From contig NZ_HG931173.1 of assembly GCF_000582785.1 (NCBI RefSeq), positions 557,282 through 621,281 on the forward strand: a DNA stretch of 64,000 bases. Reading direction: 5' to 3'. The stretch's first letter is position 1, and each line of letters starts with the position of its first letter. A program made the translations under genes and the position numbers. Below the pieces are notes generated by a model that was not told the origin of the DNA, made no database searches, and was given only the letters and a program-made list of their open reading frames with translations. The stretch is from Candidatus Blastococcus massiliensis AP3 (GTDB lineage Bacteria > Actinomycetota > Actinomycetes > Mycobacteriales > Geodermatophilaceae). Positions 1-64,000 of this stretch are shown here, piece after piece.

Positions 1-641
1 GTGACGGTGAACTCAAAGTTCACGCACACCACCGCGAAGTCTTCGCCCACTGTGCCCTTGATCAGCCCCATCACCGGACGGACGACGATCGCCAGCTGCG
101 GCGACCCCGCACTCGACAGGCCGGCTGCAGACAACAGGTTGGCCATTCCGTCCGCCCCGGACCACGTCTCTGAGGTCGGCCCGCCAGGAGCGGCCCACTC
201 GGCGATCACCCGCCGCACGCCGTCCATCGAGCCGCTCTGCATCGCCGTCACGTCGATCGCCGCCAACTGCGCCAGCGCACCCTCCGGAGTTCGCGGAAAG
301 CCGGTGGGCACGTCCGCGGGGCCTACGCCGGTGGCGCGCGGCAGCTCGAGAACGCCCGCAGCCTGCCTGGATACGGGGCCAGGCAGCGCCTCATCAGGGT
401 CGGCGGTCGGCATCGGCGCCGCGGCCAGCGCATCCTGCCGCGACATGTCCGGTGAAGGAGCCGCAGCCTGTCGTGCGGCGTTCCTCTCATCGGGCGCCTC
501 GATCAAGCCTCCGATAACTGCCAACACCAGGCCGGCCAGCACCGCCAGCGCCACCACCGCGCTGACCACGAGCACCACCAGGAGACGCGCCGGGCTCCAC
601 TCCGGCGCACCGCTCCCCCGGACGTCGGGACGGCGGCGCAT
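1..641 (-). CDS. Membrane-anchored conjugation-type protein, 3' end outside window
   Basis: The reading frame runs leftward from an ATG at 641 and is still open at the window edge, so about 213 residues are visible. The protein starts with a short basic stretch, then one long hydrophobic segment at roughly residues 18-47 rich in Val/Leu/Ala, then an Ala/Pro-rich linker and a predicted extracytoplasmic domain. The ATG overlaps the TGA of the upstream gene (ATGA), which argues for translational coupling. Position and topology (single N-terminal membrane helix, soluble outer domain) resemble bitopic transfer-complex proteins such as VirB8/TcpC types, but I see no diagnostic motif and the assignment is inference. 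Confidence 0.6.
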   Translation of the reverse strand, partial: MRRRPDVRGSGAPEWSPARLLVVLVVSAVVALAVLAGLVLAVIGGLIEAPDERNAARQAAAPSPDMSRQDALAAAPMPTADPDEALPGPVSRQAAGVLELPRATGVGPADVPTGFPRTPEGALAQLAAIDVTAMQSGSMDGVRRVIAEWAAPGGPTSETWSGADGMANLLSAAGLSSAGSPQLAIVVRPVMGLIKGTVGEDFAVVCVNFEFTV

Positions 642-1015
642 CAGGTGCACCCACTGCCGGTAATGGAGTCGAGGATGACCAGGATGACCGTGTAGGTGAT
701 CGCCACCATCACGACCACCGCGACGCCCATCGCCCCAAAGCGGGAAGCATGCGGATGGGAGAACATCCGGCCAACCAGGACCGAGCCCAGCGACACGACC
801 GCGGCGATTCCGATCAGCGCCAGCACGCCCCACTTCACCCACGCCGTCACTTGATCGGCGAACGCCTGCACTCCCGGCGGTGCCTCCGGGCAGACCGCCG
901 CAGTGAGCTCGACCGGCGCGGCGGTGGCGGGCCCCGCCGTCAGCACGACCAGACCCACAGCGACGAGCGGGACGGTCGAGACCGCCCGTACCGCTGCTTT
1001 CCTGTAGGGGCTCAC
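641..1015 (-). CDS. Small VirB2/pilin-like membrane protein
   Basis: 124 residues from a GTG at 1015 that overlaps the TGA of the MinD-like gene upstream. It has an N-terminal signal-like hydrophobic segment ending in an ATAAP region near residue 33, then two strong membrane helices (about residues 55-77 and 89-112) separated by a short basic loop with SHPHASR. A cleaved leader plus two helices in about 90 mature residues is the layout of VirB2/TrbC-type conjugative pilins. It sits in a coupled four-gene run with a helix-turn-helix protein and a MinD-like protein, fitting a transfer or secretion function. The family call rests on size and topology only. Confidence 0.6.
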   Translation of the reverse strand: MSPYRKAAVRAVSTVPLVAVGLVVLTAGPATAAPVELTAAVCPEAPPGVQAFADQVTAWVKWGVLALIGIAAVVSLGSVLVGRMFSHPHASRFGAMGVAVVVMVAITYTVILVILDSITGSGCT

Positions 1016-2010
1016 TGGGTCTCCCCCGCCGCGCCCGGCTGGACCGCTGCCGCCCGATGCCGATGCCGATGCCGCGGTGGCACGGCCGGCATCAACAGCG
1101 CGGCCAGCGACCGGCCCGCGGCCTCCACTCCTCTGGGCAGCCGGTCCCCCGTCAGACCGGCGGTCTGCAGTCGTCGGTCGATCGGAACTCGGACCACGCG
1201 CCCCTGCGACCGCAACTCGCGAAGCCGCGGACCGCAGTTGGCGTGCACCGCCGGGGGCCAGCGCGCCGGGCCCACGACGGCCACCACCACCGGCTGCTCG
1301 GCGAGCTGGCTCAGAGCGTGCTCGGTCAGTCGCATCCCGGGCACGGTCGGCCGACAGACGACGACGGTGCGCGTGCGGGCGGCGGCCAGTTGGGCCAGGT
1401 TCTCCGGAGCAGGCAGCCCGAGATCGAGGACAGTGACCGTCGGCTCCTCGCTGATCGGGAGGGCCGGCCAGCCGCCAGGCTCCACGTCCGCGACGCAGCG
1501 GTCGATCGTGACGCGGCCGCGGGAGCCACGTCGCCACGCGCCGGCGGCGTCGGTGCCCAGCTCCGCCGACGCCGCGGCAATCAACCCCGACCGGCGGGGA
1601 TGCGCGGTCTCCACCAGGTGCACCCGCCGGTCGGTGGTCGCGGCAGCGTCGCTGATGGCCAGCGCCACCGTGGAGGCGCCGGCACCGGCGTGTGCCGCTA
1701 TGACCGTGATCCAGCCGGCCGCCAGCACGTCGATGTCACCCCTGCGTAGACCAGCCGCGGGTGCGCTGTCACCCCTGCTCACGCCTCGCTGCAGCGCTCT
1801 GTCACCGCTGCCAGTCCACAGCTCTTGGAGACGCGTCGGCGCGGCCGGCCTGCTTGCGGCAGGTCGCGGACGATGGGCACGCAGCTCGCGGAAGGCCTGC
1901 TGGATCTCCGCAATCGACAGCAGTCGCTCCTCTGGGTCGACGTCGCCGCCATTGGCAACACCGCCCGTCACGGCGTAGGCCTCATCGACGTCCTGCAGCA
2001 GAGGGCTCAC
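1012..2010 (-). CDS. MinD/ParA-like protein with degenerate nucleotide-binding loop
   Basis: 332 residues from a GTG at 2010 that overlaps the stop of the upstream gene by 4 bp. A longer frame exists upstream but overlaps the helix-turn-helix gene and is rejected. The N-terminal third is polar and Pro/Ala-rich. From about residue 95 the pattern is that of a Rossmann-like SIMIBI ATPase: strand ITVIAA, loop HAGAGASTVALAI, later VTVLDLGLP and TVVVCRP strands. The loop aligns with the deviant Walker A of MinD/ParA but both lysines are missing, so ATP hydrolysis is doubtful. It probably acts as a positioning or scaffold subunit of the element's secretion apparatus. A second degenerate relative lies at 45575-46357. 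Confidence 0.7.
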   Translation of the reverse strand: MSPLLQDVDEAYAVTGGVANGGDVDPEERLLSIAEIQQAFRELRAHRPRPAASRPAAPTRLQELWTGSGDRALQRGVSRGDSAPAAGLRRGDIDVLAAGWITVIAAHAGAGASTVALAISDAAATTDRRVHLVETAHPRRSGLIAAASAELGTDAAGAWRRGSRGRVTIDRCVADVEPGGWPALPISEEPTVTVLDLGLPAPENLAQLAAARTRTVVVCRPTVPGMRLTEHALSQLAEQPVVVAVVGPARWPPAVHANCGPRLRELRSQGRVVRVPIDRRLQTAGLTGDRLPRGVEAAGRSLAALLMPAVPPRHRHRHRAAAVQPGAAGETQ

Positions 2011-2765
2011 GCGACGGCCGCCAGATACTGCGGAGCCACACCGCGCAGGGCGGTCAGCGTGCGGTTCCGCCGGCGGTACAGGGTGCGCGTCGTGATGCCG
2101 TGTGCGGCGGCGACCTTCTGGTCGGCGCGCCGGTGTCGACGGTCGCGGTTGCACTCGGTGGCAATCAGCAGTGCAACGTCCTCGGGGTCGACCCCTGAGC
2201 GCACCGCCCACTGCAGCAGGTCGACGACGTCGAGGTCCTCCCCCTCCTCGCCGGCGGTGACAGATGCAATCCGAGTGATGTCCCCCGTAGCGGTCAGGAC
2301 CTCGACCCGGTCGGGGTGGTAGCGGCTGCTGGGGCGCAGTTCGGCGAGTACCGCCCGCCGGGTCTCGGCGCGCAGGTTCGCCGCGATCGCACGGGGCCGG
2401 CGTCGCCACGGGTAGCGGCGGATCTGGCAAGCGAGTTCGCCGACGACCACGGCGAGGATGTCGGGGTTCAGGTCTGCGAGCTGCCTGGCCATCGTCCGCA
2501 CCAGACCGCTGAGCAAGTGGAGCGTCAGCAGTAGCGCGTCGTCGTCGCGACCATTGTCGACAGCGGCCAGCCGGACGAGCGCGGCGAGCACGACGTCGCG
2601 GCGCTGCTCCCCGCTGCCGTCGGCCCAGACTGCGAGCAGGTCATGGACGCTGCTCAGCCCGGCGAGGGCCGGCTCGGTGGCGGCCCAACGGACGAGGATT
2701 TCGTCGCCGTCCAGGCGTGCCGCGAGCGCCGGCCAGCTGCCGACGATGGTGGGGTCGTGAAACAT
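2007..2765 (-). CDS. Helix-turn-helix DNA-binding protein of the element
   Basis: 252 residues. The ATG at 2765 is chosen because GGAGG lies 7 nt upstream on the minus strand; a longer frame to 2933 has no such site. Most of the protein is alpha-helical and unrecognised. The last 60 residues carry a basic helix-turn-helix-like stretch (RRADQKVAAAHGITTRTLYR) of the sigma-70 region 4 or LuxR kind. It heads the coupled run toward position 1, and a cluster of short inverted repeats lies just upstream (2899-2975). It is most likely a regulator of the transfer genes. A sigma-like factor is the alternative, though no region 2 is visible. Confidence 0.7.
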   Translation of the reverse strand: MFHDPTIVGSWPALAARLDGDEILVRWAATEPALAGLSSVHDLLAVWADGSGEQRRDVVLAALVRLAAVDNGRDDDALLLTLHLLSGLVRTMARQLADLNPDILAVVVGELACQIRRYPWRRRPRAIAANLRAETRRAVLAELRPSSRYHPDRVEVLTATGDITRIASVTAGEEGEDLDVVDLLQWAVRSGVDPEDVALLIATECNRDRRHRRADQKVAAAHGITTRTLYRRRNRTLTALRGVAPQYLAAVA

Positions 2766-2898
2766 GTGCGGTCCTCCGGCATCGGTGTGATGCCGTCGAC
2801 GCTCCGCAGAGACGTTCAACGAGCCGTCACCCTCGGCAGGGGTGACAGTGCTGGTCACGTCATCGCGCGACCAGTTGTGTGCCGCTATTGCGTCCGGG

Positions 2899-2975
2899 GA
2901 CGCCTCGGCGTCCGCGGACGAGGGGTGACGCACGCCGAGGCGTGACGACTAAGGCGGCGCGTCTAGGGGTGACGC
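2899..2975. repeat. Cluster of short inverted and direct repeats
   Basis: Seen directly: GACGCC-TC-GGCGTC at 2899-2912, CGTCCGCGGACG at 2909-2920 and CACGCC-GA-GGCGTG at 2931-2944. The direct repeat GGGGTGACGC occurs at 2922-2931 and 2966-2975. The core of the first palindrome is the reverse complement of the core of the third. Such a cluster upstream of a DNA-binding protein gene may be its operator or an iteron-like site. Confidence 0.5.
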
Positions 2976-3081
2976 TCCACCGTGTGCGAAGTCGGCGCGT
3001 CGCCCTATACGCCGAAGGTTGCTCGCCTACGGCGATACCCGATCGGCGCTGCTGCACGACCGAGAAAGAGGGCGGCCCCGA

Positions 3082-3110
3082 TTGACATCTGACACCGGCC
3101 GATGTGACAT
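3082..3110 (+). promoter_or_regulatory. Predicted promoter of the cupredoxin operon
   Basis: TTGACA at 3082-3087 and TGACAT at 3105-3110 are separated by 17 bases. A start site 7 bases on would be the G of the GTG at 3117, so the message may be leaderless. The 16-bp BlaI-type site at 3114-3129 would cover that start. Confidence 0.5.
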
Positions 3111-3113
3111 GCA

Positions 3114-3129
3114 CTAGTGCGAGTAGTAG
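3114..3129. promoter_or_regulatory. BlaI-type operator, site 1
   Basis: CTAGTGCGAGTAGTAG; in the other orientation it reads CTACTA-N6-CTAG, matching the shared motif. It overlaps the predicted transcription and translation start of the small membrane protein gene at 3117. Confidence 0.65.
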
Positions 3130-3323
3130 ACGATCGGAACATCAGTGCCGGTGCTCTCGATGCCATCCTCGCCGTTGACGGGCTCGCCGTCATCGGAACG
3201 ATCGGCTTCTTCGGGCCAGCGGCCGTCCTCCTCGCAATCGTGACGGGCGCAGTAATCCGGGACCGCCGTCTGGCCGCACGCGAGAACGCGGAAGCCGAGC
3301 AGCGCAGCGAGGCGCTCGAGTGA
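3117..3323 (+). CDS. Small single-helix membrane protein
   Basis: 68 residues from a GTG at 3117, the only plausible start because a stop lies 10 bases upstream in frame. One hydrophobic helix spans about residues 22-46, followed by a basic-acidic helical tail. A promoter positioned to give a leaderless message supports the start. Its stop overlaps the GTG of an 18-codon frame that itself overlaps the cupredoxin lipoprotein start, so the operon appears fully coupled. It could be a membrane partner of the lipoprotein or the polytopic protein downstream. Function unknown. Confidence 0.55.
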   Translation: MRVVDDRNISAGALDAILAVDGLAVIGTIGFFGPAAVLLAIVTGAVIRDRRLAARENAEAEQRSEALE

Positions 3324-3376
3324 ACCGGAATCTGCTACGTGCCATCGTCGAGACTGTTCTGGAGCCCACTCAATGA
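3320..3376 (+). CDS. Possible 18-residue peptide
   Basis: GTG at 3320 overlaps the TGA of the preceding gene (GTGA) and the frame ends at 3376, overlapping the ATG at 3373 (ATGA). It would encode MNRNLLRAIVETVLEPTQ. The two 4-base overlaps are typical of real coupled genes, but so short a frame may occur by chance. It might only serve to carry ribosomes to the next gene. Confidence 0.3.
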   Translation: MNRNLLRAIVETVLEPTQ

Positions 3377-3831
3377 CTGCCTCCACCGCCCGGTTCCGCC
3401 GTGTGCCGGCGGCCCTGCTGCTCGCGTCCGTCGTTTCCCTCACCGGCTGCGCTGGAACCGACGAGTCGGAAGCAGGCGCGCAGACCAGCGCTAGCCCGCC
3501 GGCCAGCTCTGCGGCGAGCACTACCCCATCGGCTACGTCAGCCGCCCCCAGCACCACCCCTGCGCCGGCAGGCACGAACGTCGCCGTGTCATACATGGGC
3601 GGCCAGGTGACCGGAGATACCGGCCGAATCCCGGTCGCTTCTGGGGACCAGGTGACGATCACCGTCACGAGCGATGCGACGGACGAGATCCACCTGCACG
3701 GTTATGACCTCTCCGCGCCTGTCGGGCCGGACGCGCCGGGCACGTTGACGTTCCAGGCGTCGATTCCGGGAGTCTTCGAGGTGGAGCTGGAGGAGCTCGG
3801 CACGCTCCTGTTCACCCTTCAGGTCGGATGA
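3373..3831 (+). CDS. Cupredoxin-like lipoprotein
   Basis: 152 residues with a lipoprotein signal (LLLASVVSLTGC, lipobox cysteine near residue 25), a Ser/Thr/Pro/Ala-rich spacer to about residue 70, and a C-terminal beta-sandwich domain. The DEIHLHGYDLS segment gives two histidines where cupredoxins carry the first copper ligand region. There is no Cys-x-His-x-Met ligand loop at the end, so a classical type 1 copper site is not evident. It would be anchored on the outer face of the membrane. It is coupled to the polytopic protein downstream (4-base overlap at 3828) and follows a BlaI-type operator. A copper-carrier role is inferred from fold and neighbours. Confidence 0.75.
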   Translation: MTASTARFRRVPAALLLASVVSLTGCAGTDESEAGAQTSASPPASSAASTTPSATSAAPSTTPAPAGTNVAVSYMGGQVTGDTGRIPVASGDQVTITVTSDATDEIHLHGYDLSAPVGPDAPGTLTFQASIPGVFEVELEELGTLLFTLQVG

Positions 3832-5132
3832 CGCTCCTCGCCCACGGGGTCGGCTCCAGAACGGACCTGCCCATCCCACTGGGACTCGCGCTCTACGGCG
3901 GCGGGGCTGCTGTCCTGATCAGCTTCGCCGCGCTGCTGCTCTTCTGGCGCAAGCCCAAGATGGGCGGATCGTCTTCCGGTCGAGCGCTGCCAGCCGCGGT
4001 ACAGGGGGCCGTGGACAGCCCGGCTGTACGCCGGGTGCTCCAAAGCATCGCGCTGGCGGCCGCAGTCTTCGTCACGGTCGTCGCCTTCGCAGGGCCGGAC
4101 GAGACCTCCCGCAACATCGCGCCGTGGGCGGTCTACGTCACCTTCTGGGTGGGTCTTGTGCCCGTGAGCCTGCTGTTGGGTCCCGTGTGGCGGATCGTCA
4201 ATCCGCTGCGGCTGGTTCACCGGGTGCTCCGTGGCATCGCCGGCCCCGCTCGCGGAGCTGAGACGCTTCCCCGGCTGGGCCTGTGGCCGGCAGCCGTGTC
4301 CCTGGCGGTCTTCGTGTGGCTCGAGCTCGTCCCGCCGCAGCGTGCCGAGCCTGCGACCGTCGGCTGGTTCCTGGTTCTGTATGCCGCCGTCCACACCGCT
4401 GCCGCGCTCTGGTTCGGCGAGGGTTGGTTCGCCCGTGGTGACGGCTTCGAGGTGTACTCGGCTCTGCTGGGTCGCCTCTCGCCGTTCGGACGGCGGGACG
4501 ACGGGCGCTTGGTGTTCCGCAACCCCCTCACCAATGTCCTGACGACGCCGGCCGAGCCGGGCCTCGCCGCCGTCGTCGTGGTGCTGCTCGGCTCCACCGC
4601 CTTCGACGGCCTGTCGCGAACGGTCTACTGGCAGACCGGCCCCGGGGAAGCGGACGACGTCTTGTCCGGAACCCTGGGTCTGCTAGCGATGATCGCCCTC
4701 GTCGCTGTGCTCTACGTGGTGGGCACGCGGCTGTCCGGCCGCCTCGGTCGGGTACCGCTGGGGCCGCAACCTCGCCTGTTCGCGGCCACGGTCATCCCGA
4801 TCGCCCTCGGCTACACGATCGCCCACTACTTCAGCCTGCTTCTTCTCGACGGCCAGAGCACGTGGATCCTGGCGAGCAACCCCTTCGGCCTCGACGGAGT
4901 CGACCTGTTCGGGACCTACGGCAACCGAGTCGACCTAACAGCCGTGTCAGCGGACACGATTGCTTATGTGCAGGTCGGCGGGGTGGTCATGGGCCACGTC
5001 CTGGGAGTCACGCTGGCGCACGAGCAGGCCCTCCGTGTGGCGCCCCGCGCCCCGGCCTCTGACCAGTTGCCCCTCGTGGTCGTGATGGTCATGTTCACGT
5101 TCGGCGGTCTGGGACTGTTGTTCGGCTTCTGA
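3828..5132 (+). CDS. Polytopic membrane protein paired with cupredoxin lipoprotein
   Basis: 434 residues with about ten membrane segments spread over the whole length, for example around residues 20-42, 75-92, 102-122, 155-175, 190-205, 245-265, 280-300, 318-340 and 405-430. It overlaps the cupredoxin lipoprotein gene by 4 bases, so the two are probably made together. I recall relatives that carry the uninformative label fenitrothion hydrolase and that also sit beside cupredoxin genes; I would not transfer that function. No ATPase, heme or transporter motif is visible. A role in copper handling or membrane redox is inferred from context. Confidence 0.75.
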   Translation: MTLLAHGVGSRTDLPIPLGLALYGGGAAVLISFAALLLFWRKPKMGGSSSGRALPAAVQGAVDSPAVRRVLQSIALAAAVFVTVVAFAGPDETSRNIAPWAVYVTFWVGLVPVSLLLGPVWRIVNPLRLVHRVLRGIAGPARGAETLPRLGLWPAAVSLAVFVWLELVPPQRAEPATVGWFLVLYAAVHTAAALWFGEGWFARGDGFEVYSALLGRLSPFGRRDDGRLVFRNPLTNVLTTPAEPGLAAVVVVLLGSTAFDGLSRTVYWQTGPGEADDVLSGTLGLLAMIALVAVLYVVGTRLSGRLGRVPLGPQPRLFAATVIPIALGYTIAHYFSLLLLDGQSTWILASNPFGLDGVDLFGTYGNRVDLTAVSADTIAYVQVGGVVMGHVLGVTLAHEQALRVAPRAPASDQLPLVVVMVMFTFGGLGLLFGF

Positions 5133-5162
5133 CCCGGCCGTGCGCAGCAGTACCCAGCACTC

Positions 5163-5209
5163 GCGTCACCTCCGGCGGTGCGCTGTGGCTGCTCCGCCGG
5201 AGGTCACGC
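5163..5209. terminator. Long hairpin between convergent genes
   Basis: The arms GCGTCACCTCCGGCGG (5163-5178) and CCGCCGGAGGTCACGC (5194-5209) pair over 16 bp with one mismatch and a 15-base loop. It lies between the convergent ends of the polytopic gene (5132) and the ycnI-like gene (5228), so it could end transcription from both sides. No U-run follows. Confidence 0.6.
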
Positions 5210-5227
5210 GATAGCGACCCAGCCGGT

Positions 5228-5947
5228 TCAGGTCGTGGTGTGCCGCCGAGCCGAGAGCGCCAACACGAGCCCTGTCAGCCCAGCCAGTAGTCCGGCGCCG
5301 CCGACGACGAGCGCGGTCACCGCCAGTCCCGAGCCATCAGAGTTGTCGGCGCTGTCGCTCCCATCGGCCTCGGTCGCCACCCCATCCGCCTCGTCGCCGT
5401 CAGCTGCGCTGTCCACGAGGGACAGCACGGGTGCCGGGTCCTCGGGCTCGGGCTGGCCGTCGAGCGTGGGCTCGATCCACGCGGACTCCTCACCGTCGTC
5501 GTAGGTCTGCAGCGTCGGGAAGGTGATCGTGTCGACGTCCGGGAAAGGGCCGCCGTTGATGGCGAAGGTCTGATACTGACCCGGGCCGATGCCCGCCCCG
5601 GGGTCGGCGGTCCAGACGATCTCCGTGACGGCTTCGCTGACCTCGGTGCCGTGCACGTCGACCGGCGGATCGATCGGGCTCCGCGTCAGGGTCGCGGTCC
5701 ACCCGGGAACCGGCTTCGTCCGCACCGATGCCAGCGGCGTCTCGGCCGGGATCTGGACCCGCAGCGAGATGGTGGAAGCCGTCTGGCTCTCGTTGGGCAC
5801 CCGGAGGGTCACCTCACCGAAGCCGCCGGGCGCAGCGTCAGCGGAGCTGACGCCCACGTGAGCTGACGCGGAGGTCACACCGAGGGCCAGCACGGCCGAC
5901 ATCGAAGCAAGGCCGACGGTCATCGTCCGGGCCAGTCGGGTTGTCAC
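5228..5947 (-). CDS. ycnI: YcnI-like copper-binding protein (DUF1775)
   Basis: 239 residues. The GTG at 5947 has AAGGAG about 8 bases upstream. A signal peptide ends at SASA, leaving a mature N-terminus HVGVSS whose histidine is the copper-brace residue known in YcnI proteins. The DUF1775 beta domain covers about residues 30-170 (GGFGEVTLRVPNES, PGWTATLTRS, and a Trp-containing IVWTADPG region), followed by an acidic linker and a C-terminal membrane helix with a basic tail (ARRH). It would bind copper on the outer face of the membrane. A BlaI-type operator lies 50 bases upstream. Confidence 0.88.
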   Translation of the reverse strand: MTTRLARTMTVGLASMSAVLALGVTSASAHVGVSSADAAPGGFGEVTLRVPNESQTASTISLRVQIPAETPLASVRTKPVPGWTATLTRSPIDPPVDVHGTEVSEAVTEIVWTADPGAGIGPGQYQTFAINGGPFPDVDTITFPTLQTYDDGEESAWIEPTLDGQPEPEDPAPVLSLVDSAADGDEADGVATEADGSDSADNSDGSGLAVTALVVGGAGLLAGLTGLVLALSARRHTTT

Positions 5948-5996
5948 GAGTGCGCTCCTTCGCCTGAGTCGGACCCGGCCGGCCGCCGAGCCCGTC

Positions 5997-6012
5997 CTAC
6001 TAGATCAGTTAG
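5997..6012. promoter_or_regulatory. BlaI-type operator, site 2
   Basis: CTACTAGATCAGTTAG, a full match to CTAC(T/G)A-N6-TTAG, 50 bases upstream of the ycnI-like start on the minus strand. Confidence 0.7.
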
Positions 6013-6080
6013 TCGCTGCTGCTCACGAAGCAGTTCCCGCGATGACTCAGATGTGATGCAGGACATGCCGCCTGGCAGGA

Positions 6081-6102
6081 TGTGACATCGAGAGGTGTCA
6101 CA
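6081..6102. promoter_or_regulatory. Perfect inverted repeat upstream of the diiron gene
   Basis: TGTGACA at 6081-6087 and TGTCACA at 6096-6102 form perfect 7-base arms with an 8-base spacer, about 80 bases before the AurF-like start at 6181. A possible -10 (TATCTA, 6118-6123) places the right arm near the -35 position. The spacing is unlike CRP (TGTGA-N6-TCACA). The regulator is unknown. Confidence 0.5.
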
Positions 6103-6180
6103 TTGATGGGCACGGGGTATCTATGACTCACGTTCACGTCTACATAGGCGTTACCACTATTGAGACGAGAGGCAGGCACG

Positions 6181-7086
6181 ATGACCGCCGCCGACATCGC
6201 CACCACCACGACGCGCGAAGGCTCCGTGGCCGAACGCCTATTGGCATCGAGCGCCACGCTCTCCTACGACCCGAGTGTCGAGGTTGACTGGGACAGCCCC
6301 CTTGACCCCGGCCACCACGGCGCCAGCCCTGAGTGGTCGACGCTCTACGGAACTCCCTACTGGCAAGAGCTGAGCGAGAGCCAGCGGGCCGAGCTCACCC
6401 GTCAGGAGTCAGCGTCGGTCGCGTGCACCGGAATCTGGTTCGAGATCATCCTGCAGCAGATGATGCTGCGGGACATGTACACCGCCGACCGCACGTCGCC
6501 GGAGTTCCAATGGGCGCTCACGGAGATCGCTGACGAGTGCCGCCACTCGATCATGTTCGCCCGTGGTGCGGCGAAGCTGAATGCACCGGCCTACCTACCG
6601 AAGAGGCGGGTCGTGGAACTGGGACGTCTGTTCAAGACGATCGCCTGGGGCGAGACGGCCTACGCCGCCATCCTGGTCGCCGAGGAGGTGCTGGACGTCA
6701 TGCAGCGCGACTGGATGCGCGACGAGCGGGTGGCACCGTTCGTCCGGACGATCAACAACATCCATGTCGTCGAGGAGTCCCGGCACATGAAGTTCGCCCG
6801 GGATGAGGTGGTCAAGCGCATGCAAGGCGCTGGGCCTCTGCGCCGGCAGGCCACCGCCCTGCTCGTCGCTGCATCCGCGTACCACATCGTGACGAGCATG
6901 GTGAGCGACCGCGCCTACGCCGAAGCGGGCTTGGACGTCGCACGCGCCAAGCGGGAAGCGGCCGGCAACGAGCACTACAAGTCGATGCTTCGCTCGAGCT
7001 GCCGGGGCCTCATGGAGTTCCTCCACTCGGCCGGACTGCTGACCGGCCCTGCGTCGGCGATCTACCGGAAGGCCAACCTGCTGTGA
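6181..7086 (+). CDS. AurF-like diiron N-oxygenase family protein
   Basis: 301 residues from the ATG at 6181, preceded by GAGAGG about 10 bases upstream. The all-helical protein carries the AurF-type metal ligands: a glutamate in GIWFEIILQQ, ExxH in DECRHS, a glutamate in LVAEEVLD and the HxxxE-type helix HVVEESRHMKF. Known relatives oxidise aryl amines to nitro groups or hydroxylate unactivated carbons using a carboxylate-bridged diiron centre. It lies 43 bases upstream of a ferredoxin-NADP reductase with its own ferredoxin domain, a plausible electron donor. The substrate is unknown. No peptide or polyketide synthase is in view, so an antibiotic role is not supported. Confidence 0.85.
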   Translation: MTAADIATTTTREGSVAERLLASSATLSYDPSVEVDWDSPLDPGHHGASPEWSTLYGTPYWQELSESQRAELTRQESASVACTGIWFEIILQQMMLRDMYTADRTSPEFQWALTEIADECRHSIMFARGAAKLNAPAYLPKRRVVELGRLFKTIAWGETAYAAILVAEEVLDVMQRDWMRDERVAPFVRTINNIHVVEESRHMKFARDEVVKRMQGAGPLRRQATALLVAASAYHIVTSMVSDRAYAEAGLDVARAKREAAGNEHYKSMLRSSCRGLMEFLHSAGLLTGPASAIYRKANLL

Positions 7087-7129
7087 TTTCACGCTGCGGC
7101 GCGGGATGCGATCTGGGGCCCCGGCACTC

Positions 7130-8764
7130 ATGACCTACGTCATCACGCAGAACTGCTGCAAGGACGCCTCCTGCGTCGCGGTCTGCCCGGTCAACTGCAT
7201 CCACCCGGCACCCGGCGAGAACGCGTTCGGGTCCACGACGATGCTCTACATCGACCCGAAGGTGTGCATCGACTGCGGAGCGTGCGCCGACGCCTGCCCC
7301 GTCGACGCTGCCCTGCCCGCGGACGTCCTGAGCGGCGCAGACCGGATCTACGTCGACCTCAACGCCGAGCACTTTGCGCGATCGACGGAGCCTGCGGGCC
7401 AAGGCGCCTCTCGCACAGACCCTCTGTTCCACGCATGGGATCGACCGGCCTTCGACTGGTCCCTGCCCAGTGACTTCCGCGGCCTGGACGTCGCCGTCGT
7501 CGGGACCGGCCCGTCCGGCCTCTACGCGGCCGAGCTGCTGCTGTTGCACACCCGCTCGCGCGTCACTCTCATCGACCGGCTGCCGGTGGCGGGAGGCCTG
7601 ATCCGGTACGGCGTCGCGCCGGACCACCCTCGCACCAAAGGCATAACTCACAACCTGGGCCGGCTCTACACGCATCCTCGGGTCAGGCTGCTGCTGGGCA
7701 TCGATGTGGGCGCTGACCTGAGCGTGGACACACTGGCGCAGCACTTCGACGCGGTGATCTACGCCGTCGGCGCGGCCAGTGGCAAGCCGCTCGGCGTCCC
7801 AGGGGAGCGCCTACCCGGTAACCACACAGCTCCTGAGGTCGTCGGCTGGTACAACGCCCACCCGGACATGCCCGCCGACGCAGTCCGCCTGAGGGACGAG
7901 CGGGCGGTCGTCGTCGGCACGGGCAACGTAGCTCTCGATATCGCCCGGATTCTCAGCCGCGATGCCGACGAGCTGGCACGCACCGACATGGCAGACCATG
8001 CGCTCGCGGCCCTTCGGGCAGCGTCAGTGCGCGAGGTGGTTCTGCTCGGCCGGCGCGGTCCAGAGCACGCCGCCTACTCCGCGCCGGAGCTGCTCGCGCT
8101 GCGCCACCTCCCTGGGGTGGAGCTGGTCATCGACGACACCGATCCACGCACCGGGGAGGCCATCGACGCCGCGCCTCAGGGCAGCCAGCAGGACCTGCTT
8201 CGCGGGCTTCCGCGCGCGCTGCTCGACTACTCATCCAGTCCTCAGCCGGGACGGCGCATCGTCCTGCGATTCCACAGCACCGTCGAACGCGTACTGGGTG
8301 ATTCCGTCGCAGAGGGGGTCCGCCTGGTCGACGGCACCGATGTCCTGGCCAGTCCGGTCGTGAGCGCCATCGGCTATGGCGGTCGGGCGATCCAGGGCTT
8401 GCCCTTCGAACCCTCCACCGGACGGGTTCCGCACGTGGCGGGCCGAATCGACGGGGCTCCGGGAGCCTATGCCGTTGGTTGGTTCAAGCGCGGGTCCACC
8501 GGCGGCATCGGAGACAACCGAGTGGATGCCGCCGAGACGGTGCGCACGTTGCTGGACGACGCGATCGCCGGCCGGCTATCCACCCCTCAACGGACACCAC
8601 GTGCCCTCATGAGGTCCGTCCGTCGTTCTCACTCGGGCCTGGTCGACGCCACCGGGCTGGATCGGATTCTCAGCCGCGAGCGTGCGCGCGGACAGGCAAG
8701 CGGCCGACCCGCCGTCAAGTTCGCCACTGTCGAGGACCTGCGGCGCGCCAGCCGTCAGCGTTGA
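7130..8764 (+). CDS. fprB: Ferredoxin-NADP reductase with N-terminal 7Fe ferredoxin domain
   Basis: 544 residues from the ATG at 7130. Residues 1-75 form a ferredoxin domain with the cysteine pattern of 7Fe ferredoxins (CxxxxCVAVCPVNC and CIDCGACADACPVD). From about residue 115 follows an adrenodoxin-reductase-like FAD/NADP module: FAD loop VVGTGPSGLYAAE, GGLIRYGVAPDH, NADP loop VVGTGNVALDIAR and the C-terminal WFKRGSTGGIGDN. This is the arrangement of mycobacterial FprB. It moves electrons between NADPH and a ferredoxin-type acceptor. Placement directly after the AurF-like gene suggests it reduces that diiron enzyme. Confidence 0.88.
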   Translation: MTYVITQNCCKDASCVAVCPVNCIHPAPGENAFGSTTMLYIDPKVCIDCGACADACPVDAALPADVLSGADRIYVDLNAEHFARSTEPAGQGASRTDPLFHAWDRPAFDWSLPSDFRGLDVAVVGTGPSGLYAAELLLLHTRSRVTLIDRLPVAGGLIRYGVAPDHPRTKGITHNLGRLYTHPRVRLLLGIDVGADLSVDTLAQHFDAVIYAVGAASGKPLGVPGERLPGNHTAPEVVGWYNAHPDMPADAVRLRDERAVVVGTGNVALDIARILSRDADELARTDMADHALAALRAASVREVVLLGRRGPEHAAYSAPELLALRHLPGVELVIDDTDPRTGEAIDAAPQGSQQDLLRGLPRALLDYSSSPQPGRRIVLRFHSTVERVLGDSVAEGVRLVDGTDVLASPVVSAIGYGGRAIQGLPFEPSTGRVPHVAGRIDGAPGAYAVGWFKRGSTGGIGDNRVDAAETVRTLLDDAIAGRLSTPQRTPRALMRSVRRSHSGLVDATGLDRILSRERARGQASGRPAVKFATVEDLRRASRQR

Positions 8765-8870
8765 CTCCGCGTGGGGCACGGCCGTGTCGCGGGCGCGCCA
8801 GCAAGGACAAAGAGCAGCCACAGGCCGATCACGGCGGTAGATGGAGCCGCCGGGTCGACGTCCCCCGTAG

Positions 8871-9695
8871 TCAGGTCTCCCGGCGGAACATCGACGTGAG
8901 TCCCATGACGCCCAGCATCTGGTCGAAGTAGGGGTTGTCGCCTCGGATGACCGCGTGGCCGCCGGCCCGAGAGGTGCGCTTGGCCCACCGCTGCAGGGGT
9001 GGGAACGCCACGGAGTCGATGTAGGTCAGTCCGCGGACATCGATGGCCACAACCGCCAACTCCTCCAGACGCCGCTGGAGCCCTAGTCGGTCGACGGCCG
9101 GAGCGTCGATCTCACCCCGCAGGTGAACCACCCAACCGTCTCGCTCCTGTTCCACAGAACTGGGGGCCTGCTCGACGGGAGCAGCTTCCCGCTCGACGGC
9201 GACGACGTCGCTGCGGCGCTCGGACAGCCAGCTGACGTGATCCGGCAGCTTGGCCAGCTCCGAGTCCACGGTCTGCTGCACCATCCGCTGCATCGCCTTG
9301 CGCTGCAGCACCTGCCGTAGGCGATTGCCGCCCTGGGAGTCGTGAGACACGGTCACCGTGACGCGCGTGACACCCGGCGAGGCGTCAGCGAGTTCGACGC
9401 GGGTCTGCCAGTTCTCCGACGCCAACTCCAACCGGGTCCCGATGCGTTCCTCCGCGACCCATTCGACGACTTCCCCGCTGACCGCGCCCGGAGGCGGCGG
9501 CATATCGTCCAGCCGCCCCTGCGCGCAGACGAAGCGAGTCCCCTTGCCCATGACCGCGTCCGCGTCTGTCCCTACGCCCTCCGAGAAGACGTAGGAAACG
9601 TCGCACACCGGGCAGTACGCGGTTAGGGCGGTCAGTGCCCGCCACACGGACTGCCGAGCGAACGGAACCTCGCGTGTTCCTGAGGCGGTCGTCAT
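8871..9695 (-). CDS. SRPBCC-STAS two-domain protein
   Basis: 274 residues from an ATG at 9695 with GAAGGAA about 5 bases upstream. Residues 1-150 resemble an SRPBCC/polyketide-cyclase fold used as a lipid or ligand pocket. A linker (about 160-190) leads to a C-terminal STAS domain (about 192-272) with VVAIDVRGLTYIDSVAFPPLQ, where anti-anti-sigma factors have the phosphorylatable serine in a DSxG-like turn; here it reads IDSVAF. It may tie ligand sensing to an anti-sigma or envelope partner. Its promoter region carries BlaI-type site 3. No membrane segment is seen. Confidence 0.7.
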   Translation of the reverse strand: MTTASGTREVPFARQSVWRALTALTAYCPVCDVSYVFSEGVGTDADAVMGKGTRFVCAQGRLDDMPPPPGAVSGEVVEWVAEERIGTRLELASENWQTRVELADASPGVTRVTVTVSHDSQGGNRLRQVLQRKAMQRMVQQTVDSELAKLPDHVSWLSERRSDVVAVEREAAPVEQAPSSVEQERDGWVVHLRGEIDAPAVDRLGLQRRLEELAVVAIDVRGLTYIDSVAFPPLQRWAKRTSRAGGHAVIRGDNPYFDQMLGVMGLTSMFRRET

Positions 9696-9741
9696 CCCGT
9701 TCCTTCGACTTCGAGGGGCCGGTCAGATCTCTGGGCCGGCA

Positions 9742-9757
9742 CTAACAAGACTAGTAG
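9742..9757. promoter_or_regulatory. BlaI-type operator, site 3
   Basis: CTAACAAGACTAGTAG; the reverse complement reads CTACTA-N6-TTAG, a full match. It lies 47 bases upstream of the SRPBCC-STAS start (minus strand). Confidence 0.7.
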
Positions 9758-9794
9758 GAGCTGGCGACACTCCCCTATGCCGACTCTCGCTCGT

Positions 9795-9810
9795 CTACGA
9801 TCCACGTTAG
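9795..9810. promoter_or_regulatory. BlaI-type operator, site 4
   Basis: CTACGATCCACGTTAG, a full match, 34 bases upstream of the ctaG-like GTG at 9844 (plus strand). Sites 3 and 4 give each of the two divergent genes its own operator. Confidence 0.7.
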
Positions 9811-9843
9811 GAGAATGTGGATCAGCGCCGTGGAGGAGGTTCC

Positions 9844-10803
9844 GTGGAGCACGGGCGACACTCGGGCATGTGGGTGCCCGACGAGCCACCGACGTGGGGG
9901 CGGATGTTCCTGCCACACCTGGAGGCCTCGTCGGTCCTGGCAGTGCTGAGCCTCGTCGCGCTGGTGGTGTACCTGGCCGCGGTCATGCGGTTGCGCCGAA
10001 CGGGCGTCTCCTGGCCCTGGTGGCGAACGCTCTCCTGGCTCGCCGGGACTGCGTCTCTGTTCGCCGTCACCGGCACCTGGTTGAACGGCTACAGCATGGT
10101 GCTGTTCAGCGTCCACATGACCCAGCACATGGTCCTGTCACTGATCACGCCACTGCTGCTCCTGGTCGCCGCACCGGTGACTCTCGCGCTGCGGACCCTG
10201 CCCCGAGGCCAAGGCGTGTCCGGCGTCCCGCGGGCACTGCTCCTCAACGGGCTACACAGCCGCCTGGCACGGCTTCTCGCCCACCCGCTGTTCTCTATCC
10301 CGCTGTTCCTTGCGAGCCTCTACGGCGTCTACTTCACGCCACTCTTCGACGCTTTGATGAGCAACCCCGCCGGGCACCAGCTGATGTTGGCGCACTTCGT
10401 CGTCACCGGGATCCTGTTCTTCGGGCCGATCGTGGCGCAGGATCCCTGGCCCCGGACGCTGAGCCACCCCGGCCGGATGCTCGAGCTCTTTCTGCCCGTG
10501 CCGTTTCACGCGTTCTTCGGCGTCGCGATCATGATGGCCAGCTCACTGGTCGTCGACACGTTTGCCCAGCCCCCGGCCGGTTGGGGCATCGACCCGCTGC
10601 GAGACCAGGGCGAGGCCGGCGGCATCGTCTGGGCCTTCGGAGAACTGCCCACCGTGCTGGTACTGGCAGTCGTCTTCTTCTCCTGGGCCAGTTCCGACGA
10701 GCGGCGCGGCAAGGCCCTGGACCGGGCAGCCGACCGGACCGGTGACGCCGAGCTGGCGGAGTACAACGCTCGACTTCGCGCCATGGCGTATTTGAACAGG
10801 TGA
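9844..10803 (+). CDS. ctaG: CtaG-family cytochrome oxidase assembly protein
   Basis: 319 residues. The GTG at 9844 is chosen because GGAGGAGG ends 5 bases upstream; an in-frame GTG at 9817 lacks a ribosome site. About seven membrane helices carry the family's histidines in HMTQHMVLSLITPLLLL and HQLMLAHFVVTG, with PVPFHAFFGVAIM later. The caa3-type CtaG family is needed for copper insertion or assembly of cytochrome c oxidase in Bacillus and actinomycetes. A lone oxidase subunit I gene is present at 28295-30046, a likely client. Control by BlaI-type site 4 is inferred. Confidence 0.9.
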   Translation: MEHGRHSGMWVPDEPPTWGRMFLPHLEASSVLAVLSLVALVVYLAAVMRLRRTGVSWPWWRTLSWLAGTASLFAVTGTWLNGYSMVLFSVHMTQHMVLSLITPLLLLVAAPVTLALRTLPRGQGVSGVPRALLLNGLHSRLARLLAHPLFSIPLFLASLYGVYFTPLFDALMSNPAGHQLMLAHFVVTGILFFGPIVAQDPWPRTLSHPGRMLELFLPVPFHAFFGVAIMMASSLVVDTFAQPPAGWGIDPLRDQGEAGGIVWAFGELPTVLVLAVVFFSWASSDERRGKALDRAADRTGDAELAEYNARLRAMAYLNR

Positions 10804-10856
10804 GGCGCGGCGGCGCCGTTCCAGACAGACGGGCAGATTCGAGACCAGGACTTGGC

Positions 10857-10882
10857 CCCCGCCGGGATCCGAGCCCGCGGGG
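10857..10882. terminator. Hairpin between convergent ctaG and M23 gene
   Basis: CCCCG/CGGGG and inner CGGG/CCCG arms with a single bulged C and a 7-base loop, in the 83-base gap between the convergent ends at 10803 and 10887. It may act as a bidirectional terminator; there is no U-run. Confidence 0.4.
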
Positions 10883-10886
10883 TACG

Positions 10887-12248
10887 TCAGCCCCCGCAGG
10901 CACCGACAGAGATCCCACGAGCGTTCAGCCACGCAGCCGGGTTTGAGGCTCCGCTGTACATGGCCCCGTTCGGATGCACCTCGAAATGCACATGCGGCCC
11001 GGTCGAGTTACCCCTGTTTCCCACCTCGGCGATCTGCTCGCCGGCCACCACACGGTCGCCGGCGCGGACGAAGTAGTCGTTGATGTGCCCGTAGACGTAC
11101 ACGGCACCGTCGTCGCCGAGCAGGTAGACAGCCAGCCCGAAACCGGTGGCCGGCCCAGCACGCTGGACGGTTCCCGAGATGGGGGCGTAAAGCGGCGTGC
11201 CGATGGGAGAGGCGACGTCTAGCCCGTTGTGCGAGGTTCCCCAGCGTGCGCCGAAGCAACTGGTGACGCGTCCGGAGAAGGGCGCGGTATAACCGGAAGA
11301 CCCGCCGGAGCCAGCATTGCTGGGCCTGTTGCTCCGCGCCGCCGCCGCGGCCTCGGCGACTTTCCGGGCCGACGCCTCGGCTGCGGCAGCGGCGGCGGCC
11401 TCCTCGGCCTGCTTTTGGGCCGTCCACTGCTGATAGGCGTTCCGTGCCCCCTGCAGCTCGAGAACTCTGATCTGGGCGGCCTTCAGGTCCACCTCGTGCG
11501 TCGCCCTCTGTGCGGCCACCTCGGCGTAGACACCTTGCTGGGCGGTCAGCTGCGCGTCCGCCTGCGCTTTGGCGGCCTGGGCCGTCTCCTCGGCGGCAGC
11601 CATCTCGTCGCGGGCGGCGCGAGCGGAGGAGTCGGCGTTGGTCTGAGTCACCTTGGCGAACTGGAGCTGGCCGAGAACGTCCACCTCGTTGACTGCGACG
11701 TAGTCGAGCAGAGCGGCGCGCTGGATCAGTTCGCCAGGTCCCTCGGAGCTCAACAGCGCGGCCGTCCTGGAGATCGTCGACCCGTTCATGTAGCTGTCAC
11801 GGGAGAATTGGGCGATGCGAGCTTCCGCTACGGAGACGGCAGCCGCCGCTGCTTGGAGCTCGGCTGCTCGCTGTTCAGCCATCGCCTCGGCCTGCAGGAG
11901 CGCTTCCTCGGCGATCATGTAGGCGGTCCCTGCGGCCTCGGCCTCGATGCCGACGCGTTCGAGCTGGGCTTCGGCGACCGCTACCAGGCCGGCGATACGG
12001 CCGACCTCGGCCGCCGCAGTCGCCTGCTCGGCCTGCGCGGCACCGATCTGGCCGTCCGTGGGGTTGGGAGGCGCGGGCGCGGTGAGACCAGGCGTTGCCA
12101 AGCCGACGAGCGCAATGCTGGCGAGCACACCGATCAGCGTGCTCCGCACCGGACGGCGACAGCCCGGACGACTCACTGTCGGCCAGCGGTGACCTGGCCG
12201 TCCAGCGACTGTCGGGCCGGCCCGTCGGAGAGAACGGTGATGGGACAT
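10887..12248 (-). CDS. Secreted coiled-coil M23 (LytM) peptidase
   Basis: 453 residues. The ATG at 12248 follows GGGAG at about 7 bases. A signal segment (about residues 36-57) precedes a long Ala/Glu-rich coiled-coil region (about 65-310) as in EnvC/NlpD-type proteins. The C-terminal LytM domain (about 325-450) retains the zinc ligands: HNGLD (H..D) and the HxH of GPHVHFEV, with YGHIN preceding it. It would cut peptide cross-bridges in the wall, or activate an amidase. It is clearly paralogous to the adjacent gene at 12473-13735. A BlaI-type site lies 56 bases upstream. Confidence 0.9.
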   Translation of the reverse strand: MSHHRSLRRAGPTVAGRPGHRWPTVSRPGCRRPVRSTLIGVLASIALVGLATPGLTAPAPPNPTDGQIGAAQAEQATAAAEVGRIAGLVAVAEAQLERVGIEAEAAGTAYMIAEEALLQAEAMAEQRAAELQAAAAAVSVAEARIAQFSRDSYMNGSTISRTAALLSSEGPGELIQRAALLDYVAVNEVDVLGQLQFAKVTQTNADSSARAARDEMAAAEETAQAAKAQADAQLTAQQGVYAEVAAQRATHEVDLKAAQIRVLELQGARNAYQQWTAQKQAEEAAAAAAAEASARKVAEAAAAARSNRPSNAGSGGSSGYTAPFSGRVTSCFGARWGTSHNGLDVASPIGTPLYAPISGTVQRAGPATGFGLAVYLLGDDGAVYVYGHINDYFVRAGDRVVAGEQIAEVGNRGNSTGPHVHFEVHPNGAMYSGASNPAAWLNARGISVGACGG

Positions 12249-12303
12249 GGCTCGCTCCCTGGGGAAGAGGGTGGCGGTATGGATGAGCCAGAGCAGAGTC
12301 CCA

Positions 12304-12319
12304 CTAACTCAGATAGTAG
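12304..12319. promoter_or_regulatory. BlaI-type operator, site 5
   Basis: CTAACTCAGATAGTAG; the reverse complement reads CTACTA-N6-TTAG. It sits 56 bases upstream of the M23 gene starting at 12248 (minus strand). Confidence 0.7.
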
Positions 12320-12472
12320 CGATGGCAACACGCGGCACACATGTCACTCACTTCCCACCGCTGAGTCACGCCTTGGGCACTCAGAGTGGCCGCCATACCG
12401 CGTCGGCTGCCCCGGGGTCCTGCGCACACCCGTGCGACCCGGTGCCACGTCGTCTCTCGACGTGGCTACCGA

Positions 12473-13735
12473 TCAGCCACAGCCGCCACCGAGCGTGATG
12501 CCGCGGGCCCCCAGCCACGGCGTTGGATCGACGCGGTCCTGGTAGAGCCCATTCCGATGGGTCTCGATGTGCAGGTGGGGTCCCGTCGACTGCCCCCGGT
12601 TGCCCACCTCGGCGATCTGCTGACCGGCAGTGACCACCTGACCCGCGTTCACGAAGTACTCGTTGATGTGGCCGTACACGGTGATGGTGCCGTCCCCGTG
12701 CTGGATGTAGACGGCCAGGCCGAACCCGCTCGCAGGCCCCGCGTCCAGCACCACTCCGTCATCCGGTGCATAGATGGGCGTACCGATGGGAGCGGCGATG
12801 TCCACGCCGTTGTGCTTGGCGCCGGACCGGCTTCCGTAGCAGGACGTCACCCGACCGGCCACGAGCGCGGCGGTGCCGGCGCGCGCCATCGCAAGTTCGC
12901 CTCGCTGCTGCTCGTCCCGCGCGGCAACCGGATCTGCCACTCCCTGCGCCCCCAACAGCTTGATCTCCGCGTCGCGGAGCTGCGCGTCGAGGGCGAGCTT
13001 CTGGCCAGCAGCAGCGTCGTACGCCTGCTGAGATGCCGCGAGCTGCGCCTGGGCTGCAGCCTCCGCCTCGACCGAGGCGCGCACGGCCGCATCGCGCTCC
13101 GCGACCGCAGCCTGGGCCGCCCGATCAGCGCGCTCCTGCCGCCCCTGGATCACCTCGAACTCCTCGAGCCGCTCGGCGCGGTCCTCACCCAGGAGGTCGA
13201 GCATCGCAGCCCTCTCCAGCACCTCGTCAGGTCCGGCCGCGTCGAGCAGCGCGGCCGCATCGCCCAGCGAATCGGCACCCATGAAGGCATCGCGGCCGAG
13301 AGCGGCAATGCCGCCCCGAGCGGCATCGACCGCCGCGCGAGTCGCCTCCAGCTCAGCGGCAGCGGCAGCGGCTTGCGTCTCTGCATCCACAAGCGCAGCC
13401 TGCGCAGCGCGGGAGGCGTCGGCCGCAGCCTCCGCTTCCACGGTGGATCTCTCCAGATCCTTCTCAGCCGCGGTCACCAACCCCGAGATCCTCTCGACCT
13501 CAGTACTCAAAACAGCCTCCTCCGACTGCCCTTCGGCGGGGGCAGCAAGTGCCGTCACGGCCGACAGTCCGATGACAAGCGCTGCCGTGGCGGCAACAAG
13601 GCCGGTGCGCCGGTGGCGGATGATCGCGGAACCGACTCCGGGGAGACCCGTTCGACTGTCTCGGCGGAGTCGATCGGAGCGGACTACGGACGGGACGACG
13701 GACGTGCGGACGGATCGGTTGTGCAGCGTCGCCAA
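12473..13735 (-). CDS. Secreted coiled-coil M23 (LytM) peptidase, paralog
   Basis: 420 residues with a signal segment at about 43-65, an Ala/Glu-rich coiled coil (about 68-285) and a C-terminal LytM domain with HNGVD, YGHIN and the HxH of GPHLHIET. It shares with its neighbour at 10887 the runs GRVTSC, APIGTP(I/L)YAP and GFGLAVY, so the two look like a tandem duplication that later diverged. All zinc ligands are kept, so an active endopeptidase is expected. Its nearest operator-like site (13959-13974) is degenerate and lies 224 bases upstream. Confidence 0.88.
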   Translation of the reverse strand: MATLHNRSVRTSVVPSVVRSDRLRRDSRTGLPGVGSAIIRHRRTGLVAATAALVIGLSAVTALAAPAEGQSEEAVLSTEVERISGLVTAAEKDLERSTVEAEAAADASRAAQAALVDAETQAAAAAAELEATRAAVDAARGGIAALGRDAFMGADSLGDAAALLDAAGPDEVLERAAMLDLLGEDRAERLEEFEVIQGRQERADRAAQAAVAERDAAVRASVEAEAAAQAQLAASQQAYDAAAGQKLALDAQLRDAEIKLLGAQGVADPVAARDEQQRGELAMARAGTAALVAGRVTSCYGSRSGAKHNGVDIAAPIGTPIYAPDDGVVLDAGPASGFGLAVYIQHGDGTITVYGHINEYFVNAGQVVTAGQQIAEVGNRGQSTGPHLHIETHRNGLYQDRVDPTPWLGARGITLGGGCG

Positions 13736-14055
13736 GGCGGCGGATCTCCGTTCTTCCTCGCCGCCTACCGGGTTAGCTGACGGGTTCGGGCGGGAAGGCG
13801 CCCTACCCGCGTGCTCGCAGTCGCGCTCACGCGGGATTCACCCCAGGGGAACGGTGGGTCCCCGGTCCGTCCGGCCGTGTGGCACGGGCAGTTAGGCGGG
13901 GTCCGACCGAGGCTCTCCGGTCGAGAGGCACAGCTCGGTAGGACCGCCCGGAACCGTAGTACGAAGTTCCTTAGTTGTCACGGTTGCATAACGACGGCTG
14001 ACGAAGCTGCTGGTCAACAACACCTGCACCGAGGACATCCCAGGGGCCGTCGCGC
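13736..14055. other. Non-coding gap with a degenerate operator
   Basis: No convincing gene is seen in these 320 bases between ccsB and the M23 gene. The only item noted is the operator-like site at 13959-13974. Confidence 0.5.
13959..13974. promoter_or_regulatory. BlaI-type operator, degenerate site 6
   Basis: GTACGAAGTTCCTTAG matches CTACGA-N6-TTAG except for the first base. It could serve the M23 gene starting at 13735 only through a long leader. Confidence 0.4.
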
Positions 14056-15033
14056 TCACGAGACGCCGCCGTAGGAGTGCAGACCGGTCGACACCAGGTT
14101 CACGAACAGCAGGTTGAAGACGAGGCTCGCGAAGGCGACCAGGTTCACCCACGCGGCCGGGCGGCCTCGCCACCCGGCGGTGGTTCGGGCGTGCAGGTAA
14201 GTCGCATACAGAGCCCAGGAGATGAAAGCCCAGGTCTCCTTCGGGTCCCATCCCCAGAACCGCCCCCAGGCGCTCTCCGCCCAGATCGCGCCGGCGATGA
14301 CCGCGAACGTCCAGACGGGGAAACCGAAGACCGCGGTGCGGTGCGCCACCCGGTCGAGCACGGCCACACTGGGCAGCTTGTCGGCGATCCCCCCGCTCCT
14401 ACGGCCGCCGTCCCCCAGCGTCCTCTCGCGGTGGACCGCGACCAGGTACAGCGCACTGGCGACGGCGCTGACGATGAAGATGCCGAACGAGATGATGGCC
14501 GCCGAAACGTGCACGGCCAGCCAGTCCGAACGCAGGGCGGCAATCAGCGGACCGGATTCCGCGTAGAGGTAGAGCCCGATGAGAACCAGCCCGAGCACCA
14601 CGGGCCCGAGCACAAAGGCTCCGATGCGTCGCACCGCCGGCACCCGGACTGCGAACACGAGGTAGGCGACCACGCCGGCGAGTACCGAGGCAGTTGCGAA
14701 CTCGTACATGTTGCCCCACGGCACCCGCCCGGTCGCCGCGCTGCGGGCGACGAGCACACCGGCGTTGGCGAGGGCGCCGGCACCCGTGAGCCCGACGCCC
14801 AGGAGCCCCCAGCGGCGACCGGCCGAGCCGGACGCCGCCGCCGGCGGCTGGGCTCCGTCCTCCGGAGAGGACAGGGACGTGCCGACACCGACGGTGGCCA
14901 GCTCCTGACTCGGCCGGAAGGCGCGCCTTCCGAACGCGAGCTCGCCACAGAAAGCGAGCGCCGCGAGGGCATAGATGATGATCGAGGCGCTGAAGAGGGA
15001 GTCGGACAGGGCAGAGAACTGGTCGGATGTCAT
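14056..15033 (-). CDS. ccsB: CcsB/ResC cytochrome c synthesis protein
   Basis: 325 residues with eight or so membrane helices. The WWD heme-handling motif is present as WGRFWGWDPKETWAFISW near residues 258-275, with WGNMYEF at about 107 and the conserved histidine in the VHVSAAIISFG helix. This is the system II heme transporter half (ResC/CcsA family) that works with ResB to deliver heme to apocytochrome c outside the membrane. The gene overlaps lnt by 4 bases and is transcribed with it. ResB is encoded separately at 34267. Confidence 0.93.
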   Translation of the reverse strand: MTSDQFSALSDSLFSASIIIYALAALAFCGELAFGRRAFRPSQELATVGVGTSLSSPEDGAQPPAAASGSAGRRWGLLGVGLTGAGALANAGVLVARSAATGRVPWGNMYEFATASVLAGVVAYLVFAVRVPAVRRIGAFVLGPVVLGLVLIGLYLYAESGPLIAALRSDWLAVHVSAAIISFGIFIVSAVASALYLVAVHRERTLGDGGRRSGGIADKLPSVAVLDRVAHRTAVFGFPVWTFAVIAGAIWAESAWGRFWGWDPKETWAFISWALYATYLHARTTAGWRGRPAAWVNLVAFASLVFNLLFVNLVSTGLHSYGGVS

Positions 15034-16715
15034 CGGGATCCTTGCTTGTCGGTGTGGACATCGCGTGGCACGGTCTCGTGGCGAGCGCTCGAGGGCACGT
15101 TCGACCGATGTGGCTCACGTCGGCGGAGCACGACGGCGGCGAGCAGCGCGGCCAGGCCCGTGGCGGTGGCGGCCCACTCGGCGCCGGCGCCGATTCGGCT
15201 CGCCAGGGTGGTGTTCTGCCGCAGGGCGATGGCGCCGCTGAACAGGTAGGGCGTGAAGAGTTCGGACCGGTCGATGACAGTGCCGTCGGGTGCGACGACC
15301 GCGGAAATCCCGCTCGTTGCGGCGACGATGACCGTCCGGCCGTGCTCGATGGCACGCAGGCGGCTCATCGCCAACTGCTGCTCGCTCTCGGCGGTGTAGC
15401 CGAATGTCGCGTTGTTGGTCTGCACCACCAACAGCGAGGCGCCGCCGTCCACGACGTCGGACACCAGTCCGTCGTAGGCCACCTCGAAACAGATGAGGTC
15501 TCCGATCCGCACTCCCCCGACGTCCAGAACGCCGGGCTCATCCCCCGCGACGAAGTCCCGACGCAGGCGATCGACCTGATCGCTGAACAGCCGGAAGAAC
15601 GAGCGGGCCGGCATGTACTCGCCGAACGGCACGGGATGCCGCTTTGCGTAGCGCTCGCCAGGACCCTCCACCGGATCCCAGACCACACCGACGTTCGTCA
15701 GCTTCTCCCCGGGCCCGTCCAGGACGGCACCGATCAGGATCGGCACGCCTACTGCGCGCGCCGCTCGGTCGATGGCGGCTGCCGCGTCCGGGTTCTTGTA
15801 AGGATCGATGTCGGAGGAGTTCTCCGGCCAGATCACGAGGTCCGGCCGCGAGGCCGTGCCGGCAGCTACCGCTTCGGCCAACTCCAGCGTCTGCTCGACG
15901 TGGTTGTCGAGAACTGCGCGACGTTGGGCGTTGAAGTCCAGGCCGGCCCGGGGCACGTCGCCCTGGACAACAGCGACCGTGGCCGTCGGCCCGCCGGCCG
16001 TCAGGCTGGACCCGGGCAGCGGTAGCCAGGCAAGCGCCCCGACCACCGGGACGAGTAAGGCTGCAGCGACGAGTATCGCGACGGCGCGAGGCTGGCCGGC
16101 GCGGCGTTCACGTCGCCCGAGCAAAGAGCGCCAGACAGCGCGGGCGAGCAACGTGCCGGTGAGCGCCACGGCGAAGGTCACCAGCGCCACGCCGCCGTAC
16201 GCGGCGAAAGAACCCAACGGCCCGTCGGCCTGACTGAACCCGAGTCGTCCCCACGGAAAGCCCCCGAACGGAATGCGGGAACGGGCGGCCTCCTGCCCCA
16301 CCCACAACGCCGCCATCCAGACCGGAGCCGCCGGAAGCCGACCGACCAGTGCCGACGCGCCCCCCAAGGCGGCGTAGAAGACCGCTTGGAAAGTCGACAG
16401 CGCCAGCCAAGGAAGATCGCCGACGAAGACGCCGGTCCAGCTCAGCAAGGGGAACAAGAAGCTAGAGCCGAGCAGCATCCCCAGCGCGGCGCCCCACCGT
16501 GCACTACGGCCGCGCGTCGCCAGCGCGAGGGCGAAGGGACCACCCACAGCGAGCGGCCAGAGTCCGTACGGCGGGAAGGCCAGCCACAGGCACACCCCGC
16601 CGCCCGCGGCCAGGAGAGCGGCCACCGGCCATGGGACCACCGCCTCGACCCGGCCCTCGTGGGTCCGCACGTCACCCCCGTCCGCAGCACGCCTGACGCC
16701 TTCACCTCCAGACAT
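15030..16715 (-). CDS. lnt: Apolipoprotein N-acyltransferase
   Basis: 561 residues. The N-terminal half (about 28-210) has six or so membrane helices; the nitrilase-like domain (about 230-500) shows the catalytic triad context: Glu in VIWPENSS, Lys in RYAKRHPVPFGEY, Cys in DLICFEVAYDG. The enzyme adds a third acyl chain to the lipoprotein cysteine. At least three lipoproteins are encoded in the cargo (3373, 18199, 26290), which may explain its presence. The ATG at 16715 is only 2 bases from a BlaI-type operator, so a leaderless message or a start further in is possible. Confidence 0.93.
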   Translation of the reverse strand: MSGGEGVRRAADGGDVRTHEGRVEAVVPWPVAALLAAGGGVCLWLAFPPYGLWPLAVGGPFALALATRGRSARWGAALGMLLGSSFLFPLLSWTGVFVGDLPWLALSTFQAVFYAALGGASALVGRLPAAPVWMAALWVGQEAARSRIPFGGFPWGRLGFSQADGPLGSFAAYGGVALVTFAVALTGTLLARAVWRSLLGRRERRAGQPRAVAILVAAALLVPVVGALAWLPLPGSSLTAGGPTATVAVVQGDVPRAGLDFNAQRRAVLDNHVEQTLELAEAVAAGTASRPDLVIWPENSSDIDPYKNPDAAAAIDRAARAVGVPILIGAVLDGPGEKLTNVGVVWDPVEGPGERYAKRHPVPFGEYMPARSFFRLFSDQVDRLRRDFVAGDEPGVLDVGGVRIGDLICFEVAYDGLVSDVVDGGASLLVVQTNNATFGYTAESEQQLAMSRLRAIEHGRTVIVAATSGISAVVAPDGTVIDRSELFTPYLFSGAIALRQNTTLASRIGAGAEWAATATGLAALLAAVVLRRREPHRSNVPSSARHETVPRDVHTDKQGSR

Positions 16716-16717
16716 TC

Positions 16718-16733
16718 CTACGTAGGGTAGTAG
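16718..16733. promoter_or_regulatory. BlaI-type operator, site 7a
   Basis: CTACGTAGGGTAGTAG; the outer CTAC/GTAG arms are a perfect dyad. It directly abuts the lnt start (minus strand). Confidence 0.7.
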
Positions 16734-16794
16734 ATGCGATCGACACGCAAACGCCCACGAGCAGACTGGCGACGAGCCAACCGCCTGTACCCTC

Positions 16795-16810
16795 CTAGGC
16801 AGCTTCGTAG
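16795..16810. promoter_or_regulatory. BlaI-type operator, site 7b
   Basis: CTAGGCAGCTTCGTAG; the reverse complement reads CTACGA-N6-CTAG. It lies 90 bases upstream of the dsbA-like TTG at 16901, facing the plus-strand operon. Confidence 0.6.
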
Positions 16811-16900
16811 AGCGGAGCTTCCAGCTAGTCGGCCGGCTACACCCGCCGGATGGCCGCGGTCGGCGCTCGATCCGCCGGACCGGATCAACGAGGAGAGCGG

Positions 16901-17551
16901 TTGAGCACCAACCTGAAGATTTCCGCCGCGCTGGTGGCGGCCTTCGTCGTGACCGTCGCCGTCCTCCTCGGGGTGAACAACTCCGGGGCGGACGACACCG
17001 GCACGGCCGAAGCAGGCGGCGCGCCCGTCGTGCGCGAAGACAGCCACCAACTCTCCGCCGCCGCCGACGACAGGGTCACGCTGGTGGAGTTCCTGGATTT
17101 CGAGTGCGAGGCCTGCAAGGCCGCGTACCCGTTCGTCGAGCAGCTTCGCGACGACTACGACGGGCGGGTCACCTTCGTCGCCCGCTACTTCCCGATGCCG
17201 GGCCACGCCAACGCGGAGAACGCGGCCGTGGCGGTCGAGGCCGCAGCCCGACAGGGCCGGTTCGAAGACATGTACCACCGCATGTACGAGACGCAGACGG
17301 AGTGGGGGGAGCGGCAGGACTCTCAGGCGGATGTCTTCCGCGGCTTCGCCGAGGGAATGGGCCTCGACATGGCCGACTACGACGCAGCGGTCGGCGATCC
17401 CACCACTCTCGAGCGGGTGCTGCGGGATCGCGAGGACGGTCTCGCGCTGGGCGTGGAGGGCACACCGACGTTCTTCCTCAACGGGGAAAAGGTCGAGGCG
17501 CAGACCACCGACGAGTTCATCGAACTGATCGATGCTGCGCTCGCCGACTGA
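16901..17551 (+). CDS. DsbA-like membrane-anchored thiol oxidoreductase
   Basis: 216 residues from TTG at 16901, chosen for AGGAGAG about 6 bases upstream; an in-frame ATG at 16850 would add 17 residues. An N-terminal signal-anchor (about residues 7-27) is followed by a thioredoxin-like DsbA domain with the active site CEAC in DFECEACKAAY and the cis-proline loop VEGTPTFFLNG. It would introduce disulfides into exported proteins. The gene overlaps the VKOR gene downstream by 20 bases, matching the known DsbA-VKOR oxidation pair of actinobacteria. Confidence 0.9.
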   Translation: MSTNLKISAALVAAFVVTVAVLLGVNNSGADDTGTAEAGGAPVVREDSHQLSAAADDRVTLVEFLDFECEACKAAYPFVEQLRDDYDGRVTFVARYFPMPGHANAENAAVAVEAAARQGRFEDMYHRMYETQTEWGERQDSQADVFRGFAEGMGLDMADYDAAVGDPTTLERVLRDREDGLALGVEGTPTFFLNGEKVEAQTTDEFIELIDAALAD

Positions 17552-18206
17552 GACGACCCTGACCGTCACCCCCACTGAGCACTCGAAGCAGCTCTCCGGT
17601 TCGAACGGCCGGGAGGCGCCGTCGGAGCGCGGGCTGGCTTGGCTGCTCCTGGTCGGCGGGCTGCTCGGGCTCGTTGCGTCCTTCGTTCTCGCCGTCGAGA
17701 AGTACGCGCTCCTGGCTGATCCGTCCTACGTGCCGACGTGCAGCCTCAATCCCGTCCTGAGCTGCGGCTCCATCATGTCCAGCGCTCAGGCCGAGGCCTT
17801 CGGTTTTCCCAACCCGCTGCTCGGCATCGCCGGCTTCGCCGTCGTGGCCTCGACCGGCGCGGCCCTTGTCGCCGGGGCACGGGTCGCGGGCTGGTTCTGG
17901 GGCGGCCTGCAGGTCGGCGTATCCCTCGGCGTCGTCTTCGTGCACTGGCTGATCTTCAGCAGCCTGTACCGGATCGGCGCACTCTGCCCGTACTGCATGG
18001 TCGTCTGGGCGGTGACGGTTCCGATGTTCTGGTACGTCACCGTGCACAACGCCACCGCAATCACATCGCGATTGCCGCCTTGGCTCGCCCGCGCGGTGGC
18101 GCGGGCACGAGCCCATCACGGTGTCGTGCTCACGATGTGGTTCCTCTTCATCACCGCCGCCATCCTGGAGCGGTTCTGGCTGTACTGGAGCACTCTCGTT
18201 GACTGA
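17532..18206 (+). CDS. VKOR-family disulfide oxidoreductase
   Basis: 224 residues starting at ATG 17532 inside the end of the dsbA-like gene. Four or five membrane helices carry the VKOR cysteines: the loop pair in CSLNPVLSCGS, then a helix with the redox motif CPYC in GALCPYCMVVWAV. The family re-oxidises DsbA-type proteins with quinone as acceptor. Overlap with genes on both sides suggests one operon dsbA-vkor-resA-ccdA. Confidence 0.93.
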   Translation: MLRSPTETTLTVTPTEHSKQLSGSNGREAPSERGLAWLLLVGGLLGLVASFVLAVEKYALLADPSYVPTCSLNPVLSCGSIMSSAQAEAFGFPNPLLGIAGFAVVASTGAALVAGARVAGWFWGGLQVGVSLGVVFVHWLIFSSLYRIGALCPYCMVVWAVTVPMFWYVTVHNATAITSRLPPWLARAVARARAHHGVVLTMWFLFITAAILERFWLYWSTLVD

Positions 18207-18810
18207 CATCGGATCCCGTCGCGGAAATCTGGCGCTCTGCGGCCTGATGATCGCCGCCGCCCTGGCCGGCTGCTCCGGAGAGAGCGCTACCAACGCCAGC
18301 ACGGCCACAGAGAGCTCGGGAGACTTCGACTTCGCGGGCAACACGCCGCTCGGCGAGGTCATCCCTCCGGCAGAGCGGGAATCGGCGCCGACCTTCACCG
18401 GAGAGCTCCTCGACGGGACTGCATTCGAATCCGCGGAGTTGGCCGGCGAGATCACGGTGCTCAACTTCTGGGGATCGTGGTGCGCGCCCTGCCGCGTGGA
18501 GACGCCGGAGTTCCAGGCCGTGTATGCCGACGTTGCCGATTCGGGCGTGGAGTTCCTCGGCGTCGACGTGAAGGACAACCGCCAGATGGCGCAGGCCTTC
18601 GTCGAATCCGTGGGAGCGGAGTACCCGTCGCTCTTCGATCCACGAGGAGAGGTGGCGATGGCCTTCCGAGGCTTCCCGGCCAACGTCGTGCCCAGCACCA
18701 TCCTCATCGACCCCGCCGGCCAGGTGGCCGCCGTCTACGTGGCGGTCGTCCCGGAAGACGACCTGCGGCGGGCGATCGATCGACTCCTGGCCGAAGAGAC
18801 CCCACGGTGA
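18199..18810 (+). CDS. resA: ResA/TlpA-like thiol-disulfide lipoprotein
   Basis: 203 residues. The TTG at 18199 overlaps the VKOR stop by 8 bases and places the lipobox (AALAGC) at about residue 23; starts further upstream give a spurious extension. The thioredoxin-like domain has WGSWCAPCRVETPEF as the WCxxC site and a cis-proline at NVVPSTILID. ResA reduces the CxxCH cysteines of apocytochrome c using electrons from CcdA, which is encoded next with a 4-base overlap. Confidence 0.9.
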   Translation: MTDIGSRRGNLALCGLMIAAALAGCSGESATNASTATESSGDFDFAGNTPLGEVIPPAERESAPTFTGELLDGTAFESAELAGEITVLNFWGSWCAPCRVETPEFQAVYADVADSGVEFLGVDVKDNRQMAQAFVESVGAEYPSLFDPRGEVAMAFRGFPANVVPSTILIDPAGQVAAVYVAVVPEDDLRRAIDRLLAEETPR

Positions 18811-19649
18811 GTGAGCTCGGCGACGCGTTCGCCACCATCGTCAGCGACGGCTCACTGCTGCTCGCCGCAGGAGTCGCCGCACTGGTCGGCCTCATCAGCT
18901 TCGCCTCGCCGTGCGTGCTTCCGCTCGTCCCCGGCTATCTCGCATACGTCGCCGGCCTGACCGGCGCCCAGACCGGCGCCGCTGCAGCACCCGCCGTCAA
19001 CCGCAGCGAGGCCACCGCGGCGGGCGACCGTCCCGGCTCGACCATCACTGCACCGCCCGGTCAACGGCGCCGAGTGGTCACCGGCGCCCTGCTCTTCGTA
19101 CTGGGTTTCACCGCAGTCTTCGTGTCCTTCGGAGCACTTTTCGGGGGCCTCGGCCGCCTGCTCCTCGAATGGGCTCCCCTGCTGACCCGACTCATGGGCG
19201 TCGTCACCATCATCATGGGGCTAGCCTTCCTCGGCGGGCTCCACTGGCTGCAGCGCGAGCGACGCATCACCCGGCGCCCTCCGGCCGGCCTCCTCGGCGC
19301 CCCCGTACTGGGCGTCGTCTTCGGGCTCGGGTGGACGCCGTGCCTAGGGCCGACGCTGTCGGCGGTCAACACGCTGGCCTACACCGAGGCCTCGGCCGCC
19401 CGGGGCGCCGTTCTGGGTCTCGCCTACTGCCTCGGCCTGGGAATCCCCTTCGTGCTCGTCGCACTCGGCGCCCGCCGCGCCCTCACGCTGTCCTCGTGGG
19501 CCCGCCGGCACGCCCAGACCGTCATGCGGATCGGCGGCGTGCTCCTCATCCTGCTCGGCATCCTGCTGGTCACCGGCGGCTGGGACCACATCATGGTGTG
19601 GCTGCGCTCCTGGCTGGCTTCCACCGGCTTCGGCACCTCTGCCTTCTGA
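18807..19649 (+). CDS. ccdA: CcdA-type thiol electron transporter
   Basis: 280 residues from the GTG at 18807, overlapping the resA stop by 4 bases. Six membrane helices include the two redox cysteines in FASPCVLPLVPGY (residue about 36) and GLGWTPCLGPTL (about 178). It shuttles reducing power from cytoplasmic thioredoxin to ResA. A polar insert of about 35 residues after helix 1 (Ala/Thr/Pro-rich) is longer than in the Bacillus protein. Confidence 0.93.
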   Translation: MSELGDAFATIVSDGSLLLAAGVAALVGLISFASPCVLPLVPGYLAYVAGLTGAQTGAAAAPAVNRSEATAAGDRPGSTITAPPGQRRRVVTGALLFVLGFTAVFVSFGALFGGLGRLLLEWAPLLTRLMGVVTIIMGLAFLGGLHWLQRERRITRRPPAGLLGAPVLGVVFGLGWTPCLGPTLSAVNTLAYTEASAARGAVLGLAYCLGLGIPFVLVALGARRALTLSSWARRHAQTVMRIGGVLLILLGILLVTGGWDHIMVWLRSWLASTGFGTSAF

Positions 19650-19678
19650 CCGTCGAGCGCGCGGTCAGGACACGCCCA

Positions 19679-19694
19679 CTACTAAGCTGCTTAG
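19679..19694. promoter_or_regulatory. BlaI-type operator, site 8
   Basis: CTACTAAGCTGCTTAG, a full match, 70 bases upstream of the M23 gene starting at 19765 and 30 bases after the ccdA stop. Confidence 0.7.
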
Positions 19695-19764
19695 GTTACC
19701 GTTCGATCACGGTGTGCTGTTATCTCTCTCGGAATCAACGGCGAGAGCATCGGGACGGTGAGCG

Positions 19765-20478
19765 GTGATCGGGCGACTGCGCAGGCCGGCGATTGCGACA
19801 TCCCGGCACTCCCGGCCCGCCCCCGGCCTGCGTCAGCGGCCGCGACTCCTCCTCAGCACGATCGTCGTCGGCGCTGTAGCAGCAAGCCTCTGGGAAGGCG
19901 GCTGGTGGCTGGACACTCCGGTCGCGCACGCCCACGAGGGTCCGGCCGGGTCGGTGGTGCTCACAGAAGGAACGCTCGACATCCTGGCCGACGAAGCCGC
20001 TCGGCCTCAGATCGCAGAAGCCCAGATGGCTGCGCGCAGCCAGGAGCTAGCCGCTTCTCGTGCTGCGCGGGAGGAGGCAGCGCGACCCAAGGCTGTCATG
20101 CCCGTGGAGGGGCGCCTGACCAGCGCCTACGGACGCCGATGGGGCTCGATGCACTACGGACTGGACATCGCGGCGCCCATGATGACCCCGGAGTACGCCG
20201 CCGCGGATGGCGTCGTCCTGCGCGCAGGGTCCGCCCAAGGTTTCGGGCTCGCGGTCTACATCCTCCACGACAACGGTGATGTCACCGTGTACGGCCACAT
20301 GGAGCAGATCCTGGTCGACGACGGCCAGACCGTCAGGGCCGGTGACACCATCGCCCTGCTCGGCAATCGCGGCCAGTCGACGGGCCCGCATCTGCACTTC
20401 GAGGTGTTCGAGGGTGGGCTCGACGGGCGCCGCGCTGATCCGGCCTCATGGCTCCGCGAACGGGGCGTCGACATCTAA
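19765..20478 (+). CDS. Secreted M23 (LytM) peptidase, compact form
   Basis: 237 residues from the GTG at 19765. A basic N-terminus and signal segment (about 27-55, ending in VAHAHE) are followed by a short helical stretch and a C-terminal LytM domain (about 110-235) with HYGLD, YGHME and the HxH of GPHLHFEV. It lacks the long coiled coils of the other two M23 proteins (10887, 12473). It is expected to hydrolyse wall cross-links. A BlaI-type operator lies upstream and the cmtR-like gene follows in the same direction after 82 bases. Confidence 0.88.
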   Translation: MIGRLRRPAIATSRHSRPAPGLRQRPRLLLSTIVVGAVAASLWEGGWWLDTPVAHAHEGPAGSVVLTEGTLDILADEAARPQIAEAQMAARSQELAASRAAREEAARPKAVMPVEGRLTSAYGRRWGSMHYGLDIAAPMMTPEYAAADGVVLRAGSAQGFGLAVYILHDNGDVTVYGHMEQILVDDGQTVRAGDTIALLGNRGQSTGPHLHFEVFEGGLDGRRADPASWLRERGVDI

Positions 20479-20517
20479 TAGGTCTCGAGGGAATCGCAGC
20501 CGGATAGACCGCAAGGA

Positions 20518-20545
20518 CAGTATTGGCTGTATTCAGCTAACGCTG
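20518..20545. promoter_or_regulatory. Imperfect inverted repeat before cmtR
   Basis: The arms CAGTATTGGCTG (20518-20529) and CAGCTAACGCTG (20534-20545) are imperfect reverse complements (9 of 12) around TATT, ending 15 bases before the cmtR-like start. This is the likely operator of that repressor. Confidence 0.5.
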
Positions 20546-20560
20546 TACGGTGATGTCGTG

Positions 20561-20887
20561 ATGCCTGTGCTGCACGCTGAAGTGCTCGCCCGCTTCGGCC
20601 ACGCCCTGTCCGACCCCACCCGTACTCGTCTCCTGCTCGCGCTGCGCGAAGGGCCGGGGTACCCGTCCGAGCTGGCCGAGATGCTCGGCGTGACGCGACA
20701 GAACCTCTCCAACCACCTGGCTTGCTTGCGCGGGTGTGGCTTGGTTGTGGCGGTTCCGGAGGGCAGGCGCTCTCGGTACGAGTTGGCGGACGCCCGGCTC
20801 ACTCACGCCCTCGGTGATCTGCTGGGCGTCGTCCTGGCCGTGGATCCCGACGCCTGCCCGACCGCGGCGACGGACGAGTGCTGCTGA
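20561..20887 (+). CDS. cmtR: CmtR-like ArsR-family Cd/Pb-sensing repressor
   Basis: 108 residues from the ATG at 20561. A winged helix occupies about residues 10-85 (SDPTRTRLLLAL, VTRQNLSNHLACLRGCGLV). Cysteines 55 and 59 in the recognition helix region, plus Cys99 and a terminal Cys-Cys, match the CmtR ligand scheme (two helix cysteines plus a C-terminal one) for Cd(II)/Pb(II). It is followed by a P-type ATPase gene, as cmtR is by ctpG in Mycobacterium tuberculosis. Metal binding would release the operator at 20518-20545. Confidence 0.88.
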   Translation: MPVLHAEVLARFGHALSDPTRTRLLLALREGPGYPSELAEMLGVTRQNLSNHLACLRGCGLVVAVPEGRRSRYELADARLTHALGDLLGVVLAVDPDACPTAATDECC

Positions 20888-21061
20888 TGCTCCCTGCGCC
20901 CCGGTCAGGCACCGATCGCTGGCTTGTGCGGCTCACAGGCAGCGGCCGACGGTCTCATCCGGTCGGGGCCGCAGGTCATTTCAGGTCCGCCGTCCGACCC
21001 GGCGACGTCCGATCCGGCCGGGATGGCTGCGCAGGCCCCGCCGACCTTCAGGGGGTATGAC

Positions 21062-23284
21062 ATGTCCGACCTCTGCTGCGGTAGCGACGACGAGCGCCGC
21101 CCGGCCGTCGGCACAACCGGGCGAACGAGCACCAAGACCGCGATCTCGCTCGGGCTCGCGCTGAGCCCAGCAGTCGCCGACGCGCCGCCCGGCTCGGAAG
21201 GCTGCGCGGACGGCTGTGCCTGTTGCGGCCCGACAGCGACGCGGCCAGGAGACACGCGGGTGCCCCCCGCGCAGGGCGGGGACGGCTGCGGGGACCCCAC
21301 CTGCTCGGCGCCGGCACCGGGCGGCGATGAGCAGGCGGAAGCGACCACGCTGTGGCGGTCGCGTTCGGCGCAGCTGGCGGGCCTCGCCGGGTTGCTGTGG
21401 CTGTCCGCTCAGCTTCTCGCATGGGTGACCGACGACGGGGCCGCCGCTACGGCGTCGACGGTGCTGGCGGCAGGTGCAGTGCTCAGCGGCGGTGCAACTT
21501 TCGTGCCCGGCACTGTCCGCGCGCTACGGCGTGGCCGGCTCGGCGTGGGCACGCTGATGACCGTGGCGATGGTCGGGGCGATCGCGCTGGGTGCCATCGG
21601 CGAGGCCGCGATGCTGGCGTTCCTGTTCTCCATGGCCGAGGCGCTGGAGGACTATGCGGTAGCCCGGACCCGCCGCGGGCTGCGCGCACTGTTGGACCTG
21701 GTTCCGCCCCGAGCGACGGTGGTGCGCGCCGGGGTCGAGTTCGATGTCGATCCGGCCGAACTCGTGGCCGGTGACGTGCTGGTGGTCAAGCCCGGTGAGC
21801 GGCTGGCCACCGACGGGCTCGTGCAGACCGGGCGCTCCGCAGTCGACACCTCGGCCGTCACCGGGGAATCGGTGCCGGCCGAGGTGGGCCCCGGTGACGA
21901 AGTATTCGCCGCCTGCATCAACGGCGGCGGCGTTCTGCAGGTGGTGGTCACCGCCGGGGTGGCAGACAACTCCTTGGCCCGCGTCGTGCACATCGTCGAG
22001 GAGGCCCAGGAGCGCAAAGGCGCCGCGCAACGTCTGGCCGCCCGCATCGCCCGGCCGCTCGTGCCTGCCATCTTCGTCGTCGCGACCGCGATCGCCGTCC
22101 TCGGCAGCATCCTGGGCGACCCCCAGGTGTGGATCGAACGCGCTCTGGTGGTGCTGGTTGCTGCCTCACCGTGCGCTTTCGCGATCGCGGTCCCGGTCAC
22201 GGTCGTCGCCGCCATCGGCGCGGCTACCCGCGCCGGCGTGCTCATCAAGGGTGGGGCAGCGCTGGAGGCCCTCGGCGGAGTGCGCGCCGTGGCGCTGGAC
22301 AAGACCGGGACGCTGACCCGCAACCGGCCTGCCGTGGTCGCCATCGAAGCTCTGCCCGGGTACGACCAGCGTCGGGTCCTCACTGTGGCGGTGGCGCTGG
22401 AAGCGCGGAGCGAGCATCCCCTGGCCGGAGCCGTGCTGGCCGCCTGGCCGGCGGACGAGCCTGCAGTCGAGCCCGCTGCGGACACCCAGGCGCTGGCTGG
22501 CAAGGGCGTCACCGGCTCCATCGACGGACGATCGGCACGCCTGGGCAAGCCCGGCTACATCGACCCCGGACCGCTCGCCGCGGTCGTGACTGCCCACCAG
22601 GACGCCGGAGCCACGGTGGTGCTCGTGGAGCTCGACGGTCGTCTGCTGGGAGCGCTCGCTATCCGCGACGAGCTCCGTCCCGAAGCTGCCGAGGCCGTCC
22701 GTGCACTGCACCGGCTGGGCATCAGCACCAGCATGCTCACCGGGGACAATGGCCGCACCGCCGCGCAACTAGCCACCGCCGCTGGGATCGAGCAGGTGCA
22801 CGCCGAGCTTCGTCCTGAAGACAAGGCCACCCTCGTGGAGCAGTTGGGCCGCCACGGCAGGGTCGCGATGGTCGGCGACGGCATCAACGATGCACCCGCG
22901 CTGGCCACTGCCGACGTGGGCATCGCCATGGGCGCCATGGGCACCGACGTGGCGATCGAGACCGCCGACGTTGCGCTCATGGGCGAGGACTTGCGCCAGT
23001 TGCCCCGGACGCTCGCGCACGCCCGTCGGGCGCGGCGAATCATGCTGCAGAGCCTGCTGCTGTCGGCGGCGATCCTGGTCGTACTCATCCCGCTGGCCGC
23101 CTTCGGCGTCCTCGGACTTGGCACTGTCATCGTCACGCACGAACTTGCGGAGGTCCTCGTCATCGCCAACGGCGTACGCGCCGGCCGGCCGCAGGCCTAC
23201 CGGCGGCCACTTGCCCACGCGTTGGCGCCGACCACCGCCTACGTCACCCAGCGGCAGCCCGCCAGTAACGGAGTTCCCCAGTGA
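21062..23284 (+). CDS. ctpG: CtpG/CadA-type heavy-metal P1B ATPase
   Basis: 740 residues from ATG 21062, with AGGGGG upstream. The N-terminal 100 residues replace a standard HMA domain with cysteine clusters (LCCGS, CADGCACCG, CGDPTC). Then come membrane helices, the actuator TGES, the metal-site SPC in AASPCAFAIAVP, the phosphorylation site DKTGTLT, and GDGINDAPALA. SPC with an ArsR regulator of the CmtR type points to Cd/Zn/Pb/Co export rather than copper. It lies between the repressor and a CDF gene, forming one metal-efflux unit. Confidence 0.92.
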   Translation: MSDLCCGSDDERRPAVGTTGRTSTKTAISLGLALSPAVADAPPGSEGCADGCACCGPTATRPGDTRVPPAQGGDGCGDPTCSAPAPGGDEQAEATTLWRSRSAQLAGLAGLLWLSAQLLAWVTDDGAAATASTVLAAGAVLSGGATFVPGTVRALRRGRLGVGTLMTVAMVGAIALGAIGEAAMLAFLFSMAEALEDYAVARTRRGLRALLDLVPPRATVVRAGVEFDVDPAELVAGDVLVVKPGERLATDGLVQTGRSAVDTSAVTGESVPAEVGPGDEVFAACINGGGVLQVVVTAGVADNSLARVVHIVEEAQERKGAAQRLAARIARPLVPAIFVVATAIAVLGSILGDPQVWIERALVVLVAASPCAFAIAVPVTVVAAIGAATRAGVLIKGGAALEALGGVRAVALDKTGTLTRNRPAVVAIEALPGYDQRRVLTVAVALEARSEHPLAGAVLAAWPADEPAVEPAADTQALAGKGVTGSIDGRSARLGKPGYIDPGPLAAVVTAHQDAGATVVLVELDGRLLGALAIRDELRPEAAEAVRALHRLGISTSMLTGDNGRTAAQLATAAGIEQVHAELRPEDKATLVEQLGRHGRVAMVGDGINDAPALATADVGIAMGAMGTDVAIETADVALMGEDLRQLPRTLAHARRARRIMLQSLLLSAAILVVLIPLAAFGVLGLGTVIVTHELAEVLVIANGVRAGRPQAYRRPLAHALAPTTAYVTQRQPASNGVPQ

Positions 23285-23345
23285 TCGCTCGACCCGGCAC
23301 GTCAGCTGCACTGCTGCCCGCGCGCCATGACGTACTGAGCAGAAC

Positions 23346-24314
23346 ATGGCTGGCGACGGCGGTAGCAGCCCGGTGAGCGGCGGACATTCCCACGGGCACG
23401 ACCACGGAGGGACCGCGGGGAACGCCGCAGGTCACCGTCGCAGGCTCGCGATCGTCCTGGCTCTCACCTCCACCGTCCTCGTGGTCGAGGTGATCGGTGC
23501 ACTCATCTCGGGCAGCCTGGCGCTCCTGGCAGACGCCGCACACATGCTCACCGACGCTGCCGGGCTGGCGATCGCGCTCATTGCCGCAACTCTGGCGATG
23601 CGCCCCGCCACAGCGAAGCGCACGTGGGGCTACCGCCGCGCGGAGGTCCTCGGCGCCACGCTGCAGGCGGCGGCGCTGTTCGCCGTGGGCACGTACGTCC
23701 TCATCGAAGGCGTCAGACGACTCTTCGAGCCCGCGGAGATCGCTACGACACCGGTCCTCGTCTTCGGCGTCGTCGGCCTCGTCGCCAACGCGATTGGCAT
23801 CGTCATCCTGACCAGGGGCGGACGCAGCTCGAACGTCAACATGCGGGCGGCGTTCCTCGAGGTACTGAACGACACCCTTGGCTCGGTGGCCGTCATCCTC
23901 TCCGCCATCGTGATCGTGCTGACCGGATGGCAGCAGGCGGACGCCGTCGCCTCCTTGCTCATCGCCGTGCTGATCATCCCGCGGACGATCAAGCTGCTGC
24001 GGGAGACCATTTCGGTGCTGCTCGAGAGCACGCCGCCGGGGCTGGACCTCGTCGACGTCCGTGGTCACCTGCTGGGTGTTCGGCACGTGCTGGACGTACA
24101 CGACCTGCACGCTTCGCAGATCACCAGCGAGCTGCCCGTGCTGACGGCGCACGTGGTGGTCGAGGACTCCTGCTTCCAGGACGGGCACGCGCCGCAGGTG
24201 TTGGACCAATTGCAGGCGTGCCTGGCCGAGCACTTCGACGTGAGCATCGCGCACTCGACGTTCCAGCTGGAGACCCCGGCGCACGCCTCACACGAGCTTG
24301 CGGCGCACGACTGA
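23346..24314 (+). CDS. czcD: CDF-family Zn/Cd efflux transporter
   Basis: 322 residues with a His-rich N-terminus (GHSHGHDHGG), six membrane helices and the CDF metal site residues: HxxxD in ADAAHMLTDAAG and the matching NDTLGS/QQADAVAS helix. The C-terminal cytoplasmic domain ends with HDLHASQI and a His-containing tail. It exchanges Zn/Cd for protons. The second CDF protein of the island (51804-52742) is very similar throughout, including the C-terminal domain. Confidence 0.93.
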   Translation: MAGDGGSSPVSGGHSHGHDHGGTAGNAAGHRRRLAIVLALTSTVLVVEVIGALISGSLALLADAAHMLTDAAGLAIALIAATLAMRPATAKRTWGYRRAEVLGATLQAAALFAVGTYVLIEGVRRLFEPAEIATTPVLVFGVVGLVANAIGIVILTRGGRSSNVNMRAAFLEVLNDTLGSVAVILSAIVIVLTGWQQADAVASLLIAVLIIPRTIKLLRETISVLLESTPPGLDLVDVRGHLLGVRHVLDVHDLHASQITSELPVLTAHVVVEDSCFQDGHAPQVLDQLQACLAEHFDVSIAHSTFQLETPAHASHELAAHD

Positions 24315-24518
24315 GCGTGACCTCGTGAAGCTGTGGTCACCCTCGCGCCCTTCGGGGAACAACGCGACGTCTTCCCCGTTGACGCGACACCGGCACGCAT
24401 CAACGGCAGTACACCTGCCGCCGTTCATGCCAATTGCCGAAACGTCGGGGTCGCGCGAGGTGTAGAGCTCGGTTGGCGAGACATCGGCTCTACCAGAAAG
24501 GGCGCCGCGCAACTGCGA

Positions 24519-25616
24519 TCACAAGACCGCATCGCTGCCGTAGGAGACGGGCACCTGCTCGGCCGCAGCCGCGGTCGCGTCGACAACGGGCGGGGGCGTG
24601 GGGGTGCGCGCCAGCCCGACGGCGAGCCCGATGGTGGCGGCGAAGAGGACCACTTCGACGCCGGCCAGTCTCAGGAACGCCCGCGGTTGACCCGCCCGCA
24701 GCGCCGGAAGGGCCCGCCGGCGGTGCCATGCGGCCAGCGCCAGCAGTCCCACGAAGGCGACGATCTTCGCCAGCAGCACGATCCCGTAGCCGGTGTCGAC
24801 CACCTGGCCGAGGCTGGAGAAGCGCGTGAAGGCGGTGGCGGCGCCGCTGCCGGCGACGACCACGGCCAACGGTGCGGCGAGGCGGCTGAACCGTTCGACC
24901 GCGGTGGTCCGCGCCGGGCCGGTGAGCCTAGCGGCGAGCATCAGCGCCAGCAGGCCACCGGCCCACAGCACGACGCCGAGCACGTGCACAGCGACGGCGG
25001 TGACGGCGAGGTCGTGGTCGGCCTCGTCGGCGGAGTGCGAGGTGAAGGCCGGCGGAACAGTCGCGGCCAGGGCTACGAGGAGCAGCACCCGCGCCCCGGC
25101 CGGGCGCCACACGGTTCGGGCGAAGATAGCCACGACGGCGGCGAGGGCGGCGACCACGACCAGGTCCCGCCCCTGCTCGACGCTTTCGACGAAGCTCCAG
25201 ACGCTGCGCAGCGAGATCGCCGAGAACCCCGTGCCGAGGAAGTCGGCCAGCAGCACCGGCAGAGAAGCCAGCGAGGCCAGGCCCCACGCGACTGCACCCC
25301 AGCCGGCCAGCCGCACCCACCGGTAGCCGACCGTACTCAGAACCGTGTCTCCCGGCACGAGAACCACGGCTCCGAACAGGCAGCCCACGGTCAGTACCGC
25401 TGAAGCGTCGGCGATCAGCCGCAGGGCGGGGACCAGCCAGGCGACAACCGCCGGCGGGGCCGGAATGCCGGGGACCGAGACGACGGCGGCCGCGCCGCCG
25501 GCCCACAGCGTGAGCGCACAGACCGCGATGGCCACCAGCGCGGAACCGAGGACCAGGAGGCCTCGGCGCACCGTCGCCGGCGGCGAGGAGCTCTCGTCCA
25601 CCCGCGGCTCAGCCAC
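24519..25616 (-). CDS. copD: CopD-family copper membrane protein
   Basis: 365 residues from the GTG at 25616, which overlaps the copC stop by 8 bases. About eight to nine membrane helices cover the protein; the conserved CopD core includes TSHSADEADHDLAVTAVAVHVLGVVLWAGG with the histidines thought to bind copper, and LLAKIVAFVGLLALAAWHRR. With CopC it is thought to take copper into or across the membrane. It is the last gene of the minus-strand run that may start at blaI. Confidence 0.9.
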   Translation of the reverse strand: MAEPRVDESSSPPATVRRGLLVLGSALVAIAVCALTLWAGGAAAVVSVPGIPAPPAVVAWLVPALRLIADASAVLTVGCLFGAVVLVPGDTVLSTVGYRWVRLAGWGAVAWGLASLASLPVLLADFLGTGFSAISLRSVWSFVESVEQGRDLVVVAALAAVVAIFARTVWRPAGARVLLLVALAATVPPAFTSHSADEADHDLAVTAVAVHVLGVVLWAGGLLALMLAARLTGPARTTAVERFSRLAAPLAVVVAGSGAATAFTRFSSLGQVVDTGYGIVLLAKIVAFVGLLALAAWHRRRALPALRAGQPRAFLRLAGVEVVLFAATIGLAVGLARTPTPPPVVDATAAAAEQVPVSYGSDAVL

Positions 25617-26199
25617 CGGTGTCGCTGCGCCGGCGCAGCGCGAGCCACGTGGCCACGATGAACAGCAGGCCCACCGCGGCGAGGAGCAACCACAGGCCCC
25701 AGCTGCTGTCTGCGTCGCTGTCGACGGCCGGGGAGACCGCGCTCGCCGTGTCCGGGCTGGGAGCGGGCGTGGTCGCCAGAGTCGGCTGAGCCGGGGCCGT
25801 CTCCGTCGCCGCACCGCCGGAGCCCGTCAGGGTGAAGGTGAGCTGGCCGGACACGGGGTGGCCGTCATCAGAGACGACCCGGTAGGCCACCACGTAAGCG
25901 CCGTCACCGCTCGTGCTGACCGGCTGTGACACGACCGCACCGTCGATGGCGGCCTCCCCGGAGGTGACCGACTCCCCATCCGGGCCGGTGACAGCCACCT
26001 GGGCGAACTCCGAAGCGACCGCCGAGGAGAACGTGAGGCTGATCGCGTCCGGAGCGACGGTCAGCGTCTGCCCGTCAGCCGGCGTCGAGGACTGCAAGCC
26101 GGTGTGGGCCGCAGCCGGACCGCCGCTGAGGACGAGCAGTAGCGAGGCGAGGACCGTCGCAGCGGCTAGAACGAGACTGCGTGGAACAGACGACACCAT
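25609..26199 (-). CDS. copC: CopC-like periplasmic copper protein with membrane tail
   Basis: 196 residues: signal peptide ending GPAAA, mature N-terminus HTGLQSSTPADG giving the N-terminal copper histidine, a beta-barrel CopC domain to about residue 130 with the second site in VVSDDGHPVSGQLTF, then a Thr/Pro linker and a C-terminal helix with a basic tail. This is the actinobacterial anchored form of CopC/YobA. Upstream is only a weak operator-like sequence (26210-26225). Confidence 0.92.
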   Translation of the reverse strand: MVSSVPRSLVLAAATVLASLLLVLSGGPAAAHTGLQSSTPADGQTLTVAPDAISLTFSSAVASEFAQVAVTGPDGESVTSGEAAIDGAVVSQPVSTSGDGAYVVAYRVVSDDGHPVSGQLTFTLTGSGGAATETAPAQPTLATTPAPSPDTASAVSPAVDSDADSSWGLWLLLAAVGLLFIVATWLALRRRSDTGG

Positions 26200-26209
26200 G
26201 GGGGCCTCA

Positions 26210-26225
26210 GTAGCGTTTCGGATAG
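26210..26225. promoter_or_regulatory. Weak operator-like sequence before copC
   Basis: GTAGCGTTTCGGATAG keeps the TA-N10-TAG frame but lacks the leading C and the CTACKA half. It lies 11 bases before the copC start. I list it with low weight. Confidence 0.2.
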
Positions 26226-26289
26226 GAGCGGGCTGAGCGTGAACGTGATCTGGCGAGTGGAAGCGGTCTGGCTACCTGCGTCCGTGACG

Positions 26290-26748
26290 TCAGGCTGACG
26301 TGACGGTCATCGTCCCGATCTGGCCCAGAGCGACATGGAACGAACACTCGAACTGGTAGTCGCCCAGCTGGTCCACGGGGAACTCCATCGTGTCGCTTTC
26401 GCCCGGTGCCAGGATGGGAATCTCTTCGGCGATCTCGGCCGGCCCGACGCCGGGCGTGAACCGGAAGTTGTGCGTCAACTCCTTCGCCTCGCTGATGAGG
26501 GAGAGCCGCACCCGCCCGGTGGTCACCGTGAACGCGGCAGGGTAGAAGTCGTAGTCGTCGCGCACCAGCACTGTGACCTCCTGGGTCCCGTCCGGGGCGA
26601 TGGAGACCGTTCCGTCGACCGCCACGTCAGCCGGCGCGTCGTCGGACGACTCGTCCGGGTCCGAGCCGCAGGCGGACAACGCCATGGCGCCCACCCCCGC
26701 CAGACCGGTCAGCAGCACCGTTCGCCGGCTCACGATCAACTCAGCCAT
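26290..26748 (-). CDS. Cupredoxin lipoprotein with Tat-like signal
   Basis: 152 residues. The N-terminus SRRTVLLTG followed by a lipobox ALSAC (Cys near 27) suggests a Tat-exported lipoprotein. The cupredoxin domain keeps copper ligand candidates: His in ELTHNFRF and the Cys-x2-His loop of YQFECSFHVALGQIG, where a Gln or a later Met could be the axial ligand. It would carry copper or electrons on the outer membrane face. It follows blaI-blaR on the same strand with a 24-base gap and is probably co-transcribed. Confidence 0.88.
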   Translation of the reverse strand: MAELIVSRRTVLLTGLAGVGAMALSACGSDPDESSDDAPADVAVDGTVSIAPDGTQEVTVLVRDDYDFYPAAFTVTTGRVRLSLISEAKELTHNFRFTPGVGPAEIAEEIPILAPGESDTMEFPVDQLGDYQFECSFHVALGQIGTMTVTSA

Positions 26749-26772
26749 TGGTCACTGCCACCCCGGTCGCTG

Positions 26773-27717
26773 TCACGGGATGTTGCAGATGTCGCTCAGC
26801 GCGGCACACACGGCGGGGTAGCCGGCGATGAGCAGCGGCGCTACGACGACGGTCAGTGCACCGACGACAGCAACGCGGTACCGCCACGGATTCAGCGGCG
26901 GCTCCGGGGACAGGAGGCGTGAGACACGAAGAACCGCCGCATCCTGAGCCATCGCCAGGGCAGCAGCAGGTGCCTTCATCTCGGCAAGGCTCACGATGGC
27001 CGAGGCCAGGTTGACCCGGTCGACCCGCTGCAGCGCCGCGTCGTCCGCCAGCAGCTCGATCAGCTGCCGGGTCTCCCGGGTGGCCACCTGGAACAAGCGG
27101 ACACGAGGGAAAGCGCGCGCCAGGATCTGCGACAGCGCCACAGCCAGGTTGTGGCGGCCACGGAGGTGAGCCGCCTCGTGGGCCAGCACCCCATCCAACT
27201 CACAGCTGGACAGATTGCTCAGCGCTCCCCGTGTGACCACGATCTGCGCCGACCGTCCCGGCAGGCAGAAGGCGGCAGGGGCGGGCGTCTCGATGACGGA
27301 GATGCCCAAGCCGGCGTCCGTCTCGGTGATGAGGCTGAGAGAACGGCGTAGCTGACGGCGACTCCACCAGCCACCGCCCAGAACGCGCACTCCACAGATC
27401 AGCACCCACATCGGGAGCGCACCGGCCAGAAAGGCACCGAAAAGCTTCCCCGGCAGCAACTCCGACTCGCCATAGGCGTCCGCGACACTCATGGCACAGG
27501 CGTGCACGACTGCGCCGAGATCGCCGGCAAGCGCCGTGATCGGGATCAACAGGGTGACGCCGGCGAGGACGACCGTGATCACCGCGCTGATGGTCAGAGC
27601 CTGCCAGGTGAAGATCGCCACGCGCGGTGCCTGCCGGGTCCAGGGCGCCGATGCCAGCCGCGGACCCACCAGGAGGATCGCGGCCGCCACGCAGAGCAGA
27701 CTCAGGCTGGCGATCAT
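26773..27717 (-). CDS. blaR: BlaR/M56-type membrane metalloprotease without sensor domain
   Basis: 314 residues with membrane helices at about 1-22, 35-62, 90-115 and 280-300. The zinc protease motif HEAAH is in LAHEAAHLRGRHN, with the downstream glutamate region LIELLADDAAL. It is the M56 (BlaR1/MecR1) fold, but the protein ends after the last helix and has no C-terminal penicillin-binding sensor domain. It overlaps blaI by 4 bases. In the known systems the M56 protease leads to BlaI cleavage; here the inducing signal is unknown. Confidence 0.9.
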   Translation of the reverse strand: MIASLSLLCVAAAILLVGPRLASAPWTRQAPRVAIFTWQALTISAVITVVLAGVTLLIPITALAGDLGAVVHACAMSVADAYGESELLPGKLFGAFLAGALPMWVLICGVRVLGGGWWSRRQLRRSLSLITETDAGLGISVIETPAPAAFCLPGRSAQIVVTRGALSNLSSCELDGVLAHEAAHLRGRHNLAVALSQILARAFPRVRLFQVATRETRQLIELLADDAALQRVDRVNLASAIVSLAEMKAPAAALAMAQDAAVLRVSRLLSPEPPLNPWRYRVAVVGALTVVVAPLLIAGYPAVCAALSDICNIP

Positions 27718-28100
27718 GGTCCGCCGCCCTCAGCCTGCTGACCGCGCCGGCGCGCGCTCTCCACTGCCGACCTGAGCTGGGTGACGCTGTCGGAATCCAG
27801 GTCGGCGACGAAGTGCATGAGCACCTCCTGCCGATCTGCGGACTCCGCCAGCACGTCTTGAAGCAGGGCCGCTGCGTGCTGGGCCTGCGTGCGCACTGGC
27901 CGGTACAGCCACGCCCGGCCGCTCATCTCACGGGTCACCTGACCCTTGCGGTGCAGGTTGTCCATCACCGTCATCACGGTCGTGTAGGCGAGTTTGCGGG
28001 ACGTGCTGAGCGAGGCCAGCACATCTCGGACGGTCGCAGGCTCCGCTCGCTCCCACAGATCCCGCATGATCGCCGCCTCAAGTTCTCCGAACGGTCGCAT
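27714..28100 (-). CDS. blaI: BlaI/MecI/CopY-family repressor
   Basis: 128 residues. The ATG at 28100 has GAGGAAG about 9 bases upstream; an in-frame GTG at 28151 would add 17 residues. Winged helix at about residues 5-72 (GELEAAIMRDLWE, TVRDVLASL, LAYTTVMTVMDNLHRKG) followed by the dimerisation helices. Family members bind short dyads with TAC/GTA halves as dimers. Two copies of the island's 16-bp motif lie 81-121 bases upstream, consistent with self-repression, and more than ten lie before other cargo genes. Confidence 0.92.
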   Translation of the reverse strand: MRPFGELEAAIMRDLWERAEPATVRDVLASLSTSRKLAYTTVMTVMDNLHRKGQVTREMSGRAWLYRPVRTQAQHAAALLQDVLAESADRQEVLMHFVADLDSDSVTQLRSAVESARRRGQQAEGGGP

Positions 28101-28180
28101 GGACCCACTTCCTCTCGCCGCGACTCCGCCGAAGCACCGTGACGGCCGCACGCAGGGGACGCGCCCCTCGTCGACCCCTT

Positions 28181-28196
28181 CTACGATCCTACTTAG
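28181..28196. promoter_or_regulatory. BlaI-type operator, site 9a
   Basis: CTACGATCCTACTTAG, a full match, in the divergent blaI-ctaD intergenic region and the copy nearer to blaI. Confidence 0.75.
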
Positions 28197-28205
28197 GAGA
28201 TACCT

Positions 28206-28221
28206 CTACGATTCAGCTTAG
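28206..28221. promoter_or_regulatory. BlaI-type operator, site 9b
   Basis: CTACGATTCAGCTTAG, a full match, 25 bases from site 9a and 74 bases before the ctaD start. The paired sites could let BlaI dimers control both divergent promoters. Confidence 0.75.
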
Positions 28222-28294
28222 AAGATCGATCAGCTCGCCGGGCGCAGCCCCAGCTGATCGTCGGCCCCCGCCTCCGTGAAAGTGAGCCGCGACG

Positions 28295-30046
28295 ATGACG
28301 ATCGCCCCAGCCCCGATCGTTTCCCGGCCAAGTCTGGCTCCGCCACCGACCAAGGGGTCGCGACTGACCAGCCTGCTGCGAACCACCGACCACAAGACCA
28401 TCGGCCTGATGTACATGGTCGCGTCGTTCGGGTTCTTCATGATCGGTGGCCTGATGGCCATGTTGATGCGCGGCGAGCTAGCCCTTCCGGGCCTTCAGTT
28501 CACTTCCCCCGAGCAGTACAACCAGCTGTTCACCATGCACGGCACCATCATGCTGCTGATGTTCGCGACGCCACTTTTCTTCGCGTTCGCAAACCTGATC
28601 ATGCCGCTGCAGATCGGTGCCCCCGACGTAGCGTTCCCACGGCTGAACGCGCTGTCGTTCTGGTTGTTCCTCTTCGGCAGCCTGATCGTGGTCTCCAGCG
28701 TCGCCACCCCCGGCGGGGCCCCGGACTTCGGCTGGACAGCCTATGCACCGCTGTCGAGCGAGCTGCACTCCCCGGGCGTGGGCGGTGACCTGTGGATCAC
28801 CGGCCTGGCGGTCAGCGGTCTCGGCACGATCCTGGGTGCGGTCAATTTCATCACCACGATCGTGAGCCTCCGCGCCCCCGGCATGACGATGTTCCGGATG
28901 CCGATCTTCGTCTGGAATACGCTGGTCACCAGCATCATGATCCTGCTGGCCTTCCCGATCCTGACCGCGGCGCTACTCGCCTTGCTCGCCGATCGCAACC
29001 TCGGGTCCCTCATCTTCTCGGCCGAGAACGGCGGGCCGATGCTCTGGCAGCACCTGTTCTGGTTCTTCGGCCACCCCGAGGTCTACATCATCGCGCTGCC
29101 GTTCTTCGGCATCGTCACCGAGATCATCCCGGTCTTCGCCCGCAAGCCGCTGTTCGGCTACAAGGGCATGGTCGGGGCGACTCTGGCCATCGGCTTCCTC
29201 GCCCTCGCCGTCTGGGCGCACCACATGTATGCCACCGGCGCGGTGCTGCTGCCCTTCTTCGCCTTCCTCACCTACCTGATCGCGGTACCCACCGGGCTGA
29301 AGTTCTTCAACTGGATCGGCACCATGTGGCGGGGTCAGATGACCTACGAGACGCCGATGCTGTTCTCCATCGGTTTCATGGTGACCTTCCTGCTCGGTGG
29401 TCTGACCGGTGTGCTGCTGGCCTCCCCGCCGCTGGACTGGCAGGTGCACGACTCCTACTTCGTCGTGGCGCACTTCCACTACGTCGTCTTCGGCACCGTG
29501 GTGTTCGCCGCCTACGCCGGTATCTATTTCTGGTTCCCCAAGATGTGCGGCCGGATGATGGACGAGCGACTGGGCAAGCTGCAGTTCTGGATGACCTTCG
29601 TCGGCTTCCACGGCACGTTCCTCGTGCAGCACTGGCTGGGCAACCAGGGCATGCCGCGCCGATATGCCGACTATCTGCCCACTGATGGGTTCACCACGCT
29701 GAACATGATTTCCACAATCTTCAGCTTTGTGCTCGGCGCCTCGGTGATCCCGTTCATCTACAACGTGGTGCGGTCCTGGAAGTACGGAAAGCTCGCCCTG
29801 CGCGACGACCCGTGGGGTTACGGCAACTCGTTGGAGTGGGCGACGTCGTCCCCGCCGCCGCGGCACAACTTCGTGGAGCTTCCGCGGATCCGCTCCGAGC
29901 GCCCCGCGTTCGAGGCGCACTACCCGCACCTGGTCGAGCGGCTGCAGGACGAGGCGCACGCGGGCAAGCGCCACGCCCCCTACGTCAGCGAGCTCATCCC
30001 AGGCACGGGAAAGCGTCAAGGCCCGAACGACCCTGACGTCACCTGA
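28295..30046 (+). CDS. ctaD: Cytochrome c oxidase subunit I, stand-alone copy
   Basis: 583 residues with about twelve membrane helices and all heme-copper ligand motifs: MHGTIM, the Tyr-His pair in [15 protein letters not shown] and [11 protein letters not shown]- and D-channel regions look normal. It is a full-length aa3-type subunit I, but no subunit II or III gene is in the island, so it must use subunits encoded elsewhere or act as an alternative catalytic subunit. CtaG, ResABC and CcdA are on the same island. It is transcribed away from blaI across two operators. Confidence 0.95.
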
Positions 30047-30109
30047 GCCACTGGGAGGAACGACACCGACCATTCGCCGGCGCCCCGGTCCGCCTGTCTC
30101 GCCCCGGGT

Positions 30110-31075
30110 TCAGTGGAGACTCGGAACTGACGCGGCGACGGTAGTCGCCACGGGGTTGTGCCGGTAGAACTGGTCCTCGTGCTCGGCCGGTGGGATCAGG
30201 CCGATCTCGCCGTGTAGGCGTCGGTGGTTGAACCAGTCGACGTATTCGGCGACGGCGATCTCAAGGTCGTCGATGCCCTTCCAGGGGCCGCGGTTGCGCA
30301 CCAGCTCGGCTTTGAACAGCGAGTTGAACGCCTCAGCCAGCGCGTTGTCATAGGAGTCGCCGGTCGAGCCGACCGACGCGACCGCGCCGGCCTCGGCGAG
30401 GCGCTGGGTGTAGCGCACCGCGACGTACTGCACGCCCTTGTCCGAGTGGTGAATGAGGCCGCCGAGGTCCCGGCCGGTCCGCCGGCGGGTCCAGATGCCC
30501 ATCTCCAGCGCGTCCAGCGCGAGGTCGGTGCGCAGCGAGCGGGACAGCTGCCAACCGACCACCCGGCGGGAGTAGACGTCGATGACGAAGGCGGCGTAGA
30601 CCCAGCCGGAGAACGTCCGGCAGTAGGTGATGTCGGCAACCCACAACTGGTCCGGGCCGGTCGCGGTGAACGCCCGATCGACCAGGTCCGGGCGGGTGTC
30701 CGGGCCGGAGCCGGGCACGGTGGTGCGCGGGCCCTTGGCCCGCGTGATGCCGCGCAGGCCGGCGGAGCGCATCAGTCGCTCGACGGTGCAGCGAGCCACG
30801 GCGTGGCCCTGTCGACGTACTTCGGCATGGACCTTGCGGGCGCCGTAGACGCCGTAGTTGTCGGCGTGGACCTTCTCGATCACCGCGGTGGTTGCGGCGT
30901 CGGTGACCGCCCGCGCCGACGGCGGCCGGGTGCGGTGGGCGTAGTAGGTGCTCGGGGCGATCTTCGCGCCGGCCTCGGTGAGGACGCGGCAGATCGGCTC
31001 GACCCCGTGTTCGAGCTTGTGCTGATCGATGTAGTCGACGATCAGCGGGAGGGGCGGTCGAGCTCCGCCGCGAAG
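30110..31075 (-). CDS. IS3-family transposase OrfB (DDE domain, -1 frame)
   Basis: The frame is read as the -1 continuation of orfA, beginning within the orfA 3' end near 31075. An internal GTG at 30883 also exists. The rve/DDE integrase core is intact: WVADITYCRTF, LIHHSDKGVQY and the Glu helix NALAEAFNSLFKAEL. The terminal region HRRLHGEIG is also typical. It works as an OrfAB fusion made by ribosomal frameshifting; I could not fix the slip site. Confidence 0.88.
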   Translation of the reverse strand, partial: LRGGARPPLPLIVDYIDQHKLEHGVEPICRVLTEAGAKIAPSTYYAHRTRPPSARAVTDAATTAVIEKVHADNYGVYGARKVHAEVRRQGHAVARCTVERLMRSAGLRGITRAKGPRTTVPGSGPDTRPDLVDRAFTATGPDQLWVADITYCRTFSGWVYAAFVIDVYSRRVVGWQLSRSLRTDLALDALEMGIWTRRRTGRDLGGLIHHSDKGVQYVAVRYTQRLAEAGAVASVGSTGDSYDNALAEAFNSLFKAELVRNRGPWKGIDDLEIAVAEYVDWFNHRRLHGEIGLIPPAEHEDQFYRHNPVATTVAASVPSLH

Positions 31076-31374
31076 AAAGCCGACGCGCTCTTCAGGATCG
31101 CGTTCGCCCGGCGCAGCTCCCGGTTCTCCCGTTCGAGCTCGGCCAGCCGAGTGGCGTCATCGGTCGTTGTCCCGGGCCGGTGCCCCTCGTCGACCTCGGC
31201 CTGGATGACCCAGTTGCGCAGCGTCTCGGGGTTGATGCCCAGCTGCTCGGCGATCCGCTTCAACGCTCCAGTCCGAGTGGCCGGGTCACGCCGGGCGTCG
31301 ACCGCCAGCCGGATCGCCCGCTCCCGCAGCTCGTCGGGGTACTTCCTCGGTGCCGCCATGACTCTCATCCTCAC
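31042..31374 (-). CDS. IS3-family transposase OrfA
   Basis: 110 residues: a basic helix-turn-helix (KYPDELRERAIRLA, AEQLGINPETLRNWV) and a leucine-zipper-like helix near the C-terminus (LAELERENRELRRANAILK). It recognises the IS ends and forms the N-terminal part of the transposase fusion. Confidence 0.9.
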   Translation of the reverse strand: MRMRVMAAPRKYPDELRERAIRLAVDARRDPATRTGALKRIAEQLGINPETLRNWVIQAEVDEGHRPGTTTDDATRLAELERENRELRRANAILKSASAFFAAELDRPSR

Positions 31375-31422
31375 GTGGATTGAGAGCCTCCATCAAACCC
31401 GGGGCGAGACAGCCTTTCGAGA

Positions 31423-31450
31423 CGGGGTGGGTCGCTGCAGGCCCACCCCG
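31423..31450. terminator. GC-rich hairpin beside the IS
   Basis: CGGGGTGGG (31423-31431) and CCCACCCCG (31442-31450) form a perfect 9-bp stem, downstream of the DyP gene read leftward. No U-run, so a terminator role is only possible. Confidence 0.35.
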
Positions 31451-31547
31451 CCCGCTCGACCCGCTGCACGGGCATTGACTGCGTCCGCCCCGTGGCGCCT
31501 GCTGTTGACCCCTCGGTAGCGCCTCGGCAAACCCGTGGCGTAGGCGG

Positions 31548-32840
31548 TCAAGCCTCGAACAGAGTCCTTCCCCACCAGTCGTCGGCATCGCGAGCTCCCG
31601 GCGGGCAGGCGAACACGGCGGAGGACCTGTGCTGGATGAACCGGTTGAGCGCATCCGCGGCAAGGTTTCGCTGCACCTGCACGAAGCCGGTATCCGGGTT
31701 GCGCTGGTAGGCAATGAAGAAGAGGCCGGCATCGAGACGGCCGGAATCGTCTGTGCCGTCCACGAAGCTGTACCCACGCCGCAACATGGCCGTTCCTGAA
31801 TTGGTGGGATGAGACAGGAATACATGCGAGTTATGCGGGATGGCCGGACCATCGCCCCTGACGGCGCCGAAGTCGGTCGGGTCGAATTCCTTTCGCTGAC
31901 CCAGCGGCGCGCCCGCGGTCTTCGTGCGTCCGATCACCGCCTCCTGGTGGGGTGCGGGCACCTGGTCCCAGTCCTCGATCAGCATGCGGATCCGACGGGT
32001 GACCAGATAGGAACCGCCGGCCAGCCAAGCGACGTCGTCCTCCCCCACCCATACGAACTGCTCGAGTGCGCTGCCGTTCTCGGCCTTGAGGTTGGCCGTG
32101 CCGTCCTTGAAGCCGAGGAGGTTGCGCGGCGTCGCCTGCGCCGTACTGGTGGATGACGTGCGGCCGAACCCGAGTTGGGTCCAGCGCACACGCACCACCC
32201 CGACGCCCAGGCGCACCAGGCTGCGCACGGCGTGCACCGCCACCTGGGGGTCGTTGGCGCACGCCTGGACGCACAGGTCCCCCCCGCTGATGGAGGGATC
32301 GAGCGCGTCGCCTGGGAACACTGGTAGCTCGACCAGGGATTTCGGGCGACGAGCCGCCAGTTCGAAGCGGTCGACTCCATCGCCCGTCATGAACAGCGTC
32401 GGTCCGAATCCGACGGTCAGCGTGAGGCCGGACGGCGGTAGTCCCTGCGCCTCACCACTGTCGTCCGGGCCGACGATCTCACCGGCGGTCAGTCGCCGGG
32501 CGGCCGCCGTCCACGACGCCAGCATTGCCACGAGCGCCTCACGGCTGTCGGTGACGACGTCGAACGCGACGAAGTGGAGCCGGTCCTGCGCCGGCGTCAC
32601 GATCCCCGCCTGGTGAGTACCCGTGAACTCGACCGGCGTGGGAGACTCCCGCGCTGTCGACGGCGACACGACGGGCGACGGCGGCCTCGCGGCGGTCGTG
32701 CGACCTACTACTCCCCCGACTGCCCCGGACGCCAGGACGCCCGCGGTCCCGAGCCCCGCCATGCCGAAGAGCTTTCGACGGGACAGGCCGCGCTCCTGCC
32801 TCTCCGCCGGTCGGTCCGCCGGCGGCGACTCGTCAGTCAC
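31548..32840 (-). CDS. DyP-type heme peroxidase with Tat signal (EfeB-like)
   Basis: About 430 residues from the GTG at 32840; a GTG at 32885 would add 15 residues but lies only 13 bases from the operator, whereas the chosen start is 58 bases away like other operator-start distances here. Twin-arginine signal SRRKLFGMAG, then DyP domain with GFKDGTAN (the GxxDG motif) and the proximal heme histidine in IPHNSHVFLSHP. Such enzymes reduce peroxides outside the cell; the EfeB subgroup works with iron uptake, but efeU/efeO are not here. Confidence 0.9.
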   Translation of the reverse strand: MTDESPPADRPAERQERGLSRRKLFGMAGLGTAGVLASGAVGGVVGRTTAARPPSPVVSPSTARESPTPVEFTGTHQAGIVTPAQDRLHFVAFDVVTDSREALVAMLASWTAAARRLTAGEIVGPDDSGEAQGLPPSGLTLTVGFGPTLFMTGDGVDRFELAARRPKSLVELPVFPGDALDPSISGGDLCVQACANDPQVAVHAVRSLVRLGVGVVRVRWTQLGFGRTSSTSTAQATPRNLLGFKDGTANLKAENGSALEQFVWVGEDDVAWLAGGSYLVTRRIRMLIEDWDQVPAPHQEAVIGRTKTAGAPLGQRKEFDPTDFGAVRGDGPAIPHNSHVFLSHPTNSGTAMLRRGYSFVDGTDDSGRLDAGLFFIAYQRNPDTGFVQVQRNLAADALNRFIQHRSSAVFACPPGARDADDWWGRTLFEA

Positions 32841-32897
32841 GACAGGATCCGCGGAGCTTCGCACGTTGAAAACTGAAGGGCGCACACCACGGCCAGG

Positions 32898-32913
32898 CTA
32901 CTATCCGACATAG
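32898..32913. promoter_or_regulatory. BlaI-type operator, site 10
   Basis: CTACTATCCGACATAG, matching CTACTA-N6-ATAG, upstream of the DyP peroxidase gene on the minus strand. Confidence 0.65.
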
Positions 32914-33118
32914 GAGTCTGGTCCGCTCGGCACCCAGACTTAAGGCGGGCTGATGATCGGGTCGGGCAACGCCGAGGCCAGTTTGGCAATCGCGACAATC
33001 CGCGACCGCGGATTCGTGCGGTGACCTGCGTTGCGGGCTGCGACACGCCGCGGCCCGCTCTCGGCCCAACCAGAGAGGAACGCCGGCAGCGAGCCGTGCC
33101 GGCGTGCCGCATCGACGG

Positions 33119-33134
33119 CTACTACCTTGACTAG
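33119..33134. promoter_or_regulatory. BlaI-type operator, site 11
   Basis: CTACTACCTTGACTAG, matching CTACTA-N6-CTAG, 107 bases before the NlpC/P60 gene start at 33241. Confidence 0.6.
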
Positions 33135-33240
33135 TCGTGACGTCTACGCACTCCAGGACGATGGGACCCACTTGTTCCGGCAACACTTGGGCCTACCTCG
33201 ACGCTGACCTGCGGACCGGTGCACGACAGCGGGAGACCTG

Positions 33241-33813
33241 ATGATGGATGGAATGTCGCAGGTGCAGTCACGCATCGCCGAGATTCAGGCGCAGCTCGCG
33301 CCACTGGGTGCGCGACCGCGCGCGACCGCGGCCGACTGGATGTCCGCTGCGACCGCTGCCGGTCTGGTGGACGCCTCACGGCCGCCGGCTGTGGCCACGA
33401 GTTCGCCTGCCGGCGCGACCGATGCGGCGCCGATGGTCGCCGGAACGGACCGCGAGTCCGCCATCACGGGAAAGGCGCTCCAGTATCTCGGAGTGCCCTA
33501 CCTATGGGGCGGCACCGACCCCTCGAAGGGTCTCGACTGCTCCGGATTCACACAGTTGGTCTACAAGAGTCAGGGCGTAGACCTCCCCCGCGTCTCCTCT
33601 CAGCAGGCGACCGCTGGACGAGCTGTCCCGTCGATGGCGGAGGCCCGCCCGGGGGATCTGCTGTTCTTCGACTACTCGCCCGAGAGGCCAGGTATCGACC
33701 ACGTGGGGATCTTCATGGGTGACGGCAAGATGATTGCCGCGCCACAACCCGGCGAGGTCGTCAAGATCCAGTCGGTGGGCGATCCCACCGTGATTCGCCG
33801 GGTGCTCTCGTAG
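33241..33813 (+). CDS. NlpC/P60 cysteine peptidase
   Basis: 190 residues from the ATG at 33241, with GGGAG upstream. The N-terminal 70 residues are Ala/Thr-rich with a short coiled segment (VQSRIAEIQAQLAPL). The NlpC/P60 domain (about 75-188) has catalytic Cys in GLDCSGFTQLVY and His in IDHVGIFMG. No classical signal peptide is visible, so export may need another route or the true start may differ. It would cut peptidoglycan stem peptides. Confidence 0.85.
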   Translation: MMDGMSQVQSRIAEIQAQLAPLGARPRATAADWMSAATAAGLVDASRPPAVATSSPAGATDAAPMVAGTDRESAITGKALQYLGVPYLWGGTDPSKGLDCSGFTQLVYKSQGVDLPRVSSQQATAGRAVPSMAEARPGDLLFFDYSPERPGIDHVGIFMGDGKMIAAPQPGEVVKIQSVGDPTVIRRVLS

Positions 33814-34266
33814 GCAGTCGCCTCGAGCGAGGAGACAGCTTCGTCGGACGGCGCTGACAGCAGGTCCCGCCTCTGCTCGCTGGCGCAAGTCTGCTCACCT
33901 CGCCGAGACGCTTCTGGTCGATGAAGACGGCCCACCGCTGCATCCCGCCACACCGACTGCGTGCACTTCGGCTCTGCGCTCCAGCGATCCCGCCCGCAAG
34001 TCGCATCGAACCGATGGACCGCATCGGTGCCGTCTGCGCGGCTCGCCGTCGGTAGCTGATGACCCGTCGCTCCTATCTACTAAAGCGCATCGTAATCTAT
34101 CGGCGGTCGGCACTCCCACCAGCGCTCGACCACGCCGTCGGCCACGGTCCGCATGGACCGCGGCGCGCGCAGGCAGCCTGCAAGAAGGAGCCGCAGTGAG
34201 TTGGTGCTCGAGCGTCCGGACGAGTTCAACGACCCCTCTTCAAGGCACGGGTACAGCGAGGACGGC
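33814..34266. other. Non-coding gap before resB
   Basis: No convincing gene in 453 bases. It contains the degenerate operator at 34080-34095. An in-frame upstream ATG for resB exists at 34153. Confidence 0.5.
34080..34095. promoter_or_regulatory. BlaI-type operator, degenerate site 12
   Basis: CTAAAGCGCATCGTAA; the reverse complement TTACGA-N6-TTAG differs from the motif only at the first base. It precedes resB. Confidence 0.45.
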
Positions 34267-35880
34267 ATGACCGACCTGCAGACCCAGCCCGACCGAGCAT
34301 CGGTCGCCGCCCATCAGAACTCGGTGCTGCGCCGACCTGGACGGTGGCTGGTGCGCCGCTGGCGGTGGTTGACCAGCATGCGGACGGCGGTGGTGCTGCT
34401 GTTCCTGCTGGCGCTGGCGGCTGTGCCCGGCTCGCTGTTCCCGCAGCGGTCGTTGACCCCCAGCGCGGTGGCCCGGTACTTCCGAGAAAATCCCGACCTG
34501 GCGCCTGTCCTCGACAGGTTGTGGATGTTCGACGTCTTCGCCAGCCCGTGGTTCTCGGCGATCTACCTCCTGCTCTTCATCTCGCTCATCGGCTGCCTGG
34601 TCCCGCGCTGCACCGAGCACCTGCGGGCCCTACGGGCCGAGCCGCCGCCCGTACCTCGGCATCTGCACCGGCTCCCGGTTCACACGGAGAACACGGTGTC
34701 ACTGCCCTCGGAGACGGTGGCTGAGCAGCTCGAGGCCGATCTGCGATCGGCGCGGTTCCGGGTGTCCCGACGCAGCATCCCCGGTGGTGTGGAGATATCG
34801 GCCGAGCGCGGTCGGGTGAAGGAAACCGGCAACCTCGTCTTTCACGTCTCGCTCTTGGCCCTGCTCGTCGCGCTGGCCGGCGGCAAGTTGTGGGGCTACG
34901 AAGGCAGCATCCTGGTTACCGAGGGAGACGGCTTCTGCAACTCCTTCCAGCAGTACGACCGGTATGTCGCAGGGCCGTTGGTGGATCCGGACGGCCTGAC
35001 GCCGCTCTGCTTCGACCTGGAGGATTTCCGCGCCACGTACGAGCCGAACGGCACGCCGGCCTCCTTCACCGCCGACATCGGGGTGCAGGCAGAGCCGGGA
35101 GCGGCCACGGAGCAGACGACGATCGGGGTCAACGACCCGTTCCGCTCCGACGGGGACCGTCTGTACGTGACGGGGCACGGCTTCACACCCCTTTTCACAG
35201 TGACGCTGCCGGGCGGTCAGGTCTTCGAGCAGCTGTCGGCACCGTTCCTGCCCCGGGACAGCACGACGTTCGCCAGCGAGGGGGTCGTGAAGTTGCCGGA
35301 TCTCGGTGACGGCTCCGGTGACGGGTTCGCCCTCGAGGGCTTCTTCGCTCCGACCGGCCTGATCCAGGGCGGCGTCCTGACCTCGGTGGATGCGCGGCCG
35401 CTCAACCCGCAGGTCGCCATCGTCGGCTATCGCGGCTACCTGGGGCTGGACAGCGGTGCGCCACAGTCGGTCTTCACGCTGGACCAACGACAGATCGACG
35501 TCGGTGCGCTGAACCAGATCGGGGAGGCGAACTTGGACATCGGCGAGAGCGCAGAGTTCGAAGACGGCACCGTCGTCCGCTTCGACGGGTTCCGTGAGTT
35601 CGCGGCCCTGCAGGTGTCGCACGATCCGGGGCAGGTCGCTGTCCTCATCAGCGCCATCACCATGCTGCTCGGACTTCTGGTCACACTGCTGGTGCGCCGG
35701 GAGCGGGTCTTCGCTCGAATTGCCAGCTCGCAGGTGTCGAGCTCTGTCGACGACCGGTCGACGACGGTGTCGATGGCGGGACTCGCACTGGGTGGGAACG
35801 GTGACATCCGCGAACGACTCCACGGACTCACCAGCAGCCTGCTCGGTGACAGCCAGCCGGGACAACACCACGGCCGTTGA
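34267..35880 (+). CDS. resB: ResB cytochrome c maturation protein
   Basis: 537 residues from the ATG at 34267 (GAGG about 8 bases upstream); an ATG at 34153 in frame would lie 57 bases from the operator and is an alternative. Membrane helices near residues 38-60, 100-122 and 190-215, then a large outer domain (about 215-470) and a last helix (about 475-495). N-terminal TSMRTAVVLLFLLALAAVPGSLFPQR is typical of ResB/Ccs1. It pairs with ResC (14056) to ligate heme to apocytochrome c. Confidence 0.93.
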   Translation: MTDLQTQPDRASVAAHQNSVLRRPGRWLVRRWRWLTSMRTAVVLLFLLALAAVPGSLFPQRSLTPSAVARYFRENPDLAPVLDRLWMFDVFASPWFSAIYLLLFISLIGCLVPRCTEHLRALRAEPPPVPRHLHRLPVHTENTVSLPSETVAEQLEADLRSARFRVSRRSIPGGVEISAERGRVKETGNLVFHVSLLALLVALAGGKLWGYEGSILVTEGDGFCNSFQQYDRYVAGPLVDPDGLTPLCFDLEDFRATYEPNGTPASFTADIGVQAEPGAATEQTTIGVNDPFRSDGDRLYVTGHGFTPLFTVTLPGGQVFEQLSAPFLPRDSTTFASEGVVKLPDLGDGSGDGFALEGFFAPTGLIQGGVLTSVDARPLNPQVAIVGYRGYLGLDSGAPQSVFTLDQRQIDVGALNQIGEANLDIGESAEFEDGTVVRFDGFREFAALQVSHDPGQVAVLISAITMLLGLLVTLLVRRERVFARIASSQVSSSVDDRSTTVSMAGLALGGNGDIRERLHGLTSSLLGDSQPGQHHGR

Positions 35881-36007
35881 ACCGCGAGGCCGTCCGCCCT
35901 CCCATCCCGCGCCTTAGCAGCAGAAGCGGGACTCCGGGCTCACGGAGGTCGTCCACCGGAGGCGTCGTGAGCACGCCACTGACGTCGTCGTCTGTGCCGG
36001 GACGCCA

Positions 36008-36166
36008 TCAGCCGCCCACCGTCACGTCGTTGAACGGAAGGCGCGGCTCCATCCACGGGAAGACGACGAACAGCAGCAGCGCGCAGACCACAAGCACCAA
36101 GGCCAGCGCGGTCACCGCCCTGGTCGCCGTGCCACCGGGCAGGTGACGCCACATCCAGAGGTACAT
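36008..36166 (-). CDS. Small sortase-associated membrane protein
   Basis: 52 residues starting MYLWMWRHLPGG at 36166, 10 bases after the sortase stop, with GAGAGG as ribosome site. One membrane helix (about residues 20-40) ends in VVFPWMEPRLPFNDVTV. Tiny proteins with this WRHLPG...FPWxEP pattern are, to my knowledge, regular neighbours of class E sortases in actinobacteria. Function unknown; perhaps a sortase partner. Confidence 0.8.
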   Translation of the reverse strand: MYLWMWRHLPGGTATRAVTALALVLVVCALLLFVVFPWMEPRLPFNDVTVGG

Positions 36167-36176
36167 GCGGGTCCTC

Positions 36177-36929
36177 TCAGCTCTCGCGCAGGGCCGGCGG
36201 GCCGTCGGGCATCTCGGTCTTGGTCAGGCCGTCGCCCTCCAGCCCGGCGTGGATGATCAGCCGCTGCCGCGCGGAGTACTTCGGATGGCACGTGGTCAGC
36301 GTCAGATATGCCCCGCTCGGTGGACCGTCCTCGGCTCCATTGGGCGTCGGCGAGATCACTTCGATGTCGGACGGACGGACGATCTGTTGGCCGGGAATCC
36401 CGCTCGGGTCGGTGGTGAAGTCGCCCGTCACAGGGTCCCCGAGTACCCGATAGACGAACCAGCGGTCGGCCGTCTCGATGACGATGGGGTCACCCGGACG
36501 CAGCCGGTCAAGATCCAGGAACGGCGACCCTTGGCCGACCCGGTGACCCGCGAGCGCCACGTTGCCCTGCTCGCCCGGCAACGCCGTCCCCTCGTAGTGG
36601 CCCGGCCCCTGCGCCAGCTGCTCCTCGGCGGTGCCCTCGAGCACGACCTGCTCGTAGTCAGCACCCAGCCTTGGGATGTGCAGAACGGCGAACGCGTCGC
36701 CCAGGATGCTGACGCGCGGCGCCGGACGGGCTTCTGCCTCCGCCGTCCATCCCTGACGCAGATCCCTCTTCAGCTGGTCCTGCCTGCGGTCAGTGAGCAC
36801 GTCGGTCACGAACAGCTCGTAGACGACGAATAGAAGCACCACGAGGCCCCCGGTCACCAGGACCTCTCCGATCGAACGGGCAACGGTGCGCCATCGAGAC
36901 TGAGCGCTAGTGGATTGCGTGCCGTGCAC
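36177..36929 (-). CDS. srtE: Class E-type sortase
   Basis: 250 residues from the GTG at 36929 with TAGGAG about 7 bases upstream. N-terminal membrane anchor (about residues 20-43), then the sortase beta-barrel with catalytic His in NVALAGHRV, Cys in LTLTTCHP and Arg in YSARQRLI (TC-x8-R spacing). It would attach proteins to the wall. I found no clear LPxTG or LAxTG substrate in the window. A BlaI-type operator lies 145 bases upstream. Confidence 0.92.
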   Translation of the reverse strand: MHGTQSTSAQSRWRTVARSIGEVLVTGGLVVLLFVVYELFVTDVLTDRRQDQLKRDLRQGWTAEAEARPAPRVSILGDAFAVLHIPRLGADYEQVVLEGTAEEQLAQGPGHYEGTALPGEQGNVALAGHRVGQGSPFLDLDRLRPGDPIVIETADRWFVYRVLGDPVTGDFTTDPSGIPGQQIVRPSDIEVISPTPNGAEDGPPSGAYLTLTTCHPKYSARQRLIIHAGLEGDGLTKTEMPDGPPALRES

Positions 36930-37333
36930 TCAGTGCTCCTAGGTCGGATGCCATGTAATCGAATCGCGTTGTGAGGCTGCTGGAACGACGAGGCGGGATG
37001 CCCAAGACGTAGAAGAACGAGCCGCTTGTCCGCGTACCTGGCGGCCCGCCGACATCCCCCTGCACAACATCCACTACGACGGATAGTAGTAGCCGAGCTG
37101 TTCAACGCGTTGGATCTCGATGCCCCGGGCGGGAGCGCGTCGTCGCGGCGTGGTCCCCCGACGATCCTGCGAGACGCGATCCCGTCCCCGGACACCACGC
37201 CGTCGGGATCTCTGTCGCCGCCCACCACACACCCATCGCACCGCCGGCCGGTCGCCTCACACGGCGGGGCACCGTTGCCGCTCCGCCTGCAACGCCGGCG
37301 TCACCGGAATCACGCTGCCGCCGACCGCCCTGG
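36930..37333. other. Non-coding gap at right border of cargo
   Basis: 404 bases without a convincing gene between the sortase and the LysM-SARP gene. It contains operator site 13 and forms the right border between BlaI-type cargo and Tad-like genes. Confidence 0.5.
37074..37089. promoter_or_regulatory. BlaI-type operator, site 13
   Basis: CTACGACGGATAGTAG; CTAC/GTAG arms are a perfect dyad and the reverse complement reads CTACTA-N6-GTAG. It is 145 bases upstream of the sortase and is the right-most copy seen. Confidence 0.65.
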
Positions 37334-40300
37334 TCAGCTGGCTCGGTTGGTCCACCGACGGCGGAAGAGGATCTCAGCGGTTCTGGGTGGAAGATCTTCT
37401 TCGACCTCGGCGTCGTGGTTGGCCAGGATGCGAGCGACGTATGCATCGGCTTCGGCCCGGTTGTCCAGGGCATCGCAGGCGGCGACCAGGTCGAGCAGCG
37501 GCACGTCCTCGTAACTGCCGGCTCTCAAGGCCACCTTGGCGGCGGCCGCAGCGAGCTCGGGCTCGCCGGCGGCAAGGTGGTGCGTCGCGACGGTGTGCGC
37601 CACGTCAACGATCATGGCGGCGTACTCGTGGTCCAGCCGGGAGTTTTCCTCGACCAGCCAGCTGTAGCCGCCGGGCGCACCCTGCCGCGACGTGGGCAGG
37701 TCGAACGGCTGCCCGGTGACCATGTCGAGAGCGGCCTGTAGGTCTGCTATCCCGTCGACACCGCGGGCCAGCCCGCGGACTCGCAGTCGACGGAACAGCT
37801 CGGCGTCGATGAGGACATCGTCGATGCGGTAGCGGCCAACTCCGCCTGCGGTGACCCCTGACGGGAGGTAGTCCGCGCCGGTCACGGGGTTGGTGCCCAG
37901 CCATGCGCGCACGATCGAGATCGACTGCCGCACCTTGGTCTTGCCGACGACATCGGGCTCGTTCGGCCAGATCGCGGTGGCGTAGCGCTCGCTGGTCACG
38001 CTGCCGGGCCGGGTGGCCAGGTAGGCGATGATCTCGGTGTAGAACTGCCGCCGCGGGTTGCGCTCGGGCAGCGTGCCCTGCGCCCGCACTTCGACCGGTC
38101 CGAGCAGGGTCAACTTCGGCCGTGGACACGACGGGTCAGCCCAGTCGGCGAGGTCGGCGTCCAGGGCGGGATCGGCAGCCTCGACCTCGTGGCGGATGCC
38201 CACGTCGGTAGCGGGAGCCAGTGCCTGCAGATCCTGCTCGGTGGTCGCGGCGCGGTCCAGATAGGTCTGCTCGGACAGCGGTAACACCGAGTTGGTCATC
38301 CACGGCGAGGTGTCTGCCAGGCCGGACACCGGGCCGACGTCCGCTCCGGCCGTACCCGACGGCTGCAGCCGCGCGGCGCGGGACAGGTCGACTCGAAGGC
38401 CACCGCAGGCGTCGGCGTGCTCGTCCCAAGGCTTGTCCCCGTGGGCCGGTGGCATCGGCCGGTCGTCGGTGACGGCCGCCAGCGCGAGCACCTCGGCCAG
38501 CTGCGCGGCCTCGTCGGCCGGGATCTGCTGCGCAATCACCTCTAGGCCCAGCGCCGGGATGCGGAGTATCCCGGCCACATCGATCGTCAGCTGCCATCGG
38601 GCGGCGTCCCCGAGGGCCGGGTCGTCGATGAGCACCAACGCTACCGCGCCGCGGCCGCGCTGCTGCTGGATCGCAGCCATCAGTCGTTCCAGCCCGGCGT
38701 CGTCCTTGGCCACGTCCGGGGCGATGAGCAGCACGTGGGGCGCCCACGCATCGCCGGCCACATCACGCAACCGGCCCGACAGCACGTCGACGTCGGCGAC
38801 ATGCATGGCGTCGGTGACCGACTCGAGCTGGCCGCCGAGCACCGCGATCGCCTTCTCGACGTCGTCGGTGTAGGTCAGCCGCTCGGGATTGATCTGGGCC
38901 AACTCCTGGCCGAAGCCGACCAGGGTCACCTGCAGCATCTCCGACCACGTGTTGTGCGCCAGCTCGGCAGCGAGGAACCGGGCCAGGTTGAGGCAGCGTT
39001 CGACGTCCCCGGACAGGGACAGGGTTGCGACCCGTTCCAGGTCGACCAGCCAGCGCTCGCCCTCAGCCGTGTAGCCCACCGACGCGAGCATGGGGAACGG
39101 TGCAAAGAAGTAGGCCCGCTGCTGCTCGTCGTAGGTCAGCGGGTCGTCGCGCCGGATCGACCAGCGCGTGCCAACCGGGTCCACCGTCCACGGCTCCGGG
39201 GCCTCCAAGGCCGGCTCGGTGAGTACCAGAGTCAGGACGTCGTCGGTCATGCAGACCGCCACCACGTCGGGCAGGCGAGCACCGTCGACCCTCGCCAATG
39301 CCTGCACCAGGGCCCGCAGCGTCTGGTCCAGCCAGGTGACGTCCGCACTGCCGACACTGCCGGCCACCTGCAGTGCTCGTTCGACGTGCAGCAGCTCTGG
39401 TGGTGTGCTGCCGATCGTGCGGCCGGGACGTCGCTGCCGGAACTGACTGCGGCGGTAGCGCAGCAGCGCGGTCAACGAGGCCCCGGCCAGCAGCAGCCCC
39501 CCACCGGCAGCGAAGGCGATCGTCGGCAGTTCCGAGGTGCTCCCCGTCGGGGTCTCGTGAGGCTTCGCGGACGACGGCTCGACGCTGTTCGGGGCAGCCG
39601 TGGGAGACGAGGTGGGGGCGTTGGTCGCCGGACCCGGCGCGGGCGGAGGCGGCGCATCGGTGCCCGGCGGGGTCGGGTCAGCGGCAGGCGCGGTGCTCGG
39701 GGCTGGCGCCGATGGCGGTGCCGGCTCGCTCGTGGGCGGTGCCGACTCGTCTGGAGGCTGCCCGGGTGCGCCGGGCGCGGGCGTCGCGGGACTGGTTGCG
39801 TCCGGGATGCTCAGCGTCCACCCCGGTCGGATCAGCGACGGGTCGGTGAAGGTGGCGCCTCCGGGTTGGGTGCGTCCGCGGTTGAGCTCCCAGGCTTGGT
39901 GCCAACTGTGCCCATTGCCGGTGATCTCCTCGGTGAGGTCCCACAGGGTGTCACCGGATTCCACCGTGACGTCCTCTACAGTCATCGCGGTGGTCGGGGC
40001 TGAGCCAATCGGCGGCAGGCCGACCGCGTCGGGCGGCAGGACCAGCACCGTGCCCGTGAAGATTTCGTTGTCCGGACCGACTGCGGTCGGGTTGAGCCTG
40101 GCGATCTCCGGATACCGCAACGGGTCCCCGAGATGCCGCTCGGCCAATGCCCACAGGGTGTCCCGGCGCTGCACCTGGTAGGTCGCGGTCTCAGCCGGGG
40201 GCGCTTGCTCGTCCGGCATCGAGTACGTGACCGGCGCCTGCTCCGTGAAGAGCGGGCTGGCGTACTCCACCGAGGGCGGGACGGCGGTGGATGTGGCCGC

Positions 40301-40705
40301 GACCGGCAGTGGCGGCGCCGTGGTGATGGATGCGGGACCGCCGGCGGCCAGTGGAGCGACAGTAAAGCCGACCGCGACGGCGGCGACCAGGGCGGCGGCC
40401 GGCCGCTGGAAGATCCCGAGCCCGGGCAGCGCCCGAACCGGCCGCGCGCGGGCGAACGCCACGACCTCCGCCACTGTCGCGACGGTGAACAGTGCCCAGC
40501 ACACCCACACGCCGGCCGCGAGGACGAGTCCGACGAGCTGCCCGTCGTCGCGAGACGTCAAGAGGGCGCCGATCTCGTCCAGCGACGGCAGGCTGTCCGG
40601 AACCAAGTGCAGCACCGCCATCAGCACAGGTACGCCGACGACGACGGCGAGCAGCGCCACGAGGGCACCCACGGCCTTGAGCAGGCGGGCGGCGTGGCCC
40701 GTCAC
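37334..40705 (-). CDS. Membrane protein with two LysM domains and a SARP-type C-terminus
   Basis: 1123 residues. Helices at about 8-35, 57-85 and 103-122 place what follows outside; LysM domains at about 175-225 (YQVQRRDTLWALAERHLGD) and 246-300 (VESGDTLWDLTEEITG) would bind wall glycan; a Pro-rich linker to 393 leads to a fourth helix (about 394-415). The rest is then cytoplasmic, ending with an OmpR-like winged helix (about 860-955, LTLLGPVEVRAQG, TKVRQSISIVRAWLG) and a BTAD helical domain (about 965-1110), the SARP regulator layout. The ATG overlaps the stop of the TadG-like gene. It may sense the wall and regulate, or act as a scaffold. Confidence 0.8.
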   Translation of the reverse strand: MTGHAARLLKAVGALVALLAVVVGVPVLMAVLHLVPDSLPSLDEIGALLTSRDDGQLVGLVLAAGVWVCWALFTVATVAEVVAFARARPVRALPGLGIFQRPAAALVAAVAVGFTVAPLAAGGPASITTAPPLPVAATSTAVPPSVEYASPLFTEQAPVTYSMPDEQAPPAETATYQVQRRDTLWALAERHLGDPLRYPEIARLNPTAVGPDNEIFTGTVLVLPPDAVGLPPIGSAPTTAMTVEDVTVESGDTLWDLTEEITGNGHSWHQAWELNRGRTQPGGATFTDPSLIRPGWTLSIPDATSPATPAPGAPGQPPDESAPPTSEPAPPSAPAPSTAPAADPTPPGTDAPPPPAPGPATNAPTSSPTAAPNSVEPSSAKPHETPTGSTSELPTIAFAAGGGLLLAGASLTALLRYRRSQFRQRRPGRTIGSTPPELLHVERALQVAGSVGSADVTWLDQTLRALVQALARVDGARLPDVVAVCMTDDVLTLVLTEPALEAPEPWTVDPVGTRWSIRRDDPLTYDEQQRAYFFAPFPMLASVGYTAEGERWLVDLERVATLSLSGDVERCLNLARFLAAELAHNTWSEMLQVTLVGFGQELAQINPERLTYTDDVEKAIAVLGGQLESVTDAMHVADVDVLSGRLRDVAGDAWAPHVLLIAPDVAKDDAGLERLMAAIQQQRGRGAVALVLIDDPALGDAARWQLTIDVAGILRIPALGLEVIAQQIPADEAAQLAEVLALAAVTDDRPMPPAHGDKPWDEHADACGGLRVDLSRAARLQPSGTAGADVGPVSGLADTSPWMTNSVLPLSEQTYLDRAATTEQDLQALAPATDVGIRHEVEAADPALDADLADWADPSCPRPKLTLLGPVEVRAQGTLPERNPRRQFYTEIIAYLATRPGSVTSERYATAIWPNEPDVVGKTKVRQSISIVRAWLGTNPVTGADYLPSGVTAGGVGRYRIDDVLIDAELFRRLRVRGLARGVDGIADLQAALDMVTGQPFDLPTSRQGAPGGYSWLVEENSRLDHEYAAMIVDVAHTVATHHLAAGEPELAAAAAKVALRAGSYEDVPLLDLVAACDALDNRAEADAYVARILANHDAEVEEDLPPRTAEILFRRRWTNRAS

Positions 40706-41127
40706 GACAGGCCCTCACCGGAGGTGACCCCGACCAGCAGCTGTGCGGTGTGCGCGCGAGTCTGGCTGACCGGGATGCCGAGCATGGGTGTCGAGTCGGT
40801 GACGGTCACGCTGACCTCGACGATGCCGGGACCGGTGATGATCACCGTGCCGGTCGCGCCGGCTTGGTCGAGGTAGGAGCGGGCCGCGGTCGCCGCCAGT
40901 TGCGCGTCGATGCCGCCGCCGGTGGGCACCGGCCCGATGGCAATGCTGGCTGCGCGGGCTGCTTCGGCCGAGTACGTGTCGGCACGGTTGGCGGCCTGGA
41001 TGGCGGTCCCGGCGTCGACAAGCGCGGTGACCAGGACGCCGACGATGAGCACGATGAAGCAGAACAGCACGGCCACCGACCCGCGGTCGTCCCGGAGCCG
41101 GGCGCGGGCGTGCGGGCGGGGTGTCAC
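40702..41127 (-). CDS. TadE/TadG-like pseudopilin
   Basis: 141 residues from GTG 41127. The N-terminal DRGSVAVLFCFIVLIVGVLVTALVD pattern has a processing-type DRGS stretch before a single helix, followed by a small outer domain. This is the TadE/TadG (RCP-like) form of minor pseudopilin. Both ends overlap neighbouring genes by 4 bases. Confidence 0.8.
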   Translation of the reverse strand: MTPRPHARARLRDDRGSVAVLFCFIVLIVGVLVTALVDAGTAIQAANRADTYSAEAARAASIAIGPVPTGGGIDAQLAATAARSYLDQAGATGTVIITGPGIVEVSVTVTDSTPMLGIPVSQTRAHTAQLLVGVTSGEGLS

Positions 41128-41588
41128 GACAAGTCCCGAGCTGGGTCGAGCGGGCTGGTGGCGCTGTCGGTAAGAGTCCGCGAGCCGGGCAAGCCGGCGA
41201 CGCCGACGTCGGACAGGTCGACGGTGCACGACACGGCGACGGTGACCGATGCCGAGGTGCCCGGCGGCGCGGAGAACCCGGAGGTATCGACGCGGACCTG
41301 GACGTCGATGCAGTGCAGGCCCTGGCTGGTCAATGCGGCGGTCGCGGTGTCGGTGGCCATCTGCTGAGCTGCGACGGCCGATCGGGCCAGCGAGGCGTCC
41401 CGCGCCGCTATCCCGGCTACACCGCTGATGCGGTCGCCGGCCAGCGCGATACGAGCGCCGACCACCAACATGGCCACCAAGAGAAGTCCAATCGGCAGCA
41501 GGATCGCCAGCTCCACCGACTCCGAGCCGCGGTCGTCGCGCCACCACCATCGGCGGCGGTTCGTGGCCGGCTGCAGGTCGCGGCTCAT
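41124..41588 (-). CDS. TadE-like pseudopilin
   Basis: 154 residues from ATG 41588. N-terminus with DDRGSESVELAILLPIGLLLVAML: the Glu five residues after the helix start is typical of TadE. A short outer domain carries two Cys (LHCIDVQ and VSCTVDL). Coupled by 4-base overlaps on both sides within the Tad-like operon. Confidence 0.85.
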   Translation of the reverse strand: MSRDLQPATNRRRWWWRDDRGSESVELAILLPIGLLLVAMLVVGARIALAGDRISGVAGIAARDASLARSAVAAQQMATDTATAALTSQGLHCIDVQVRVDTSGFSAPPGTSASVTVAVSCTVDLSDVGVAGLPGSRTLTDSATSPLDPARDLS

Positions 41589-42055
41589 GGCGAGTCCGGG
41601 GTGGTGAAGCGCTCCTTGCCGCGCACCACGATGACGTCGACGGTCGGGGCGAAGCCGGGCAGCGGGATCACGTTGGGCACGCTGGCGGTGACGTGCACCG
41701 AGACCGTGGTGGCGGTGCCGGACTCGGTCACCGAGTAGCCGGTGATCGTGCCGGTACCGAGGCTGTCCAGGTACGTGTCCGCCGCCGCCCGCCCCACTCC
41801 CCCGGCCGCCCCGTGAACGCTGGCGGCGCGGGCTCCGGCGTGCGCCGCGGCGTCGGCCGCTTCCCGGGCGAAGTACCACAACGCAAGCTGCGGGCCGGCC
41901 AACAACAGCGCGACGATGACGGGGAACAGGATCGCGAACTCGACGCTGGATGAGCCCCGCTCGCTTCTGCGGCCGCGGTCTCGGCGGGAACCTGAGCGCG
42001 CCACGGGACCGCGCGGCGAGGACGCCGCACGGTTCGGAGTACGCGCCACGAGCAT
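41585..42055 (-). CDS. TadE-like pseudopilin
   Basis: 156 residues from ATG 42055. RGSSSVEFAILFPVIVALLLAGPQLALWYFAREAAD is the TadE N-terminal pattern with the conserved Glu. The remaining 100 residues form the outer domain. It is the third pseudopilin of the cluster and follows the small pilin gene by 16 bases. Confidence 0.85.
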   Translation of the reverse strand: MLVARTPNRAASSPRGPVARSGSRRDRGRRSERGSSSVEFAILFPVIVALLLAGPQLALWYFAREAADAAAHAGARAASVHGAAGGVGRAAADTYLDSLGTGTITGYSVTESGTATTVSVHVTASVPNVIPLPGFAPTVDVIVVRGKERFTTPDSP

Positions 42056-42071
42056 GGGATGGCTGCCGGTT

Positions 42072-42308
42072 CTACTGGAACAGCGACGTCTTGCTGGCCA
42101 CGAACGCAATGGCCGCTGCGCTGACCGCGCCGCCAAGAGCGATGGCCAGGATCACCATGAACGCCTTCTCCGAGGAGTCCGAACCTCTGTCGTCGGTGAC
42201 GCGTTCGGCCCGCAGCCAAGACAGGACCGACAGGGCCATGACAGGCAGGGCCGTGACGCACTGCGCCACGACGGCCTGAGCACCTCGGCGGATGGTGGGC
42301 TGGAGCAT
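42072..42308 (-). CDS. Flp-like small pilin candidate
   Basis: 78 residues with GGGAGG about 6 bases before the ATG at 42308. A basic leader of about 40 residues precedes DDRGSDSSEKAFMVILAIALGGAVSAAAIAFVA, i.e. a polar stretch with Glu followed by one helix, and only five residues after it. This resembles Flp/TadA-type major pilins, but the Glu-Tyr processing dyad is not there, so the pilin call is tentative. Confidence 0.6.
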   Translation of the reverse strand: MLQPTIRRGAQAVVAQCVTALPVMALSVLSWLRAERVTDDRGSDSSEKAFMVILAIALGGAVSAAAIAFVASKTSLFQ

Positions 42309-42334
42309 GGGAAACCTCCCGGTAGGCGGTGCAG

Positions 42335-43234
42335 TCAGGACGAGATCCCGAACATGCGGAGCATGAAGGGGACGAGCACGAAAAGGGTCAGTCCCGTGAC
42401 CAGCAGGGCCAGCGGACGGGACATCCGCTCACTGACCTGGTTGGCCTCGGTACGGGCGTCGGATAGCTCGGCGTGGCGAAGCGTGCGGGCGCTGGCCAGC
42501 AGGGTGTTGTAGACCGAGGCGCCGTCGGCGGCCACTGCCGCGATGTCGGCGAGGTTGCGCAGCTCGGCGACCTGTAGCTCCTCACCGAGGTCGCGCAGCT
42601 CGCCCCACGGCTTGCGGCCGGACAACGCTGCGCGTCGGATGGCGCGGCGCATCCGAACGAACGGCATGCTTCCCGAGATCTCGGCGGCCTCCTCCAGCGC
42701 CTGCTCCACCGAGCCCCGCGCCCGACGTTCACCGGCCACCAGAGTGAGGAAGGACTCGAGGTTGCTCCGGAACTCCACCCGCGCCTTGTCCGCCGCCTCA
42801 CGGGCCTCGGCCGAGGGCAAGAACCACCCGACGACGGCGATCCCGAGCCCAACCGCGGCGGGCAGGACGAAGGGCACCGGAACGTCGACCAACACGAACA
42901 CCAGGCCGAACAGCGACGGAGTGAGCAAGCCGGCGAGTGCCAGGGTCAGCTTGCGGGCCGCCAGCTCAGCGCGGGTCCAGCCGATAATCGCCAGGTCGGC
43001 GTCCGAGACGCCCAAATGCCCGTCCAGCACCCGCGCCACTGACACGGGCAGCCAGTCCCACCGGTTCTGAATGGACGCCGGCACCGACGGCGCCGTTCGC
43101 ACGGTCGGCTCGGCCGCCAACTGCTCCAGTGCGGCCACCAACGACGGCGGCGCCGGACGCAGGGCACGGACCCCGAGTAAGAGGCCGCCGGCGATCAGCA
43201 TCCCGGCGAGGGTTGCCGTCTGCAGCCCGGTCAC
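42335..43234 (-). CDS. tadC: TadC-like inner membrane platform protein
   Basis: 299 residues from GTG 43234, overlapping the tadB stop. Helices near residues 7-25, 95-130 and 265-290 and the T2SF domain (about 140-260, LESFLTLVAGERRARGSVEQALEEAA) match GspF/TadC. With TadB it forms the membrane platform on which the CpaF ATPase acts. Confidence 0.9.
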   Translation of the reverse strand: MTGLQTATLAGMLIAGGLLLGVRALRPAPPSLVAALEQLAAEPTVRTAPSVPASIQNRWDWLPVSVARVLDGHLGVSDADLAIIGWTRAELAARKLTLALAGLLTPSLFGLVFVLVDVPVPFVLPAAVGLGIAVVGWFLPSAEAREAADKARVEFRSNLESFLTLVAGERRARGSVEQALEEAAEISGSMPFVRMRRAIRRAALSGRKPWGELRDLGEELQVAELRNLADIAAVAADGASVYNTLLASARTLRHAELSDARTEANQVSERMSRPLALLVTGLTLFVLVPFMLRMFGISS

Positions 43235-44097
43235 GGACTCACCGGAGCCGGGGCCGGATCGAAGAGCACCCGCGGGGGCTTGACCGGCTCGGACAACCGG
43301 CGCATCCACCGCAGCGACGTCGCGAAGATCGCCACCACTGCCAGCAGGGCGATCTGCCCGACCGGCGTCGAATAGCCCGACAGGAAGGTCCGGGCGAACA
43401 GCGTCATCCCGACCACCAGCACCAGGGTCACCACGACGATGGTGCGCATGTTCGAACGCGGCTTGGCGCGTTCGGCCTCCACCTCACGGACCATGCGGGA
43501 GCGGTCGTCGAGGTCTGCAGCCAGGGCGGTGAGCACCTCGGCGAGCCCCGGCCCGCCGTTGCGCTCCCGCAGGATGAGCACCATGGCGATCTTCTCGGCG
43601 GCTGGATCGTCGATCTCGCGAGCGAACTGGCGCAGCGCGGTCTCGGTGCCCTGCGGCCCCATCCTGGTCACCAGGTTGGTGACCGCCGGGGCGAGCGGCT
43701 CCGGCACCGAGCTGAGGGAGCGGCGCAGAGCATCGCGCGTCGAGCCGGCGGCGCCAGAGCTGATCAGGTCGGCCAGCCGCCGCGTCCAGTCCGCCAGCGC
43801 CTCGGACGTAGCTATCAGTCGCTTGGCTGCCTGACCGCCGCCGAGCACCTTCGGGATGAATACGACGCCGCCCGCGGCGCCCAGCGCCGCGGCCGGCCAG
43901 CCCGTAACAAGCAGAGTGAGAACGCCGGCGGCCAGCCCACCGAGGAGCAGTGGAGTGGCTCGCCGCCGGGAGGACGAGCGCACCGACGGCGAACGCTCCG
44001 GCAGGAAGGAGACGCCGCGCACCGCCCCGACGACGCCGACCAGGCCGGCCGAGAGCAGCAGCCCGGACAGGGTCAGCAGCAGCGCGCCGGCGGTCAC
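43231..44097 (-). CDS. tadB: TadB-like inner membrane platform protein
   Basis: 288 residues. Two N-terminal helices (about 5-25, 48-82), the T2SF domain (about 90-215, RRLADLISSGAAGSTRDALRRSL) and two C-terminal helices. Overlaps tadC and the ATPase gene by 4 bases each. Confidence 0.9.
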   Translation of the reverse strand: MTAGALLLTLSGLLLSAGLVGVVGAVRGVSFLPERSPSVRSSSRRRATPLLLGGLAAGVLTLLVTGWPAAALGAAGGVVFIPKVLGGGQAAKRLIATSEALADWTRRLADLISSGAAGSTRDALRRSLSSVPEPLAPAVTNLVTRMGPQGTETALRQFAREIDDPAAEKIAMVLILRERNGGPGLAEVLTALAADLDDRSRMVREVEAERAKPRSNMRTIVVVTLVLVVGMTLFARTFLSGYSTPVGQIALLAVVAIFATSLRWMRRLSEPVKPPRVLFDPAPAPVSP

Positions 44098-45578
44098 GAC
44101 GCACGCTCGCGGCGGTGGAAACCTGTGCGCCAGTCCGAAACGCCCGGCTGCAGCCAGTTCAGATCGAAGCCGACCGCGGTCAGCCGCTCGGCCAGCGACT
44201 CGCTGAGCATCCCCGGCCCCGTGGCCTGCGCGCGCCCGTCCTCGGCGCGCGGCGCAAAGATCGGCTTGAGGTCGGGCCGACCGGAGTCGCCGATCGGGCC
44301 GAGTTCGTATATGCCCGAGACATACCGGGCGTAGTCACGGTCGCGATGCACGTGCACGACCAGGTTCAGGGCGGCCAGCGAGCGCAGCACCAGCTCCGGG
44401 GACGGGGCCGGATGCGCCTTCAGCGCGTTGATCAGCACCTTGTCGAACACACCGGCGGCCGACGGCGAATGGATCGTGCACATGACCGACGAGATGCCGC
44501 TGGTCGCTGCCTCCAGCAGATAGGTGACATAGGCGCCGCGGACCTCGCCCACGAGCACCCAGGTCGGGGACGCGCGCAGCGCCAGGTGCAGCGCATCCCC
44601 CATGTCGAACCCGCCTCTGCCTTCGGCGTTGGGCAGCCGGGACTCGAACGGTCGGCACACCGCGTGCCGCCTGACCAGCTGCCGGCGCTCGGGATCCCAC
44701 CGAGGCAGGTGCAGACCCAGCTCCCGCTCGTCCTCCACGGTGATGACCACGTTGTTCCACGGGATCGCGTTGCCCAGCGCACGCAGCAGCGTTGTCTTGC
44801 CGACCCCCGGCGCTCCGCTGACCAGCGGCGATGCGCCGGCAAGGATCGAGGCATGCAAGAAGGCTCGGACCGGTGAGTCGACCATGTCCATACCGTGCAG
44901 GTCGTCGAGGCTCGGATCACTGAACCGGTGCACCCGGATCACCCCGGCCGGGCGCGGCAGCACGTCCATCGCCGCCTGCAGTCGGGCGCCCAGCTCGGTC
45001 ACGCCGTTCAGCCGCACGTTCAGAATGGGGTTGGCCGAAGAGAACTCACGGCTGGTCTGCCCGTCGTCCGACCGGGAACCGATCGACCGCAGCAGCTGCT
45101 CGAGCTCCTCGTCGCTGGAGGCGATCGCCGGCCCGGGCACCAGTTGGCCACTGGCCATCCGCAGCATCGTCGGCTCGCAGCCCTCGAAGTGGATGTCCTC
45201 CACGTCGTCCATGGCCATGAGGGGAGCCAGCCGCCCCAGCCCGTCCAGCTCGGCCAGCACGGCCGCAAAGATCGTGTCCTCGGTGGTCACCGTCGGCGCC
45301 GGACGGCCACGGTTGGCCTCGTGCAGCAGCCACTGGTCGTACTCGTCCCGGATCAACTTCCGCGTCAGCTCTCGCCGCGGTCCCGGGGCGTAGTTCCTGT
45401 CCTCCACCGTCAACCGGGTCGACACCCGGTCACGCAGTTCCACGACGACGCGGTACTCCGTGCTGTTCAGCTCCCCGGTTTCGTTGGGCGGAGCGTCGAC
45501 CGGCCCGGCCGCCGGCCGCAGCACGTCACGGCCGGGCGGGACTTCCCACTGCGGTGACGCGGTGTCCGCGCTGCTCAT
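44094..45578 (-). CDS. cpaF: CpaF/TadA-type secretion ATPase
   Basis: 494 residues. Walker A in SGAPGVGKTTLLRAL (about residue 255), Asp box VITVEDERELGL, Walker B region WVLVGEVRGAYV and His box MCTIHSPSA are all intact. This type II/IV secretion ATPase would drive the Tad-like apparatus. It lies between tadB and a degenerate MinD-like gene, the usual CpaE-CpaF order. Confidence 0.93.
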   Translation of the reverse strand: MSSADTASPQWEVPPGRDVLRPAAGPVDAPPNETGELNSTEYRVVVELRDRVSTRLTVEDRNYAPGPRRELTRKLIRDEYDQWLLHEANRGRPAPTVTTEDTIFAAVLAELDGLGRLAPLMAMDDVEDIHFEGCEPTMLRMASGQLVPGPAIASSDEELEQLLRSIGSRSDDGQTSREFSSANPILNVRLNGVTELGARLQAAMDVLPRPAGVIRVHRFSDPSLDDLHGMDMVDSPVRAFLHASILAGASPLVSGAPGVGKTTLLRALGNAIPWNNVVITVEDERELGLHLPRWDPERRQLVRRHAVCRPFESRLPNAEGRGGFDMGDALHLALRASPTWVLVGEVRGAYVTYLLEAATSGISSVMCTIHSPSAAGVFDKVLINALKAHPAPSPELVLRSLAALNLVVHVHRDRDYARYVSGIYELGPIGDSGRPDLKPIFAPRAEDGRAQATGPGMLSESLAERLTAVGFDLNWLQPGVSDWRTGFHRRERAS

Positions 45579-46357
45579 CCGGCCACCGCCTCGGCGACAC
45601 GAGACGCCTCCACCGGACTGGTCAGCGTCTGGCCCAGGGAAGACGCCGCGCGCAGCAGCGCGGACCGTCGCAGCGTCTTCGGACTGACGGTCGCGCCGTC
45701 GGAGAGCGCCTGCGCTGTAGTCCGGTCATAGGGCAACGTGCCCGCCAGCGGCAGGTCCAACGCCTTGGCAACTTCGCCGGCGGAGTACGGACCATCCCCG
45801 ACCACGAGTGCGGAGACCTTCGCCAGGTCGCCGAGTTCGTGGCGCAGTCGTTGCGTCGCATCCTGCGCCGCGTGCACCGACCGCACGCTGGGCCGCACCG
45901 CCAGCAGCACCCGATCGGCGGCCCGCAGCACCGGCCAGCATCCGCGGTCGGTCACCAGTCGTCCGGCGTCGACCAAGGCGTCCCGCCCGATCGACGCACT
46001 CGACGTGTGCAGGGCCGACGCCAGCCGCTCCCATGCCTCGGCGGTGAACGAGGTGCCCTGCGCGGCGGTCGTCACTCCCGGAACCAGCCACACCTGCGGC
46101 TGCTCGGGGACCTCCACCGCATGCTCGACGAGCATCGTGGCGGCCTGCCTCGCCGGGACACCCCGCCGGGCCGCCGTCGACCATGACAGCAGTCCCCGGT
46201 CGACGCTGACCCGGCCGGCCAGCAACCCCGGCGCCATGTCCCCGCCGGCCGGGTCACAGTCGGCCACCAGCAATGGCCCGGGCCACGCCAGGGCCAACGC
46301 CCAGGTCGAGGTGGTCACCCCAGGCGCGGCCTTTCCCGAGGTCACGACGGTGAGCAT
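45575..46357 (-). CDS. CpaE/MinD-like protein with degenerate P-loop
   Basis: 260 residues. It begins MLTVVTSGKAAPGVTTSTWALALAW: the first lysine of the deviant Walker A is kept but the GK(T/S) lysine is replaced by a threonine-rich turn. Switch-like DCDPAGGDMAPG is well kept. In Tad systems CpaE localises the machine. Overlaps the ATPase gene by 4 bases. Confidence 0.8.
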   Translation of the reverse strand: MLTVVTSGKAAPGVTTSTWALALAWPGPLLVADCDPAGGDMAPGLLAGRVSVDRGLLSWSTAARRGVPARQAATMLVEHAVEVPEQPQVWLVPGVTTAAQGTSFTAEAWERLASALHTSSASIGRDALVDAGRLVTDRGCWPVLRAADRVLLAVRPSVRSVHAAQDATQRLRHELGDLAKVSALVVGDGPYSAGEVAKALDLPLAGTLPYDRTTAQALSDGATVSPKTLRRSALLRAASSLGQTLTSPVEASRVAEAVAG

Positions 46358-46361
46358 CGGT

Positions 46362-47096
46362 TCACCGCCCCGCCGGCAGCACGATCAACGCCAGGTTGCC
46401 GGTCGATGCGAGTTCGGCCACCCGCACGCCGTCGTCCGCGCTGACTCGCACGTCGACCACCGTCACTTGTGTGGCCTGGTTCAGCGGACCGACCTCGGCG
46501 ACCGTCGCGTCGACCTGCTGATCGCGGGCACCGTCCGTGTCCGCAGCCGGGGTACCGCTGCCGATGGTCGAGCCGGTGCTGCCGGGCGTCGCCACGATCA
46601 GTACCTGCTGGCCTGGGCTCAGCCCGCCGGCCGGAAACTGCCCTTCCTTCAATGGCAGGGCTACCAACATCTCCCCCGCCGTGAACCCGCTGTCCGGGCC
46701 GACCTGCGCGCCGGTCAACAGCTCTCCCCGGCTCAGTGGGACCTGGGCGACCATCCCAACGATCTGGGACCGCTGCGACGCAGGGATCGGCGACAGGTTG
46801 GGATCCGACGTCACGTTCGCGACCGCCAGGTCCTCCGTGGTGATCGTCGAGCCAAGGGGCACGTCATGGGCGACCGCCAGCACCTCCGTGCGCGCGGTCA
46901 GCATTTGACCAGCGGCGAGAGCCAGCAGCCCCCCGAGCAGCACAAGCAGCACGCTCAGAACCAGCGACTTGCGGCTGGTCCGTCGTCGCGCCGCGGCGCT
47001 ACGCACCGGAGGAGCCGGCGGCGGCGCGACCTCTGGCGCCGGAGCCGGATAACGCCCGGCCGCCGACGACGCCATCCCGTCGACCCGCGTCGTCAC
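46362..47096 (-). CDS. SAF-domain protein (CpaB/RcpC-like)
   Basis: 244 residues from GTG 47096. A Pro-rich cytoplasmic start, one helix (about 43-65), then a SAF domain (VLAVAHDVPLGSTITTEDLAVANV) and a beta-rich C-terminus. CpaB/RcpC proteins carry this layout and occur in Tad clusters. Confidence 0.85.
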   Translation of the reverse strand: MTTRVDGMASSAAGRYPAPAPEVAPPPAPPVRSAAARRRTSRKSLVLSVLLVLLGGLLALAAGQMLTARTEVLAVAHDVPLGSTITTEDLAVANVTSDPNLSPIPASQRSQIVGMVAQVPLSRGELLTGAQVGPDSGFTAGEMLVALPLKEGQFPAGGLSPGQQVLIVATPGSTGSTIGSGTPAADTDGARDQQVDATVAEVGPLNQATQVTVVDVRVSADDGVRVAELASTGNLALIVLPAGR

Positions 47097-48058
47097 CTGA
47101 TCACCACCGACTGCACCTCCGCCACTGCGAACGCCGCGTTCGCGGTCGTCGTCAGATCCGGCAGCGTCCCGGTGGCCCCGGTCGACGAGGTCCAGGTGAC
47201 CGACCACTGGATTCCGTACGTCGCCATCACCCGCCCATCGGGCTGGTGGATCGACGAGTGCGGGTACCGGTAGTCGCAGCCAGCCGGCGACGGGGTCCAC
47301 ACCCCGTTGCCCGGCCGCCAGGCCACGCCAGGACCGGGGCACGACACCGCGGCGGCCCCATCGCCCGGCGTGAAGGACAGCGCCGCCGGAGTCACGCTCA
47401 CTTCCGCCCACACGCCTCCTGCGTCGGCACGCGCGGTCAGCGCCCGGAACGACCCCGGGTCCGTCCAGAACCAGGTGTAGGCGTTGACGACCGTGAACGG
47501 CTGCCCGTCCTGCAGCGTCCCAGCCGGATACCGGCCCGTTGTCGGTGACGGCACCGTCAGTGTGCTGAGCGCCTGCTGCGCGAGCTGCGCTGGATCGATC
47601 ACGGGCGGAGCCGCTGGCGGGGTCGCCGACCAGAAGCTGAAGCCGTTGGTACCGGGGAACGCCCCACCGCCGGTATAGGAAAGGCAGCTGTAGATGGCAC
47701 CATCCGTGCGACCGCCCCAGATGGGCGAGTCCTTCGGAGGCTGATGCGTCATCGCCTCCACGTAGCACTGCATGTCCTGTGCCCACCATGCTTGGCCGTC
47801 CTGGCATGGAATGACGGTGCCGGAGGGGCTGACAGTGCAGACAGCCGGCGAGGTACCGCCACCGGCGGCGGGAGTTGTTGCGCCCGGTGGGGCCGCCGTC
47901 CCACCGTCATCCTCGGCCGTCTCGACTTCGACCACACAGATGCCGTGTGAGTCGTACTGCTGGCAGGTCGCCGGATCAGCGACAGCAGCCGGCGAGAGGA
48001 CCAGCGAGGCGCCGACGCACAGCAGCGCACCCGCCAAGGCAAGAGCTACTCGTCGCAT
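47093..48058 (-). CDS. Secreted protein of the Tad-like cluster
   Basis: 321 residues from ATG 48058. Signal peptide to about residue 28 (ending AAVADPATC), then a Cys-containing acidic linker and a domain with several Trp and Cys (GQAWWAQDMQCYVEA, YTWFWTDPGS, VSCPGPGVAWRPG). I do not recognise the family. The position between a lipoprotein and the SAF gene suggests an extracellular part of the same apparatus. Frame extended upstream of 48058 overlaps the lipoprotein gene and is rejected. Confidence 0.75.
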   Translation of the reverse strand: MRRVALALAGALLCVGASLVLSPAAVADPATCQQYDSHGICVVEVETAEDDGGTAAPPGATTPAAGGGTSPAVCTVSPSGTVIPCQDGQAWWAQDMQCYVEAMTHQPPKDSPIWGGRTDGAIYSCLSYTGGGAFPGTNGFSFWSATPPAAPPVIDPAQLAQQALSTLTVPSPTTGRYPAGTLQDGQPFTVVNAYTWFWTDPGSFRALTARADAGGVWAEVSVTPAALSFTPGDGAAAVSCPGPGVAWRPGNGVWTPSPAGCDYRYPHSSIHQPDGRVMATYGIQWSVTWTSSTGATGTLPDLTTTANAAFAVAEVQSVVIR

Positions 48059-48663
48059 GACTGCGCCTGCCGGTTCGGAGCCTCGCTGACCCGCCACGAC
48101 GACGTGTCCGGATAGTTCGGGTTCACCACGGTGAGTTGCTGGATGAGGTATCTCGGACGACCTGACGGCACGATTGACGACCCGGAGGCATCGATCGCGT
48201 CCACCTCGCCCACGTCGACGCAGGCGGTGACGACGACGGTCGGCAATACGGGTGACGGCGAAGCAGCGGGACTGTTCGAGAGGTCGGTGCTGGCGGCAGA
48301 CGCGGTCACCAGCTGCGACCGGCCGGTCTGCCGGTAGCCCTGAGAACGGAACTTGCCGATCGCTGTGGCCTGGGCTGTGGCTTCCGGAGCCACAGCGACC
48401 TGGTGGATCCCGTCGAGCGGGAGCGACGGGTCGAGGTACAGGTCGTCGATGGTCTCCAGGTAGTCCGGAACGAGCGCGATCGCCAGTGCCTGCGCTTCCT
48501 CGACGGGGCCTGGAGTGGGCGGTGAGGGGCTCGGCGTCTGGGAAGGCGCTGTCCCAGACGTCGGCGAACTCGACGAGCCAGGGTCGGACGACGACGAACA
48601 ACCCGAGGCCGTCAGCGCCAGGAGCACCGCGGCTGCCCCCGCCGCCGTCCGTATCACCGTCAC
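48046..48663 (-). CDS. Lipoprotein, first gene of the Tad-like operon
   Basis: 205 residues with GGGAGGTGATC, a near-perfect anti-16S match, before the GTG at 48663. Lipobox ALTASGC with Cys near 22, then a Ser/Pro-rich spacer and a domain from about residue 55 that might be NTF2-like (two-strand YLIQQLTVVN and the C-terminal VSEAPN). The strong ribosome site marks it as the head of the leftward operon. Confidence 0.75.
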   Translation of the reverse strand: MTVIRTAAGAAAVLLALTASGCSSSSDPGSSSSPTSGTAPSQTPSPSPPTPGPVEEAQALAIALVPDYLETIDDLYLDPSLPLDGIHQVAVAPEATAQATAIGKFRSQGYRQTGRSQLVTASAASTDLSNSPAASPSPVLPTVVVTACVDVGEVDAIDASGSSIVPSGRPRYLIQQLTVVNPNYPDTSSWRVSEAPNRQAQSCDE

Positions 48664-48919
48664 GCCTGATCACCTCCCAGCACGTCACCGTCCGTCGACC
48701 GAGGTTGCCCTCCCGGCCGAGCGGACGTGTGACCGTCGTCTCGTTCCCACCCTTTCGGGTGACAGGTTGTCCCTGAGTCCGTCACTCGTCCTCCGCGTCT
48801 GGATGTATCGCGTGGTCCTGACACGCTCCCGCACCGGAAGCTGGGATGGCGCAGATATCCACAGGGCTGCGCAGCGAAGGGCAAACAGACCCCTGGAGCT
48901 CGAGGGTGGCCGCCAGCGG

Positions 48920-49558
48920 ATGAACGGCACGTGGATGGCGGCGTCGGCGGCGGCAGCGTTGATCGGCGCCGCAACCACCCCCTGGCTTGCTTCTCGTGGG
49001 CTTGCGCAGCTCGCGCGGCTCGACGCTGCCCGTCCGGGCCTGGCGCTGGCCAGCGCCGTCGCCGGCGGTGGGGCGGGAGCCGCTGCGATCGTGGCGTCTC
49101 ACCGTGCGGGGACGTGGTGGCTCGTGCCTGCCCTGATGGTCTGGGGATGCGCCCTGGTCGCCGCGGCCTCCTGCGATGCGGTCACCCAACGCATCCCGAC
49201 ACCACTCGTCCGCCAGGCCGCCGTCGGCACCGGCGTGCTGCTGACCGTCGGTCTCGCCGTGCACGGTGACTGGCGCGGTCTGCTGCTCAGCGGCGTCGCT
49301 GCTGCGGCGGCGGGTGCCGTCCTGCTGGTGTGCTGGCGGTTTGCGGGAGCGGGCTTCGGTGACGTCCGACTGGCGACCCTCGGTGGGCTAGGCCTTGGAC
49401 ACGCCACGCATCACGGCTTGTTGTTCGCGCTCGTCGCGTTCACCGTGATCACCTCGACGCAAGCCGTGATCACGTTGATGCGTGGCGGGGACCGCCAGAG
49501 CACCTTTCCCTACGGCCCTGCCCTCACGGTGGGCTTCCTGCTCGCGGCCACCTTCTGA
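48920..49558 (+). CDS. Prepilin peptidase (A24-like)
   Basis: 212 residues from ATG 48920. Six or so helices; catalytic aspartates in AASCDAVTQRIP and in GAGFGDVRLATLGG (GxGD). It lacks the N-terminal methylase half, as in TadV/CpaA. It would process the Tad-like pilins and lies divergent from their operon. Confidence 0.9.
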   Translation: MNGTWMAASAAAALIGAATTPWLASRGLAQLARLDAARPGLALASAVAGGGAGAAAIVASHRAGTWWLVPALMVWGCALVAAASCDAVTQRIPTPLVRQAAVGTGVLLTVGLAVHGDWRGLLLSGVAAAAAGAVLLVCWRFAGAGFGDVRLATLGGLGLGHATHHGLLFALVAFTVITSTQAVITLMRGGDRQSTFPYGPALTVGFLLAATF

Positions 49559-49704
49559 CGGTGACGTCCATCCGGGACCGGGGCAGCGGGTTCCCTCAAC
49601 GTCTATGGCACGGCGGCAGGGCGCCGATCCCCACAGGGCGATCCCATCGCGGATTCCACAGGGCGCAGCGGCGAAGGACCGAGCCTGGCCACGCTGCTCC
49701 GGTG

Positions 49705-50910
49705 TCAGTCGCGGGTCTCTCCGGTTCCTGTGGCCGTGCTCTCGCCTCGGCGCCGTGCGCGTCCCGCGGGTGACTGGGGGCGCCGCGTCTTGGTAGTCAC
49801 GGCGTTGTCGAGTCTGGCTTCGGCTCGGTCGGCTCTGCTGCGCTGCACGCGGGCTTCATCGCGCGCCGTGTTGAGCTCGCCGCGCAACTCGGCGAGTTCC
49901 TCGCGCAATCGTCGGTTCTCCTCGTCGTGACGGGCACGCAGGTCCTCGACTCGCTGGTGGCCATGGGTCTTCTCGCGCTCGGCGTCGTGTATGGCGGCAT
50001 CACGCTGCGCGGTCATCGCCGCCAGCTTCTCGCGCAGATCGCTGATCTCGTCACGGAGGTCCGCCCCTCGCCGTTCAGCCTGCGCCAGGCCCCGGCGTAC
50101 GGATTCGACCGCATCCTCAGCTCGGGCAGCGCGCGCCGACTCGGCGTCGGCCCGTTCAACAGCGTTGCGGGATCGCTCTTCCGCCTCGGACTGCGCAACC
50201 ATCGCGGCTTCCGCTCGTCGGATCGCAGCGTCGCGGTCGCCGTGTGCCTCGACCAGCCGCGCTTCGACGGCAGTCAGCTTCTCTGCAAGATCGATCAACT
50301 TCGCGGCGGACTGCTTTCGTTCTGTGTCAACGGCCGCGAGGGCGTCGGCCAGCTCGGCGTTCAGCCTGTCTCGCTCGGTTTCGGCCTCCGTTAGCCGCTG
50401 GCGAGCCTCTACGAGCCCGGTACGGAGCTGCTCGCTCAGGGCAGAGGCCTCCTCAGCAGCGGAGTCAGCCTCCGCGCGCTCGGCCTCGGCGCGCTGTCGC
50501 GCTTGCTCGGCCCGGCTGGCGTGAGCCGCGGCGGTCGCCACCTGCTCTGCCGCCTCGCTCGTCACAGCATCGATCTGTAACTCGGCGGCCTCGGGATCGG
50601 CCACCGTCCGCAGCTCCTCGAGCAACACTTTCAGCTGCTGATTCAGGTGCTCAATCATGCCGGCGACCTGGCCGTGCAACTCACTGGCCCGCTGTCGCGC
50701 GGCATCTATCGGCCGCTGCTCCATCCCCGCCGCGTGCCCGGACTGCTCTGTCCGCAGCCGGCGGCGGGCGTGCCAGGCGGCGGTCCGATTGTGCGCGCTG
50801 TCGTCGCAGTACTCCGGCGGGCGGCCTGCCCCGGATTGCGACTCCGCCGCCGGACGACGGCAGTCCGGGAATCGGCAGATTCGCTGTTCGGTCTCCGTTG
50901 CGTCGCTCAT
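49705..50910 (-). CDS. Coiled-coil protein with Cys/His-rich N-terminus
   Basis: 401 residues from ATG 50910; a longer frame to 51267 runs under the cadD gene and is rejected. Residues 8-50 carry CRFPDCRRP, then GRPPEYCDDSAH, a possible zinc site. Residues about 80-370 are nearly pure Ala/Glu/Arg coiled coil. The C-terminus is basic. It could be a nucleoid or plasmid-organising protein of the KfrA kind; that is inference. Confidence 0.75.
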   Translation of the reverse strand: MSDATETEQRICRFPDCRRPAAESQSGAGRPPEYCDDSAHNRTAAWHARRRLRTEQSGHAAGMEQRPIDAARQRASELHGQVAGMIEHLNQQLKVLLEELRTVADPEAAELQIDAVTSEAAEQVATAAAHASRAEQARQRAEAERAEADSAAEEASALSEQLRTGLVEARQRLTEAETERDRLNAELADALAAVDTERKQSAAKLIDLAEKLTAVEARLVEAHGDRDAAIRRAEAAMVAQSEAEERSRNAVERADAESARAARAEDAVESVRRGLAQAERRGADLRDEISDLREKLAAMTAQRDAAIHDAEREKTHGHQRVEDLRARHDEENRRLREELAELRGELNTARDEARVQRSRADRAEARLDNAVTTKTRRPQSPAGRARRRGESTATGTGETRD

Positions 50911-51028
50911 AACGTAAAGCTGCACCGACGTAATGACGACAGAACGCTTCTCCAGCGGTCTGTGGACAGTGAGCCTGCTTCCACATCTCCGGATGCAAGG
51001 CGCCTTCCGCGCCTGTGCCGCGTCGTTG

Positions 51029-51634
51029 CTAGAGCCCGAAGGCACCACCCTCGACAAGAATGACGACACCGAGGCCGATGAGGACCAGCGGGAACAGCAC
51101 GTGCTCCCACCGCTCGAGGAACTCGGCGATCGTCTTGCGGGTGGCGACGAACCGGGCGGCGACGACCAGCACGGCGACCAGGGCCAGGAAGACGACGCAG
51201 TAGGCGACGATGCCGGCAGGACCCACGGTGGCGAACACCGGCACGTAGACGCCGATGTTGTCCCCACCGTTGGCGAAGGTGACCGCGGCGACGGTCAGCG
51301 CGCTCACCGACTTGCCAGAGACCTTGCCCTCGTCGTCGTCGTCATCATCGTCGTCGCGCCATGCCCGCCACGCGGCGAGCAGGCCCAGCACCAGCGGGAT
51401 CAGCCCGAAGTACGGGATCGCCTCCTCGGGCAGGAAGCTGCGGGCGCCGAGCGCGACGAGGACCGCGGCGGCCAGGATGGCGCCGAAGCCGAGGTACTGC
51501 CCGGCGAGGATCGCCGCGGTGGTGCCGCGCCGGCCGGCGCCGCGGGCGTAGAACAGCGACAGCACGATGATGTCGTCGATGTTGGTGGCCACGAACAGGC
51601 CCACCGCCTGCAGGACCCAGGTGGCGATCTCCAC
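51029..51634 (-). CDS. cadD: CadD-like cadmium resistance transporter
   Basis: 201 residues from GTG 51634 with GGAGAG upstream. Five or six helices; CadD signature ATNIDDIIVLSLFYAR at residue about 16 and TFANGGDNIGVYVPVFA at about 118. A run of eight aspartates lies in the central cytoplasmic loop. The family exports or binds cadmium. It is near a CDF-ArsR unit. Confidence 0.9.
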   Translation of the reverse strand: MEIATWVLQAVGLFVATNIDDIIVLSLFYARGAGRRGTTAAILAGQYLGFGAILAAAVLVALGARSFLPEEAIPYFGLIPLVLGLLAAWRAWRDDDDDDDDEGKVSGKSVSALTVAAVTFANGGDNIGVYVPVFATVGPAGIVAYCVVFLALVAVLVVAARFVATRKTIAEFLERWEHVLFPLVLIGLGVVILVEGGAFGL

Positions 51635-51803
51635 GTACTGCTCTCCGATTCTGTGGGGCGCGGTCTGCGCCGTCAGGCACGGCCGCGACGGTCAGGCGAC
51701 GGTCAGCTGGGGCCGTGATCGGACCGGCGTGCTCGCCGGCGGCGAATGGATCCGGCGGTGACGGTTCCTCTGCCCTCCGGCCTCCGCGGCCGGTGGACGG
51801 CGG

Positions 51804-52742
51804 TCAGCGGTGCGCGGCGAGTTCGTGATCGGCGTGTGTGCGGGCTTCCAGCTGGAACGTCGAGTGCGCGACGCTGATCGGGAAGTGCTCGGCGAGGCAG
51901 TCCTGCATCTGGTCGAGAAGCTGCGGTGCCCGCGCGTCCACGAAGCAGGCGTCCTCGACCACCACGTGCGCCGTCAGGACCGGCAGGTCGTCGCTGATCT
52001 GCGAGGCGTGCAGGTCATGGATTGCCACGACCCCGGGCAGCTCTTCCAGATGCGCGCGGACTGCCTCGAGGTCCAGGCCCGGCGGAGTGCTTTCCAGGAG
52101 CACCGACACCGTTCGCCGCAGCAGCCCGATGGTGCGCGGCACGATCATGGCTGCGATCAGCAGCGAGGCGACCGAGTCCGCGGCCTGCCAGCCGGTGACC
52201 GCGATGACCGTGGCGGCGACCAGCACCGCGACCGACCCGAGCGCGTCGTTGATCACCTCCAGCAGCGCCGCCCGCATATTCAGGTTCCCGTTGCGTGCAC
52301 CGCCGCGGGTGAGCACCCAAATGCCGAGGGCGTTGGCCGCCAGGCCGATGCCGCCGAACACCAGCACCGGAGTCGCCGCCACCTCTGCTGTCCCGGGCTC
52401 GAGCAGCCGGCCGACCGCCTCGACGGCGACCAGCACGCCCACGGCCAGCAGCACCGCCGCCTGCAGGGTGGCGCCGAGCACCTCGGCGCGCCGGTAGCCC
52501 CAGGTGCGCCGGGCCGTCGGCGGGCGCAGCGCCAGGGTGGCCGCGACCAGCGCGATCACCAGGCCGGCGGCATCAGTGGCGGCGTGCGCGGCGTCGGCGA
52601 GCAGCGCCAACGATCCCGACAGCAGCGCGCCGACCACCTGGACGACCAGCACCGAGGCGGTCAGCGCCAGCACGACCGCCAGCCGCCGACGGTTGCCCGC
52701 CGCGCCGCTGGAACCGTGCGCGTGGTCGTGGCCGCCGCTCAT
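51804..52742 (-). CDS. czcD: CDF-family Zn/Cd efflux transporter, second copy
   Basis: 312 residues from ATG 52742, overlapping the methyltransferase stop (ATGA). His-rich start GGHDHAHGS, six helices with ADAAHAATDAAG and NDALGS/QAADSVAS metal-site segments, and the C-terminal HDLHASQI domain. Very similar to the copy at 23346-24314. Last gene of an ArsR-led operon. Confidence 0.93.
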   Translation of the reverse strand: MSGGHDHAHGSSGAAGNRRRLAVVLALTASVLVVQVVGALLSGSLALLADAAHAATDAAGLVIALVAATLALRPPTARRTWGYRRAEVLGATLQAAVLLAVGVLVAVEAVGRLLEPGTAEVAATPVLVFGGIGLAANALGIWVLTRGGARNGNLNMRAALLEVINDALGSVAVLVAATVIAVTGWQAADSVASLLIAAMIVPRTIGLLRRTVSVLLESTPPGLDLEAVRAHLEELPGVVAIHDLHASQISDDLPVLTAHVVVEDACFVDARAPQLLDQMQDCLAEHFPISVAHSTFQLEARTHADHELAAHR

Positions 52743-53356
52743 CGCTGCGCTCCCTGGGTCGCCGGCAGCCGGCCGATGCCGGGCAGGAACCGACCGGCAC
52801 GGGCGGCGTAGGCGTCGTACGCCCCGCCGTGCACCGAGCGGAGATAGGGCTCTTCGACGGCCCTGACCTGCAGCTGGACGGCAGCCACCAGCGCAGCCAG
52901 CGCCAGCACGCTGACCCACGTGGGCACCATGAGCACCACCCCGGCCTGGGCGGCGGCCATCCCGGTGAAGATTGGATTGCGGACGTGCGCGAACACGCCG
53001 CCGGTCACCAGCTCGGTGCGGTCGGCCGAGTCGACGCCGATGCGCCACGAGGCGCCCATCCCGGTTTGAGCCGCCAGCGTCGCGGCGAAGCCAGCCAGCG
53101 CCAGCACCAGGCCGACGATCTGCACCGCGATCGGCGGATCGGCGGTCACGACGTCGGCCACCGCCAGCACCGGTCCGGCCAGGCCGAGCACCATCGCGGC
53201 GGCGAACAGCACCCCGCCCCACCAGCCGGCCTCGGCCGGGGTGCCGGAGATGCCGACGAACCCCGTGGACCCGGTACGGCGCAGCTGGATCCACGACCGC
53301 ACACCGAACAACACGACGAGGGCCACGACGTAGAGGACGAGCGCGGCGGCGGTCAC
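52739..53356 (-). CDS. Isoprenylcysteine carboxyl methyltransferase-like membrane protein
   Basis: 205 residues from GTG 53356. Four to five helices, and the ICMT/PEMT signature VTGGVFAHVRNPIFTGM followed by EEPYLRSVHGGAYDAYAARAGRFLP. The true bacterial substrate is unknown. Overlaps the arsR stop and czcD start by 4 bases, so it belongs to the metal operon; such methyltransferases often accompany CDF genes. Confidence 0.85.
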   Translation of the reverse strand: MTAAALVLYVVALVVLFGVRSWIQLRRTGSTGFVGISGTPAEAGWWGGVLFAAAMVLGLAGPVLAVADVVTADPPIAVQIVGLVLALAGFAATLAAQTGMGASWRIGVDSADRTELVTGGVFAHVRNPIFTGMAAAQAGVVLMVPTWVSVLALAALVAAVQLQVRAVEEPYLRSVHGGAYDAYAARAGRFLPGIGRLPATQGAQR

Positions 53357-53751
53357 GCCGAGGCTCCCGCTCCGTACACGGGGCAGAGTGCGACCTGGTC
53401 ACCGGTCGCGGCCAGCAGCTTCTCGGCCGAGGCGAGCAGCTCGAGCAGCTCGGGCTGGGTGCTCAGTGACCACAGCGACGCCCGACCCTGGGGCTGGCTC
53501 TCGGCAAGGCCGCAGTCACGCAAGCAGGCCAGCGCCGCGGACACCGAGCTCTGCGCGGGTCCACCCAGGTGACGGGTGAGGTCCACAACGCGATGCGGGC
53601 CGAGCATCAGGTGGCGGACGATCGCCAGCCGCATCGGGTCACCCAGGCTGCGGAACAGGCACGCGGCCGTCGACAGCGCAGCAGCCTCATCGACCGGCGG
53701 CTCGCTCGCCTTCGGCGTCGTCGTGGTCACCACGGTGTCCGCTCCATTCAT
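53353..53751 (-). CDS. ArsR-family repressor with Cys-x3-Cys sensor
   Basis: 132 residues. Winged helix at about residues 28-105 (SLGDPMRLAIVRHL, SSVSAALACLRDCGLAE); the Cys-x3-Cys in the recognition-helix region is as in CmtR (compare 20561), and a further Cys is near the end (ALCPVYG). It probably controls the methyltransferase-CDF operon in response to Cd/Pb. Its ATG lies inside a perfect inverted repeat. Confidence 0.9.
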   Translation of the reverse strand: MNGADTVVTTTTPKASEPPVDEAAALSTAACLFRSLGDPMRLAIVRHLMLGPHRVVDLTRHLGGPAQSSVSAALACLRDCGLAESQPQGRASLWSLSTQPELLELLASAEKLLAATGDQVALCPVYGAGASA

Positions 53752-53767
53752 CGGGTAATTCCGATGA
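53748..53767. promoter_or_regulatory. Probable ArsR operator overlapping the start codon
   Basis: TCATCGG (53748-53754) and CCGATGA (53761-53767) are perfect inverted arms with a 6-base spacer. The minus-strand ATG at 53751 falls within one arm, suggesting a leaderless, self-repressed message. Confidence 0.6.
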
Positions 53768-53933
53768 TAGCGCCATTAGGGGAAAGATCAACACTCGCCA
53801 CTCCCAGACCGGCTGGACAGGCAGCAGGGACTTCCCGCTAGAGGGCGCGAGGCGGACGAGCTGTCCATCCCTCGCCCTACCTTGCGGTGCAGGGCCTCCC
53901 CCGGGCGGCGTCACGAGACCAAGGAGGTTCGTC

Positions 53934-54137
53934 ATGGACAACCCCGATGACCTGCTGACCACGGCCGAGGTTGCGCAGATCATGCGCTCGCCCGTCTCCA
54001 CGCTGAGGTACTGGCGACACCTCGGCACCGGCCCGCACAGCTTCCGTGTGGGCCGGCGCGTGGTCTACCGGCGCGCTGACGTGACCGCGTGGCTGAATGA
54101 GCAGGCGGAAGCAGGGCGCGCCGATCGAGCCGGGTGA
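53934..54137 (+). CDS. xis: MerR/excisionase-type DNA-binding protein
   Basis: 67 residues with AGGAGG 6 bases before the ATG. LLTTAEVAQIMRSPVSTLRYWRHLGTGPHSF then GRRVVYRRADVTAWLNEQ is the helix-turn-helix 17 excisionase pattern. Next to a tyrosine integrase, it likely directs excision of the element. Confidence 0.88.
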   Translation: MDNPDDLLTTAEVAQIMRSPVSTLRYWRHLGTGPHSFRVGRRVVYRRADVTAWLNEQAEAGRADRAG

Positions 54138-54192
54138 GCGGCGGCAGCGAGCGCCGCCCCGCCGTTGTGCCAGGACTTCACAGCGATCCAGC

Positions 54193-55443
54193 TCAACGGT
54201 TCAGCACCCGCGCTGCCTCGGCGCTGACGACCTGCCGGCCGAAGTAGACGTCGAGCGTCATCGACGGGTTGGCATGGCCCAACTGGTCGGCCACCTGGCG
54301 CGCGGTGAGCCCGGCCTCGTCGAGTCGCGTGGCGACGGTCTTGCGGAAGGTGTGCGAGGTGACCCACGACCACGGCCCCTCCTCGCAGCGGATGCGTCGC
54401 CCGCCCGCCCCCGCCCTGAAGGAGCCGTCCTCATCGAGCTGATAGCCCGTTCCCCCACAGGCCTCGCACTGGAACGAGTCGAGCAACTGGCGGAGGTCTC
54501 CTGAGACGTTCGACGGATCCCGCAGGGCGCCGGCCAGCGGCGAAGTGAAGACGACCTCAGCGTCCGTCTGCCGGCGGGAATTCACCCGCCGGTCCTGCAG
54601 CATCCGGACGGCGAACTCGGGCAGCGCGATGATCCGCCAGCCGGCCGTGGTCTTCGGCCGCGGCTGGACCGTCAGCCCGGCGCCTGGAACGCGGACCACG
54701 GTGGCATTCACCTCCCATGTCCCGGCTTCGAGATCGAGGATCGGCTTGCCGTCGCCGTTGATCCCGTACCGCAGGGCCAGCGCTTCGCCGATCCGGCAGC
54801 CGGTGGCGAGCATCCAGTCGACGATGTCGGGCAAGTCGATCTCGACCGCGCGGTCGCTGGTCCGGAACAGCTCGACGAGTCGTCCGGTCTCTGCCGCAGT
54901 CAGTGCGCGCGGCGCTCGCTTGCCGGTACTGATCTTGGCAGTGGCGTCGCGGACCGGATTGACCGTGACGGCGCCGTCCTGGATCGCCATCGCGAACATC
55001 CCGGAAAGGCACGCCCGCGCTGTCTTGGCCGCCCCCGGTCCGCTGCTCTTGGCGATGGCGGCCAGCGCCCGGCTGACCACGCCGGGGGTCACCTCGCGGA
55101 TGCAGAGTTGACCGAAGGCCGGCTTGACCTGCTTGCTGACCACCGAGCGGTAGGTGCGCTGCGTGCCGGTCGACCAGCCGTGGTCGGCCTCGATCCAAGC
55201 TTCGGCCAACGTGGCCATTCGTGTTGCGGCAGTGATCGCGCCGACGCCGCCGGGCGCCTGGCGGCTGGTGAACTCAGCTTTCAGCGCCCGTTCGGCGGCG
55301 GCGCGCGAAGGCCCCACCTTGGACACCAACCGGACCCTGCCGTCGTAGTCGCGGAACTTGACCCGGGCTCTGACCCGACCGTTGGGCAGCGTGGCGAACA
55401 GGACCTTGCCGCTGGTGCCCAGCGGCAGCGGGGGACGGCCCAC
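54193..55443 (-). CDS. int: Tyrosine-family integrase
   Basis: 416 residues from GTG 55443 (GGAGGTG about 5 bases upstream). N-terminal arm-binding region, SAM-like core-binding domain (about 70-160) and catalytic domain with Arg in ATGCRIGEAL, HTFRKT (HxxR), a second His in LGHANPS and Tyr in TLDVYFG. A Cys-rich insert (CEACGGTGY ... RIRCEEG) lies between the first Arg and HxxR. It is about 110 bases from the tRNA-Asn 3' end. Confidence 0.95.
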   Translation of the reverse strand: MGRPPLPLGTSGKVLFATLPNGRVRARVKFRDYDGRVRLVSKVGPSRAAAERALKAEFTSRQAPGGVGAITAATRMATLAEAWIEADHGWSTGTQRTYRSVVSKQVKPAFGQLCIREVTPGVVSRALAAIAKSSGPGAAKTARACLSGMFAMAIQDGAVTVNPVRDATAKISTGKRAPRALTAAETGRLVELFRTSDRAVEIDLPDIVDWMLATGCRIGEALALRYGINGDGKPILDLEAGTWEVNATVVRVPGAGLTVQPRPKTTAGWRIIALPEFAVRMLQDRRVNSRRQTDAEVVFTSPLAGALRDPSNVSGDLRQLLDSFQCEACGGTGYQLDEDGSFRAGAGGRRIRCEEGPWSWVTSHTFRKTVATRLDEAGLTARQVADQLGHANPSMTLDVYFGRQVVSAEAARVLNR

Positions 55444-55510
55444 GAGGCACCTCCGGCACCGAAGTAAAGAGTGCCTAAAGAGTGCCTGACCCCTCTGACA
55501 GGGACAACAG

Positions 55511-55548
55511 AAAAGCCCCCGACCGGCGTCTCCGCTGGTCAAGGGCTT
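55511..55548 (-). terminator. Terminator of the tRNA-Asn gene
   Basis: On the minus strand AAGCCC-TT-GACC pairs with GGTC-GG-GGGCTT, followed by T4. It lies 7 bases after the tRNA 3' end. Confidence 0.7.
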
Positions 55549-55550
55549 GA

Positions 55551-55600
55551 TGTGCTCCCCCGACTGGACTTGAACCAGTAACCCTGCGATTAACAGTCGC
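55551..55600. other. Putative attachment site end
   Basis: The 3' half of the tRNA-Asn gene adjoins the integrase, the standard layout of a tRNA-targeting element. The exact core cannot be set because the other copy lies outside the window. Confidence 0.5.
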
Positions 55601-55627
55601 ATGCTCTGCCAATTGAGCTACGGGGGA
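55555..55627 (-). tRNA. tRNA-Asn (GTT)
   Basis: 73 bases. Acceptor TCCCCCG pairs with CGGGGGA, discriminator G, anticodon loop CTGTTAA in the stem TGCGA/TCGCA, and T-loop GGTTCAAGTCC. CCA is not encoded. Intact despite the adjacent integration. Confidence 0.97.
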
Positions 55628-55769
55628 CGAGCGGGCGCGAGCACCCGCTGGCCCGACGAGACTACCTCAGCCGGGCGGACCGATCCCGCCCCCCTCGGCC
55701 GTGTCCGGGGCGACGACGCTCACAGGTAGCGTGATCGCCGGTCCGCTCCCCGCTGTCCTGGAGGTCCCC

Positions 55770-55979
55770 GTGGCGAAGCTGTCCTTCCTGGCCGGATTCG
55801 GTGCCGGTTACGTGCTCGGCGCACGCGCCGGACGTGAGCGGTACGAGCAGATCCGACGCGGCTGGGAGCGCACGAAGGACGACCCGCGCCTGCAGAGCCT
55901 GGCCGGGATGGCGCAGGCCCGCGCCGACGACGCCCTGTCCTCGCTGCGCGCACGCATGGGCAGCGACGCTCCCCGCTGA
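55770..55979 (+). CDS. Small YtxH-like protein
   Basis: 69 residues from GTG 55770, with GGAGG 5 bases upstream. One glycine-rich helix (LSFLAGFGAGYVLGARAGR) then a basic amphipathic tail. Common small actinobacterial envelope protein of unknown role. First gene of the chromosomal part. Confidence 0.7.
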   Translation: MAKLSFLAGFGAGYVLGARAGRERYEQIRRGWERTKDDPRLQSLAGMAQARADDALSSLRARMGSDAPR

Positions 55980-55989
55980 CCCGTAGCGG

Positions 55990-56541
55990 TCAGTCCGGCA
56001 GTTCGGCTGCGACGATGTCGGCGAGCTTCCGCCGGGCTGCCTCCCGCGCGGCCGGATCGGCGCGCTGGGCGTCGTCGTCGAACACGACGGTCCACTCGCG
56101 CACCGGCTGACCGGGGATCCTGCGGGCCACCAGCAGCACCCCTCCCCCGCCGGGCAGCGGTGAGCGCTGGCTGGCCACGACCGTCTGGTCGACCCGCCGG
56201 CGCACGACGACGGGCAGGTCACCGGCCTCGGCGAGCACGTGCCGCTCAGCGGGCAGCCGCGCCTGCACCCCCGGCTCCACCTCGGTCAACGGGGTGACGA
56301 CGAACGTGCCCCCGGCGCCGGCCGCCGTCCACGTGGCCGACCCGATCTCGTGCCACGGCAGCGGCTCTCCGGCGACGCCGTCGCCGCCGATCCGGCGCAA
56401 CCCGCGGTGGGTGGCCACCAGCCAGCCCTCGTCGCGGGTGAGCAGGCCCCACGCCAGCGCCTGCTCCTCGCCGGACAGCGCCGCGCGTACCGCCTCGGGC
56501 GCCCGCGCGAGCTTCCGGCGTACGGCGTCGAGCAGGCTCAC
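55990..56541 (-). CDS. Hypothetical protein downstream of dnaG
   Basis: 183 residues, beta-rich after a helical start (LARAPEAVRAALSGEEQALAWGLL). No signal or membrane helix, no known motif. Overlaps dnaG by 4 bases. It looks like a conserved PH-like fold protein, but this is a guess. Confidence 0.75.
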   Translation of the reverse strand: MSLLDAVRRKLARAPEAVRAALSGEEQALAWGLLTRDEGWLVATHRGLRRIGGDGVAGEPLPWHEIGSATWTAAGAGGTFVVTPLTEVEPGVQARLPAERHVLAEAGDLPVVVRRRVDQTVVASQRSPLPGGGGVLLVARRIPGQPVREWTVVFDDDAQRADPAAREAARRKLADIVAAELPD

Positions 56542-58421
56542 CCGAGACCTCCGATGGCCCGCTTGCGCAGCGAGATGGCCAGTTGCTCGAGATCCATCAA
56601 CTGCTTGAACGCTCGCATGTACTCGTCGCCGTTCTCCACCGGGTTCATCCGCTGCAGCCGCCCCTTGAGGGCCGCGACCTCGCGGACGGTGGCCATCTCC
56701 TGCAGCCGCGCCATCACGGCGGTCACGTAACCGGCGTCGGCCTCACCGGTCGAGCGCAGCGGCTCGACCGCCAGCGCGGTCAGCATCGCCCGCGCGCTCT
56801 CGCGGTCGCACTGCTCGGCGACCAGGTCCAGCCAGGCGGGACCGGTCACCGTGGCCGACGCCGCTCCCCCGGTGCCCGCGACCGCCGCGGCCACGGCGGC
56901 GTAGTCGGGGTCGGTGTAGGCCTCGGACGGGACGGCGTCGAACGCGGGGCCGGCGAGTTCGGGCACCTGCAGGGCGGCCTTGACCGCCTCCCGCTCGATC
57001 GCGACCGCGGCGTCGTCGGGGGTGCGCTGCGGCGGCCTGGGGCGACGACCGCGCGACTGCTGCTGGCCCTCACCGGTGTGCCGGCGCACCCGCTCGAGCA
57101 CGTCGGACTCGTCGGTGTCGCCGATGAGCGAGGCCAGCCGGCGGGCGTAGGCCGGGCGCAGGGCGTGGTCCTTGATCTGGGCCAGCAGCGGAGCGGTCTT
57201 CTCCAGCGCGGCGACCCGGCCCTCGACGGTGTCGAGGTCGTACCCGGCCAGCGTCGTCTTGAGCACGAACTCGATCAGCGGCGAGCGGCGCGCGATGAGG
57301 TCGCGCACGGCGGCGTCGCCGTGCTCCTGACGCAGCTCGCAGGGGTCGTGCCCGTTGGGCTCGACGGCGACGAAGGTCTGCGCGACGAAGCGCTGGTCCT
57401 CCTTGAACGTCTTCATTGCGGCCGCCTGCCCTGCCGCGTCGCCGTCGAAGGTGTAGACCACCTCGCCGCGGAACTCGTCCTGGTCCATGAGCAGCCGCCG
57501 GAGCACGCTGATGTGCTCGCCGCCGAAGGCCGTTCCGCACGAGGCGACGGCGGTGGTGACACCGGCCAGGTGGCAGGCCATGACGTCGGTGTAACCCTCG
57601 ACGACGACGGCCTGGTGCCGCTTGGCGATGTCCCGCTTGGCCCGCTCGATGCCGTAGAGAACGGTCGACTTCTTGTAGAGCGGCGTCTCCGGGGTGTTGA
57701 GGTACTTGGGGCCGGGGTCGTCGTCCATGAGCTTGCGGGCGCCGAAGCCGATGACGTCGCCGGTGATGTCGCGGATGGGCCACACCAGCCGGCGGTGGAA
57801 GCGGTCGATCAGCGTGCCGCGGGAGGACTCCTTGGCCAGCCCTCCGGTGATCAGCTCGCTCTGGGTGAAGCCGGCGGCACGCAGGTGCCGGGTGAGCGCG
57901 TCCCAGCCGCCGGGTGCGAATCCGCAGCCGAAGTCCAGGGCCACCTGCCGGTCGAATCCGCGCTCGGCCAGGAACTGGCGGGCCGGCGCCGCGTCCGGGG
58001 CGCCCAGCTGCTCGGCGAAGAAGGCGGCGGCAGCGGTGTTGGCCGCCACGAGCCGGGCGCGCTGACCGGCGTGGGCGCGGTCGGGGCCGGCCGTCTGCCG
58101 CCCGGCGTCGTCCTCGTACTTCAGGTCGATGTTGGCCCGACCGGCCAGCAGTTCGACCGCCTCCGAGAACGTCAGGTGGTCGATCTGCTGGATGAAGGAG
58201 ATGACGTCGCCGCCCACCCCGCACCCGAAGCAGTGGTAGAGCCCGCGACTGGGCGTCACCTGGAAGGAGGGCGACTTCTCGTCGTGGAACGGGCAGAGCC
58301 CCTTGAGGCTGCCGCCGCCGGCGTTCTTCAACTGCAGGTGCTCGCCGACGATCTCGTCGATCCGCGACCGCTCGCGCACCAGCGCGATGTCGGCGGCCCG
58401 GATGCGTCCCCGGCCGGCCAT
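56538..58421 (-). CDS. dnaG: DNA primase
   Basis: 627 residues. CHC2 zinc finger (CPFHDEKSPSF ... YHCFGCGVGGD) near residues 43-66, TOPRIM domain with VVVEGYTDVMA and TFDGDAAGQAA, and a C-terminal helicase-binding region. ATG at 58421 overlaps the upstream stop. Standard length and motifs. Confidence 0.97.
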   Translation of the reverse strand: MAGRGRIRAADIALVRERSRIDEIVGEHLQLKNAGGGSLKGLCPFHDEKSPSFQVTPSRGLYHCFGCGVGGDVISFIQQIDHLTFSEAVELLAGRANIDLKYEDDAGRQTAGPDRAHAGQRARLVAANTAAAAFFAEQLGAPDAAPARQFLAERGFDRQVALDFGCGFAPGGWDALTRHLRAAGFTQSELITGGLAKESSRGTLIDRFHRRLVWPIRDITGDVIGFGARKLMDDDPGPKYLNTPETPLYKKSTVLYGIERAKRDIAKRHQAVVVEGYTDVMACHLAGVTTAVASCGTAFGGEHISVLRRLLMDQDEFRGEVVYTFDGDAAGQAAAMKTFKEDQRFVAQTFVAVEPNGHDPCELRQEHGDAAVRDLIARRSPLIEFVLKTTLAGYDLDTVEGRVAALEKTAPLLAQIKDHALRPAYARRLASLIGDTDESDVLERVRRHTGEGQQQSRGRRPRPPQRTPDDAAVAIEREAVKAALQVPELAGPAFDAVPSEAYTDPDYAAVAAAVAGTGGAASATVTGPAWLDLVAEQCDRESARAMLTALAVEPLRSTGEADAGYVTAVMARLQEMATVREVAALKGRLQRMNPVENGDEYMRAFKQLMDLEQLAISLRKRAIGGLG

Positions 58422-58930
58422 CAGGCCATGCCCCCGACACCCGCACCTGCGGTCACCACGGCGAGCCCGGCGGTGTTGCGCCGGCTGACGACCAGCTCCA
58501 ACCACAGCAGGAAGACCTGGTGGTCGAGGGGCACCTCCGGAGCGGCGGTCAGCGTCGCCAGCGGCGACCAACCGCCGGTGGAGCCGCTGTGCGCGACCTG
58601 CTGCCCGCCAGCGAGGAAGCGGTGGGTGGCCTTCCAGTACGACAGGGTCGCCACCTCGACCTGCGTGCCCTCGAGGTCGGCCGACCAGGTGCCCTTCCAG
58701 TACGAGACCTGCCGCGCCCGCAGCCGCGCCGTGCCCTGGGGGTCGACCGTCCAGCGGCCGGCGAGCTCGCCCTTCCGCCTGCTGAACAGCCACTGGCGCA
58801 CACCGACGACCGCCGTGGCCTGCTCCTTCCAGTTGGACGTCCGGAGGGCGGCCACGACGGCACCGTCGCGGAGGACGGGGACGACGCCCTTCTCCGTGCC
58901 GGCCGTGCCGGCCCTGCCCACTTCGAGCAC
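58421..58930 (-). CDS. Hypothetical protein upstream of dnaG
   Basis: 169 residues from GTG 58930 with GGAGGG upstream. Trp-rich beta pattern (SNWKEQATAVVGVRQWLF, VSYWKGTWSADLEG, LSYWKATHRF) reminiscent of a small beta-barrel. No known family recognised. Coupled to dnaG by a 4-base overlap. Confidence 0.75.
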   Translation of the reverse strand: MLEVGRAGTAGTEKGVVPVLRDGAVVAALRTSNWKEQATAVVGVRQWLFSRRKGELAGRWTVDPQGTARLRARQVSYWKGTWSADLEGTQVEVATLSYWKATHRFLAGGQQVAHSGSTGGWSPLATLTAAPEVPLDHQVFLLWLELVVSRRNTAGLAVVTAGAGVGGMA

Positions 58931-58941
58931 GCCGTCCCTCC

Positions 58942-59565
58942 TCAGCCGATCCCGGGCGCGCCGGCGACGCTCTCGCCGGTCGCGCGGTAGAGCAGGTACG
59001 CCGCCGTCTCGCGCATGATGTAGCGGAACTGCGTGACCCGAGTCTGCACTGCGGGCCCCTGACGGGTGGGTGAGCTCTCGGCCGCGATGCCGGCATCCTC
59101 CGCCATCCGCTCGGCGCGCATCGCGTGCCACGGATCGGTCACCAGGACGGCGCTGGACCAGCCGCGCTCCGAGAACGCGGCCGACACCACCCGCATGCTC
59201 TCCAGGGTGTCGACACCCTCGGGCACGGCGAGCAGCGCGTCCGCCGGGATGCCGGCCTGCGCCAGGTAGTCGCGGCCGGCCTCGGCCTCGGTGAACGCAT
59301 CGCCGGCCGCCTTGCCGCCGACCGTCACGATGACCGGCGCGACACCGGCCCCGTGGAGAGCGAGGGCGTGCTCGAGCCGCGCCTCGAAGATCGAGGACGG
59401 CACGCCGTTGTACTGCGCCGACCCCAGCACCACGATCGCGTCGGACGCCGGGCGGGAGTCCTGCCGGGCCGTCCACCAGATCGCCAGCGCGGTAGCGGCG
59501 ACGAGCAGCACCGCCGCCAGGACGGCGGCCACGACGACGCGACCCACCAAGCTCCGCACCCCCAC
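58942..59565 (-). CDS. YdcF/SanA-like DUF218 membrane protein
   Basis: 207 residues with an N-terminal helix (about 8-32) and the DUF218 core: AIVVLGSAQYNG, VTVGGKAAGD, ESMRVVS and LVTDPWHAMRAERMA. The family is linked to envelope barrier or vancomycin sensitivity in enterobacteria; the reaction is unknown. Confidence 0.88.
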   Translation of the reverse strand: MGVRSLVGRVVVAAVLAAVLLVAATALAIWWTARQDSRPASDAIVVLGSAQYNGVPSSIFEARLEHALALHGAGVAPVIVTVGGKAAGDAFTEAEAGRDYLAQAGIPADALLAVPEGVDTLESMRVVSAAFSERGWSSAVLVTDPWHAMRAERMAEDAGIAAESSPTRQGPAVQTRVTQFRYIMRETAAYLLYRATGESVAGAPGIG

Positions 59566-59632
59566 GCGTCATGGGTACCACGCCGGTCCGACCGGATGGG
59601 GCGCATGAGGACGGCGAGGCGCACCCTCGATG

Positions 59633-59647
59633 TGAGAATGGTTCTCA
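59633..59647. promoter_or_regulatory. Zur-like box
   Basis: TGAGAATGGTTCTCA, a perfect TGAGAA/TTCTCA dyad with a 3-base centre, 50 bases before the aztD start. It closely resembles actinobacterial Fur/Zur boxes (TGAAAATGATTTTCA type). Confidence 0.75.
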
Positions 59648-59697
59648 TTATCGGTTACGGTGCCTCCGACCCGTTCCCCCGATCGACCGGAGCACCT

Positions 59698-60990
59698 GTG
59701 CGCACCCGTCCCCTCTCTCCCCTCCGTGCCGTCGCCCTGTCGGCAGCGCTGCCGCTCGTCCTGGCGGCGGGCTGCGCGTCCGACGACGGCGACGAGGCCG
59801 CGGCCGCCCCCACGAGCGAGGCCGCCCCGCCCTCGACCGCTCCCAGCGAGGTCGGCGCCAGCGCCCCGCGGCTGGCACTGACGTACGACGGCGGCGTGCA
59901 GGTCCTCGACGCCATCACGCTCGAGGTTCTCGCCGACGAACCGATGGAGGGCTTCAACCGGCTCAACCCCGCCGGCGACGGCCGCCACTTCCTGATCTCG
60001 ACGCAGGGCGGGTTCCGGCTGCTCGACGCCGGCGCCTGGGCCGAACCGCACGGCGACCACGACCACTACTACACGGCCGCCCCCCAGCTCACCGACGTGC
60101 AGTTCCCGGCCGAGAAGCCGGGGCACGTGGTGGCGCACGCCGGCCGGACGGTGCTCTTCGACGACGGCACGGGCGAGGTCACCGCGTTCGACAGCGCCCA
60201 CATCGCCGACCCCGACGTCGAGATGCGGCAGTTCACCACGCCGGAGCCGCACCACGGCGTCGCCGTCGAGCTCGAGGACGGCACGATGCTCGTCTCCGAC
60301 GGCACGGAGGAGGAGCGCGCCGGCGTCCGCGTCCTCGGCCCCGACGGCGAGGAGATCGCCGCCCGGGACGACTGCCCCTCCGTGCACGGCGAGACCGTGG
60401 CCGGGGACGAGGCGATCGTCATCGGCTGCCAGGACGGCGCCGTGCTGTACAGCGGGGGCGAGCTCACCAAGATCCAGAGCCCGGACGCGTACGGCCGCAT
60501 CGGCAACCAGTTCGGAACCGAGGACTCACCGATCGTGCTCGGGGACTACGAGCGCAGCGCCGACGACCGGTCGAGCACCGTCGCGCTGATCGACACCACG
60601 ACCGCGTCCCTGCGCCTGGTCGAGCTCCCCGCGCCGTACTGGTACCAGTCGTTCGACCGGGGCCCGCACGGCGAGGGCCTCGTGCTCACCTACGACGGCC
60701 ACCTGCAGGTCATCGACGTCGTCACCGGCACCGTCACGCGATCGATCCCGGTGACCGGGCCCTGGGAGGAGTCCGACGACTGGCAGGACCCGCACCCGCA
60801 GGTCGTCGTCGTCGACGGCATCGCCTACGTGACCGAGCCCGCGACCCGGCGGATCCACGCCGTGGACATCGAGGGCGGCACGATCTGGAAGAGCGCCGAC
60901 CTCGAGGTGACGCCGAACGAGCTGTCCGGCGTCTCCGGGGACGTCGAGGAGCACGCCGAGCACGAGCACGAGGGCGAGCACGACGAGTGA
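59698..60990 (+). CDS. aztD: AztD-like periplasmic zinc chaperone (lipoprotein)
   Basis: 430 residues from GTG 59698; a long upstream frame is ignored because it runs under the DUF218 gene and lacks a signal. Signal with lipobox LAAGC, then a seven-blade beta-propeller pattern. His-rich HGDHDHYY near residue 120, HVVAHAG, EPHHGVAVE, a Cys pair (DDCPSVHGE, VIGCQDG) and a C-terminal [12 protein letters not shown] tail fit AztD, which hands zinc to AztC. Regulated by the Zur-like box. Confidence 0.88.
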   Translation: MRTRPLSPLRAVALSAALPLVLAAGCASDDGDEAAAAPTSEAAPPSTAPSEVGASAPRLALTYDGGVQVLDAITLEVLADEPMEGFNRLNPAGDGRHFLISTQGGFRLLDAGAWAEPHGDHDHYYTAAPQLTDVQFPAEKPGHVVAHAGRTVLFDDGTGEVTAFDSAHIADPDVEMRQFTTPEPHHGVAVELEDGTMLVSDGTEEERAGVRVLGPDGEEIAARDDCPSVHGETVAGDEAIVIGCQDGAVLYSGGELTKIQSPDAYGRIGNQFGTEDSPIVLGDYERSADDRSSTVALIDTTTASLRLVELPAPYWYQSFDRGPHGEGLVLTYDGHLQVIDVVTGTVTRSIPVTGPWEESDDWQDPHPQVVVVDGIAYVTEPATRRIHAVDIEGGTIWKSADLEVTPNELSGVSGDVEEHAEHEHEGEHDE

Positions 60991-61859
60991 CGCCGACCCG
61001 GACCCTCGGCGTCGCCGCCCTGACGGGTTGCCTCGCGTGCGGGCCGGCCGCGTGCGGCGACGGCCAGGACGGCGGCGCCGAGGGCCGGGTGCAGGTGGTG
61101 GCCACGTCCTACCCGCTGCAGTACGTGGCCGAGCAGGTGGGCGGCGACCTGGTGGCGGTGACGAACCTGACCCCGCCCGGCGGGGACAGCCACGGGCTGG
61201 AGCTCTCCCCGCGTGCCATCGCGACCCTGGGCGAGGCTGACGTCGTCGTCCACCTGTCCGGTGGTCTCCAGGCCTCGGTCGACGACGTCGTGGCCCAGGA
61301 GGAGCCCGAGCACCTGGTGGACGCAGCACCCCTGGCCGACCGCGGGGTCGATCCGCACTTCTGGCTCGACCCCGCTCGGCTGGCGGAACTCGCCGACGAG
61401 GTGGCCGACGAGTACTCGGCGGTCGACCCCGACCACGCGGCCGACTACGAAGCGCGGGCCGAGCGCCTGCGGTCCTCGCTGAGGGAGCTCGACGAGGAGT
61501 ACACCGAGGCGCTCGCCCCGTGCCGCGGGGCGACCCTGCTCGCCTCGCACGAGGCGTTCGGCTATCTCGCCGACCGGTACGGGCTCGAGCAGGTCGGCGT
61601 GGCCGGCCTCGACCCCCACGTCGAGGTCTCCCCCGCCCGGCTCCGCCAGGTGGCCGACGAGGTGCGGGACACCGGGGCTCGCACGCTCTTCTTCGAGGCA
61701 GCGGCGGGTCTGGGGGTGGCGGAGACGCTCGCTGCCGAGCTCGACCTCGGCACGGACGTGCTGCACCCGATCGAACGGGTCGCCCAGGACGACACCTATC
61801 CGGAGCTCATGACGGCCAATCTCGCCGCACTGGAACGCGGGCTGGTCTGCGGGGGCTGA
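60987..61859 (+). CDS. aztC: AztC/ZnuA-type zinc-binding lipoprotein
   Basis: 290 residues from GTG 60987, overlapping aztD. Signal with Cys (GPAACG). Cluster A-1 substrate-binding fold with zinc ligands in [35 protein letters not shown] and a Glu/Asp in FFEAAAG. The usual AztB permease and AztA ATPase genes are not adjacent; downstream is furA. Confidence 0.9.
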
Positions 61860-61888
61860 CGAGGGGCGTCCGCCGACCCTTTTCTTGA

Positions 61889-64000
<2,112 letters not shown>

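Follow-up and report, generated by a model that had tools for sequence, protein, structure and literature searches.

The window analysed here, a stretch of 64,000 nucleotides from Candidatus Blastococcus massiliensis AP3, encodes a BlaI-type repressor (27714..28151, reverse strand). The protein matches PF03965 with 86.4 bits against a cut-off of 22.6, and this Penicillinase_R domain above the curated cut-off assigns it to the BlaI/MecI/CopY family. Its gene is adjoined by that of a BlaR-like membrane metalloprotease (26773..27717, reverse; Pfam M48, PF01435), which carries the cysteines Cys74 and Cys311, and the copD, copC and cupredoxin genes (24519..26748, reverse; PF05425, PF04234 and PF13473) follow blaR downstream in the same orientation. 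Between blaI and ctaD (28295..30046, forward), the gene for subunit I of an aa3-type oxidase (NF050116, 977.9 bits), lie two of 15 copies of a predicted operator (28181..28199, score 20.9; 28206..28224, score 17.3), in agreement with the initial annotation, which had two copies flanking the blaI promoter. Scores refer to a symmetric 19-bp matrix, and the sites are given without strand.

The first copy (3111..3129, score 16.1) has its nearest modelled starts at 178 and 244 bp. The second (5997..6015, 18.3) lies between ycnI (DUF1775; 5228..5947, reverse; PF07987) and an AurF-like gene with a ferredoxin/FAD reductase gene (6160..8764, forward; PF11583, PF07992, Fer4), and two more (9739..9757, 18.5; 9795..9813, 19.9) separate a STAS-domain gene (8871..9695, reverse; PF13466) from ctaG (9817..10803, forward; PF09678). 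Three M23 peptidase genes (all PF01551) have one site each: M23a (10887..12248, reverse; site 12301..12319, 23.0), M23b (12473..13735, reverse; site 13959..13977, 17.4, 224 bp before the gene) and M23c (19765..20478, forward; site 19679..19697, 17.1). A site at the start of lnt (16715..16733, 20.7), which it overlaps by a single base, precedes lnt and ccsB (14056..16715, reverse; PF20154, PF01578), and the site at 16792..16810 (18.8) precedes dsbA and the VKOR, resA and ccdA genes (16850..19649, forward; PF13462, PF07884, PF00578, PF02683). The remaining copies are located before the genes for a DyP-type peroxidase (31548..32885, reverse; PF04261, PF20628; site 32898..32916, 24.5), an NlpC/P60 peptidase (33241..33813, forward; PF00877; site 33119..33137, 19.2) and ResB (34153..35880, forward; PF05140; site 34077..34095, 19.6), and 142 bp before a sortase gene (36177..36929, reverse; PF04203; site 37071..37089, 21.5, with a second register at 37074-37092 scoring 20.7).

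The copper genes behind these sites encode CopC/D, the cupredoxin, YcnI and CtaG; no operator was found for the P-ATPase and CDF genes of the island (20924-24314). The cytoplasmic-looking AurF-like and STAS products are left unaccounted for by a copper and envelope reading of the set. Several window proteins have no Pfam match; the one encoded at 2007-2933 looks helix-turn-helix-like by eye, and no match to it was found in the 15 region maps compared. A search for the boundary of the island found none; there is one tRNA-Asn gene at 55554-55627.

Shape and position of the predicted operator

The site had initially been described as an asymmetric motif, CTACKA-N6-NTAG. This 16-bp form was rejected because the columns beyond the search pattern show a mirrored half (columns 17-19, unused in selection: T 0.64, A 0.74, G 0.65); the site is really an inverted repeat, CTACTA-N7-TAGTAG, and the operator can be written as the 19-bp dyad CTAC(T/G)A-N7-T(A/C)GTAG. 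The strict pattern CTACKAN7TAG gave 14 exact matches, which represent 13 distinct sites, the one at 37074 being matched on both strands; these are the thirteen good copies that had been counted by eye, at the same coordinates. In 100 dinucleotide shuffles of the window, the pattern occurred 0.05 times on average and once at most, and 13 of the 17 distinct strict sites in the 3.87-Mb genome fall within the 34-kb stretch; on both grounds, a chance origin was rejected. Two copies regarded as degenerate proved to be real: the matrix scores all 15 sites between 16.1 and 24.5, the next-best match in the window reaches 10.3, and a first-order Markov simulation predicts 0.19 matches above 12 per 64 kb. 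The scores of the window sites are not independent, because the training set comprised the relatives and the window itself.

None of the 15 sites lies inside a gene model, though the models cover 84% of the stretch, which bears out the claimed intergenic location. The proposed placement shortly before gene starts needs to be amended for the sites at 3111, 13959 and 37071, which sit farther away, 142-244 bp from the nearest starts. In the relatives, where open reading frames were called crudely, 153 of 180 sites are outside and 27 inside them. Footprinting against the relatives revealed changes at 8 of 228 half-site bases (3.5%), compared with 31 of 133 in the spacer and 217 of 958 in the flanks (23% for spacer and flanks together).

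Association of the operator with one type of BlaI

In 57 genomes of the family, a strict site lies within 20 kb of all 30 genes for this type of BlaI and within 2 kb of 26 of them. At least three sites in 20 kb are found in 19 of the 21 genomes with this BlaI type, and clusters of sites without it, raised as a possible objection to the regulatory link, were not encountered: none of the 36 genomes concerned has two sites within 20 kb (Fisher 3e-13 for the co-occurrence of BlaI type and sites). Genes that travel together co-occur regardless, which is a caveat on this association. A site at a distance of 20 kb or less accompanies the other, "core" BlaI in 1 of 48 cases; the dyad of that type, TTCTAC-N5-GTAGAA, is present in all of 20 core blaI regions. 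Both dyads have the centre CTA-N7-TAG in common, which is also the core of the DAP-seq motif reported for C. thermocellum BlaI_0696.

In other taxa, 31 of the 41 non-Streptomyces loci score above 12 with the family-trained matrix near the start of the blaI match, compared with 119 of 2858 background windows; among Streptomyces loci, 1 of 23 does so. The 10 and 22 loci without such a site count against the link. CTA-N7-TAG inverted repeats before blaI, in the window and at these 31 loci, have the form expected of BlaI-family operators. BlaR adjoins BlaI in 35 of the 41 loci. Other actinobacteria carry similar gene sets on islands and plasmids, and the copper genes behind operators elsewhere include those for SCO1 (also in the relatives), a multicopper oxidase and a copper ATPase; operators scoring above 15 by this matrix are absent from two of six gene-kit plasmids examined, which counts against the link. 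The test is weak at the level of the class (148 genomes): the perfect dyad occurs at 16 sites in 14 genomes, 7 of the 16 have a BlaI match (E 1e-18) no more than 20 kb away, and most BlaI-bearing genomes, including that of the window, lack the perfect dyad, the last two results again counting against. In most genomes, a reversed control pattern was matched more often than the motif; it was judged codon-like and unsuited as background.

The co-occurrence, the sites before blaI elsewhere, the footprinting, the shared CTA-N7-TAG core and the annotation of the plasmids are all in agreement with the proposal that this BlaI governs the set, and the predicted sites are very probably bound and controlled by it. 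The same comparative tests favour the proposed copper, cytochrome and cell-wall regulon over a beta-lactamase one.

Repressor, protease and a candidate copper circuit

The sole match of the window BlaI among PDB sequences at E 0.001 is 2g9w (30% class), which we take to be M. tuberculosis BlaI (Rv1846c). The M. tuberculosis regulon is described as going beyond beta-lactamase to sigC and ATP synthase genes, and these reported targets differ from the window set. Against the CopY/TcrY equivalog TIGR02698, the window BlaI reaches 35 bits as compared with 121.95. CopY is reported to sense copper through C-terminal CXC motifs (PMC7253601), whereas CXC occurs in the last 45 residues of none of 104 BlaI proteins of this type; direct, CopY-style copper binding by BlaI was rejected because of this absence. 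The system resembles CopY/CopR in its repressor superfamily, copper-linked targets and inverted-repeat operator; the published cop box, RNYKACANNTGTMRNY (PMC7253601), however, differs from CTACTA-N7-TAGTAG.

BlaR consists of 314 amino acids and, as in BlaI-BlaR1 and MecI-MecR1, would be the membrane gluzincin partner of the repressor: HEXXH and ExxxD (H180, E181, H184, E221, D225) are invariant in 36 sequences, with the topology predicted by eye. Pfam assigns it to M48 and a PDB-sequence profile search matched HtpX and not BlaR1, both of which count against the BlaR reading; BlaI-adjoining homologues are annotated as M56 in six plasmid records. Unlike in BlaI-BlaR1-blaZ and MecI-MecR1, neither a C-terminal penicillin-sensing domain nor a beta-lactamase gene was recognised in the proteins scanned with Pfam, and beta-lactam sensing by BlaR is disfavoured for want of such a domain. 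Cysteines in both loop and tail are present in 64 of 69 distinct BlaR proteins and in 0 of 19 core BlaR; one of the two is missing in 5 of the 69 and in one of six plasmid BlaR, which counts against a role of the pair.

We infer a copper- or thiol-sensing BlaI-BlaR circuit, similar to PetR-PetP but governing a large regulon found on plasmids as well, with a probability of about 80%. Dimeric BlaI would bind the 19-bp dyad at 15 places and repress its own operon, blaI-blaR-cupredoxin-copC-copD, together with roughly twelve promoters nearby. Cys74, between helices 2 and 3, and Cys311, in the C-terminal tail, are predicted to lie on the outer face; there is an even chance that this pair is the sensor, which would respond to copper or copper-driven thiol chemistry and switch on the BlaR protease. 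Activated BlaR would cleave BlaI, thereby derepressing the regulon, and the inducer is probably copper or a copper-linked envelope signal. The products would bind, move or deliver copper and add a second complement of enzymes for envelope assembly, some of them of types that copper is reported to target.

A literature search found the PetR-PetP system of Synechocystis, a copper-controlled BlaI-type factor with a BlaR1-type protease (PMC7896320), and no paper on this actinobacterial regulon among the matches listed. Both systems combine an adjoining BlaI-type factor and BlaR-type membrane protease with copper-related targets, and copper-dependent proteolysis is proposed there (PMC7896320), as it is here. 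The PetRP regulon is reported to comprise four proteins, with PetR acting in addition as an activator of petJ, whereas here 15 operators in 34 kb would serve copper and envelope genes. Comparable, too, is copper-induced lgt2-lit2 on mobile elements of Listeria and Enterococcus, where an additional lgt shares a transcript with copper-resistance genes (PMC8275575): lnt here, and lgt in the relatives, likewise belong to a copper-linked set. The lgt2-lit2 gene set is much smaller than the island.

Other readings and biological meaning

Copper might instead act as a supply signal: in its presence, BlaR would degrade BlaI and thereby permit the assembly of copper-dependent respiration (CtaD, SCO1, CtaG, cytochrome c maturation). 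This would be consistent with the oxidase or oxidase-biogenesis genes ctaD, ctaG and, in the relatives, SCO1, and with the reported destruction of PetR by PetP in the presence of copper (PMC7896320). However, all four envelope-assembly enzymes tested have other genome copies, two further ones of CtaD (91% and 89%) and a second one each of ResB (62%), CcsB and Lnt (63% each), all of them more than 10 kb from any strict operator, and the multicopper oxidase, the copper-type ATPase, CopC/D and the presence on plasmids fit defence better, which leaves a supply switch unlikely. It is more doubtful still that BlaI and BlaR respond to beta-lactams or wall damage and induce the M23, NlpC/P60, sortase and lipoprotein enzymes with the copper genes as passengers: family namesakes are reported to sense beta-lactams (PMC7593790) and operators precede several wall hydrolase genes both in the window and on plasmids, but no beta-lactamase or penicillin-binding Pfam domain was found in the window proteins scanned (2007 to 40705), the only Pfam match of BlaR is a peptidase, and operators precede copper genes in other genera too. 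That another island regulator, perhaps among the proteins lacking a Pfam match, binds the dyad with BlaI as a mere neighbour is highly improbable: co-occurrence alone would not distinguish neighbours, but the scanned proteins (2007 to 40705) include no other regulator family apart from the IS3 transposase HTH, the 2007-2933 protein is unmatched in the 15 region maps, and the site, whose core is also that of other BlaI sites, is again located before blaI in other genera.

The copper- or thiol-sensing BlaI-BlaR circuit allows a more tentative suggestion, namely that the island is a transferable set of "spare parts" in Actinomycetota, in which copper stress might call up a second envelope machinery to replace copper-damaged housekeeping enzymes. 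The processes backed up could be those of the oxidase subunit, cytochrome c maturation, disulfide formation, lipoprotein maturation and the wall hydrolases, with classical copper export and oxidation alongside and a two-cysteine switch on the outer face possibly standing where the penicillin sensor would be. If the circuit exists, a family annotated as penicillinase repressors would include a protein that controls an envelope regulon linked to copper and widespread among actinobacteria; its operator, given here, allows genomes to be scanned for such regulons. The predicted sensor, a pair of cysteines in a membrane protease, would be simple and could be probed by mutation, and the gene list would approximate a catalogue of the envelope processes for which a backup exists under metal stress.

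Form and placement of the operator

The pattern CTACKAN7TAG has 14 matches in the window, which represent 13 distinct sites where 0.05 are expected, and the scan bore out the site coordinates of the initial annotation. Genome-wide (3,874,680 bases on 4 contigs), 17 distinct sites were found, 13 of which lie within these 34 kb (3114..37089). The initial annotation had described a shared 16-bp operator; the shared sites stand, but the 16-bp form does not, since the operator is a 19-bp dyad with a mirrored second half. Columns 17-19, which are not used by the search pattern, are T (0.64), A (0.74) and G (0.65) in 159 distinct strict-site sequences, which were collected from 40 fetched regions in addition to the window, with overlapping regions and both strands counted. 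A symmetric matrix converges to CTAC(T/g)A-N7-T(A/c)GTAG, and 0.19 matches above 12 are expected per 64 kb. All 15 sites first read by eye, including the two degenerate ones, score 16.1-24.5; the next match in the window scores 10.3.

As had been proposed, the sites are located outside genes: none of the 15 lies inside the gene models, which were built from ORF composition and Pfam and cover 84% of the stretch, and 153 of 180 sites scoring >15 in relatives are outside ORFs according to crude ORF calls. When the window is aligned to its counterparts, 8/228 half-site bases are changed, as are 31/133 spacer and 217/958 flanking bases. This count covers 19 site pairs from seven loci, and its rows are not independent because some sites enter it through several loci. 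Eleven loci were aligned; three (L020, L021 and L023) were excluded as near-identical to the window or repeating other loci, and the eighth of those remaining (L129) covered no site.

The operator resembles known and presumed BlaI sites. The Geodermatophilaceae also have a more distant BlaI, the core BlaI, whose gene is accompanied by TTCTAC-N5-GTAGAA dyads in all 20 fetched regions (L177-L196); with a slightly looser pattern, 19 of these regions contain two or three dyads. The region AYTTVMTV(M/L)DNL, which we take to contain the DNA-contacting residues, is found in nearly all of 104 BlaI proteins scoring >80 bits (a redundant set), and the same region reads ALTTVHTVLxRL in most of the 20 core proteins. 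The host genome itself carries a core BlaI-BlaR pair with such dyads beside blaI (G000:C3:736001-741000). The start of a cydA-like gene, presumably encoding CydA, was found in 13 of 20 regions by a crude string match, and the core pair may control cytochrome bd. For Clostridium thermocellum BlaI_0696, DAP-seq gave inverted GTCTAT repeats with a five-nucleotide gap (PMC8457756); CTA-N7-TAG is common to these sites, the core dyad and the present operator, and the flanking bases differ.

Genes behind the operators

In the window, sites lie before or between blaI-blaR-cupredoxin-copC-copD (blaI 27714..28151, blaR 26773..27717, both on the minus strand), ctaD, ycnI, the AurF-like and ferredoxin-reductase genes, a STAS-domain gene, ctaG, three M23 genes, lnt-ccsB, dsbA-VKOR-resA-ccdA, and the DyP, NlpC/P60, resB and sortase genes. 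At other loci, operators are found upstream of genes or apparent operons encoding SCO1, DUF6153-DUF305, a multicopper oxidase, Lgt, CcmF and a CsoR-family protein; in one genome (G048), one operator is followed by genes for a copper-type P-ATPase and for a protein that is RicR-like but scores below the cut-off. A search for further copies of four genes revealed two other ctaD copies (91% and 89%) and one each of resB (62%), lnt (63%) and ccsB (63%) in the host genome, none of which has a strict site within 10 kb.

The AurF-like gene and the ferredoxin/FAD reductase gene (6160-8764) use the same operator as ycnI, and a homologous pair is also located behind an operator in another genome (G023, locus L132). 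An IS3-type transposase gene pair (30110-31374; rve and HTH_21, orfA by eye) sits between ctaD and the DyP gene, and the genes at 20924-24314, which encode a P-type ATPase (Cd/Zn subfamily above, Cu subfamily below the cut-off) and a CDF transporter, belong to the island but have no operator.

Association of the sites with BlaI

BlaI stands out as the putative regulator on three counts: sites are present before blaI, the dyad core is shared with other BlaI sites, and no second regulator was recognised in the window. A protein encoded at 2007-2933 appears helix-turn-helix-like by eye; it has no Pfam match, and it matched nothing in maps of 15 regions. Among named proteins, those of Blastococcus strains match the window BlaI best (100%, 100% and 99%), which makes Blastococcus the most likely host genus. 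BlaI proteins scoring >85 bits to it are encoded by 30 genes in 21 of 57 family genomes, and a strict site lies within 20 kb of all 30 and within 2 kb of 26. At least three sites within 20 kb were found in 19 of the 21 genomes. None of the 36 family genomes lacking this BlaI type has two sites within 20 kb, although completeness is only 73-83% for some of the genomes. Of the 48 core blaI genes (47 genomes), one has a site within 20 kb. The association is significant (Fisher 3e-13). Co-occurrence by itself cannot fully tell apart genes travelling together. Among 174 sites in the 21 genomes, 29 are >40 kb from the window-type blaI or on another contig. One genome (G012) has a single site and another (G015) has two; in both genomes, one site is 1.6 kb away from blaI. 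The host genome encodes two more window-type BlaI proteins, at C1:535545 and C3:270500, and a strict site is close to each.

A matrix trained on the host's family only was applied to 64 held-out loci of other taxa, from 300 bp before to 60 bp after the start of the blaI match, with a threshold of 12. Matches were obtained at 31/41 non-Streptomyces loci (including Nocardioides, Arthrobacter, Actinomadura, Lentzea, Kribbella, Pseudofrankia, Aeromicrobium and Herbidospora) and at 1/23 Streptomyces loci; in the remainder of these loci, 119/2858 windows exceed 12, other operators among them. BlaR adjoins BlaI at 0/23 Streptomyces versus 35/41 non-Streptomyces loci, and the Streptomyces proteins therefore look like a separate subtype. 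Chromosomal Streptomyces loci (L066 18293-18532, L073 18193-18432 and similar) have a dyad pair close to an M23 gene and about 8 kb away from blaI. When 148 genomes were drawn from across the class, 16 perfect dyads were found, 7 of them no more than 20 kb from a BlaI match (E 1e-18 or better); 54 genomes have such a match, most of which, the window's own included, are without a perfect dyad.

BlaI matches occur in 72 plasmid records, six of which were examined. Four carry 15 sites >15 in total, all outside annotated genes and 13 within 350 bp of a gene start; the neighbouring genes include M23, ctaD (two sites), cox III/ripC, L,D-transpeptidase/ccdA, TlpA, DUF305 and blaI. The Kitasatospora and Pseudonocardia plasmids have similar genes, yet no sites >15. 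In a Mycolicibacterium vanbaalenii plasmid (L202 14255-14288), two operator-like sites lie 66 and 81 bp upstream of ctaD, as in the window.

BlaR as candidate sensor and the copper reading

BlaR residues H180, E181, H184, E221 and D225 are invariant in 36 aligned sequences. Pfam assigns the window BlaR to M48 and recognises no penicillin-sensor domain in it, and a profile search of PDB sequences matched HtpX, not BlaR1; homologues in plasmid records are annotated as M56. In 64 of 69 distinct partner BlaR proteins, the C-terminal tail has a cysteine, as does the loop that joins the second hydrophobic stretch to the third; three have a cysteine in the tail only, with histidine in the loop, and two in the loop only. 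Both are present in 5/6 plasmid BlaR proteins, and none of the 19 core BlaR proteins has a cysteine at either place. The counterpart of the cysteine-bearing loop in staphylococcal BlaR1, EL1, is extracellular, as is the C-terminal sensor, and EL1 has a part in signalling (PMC9834060). We infer that the BlaR cysteines face outward and sense copper.

Copper impairs lipoprotein acylation in E. coli, giving forms that resemble Lgt depletion (PMC6538781), and cytochrome c assembly is a reported periplasmic copper target (as cited in PMC6247083 and PMC11591864). Mobile elements carry an lgt2 that is induced by copper and transcribed together with copper-resistance genes (PMC8275575). In Synechocystis, a BlaR-type protease that depends on copper controls a BlaI-type factor, whose regulon comprises four proteins (PMC7896320, PMC13421787, PMC10141476), and thus this kind of circuit is known. 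The signal may be copper in excess, the supply of copper or a redox consequence. Within the literature searched, four features appear to be new: the operator in actinobacteria, how large the regulon is and what it contains, its occurrence on plasmids, and the paired BlaR cysteines.
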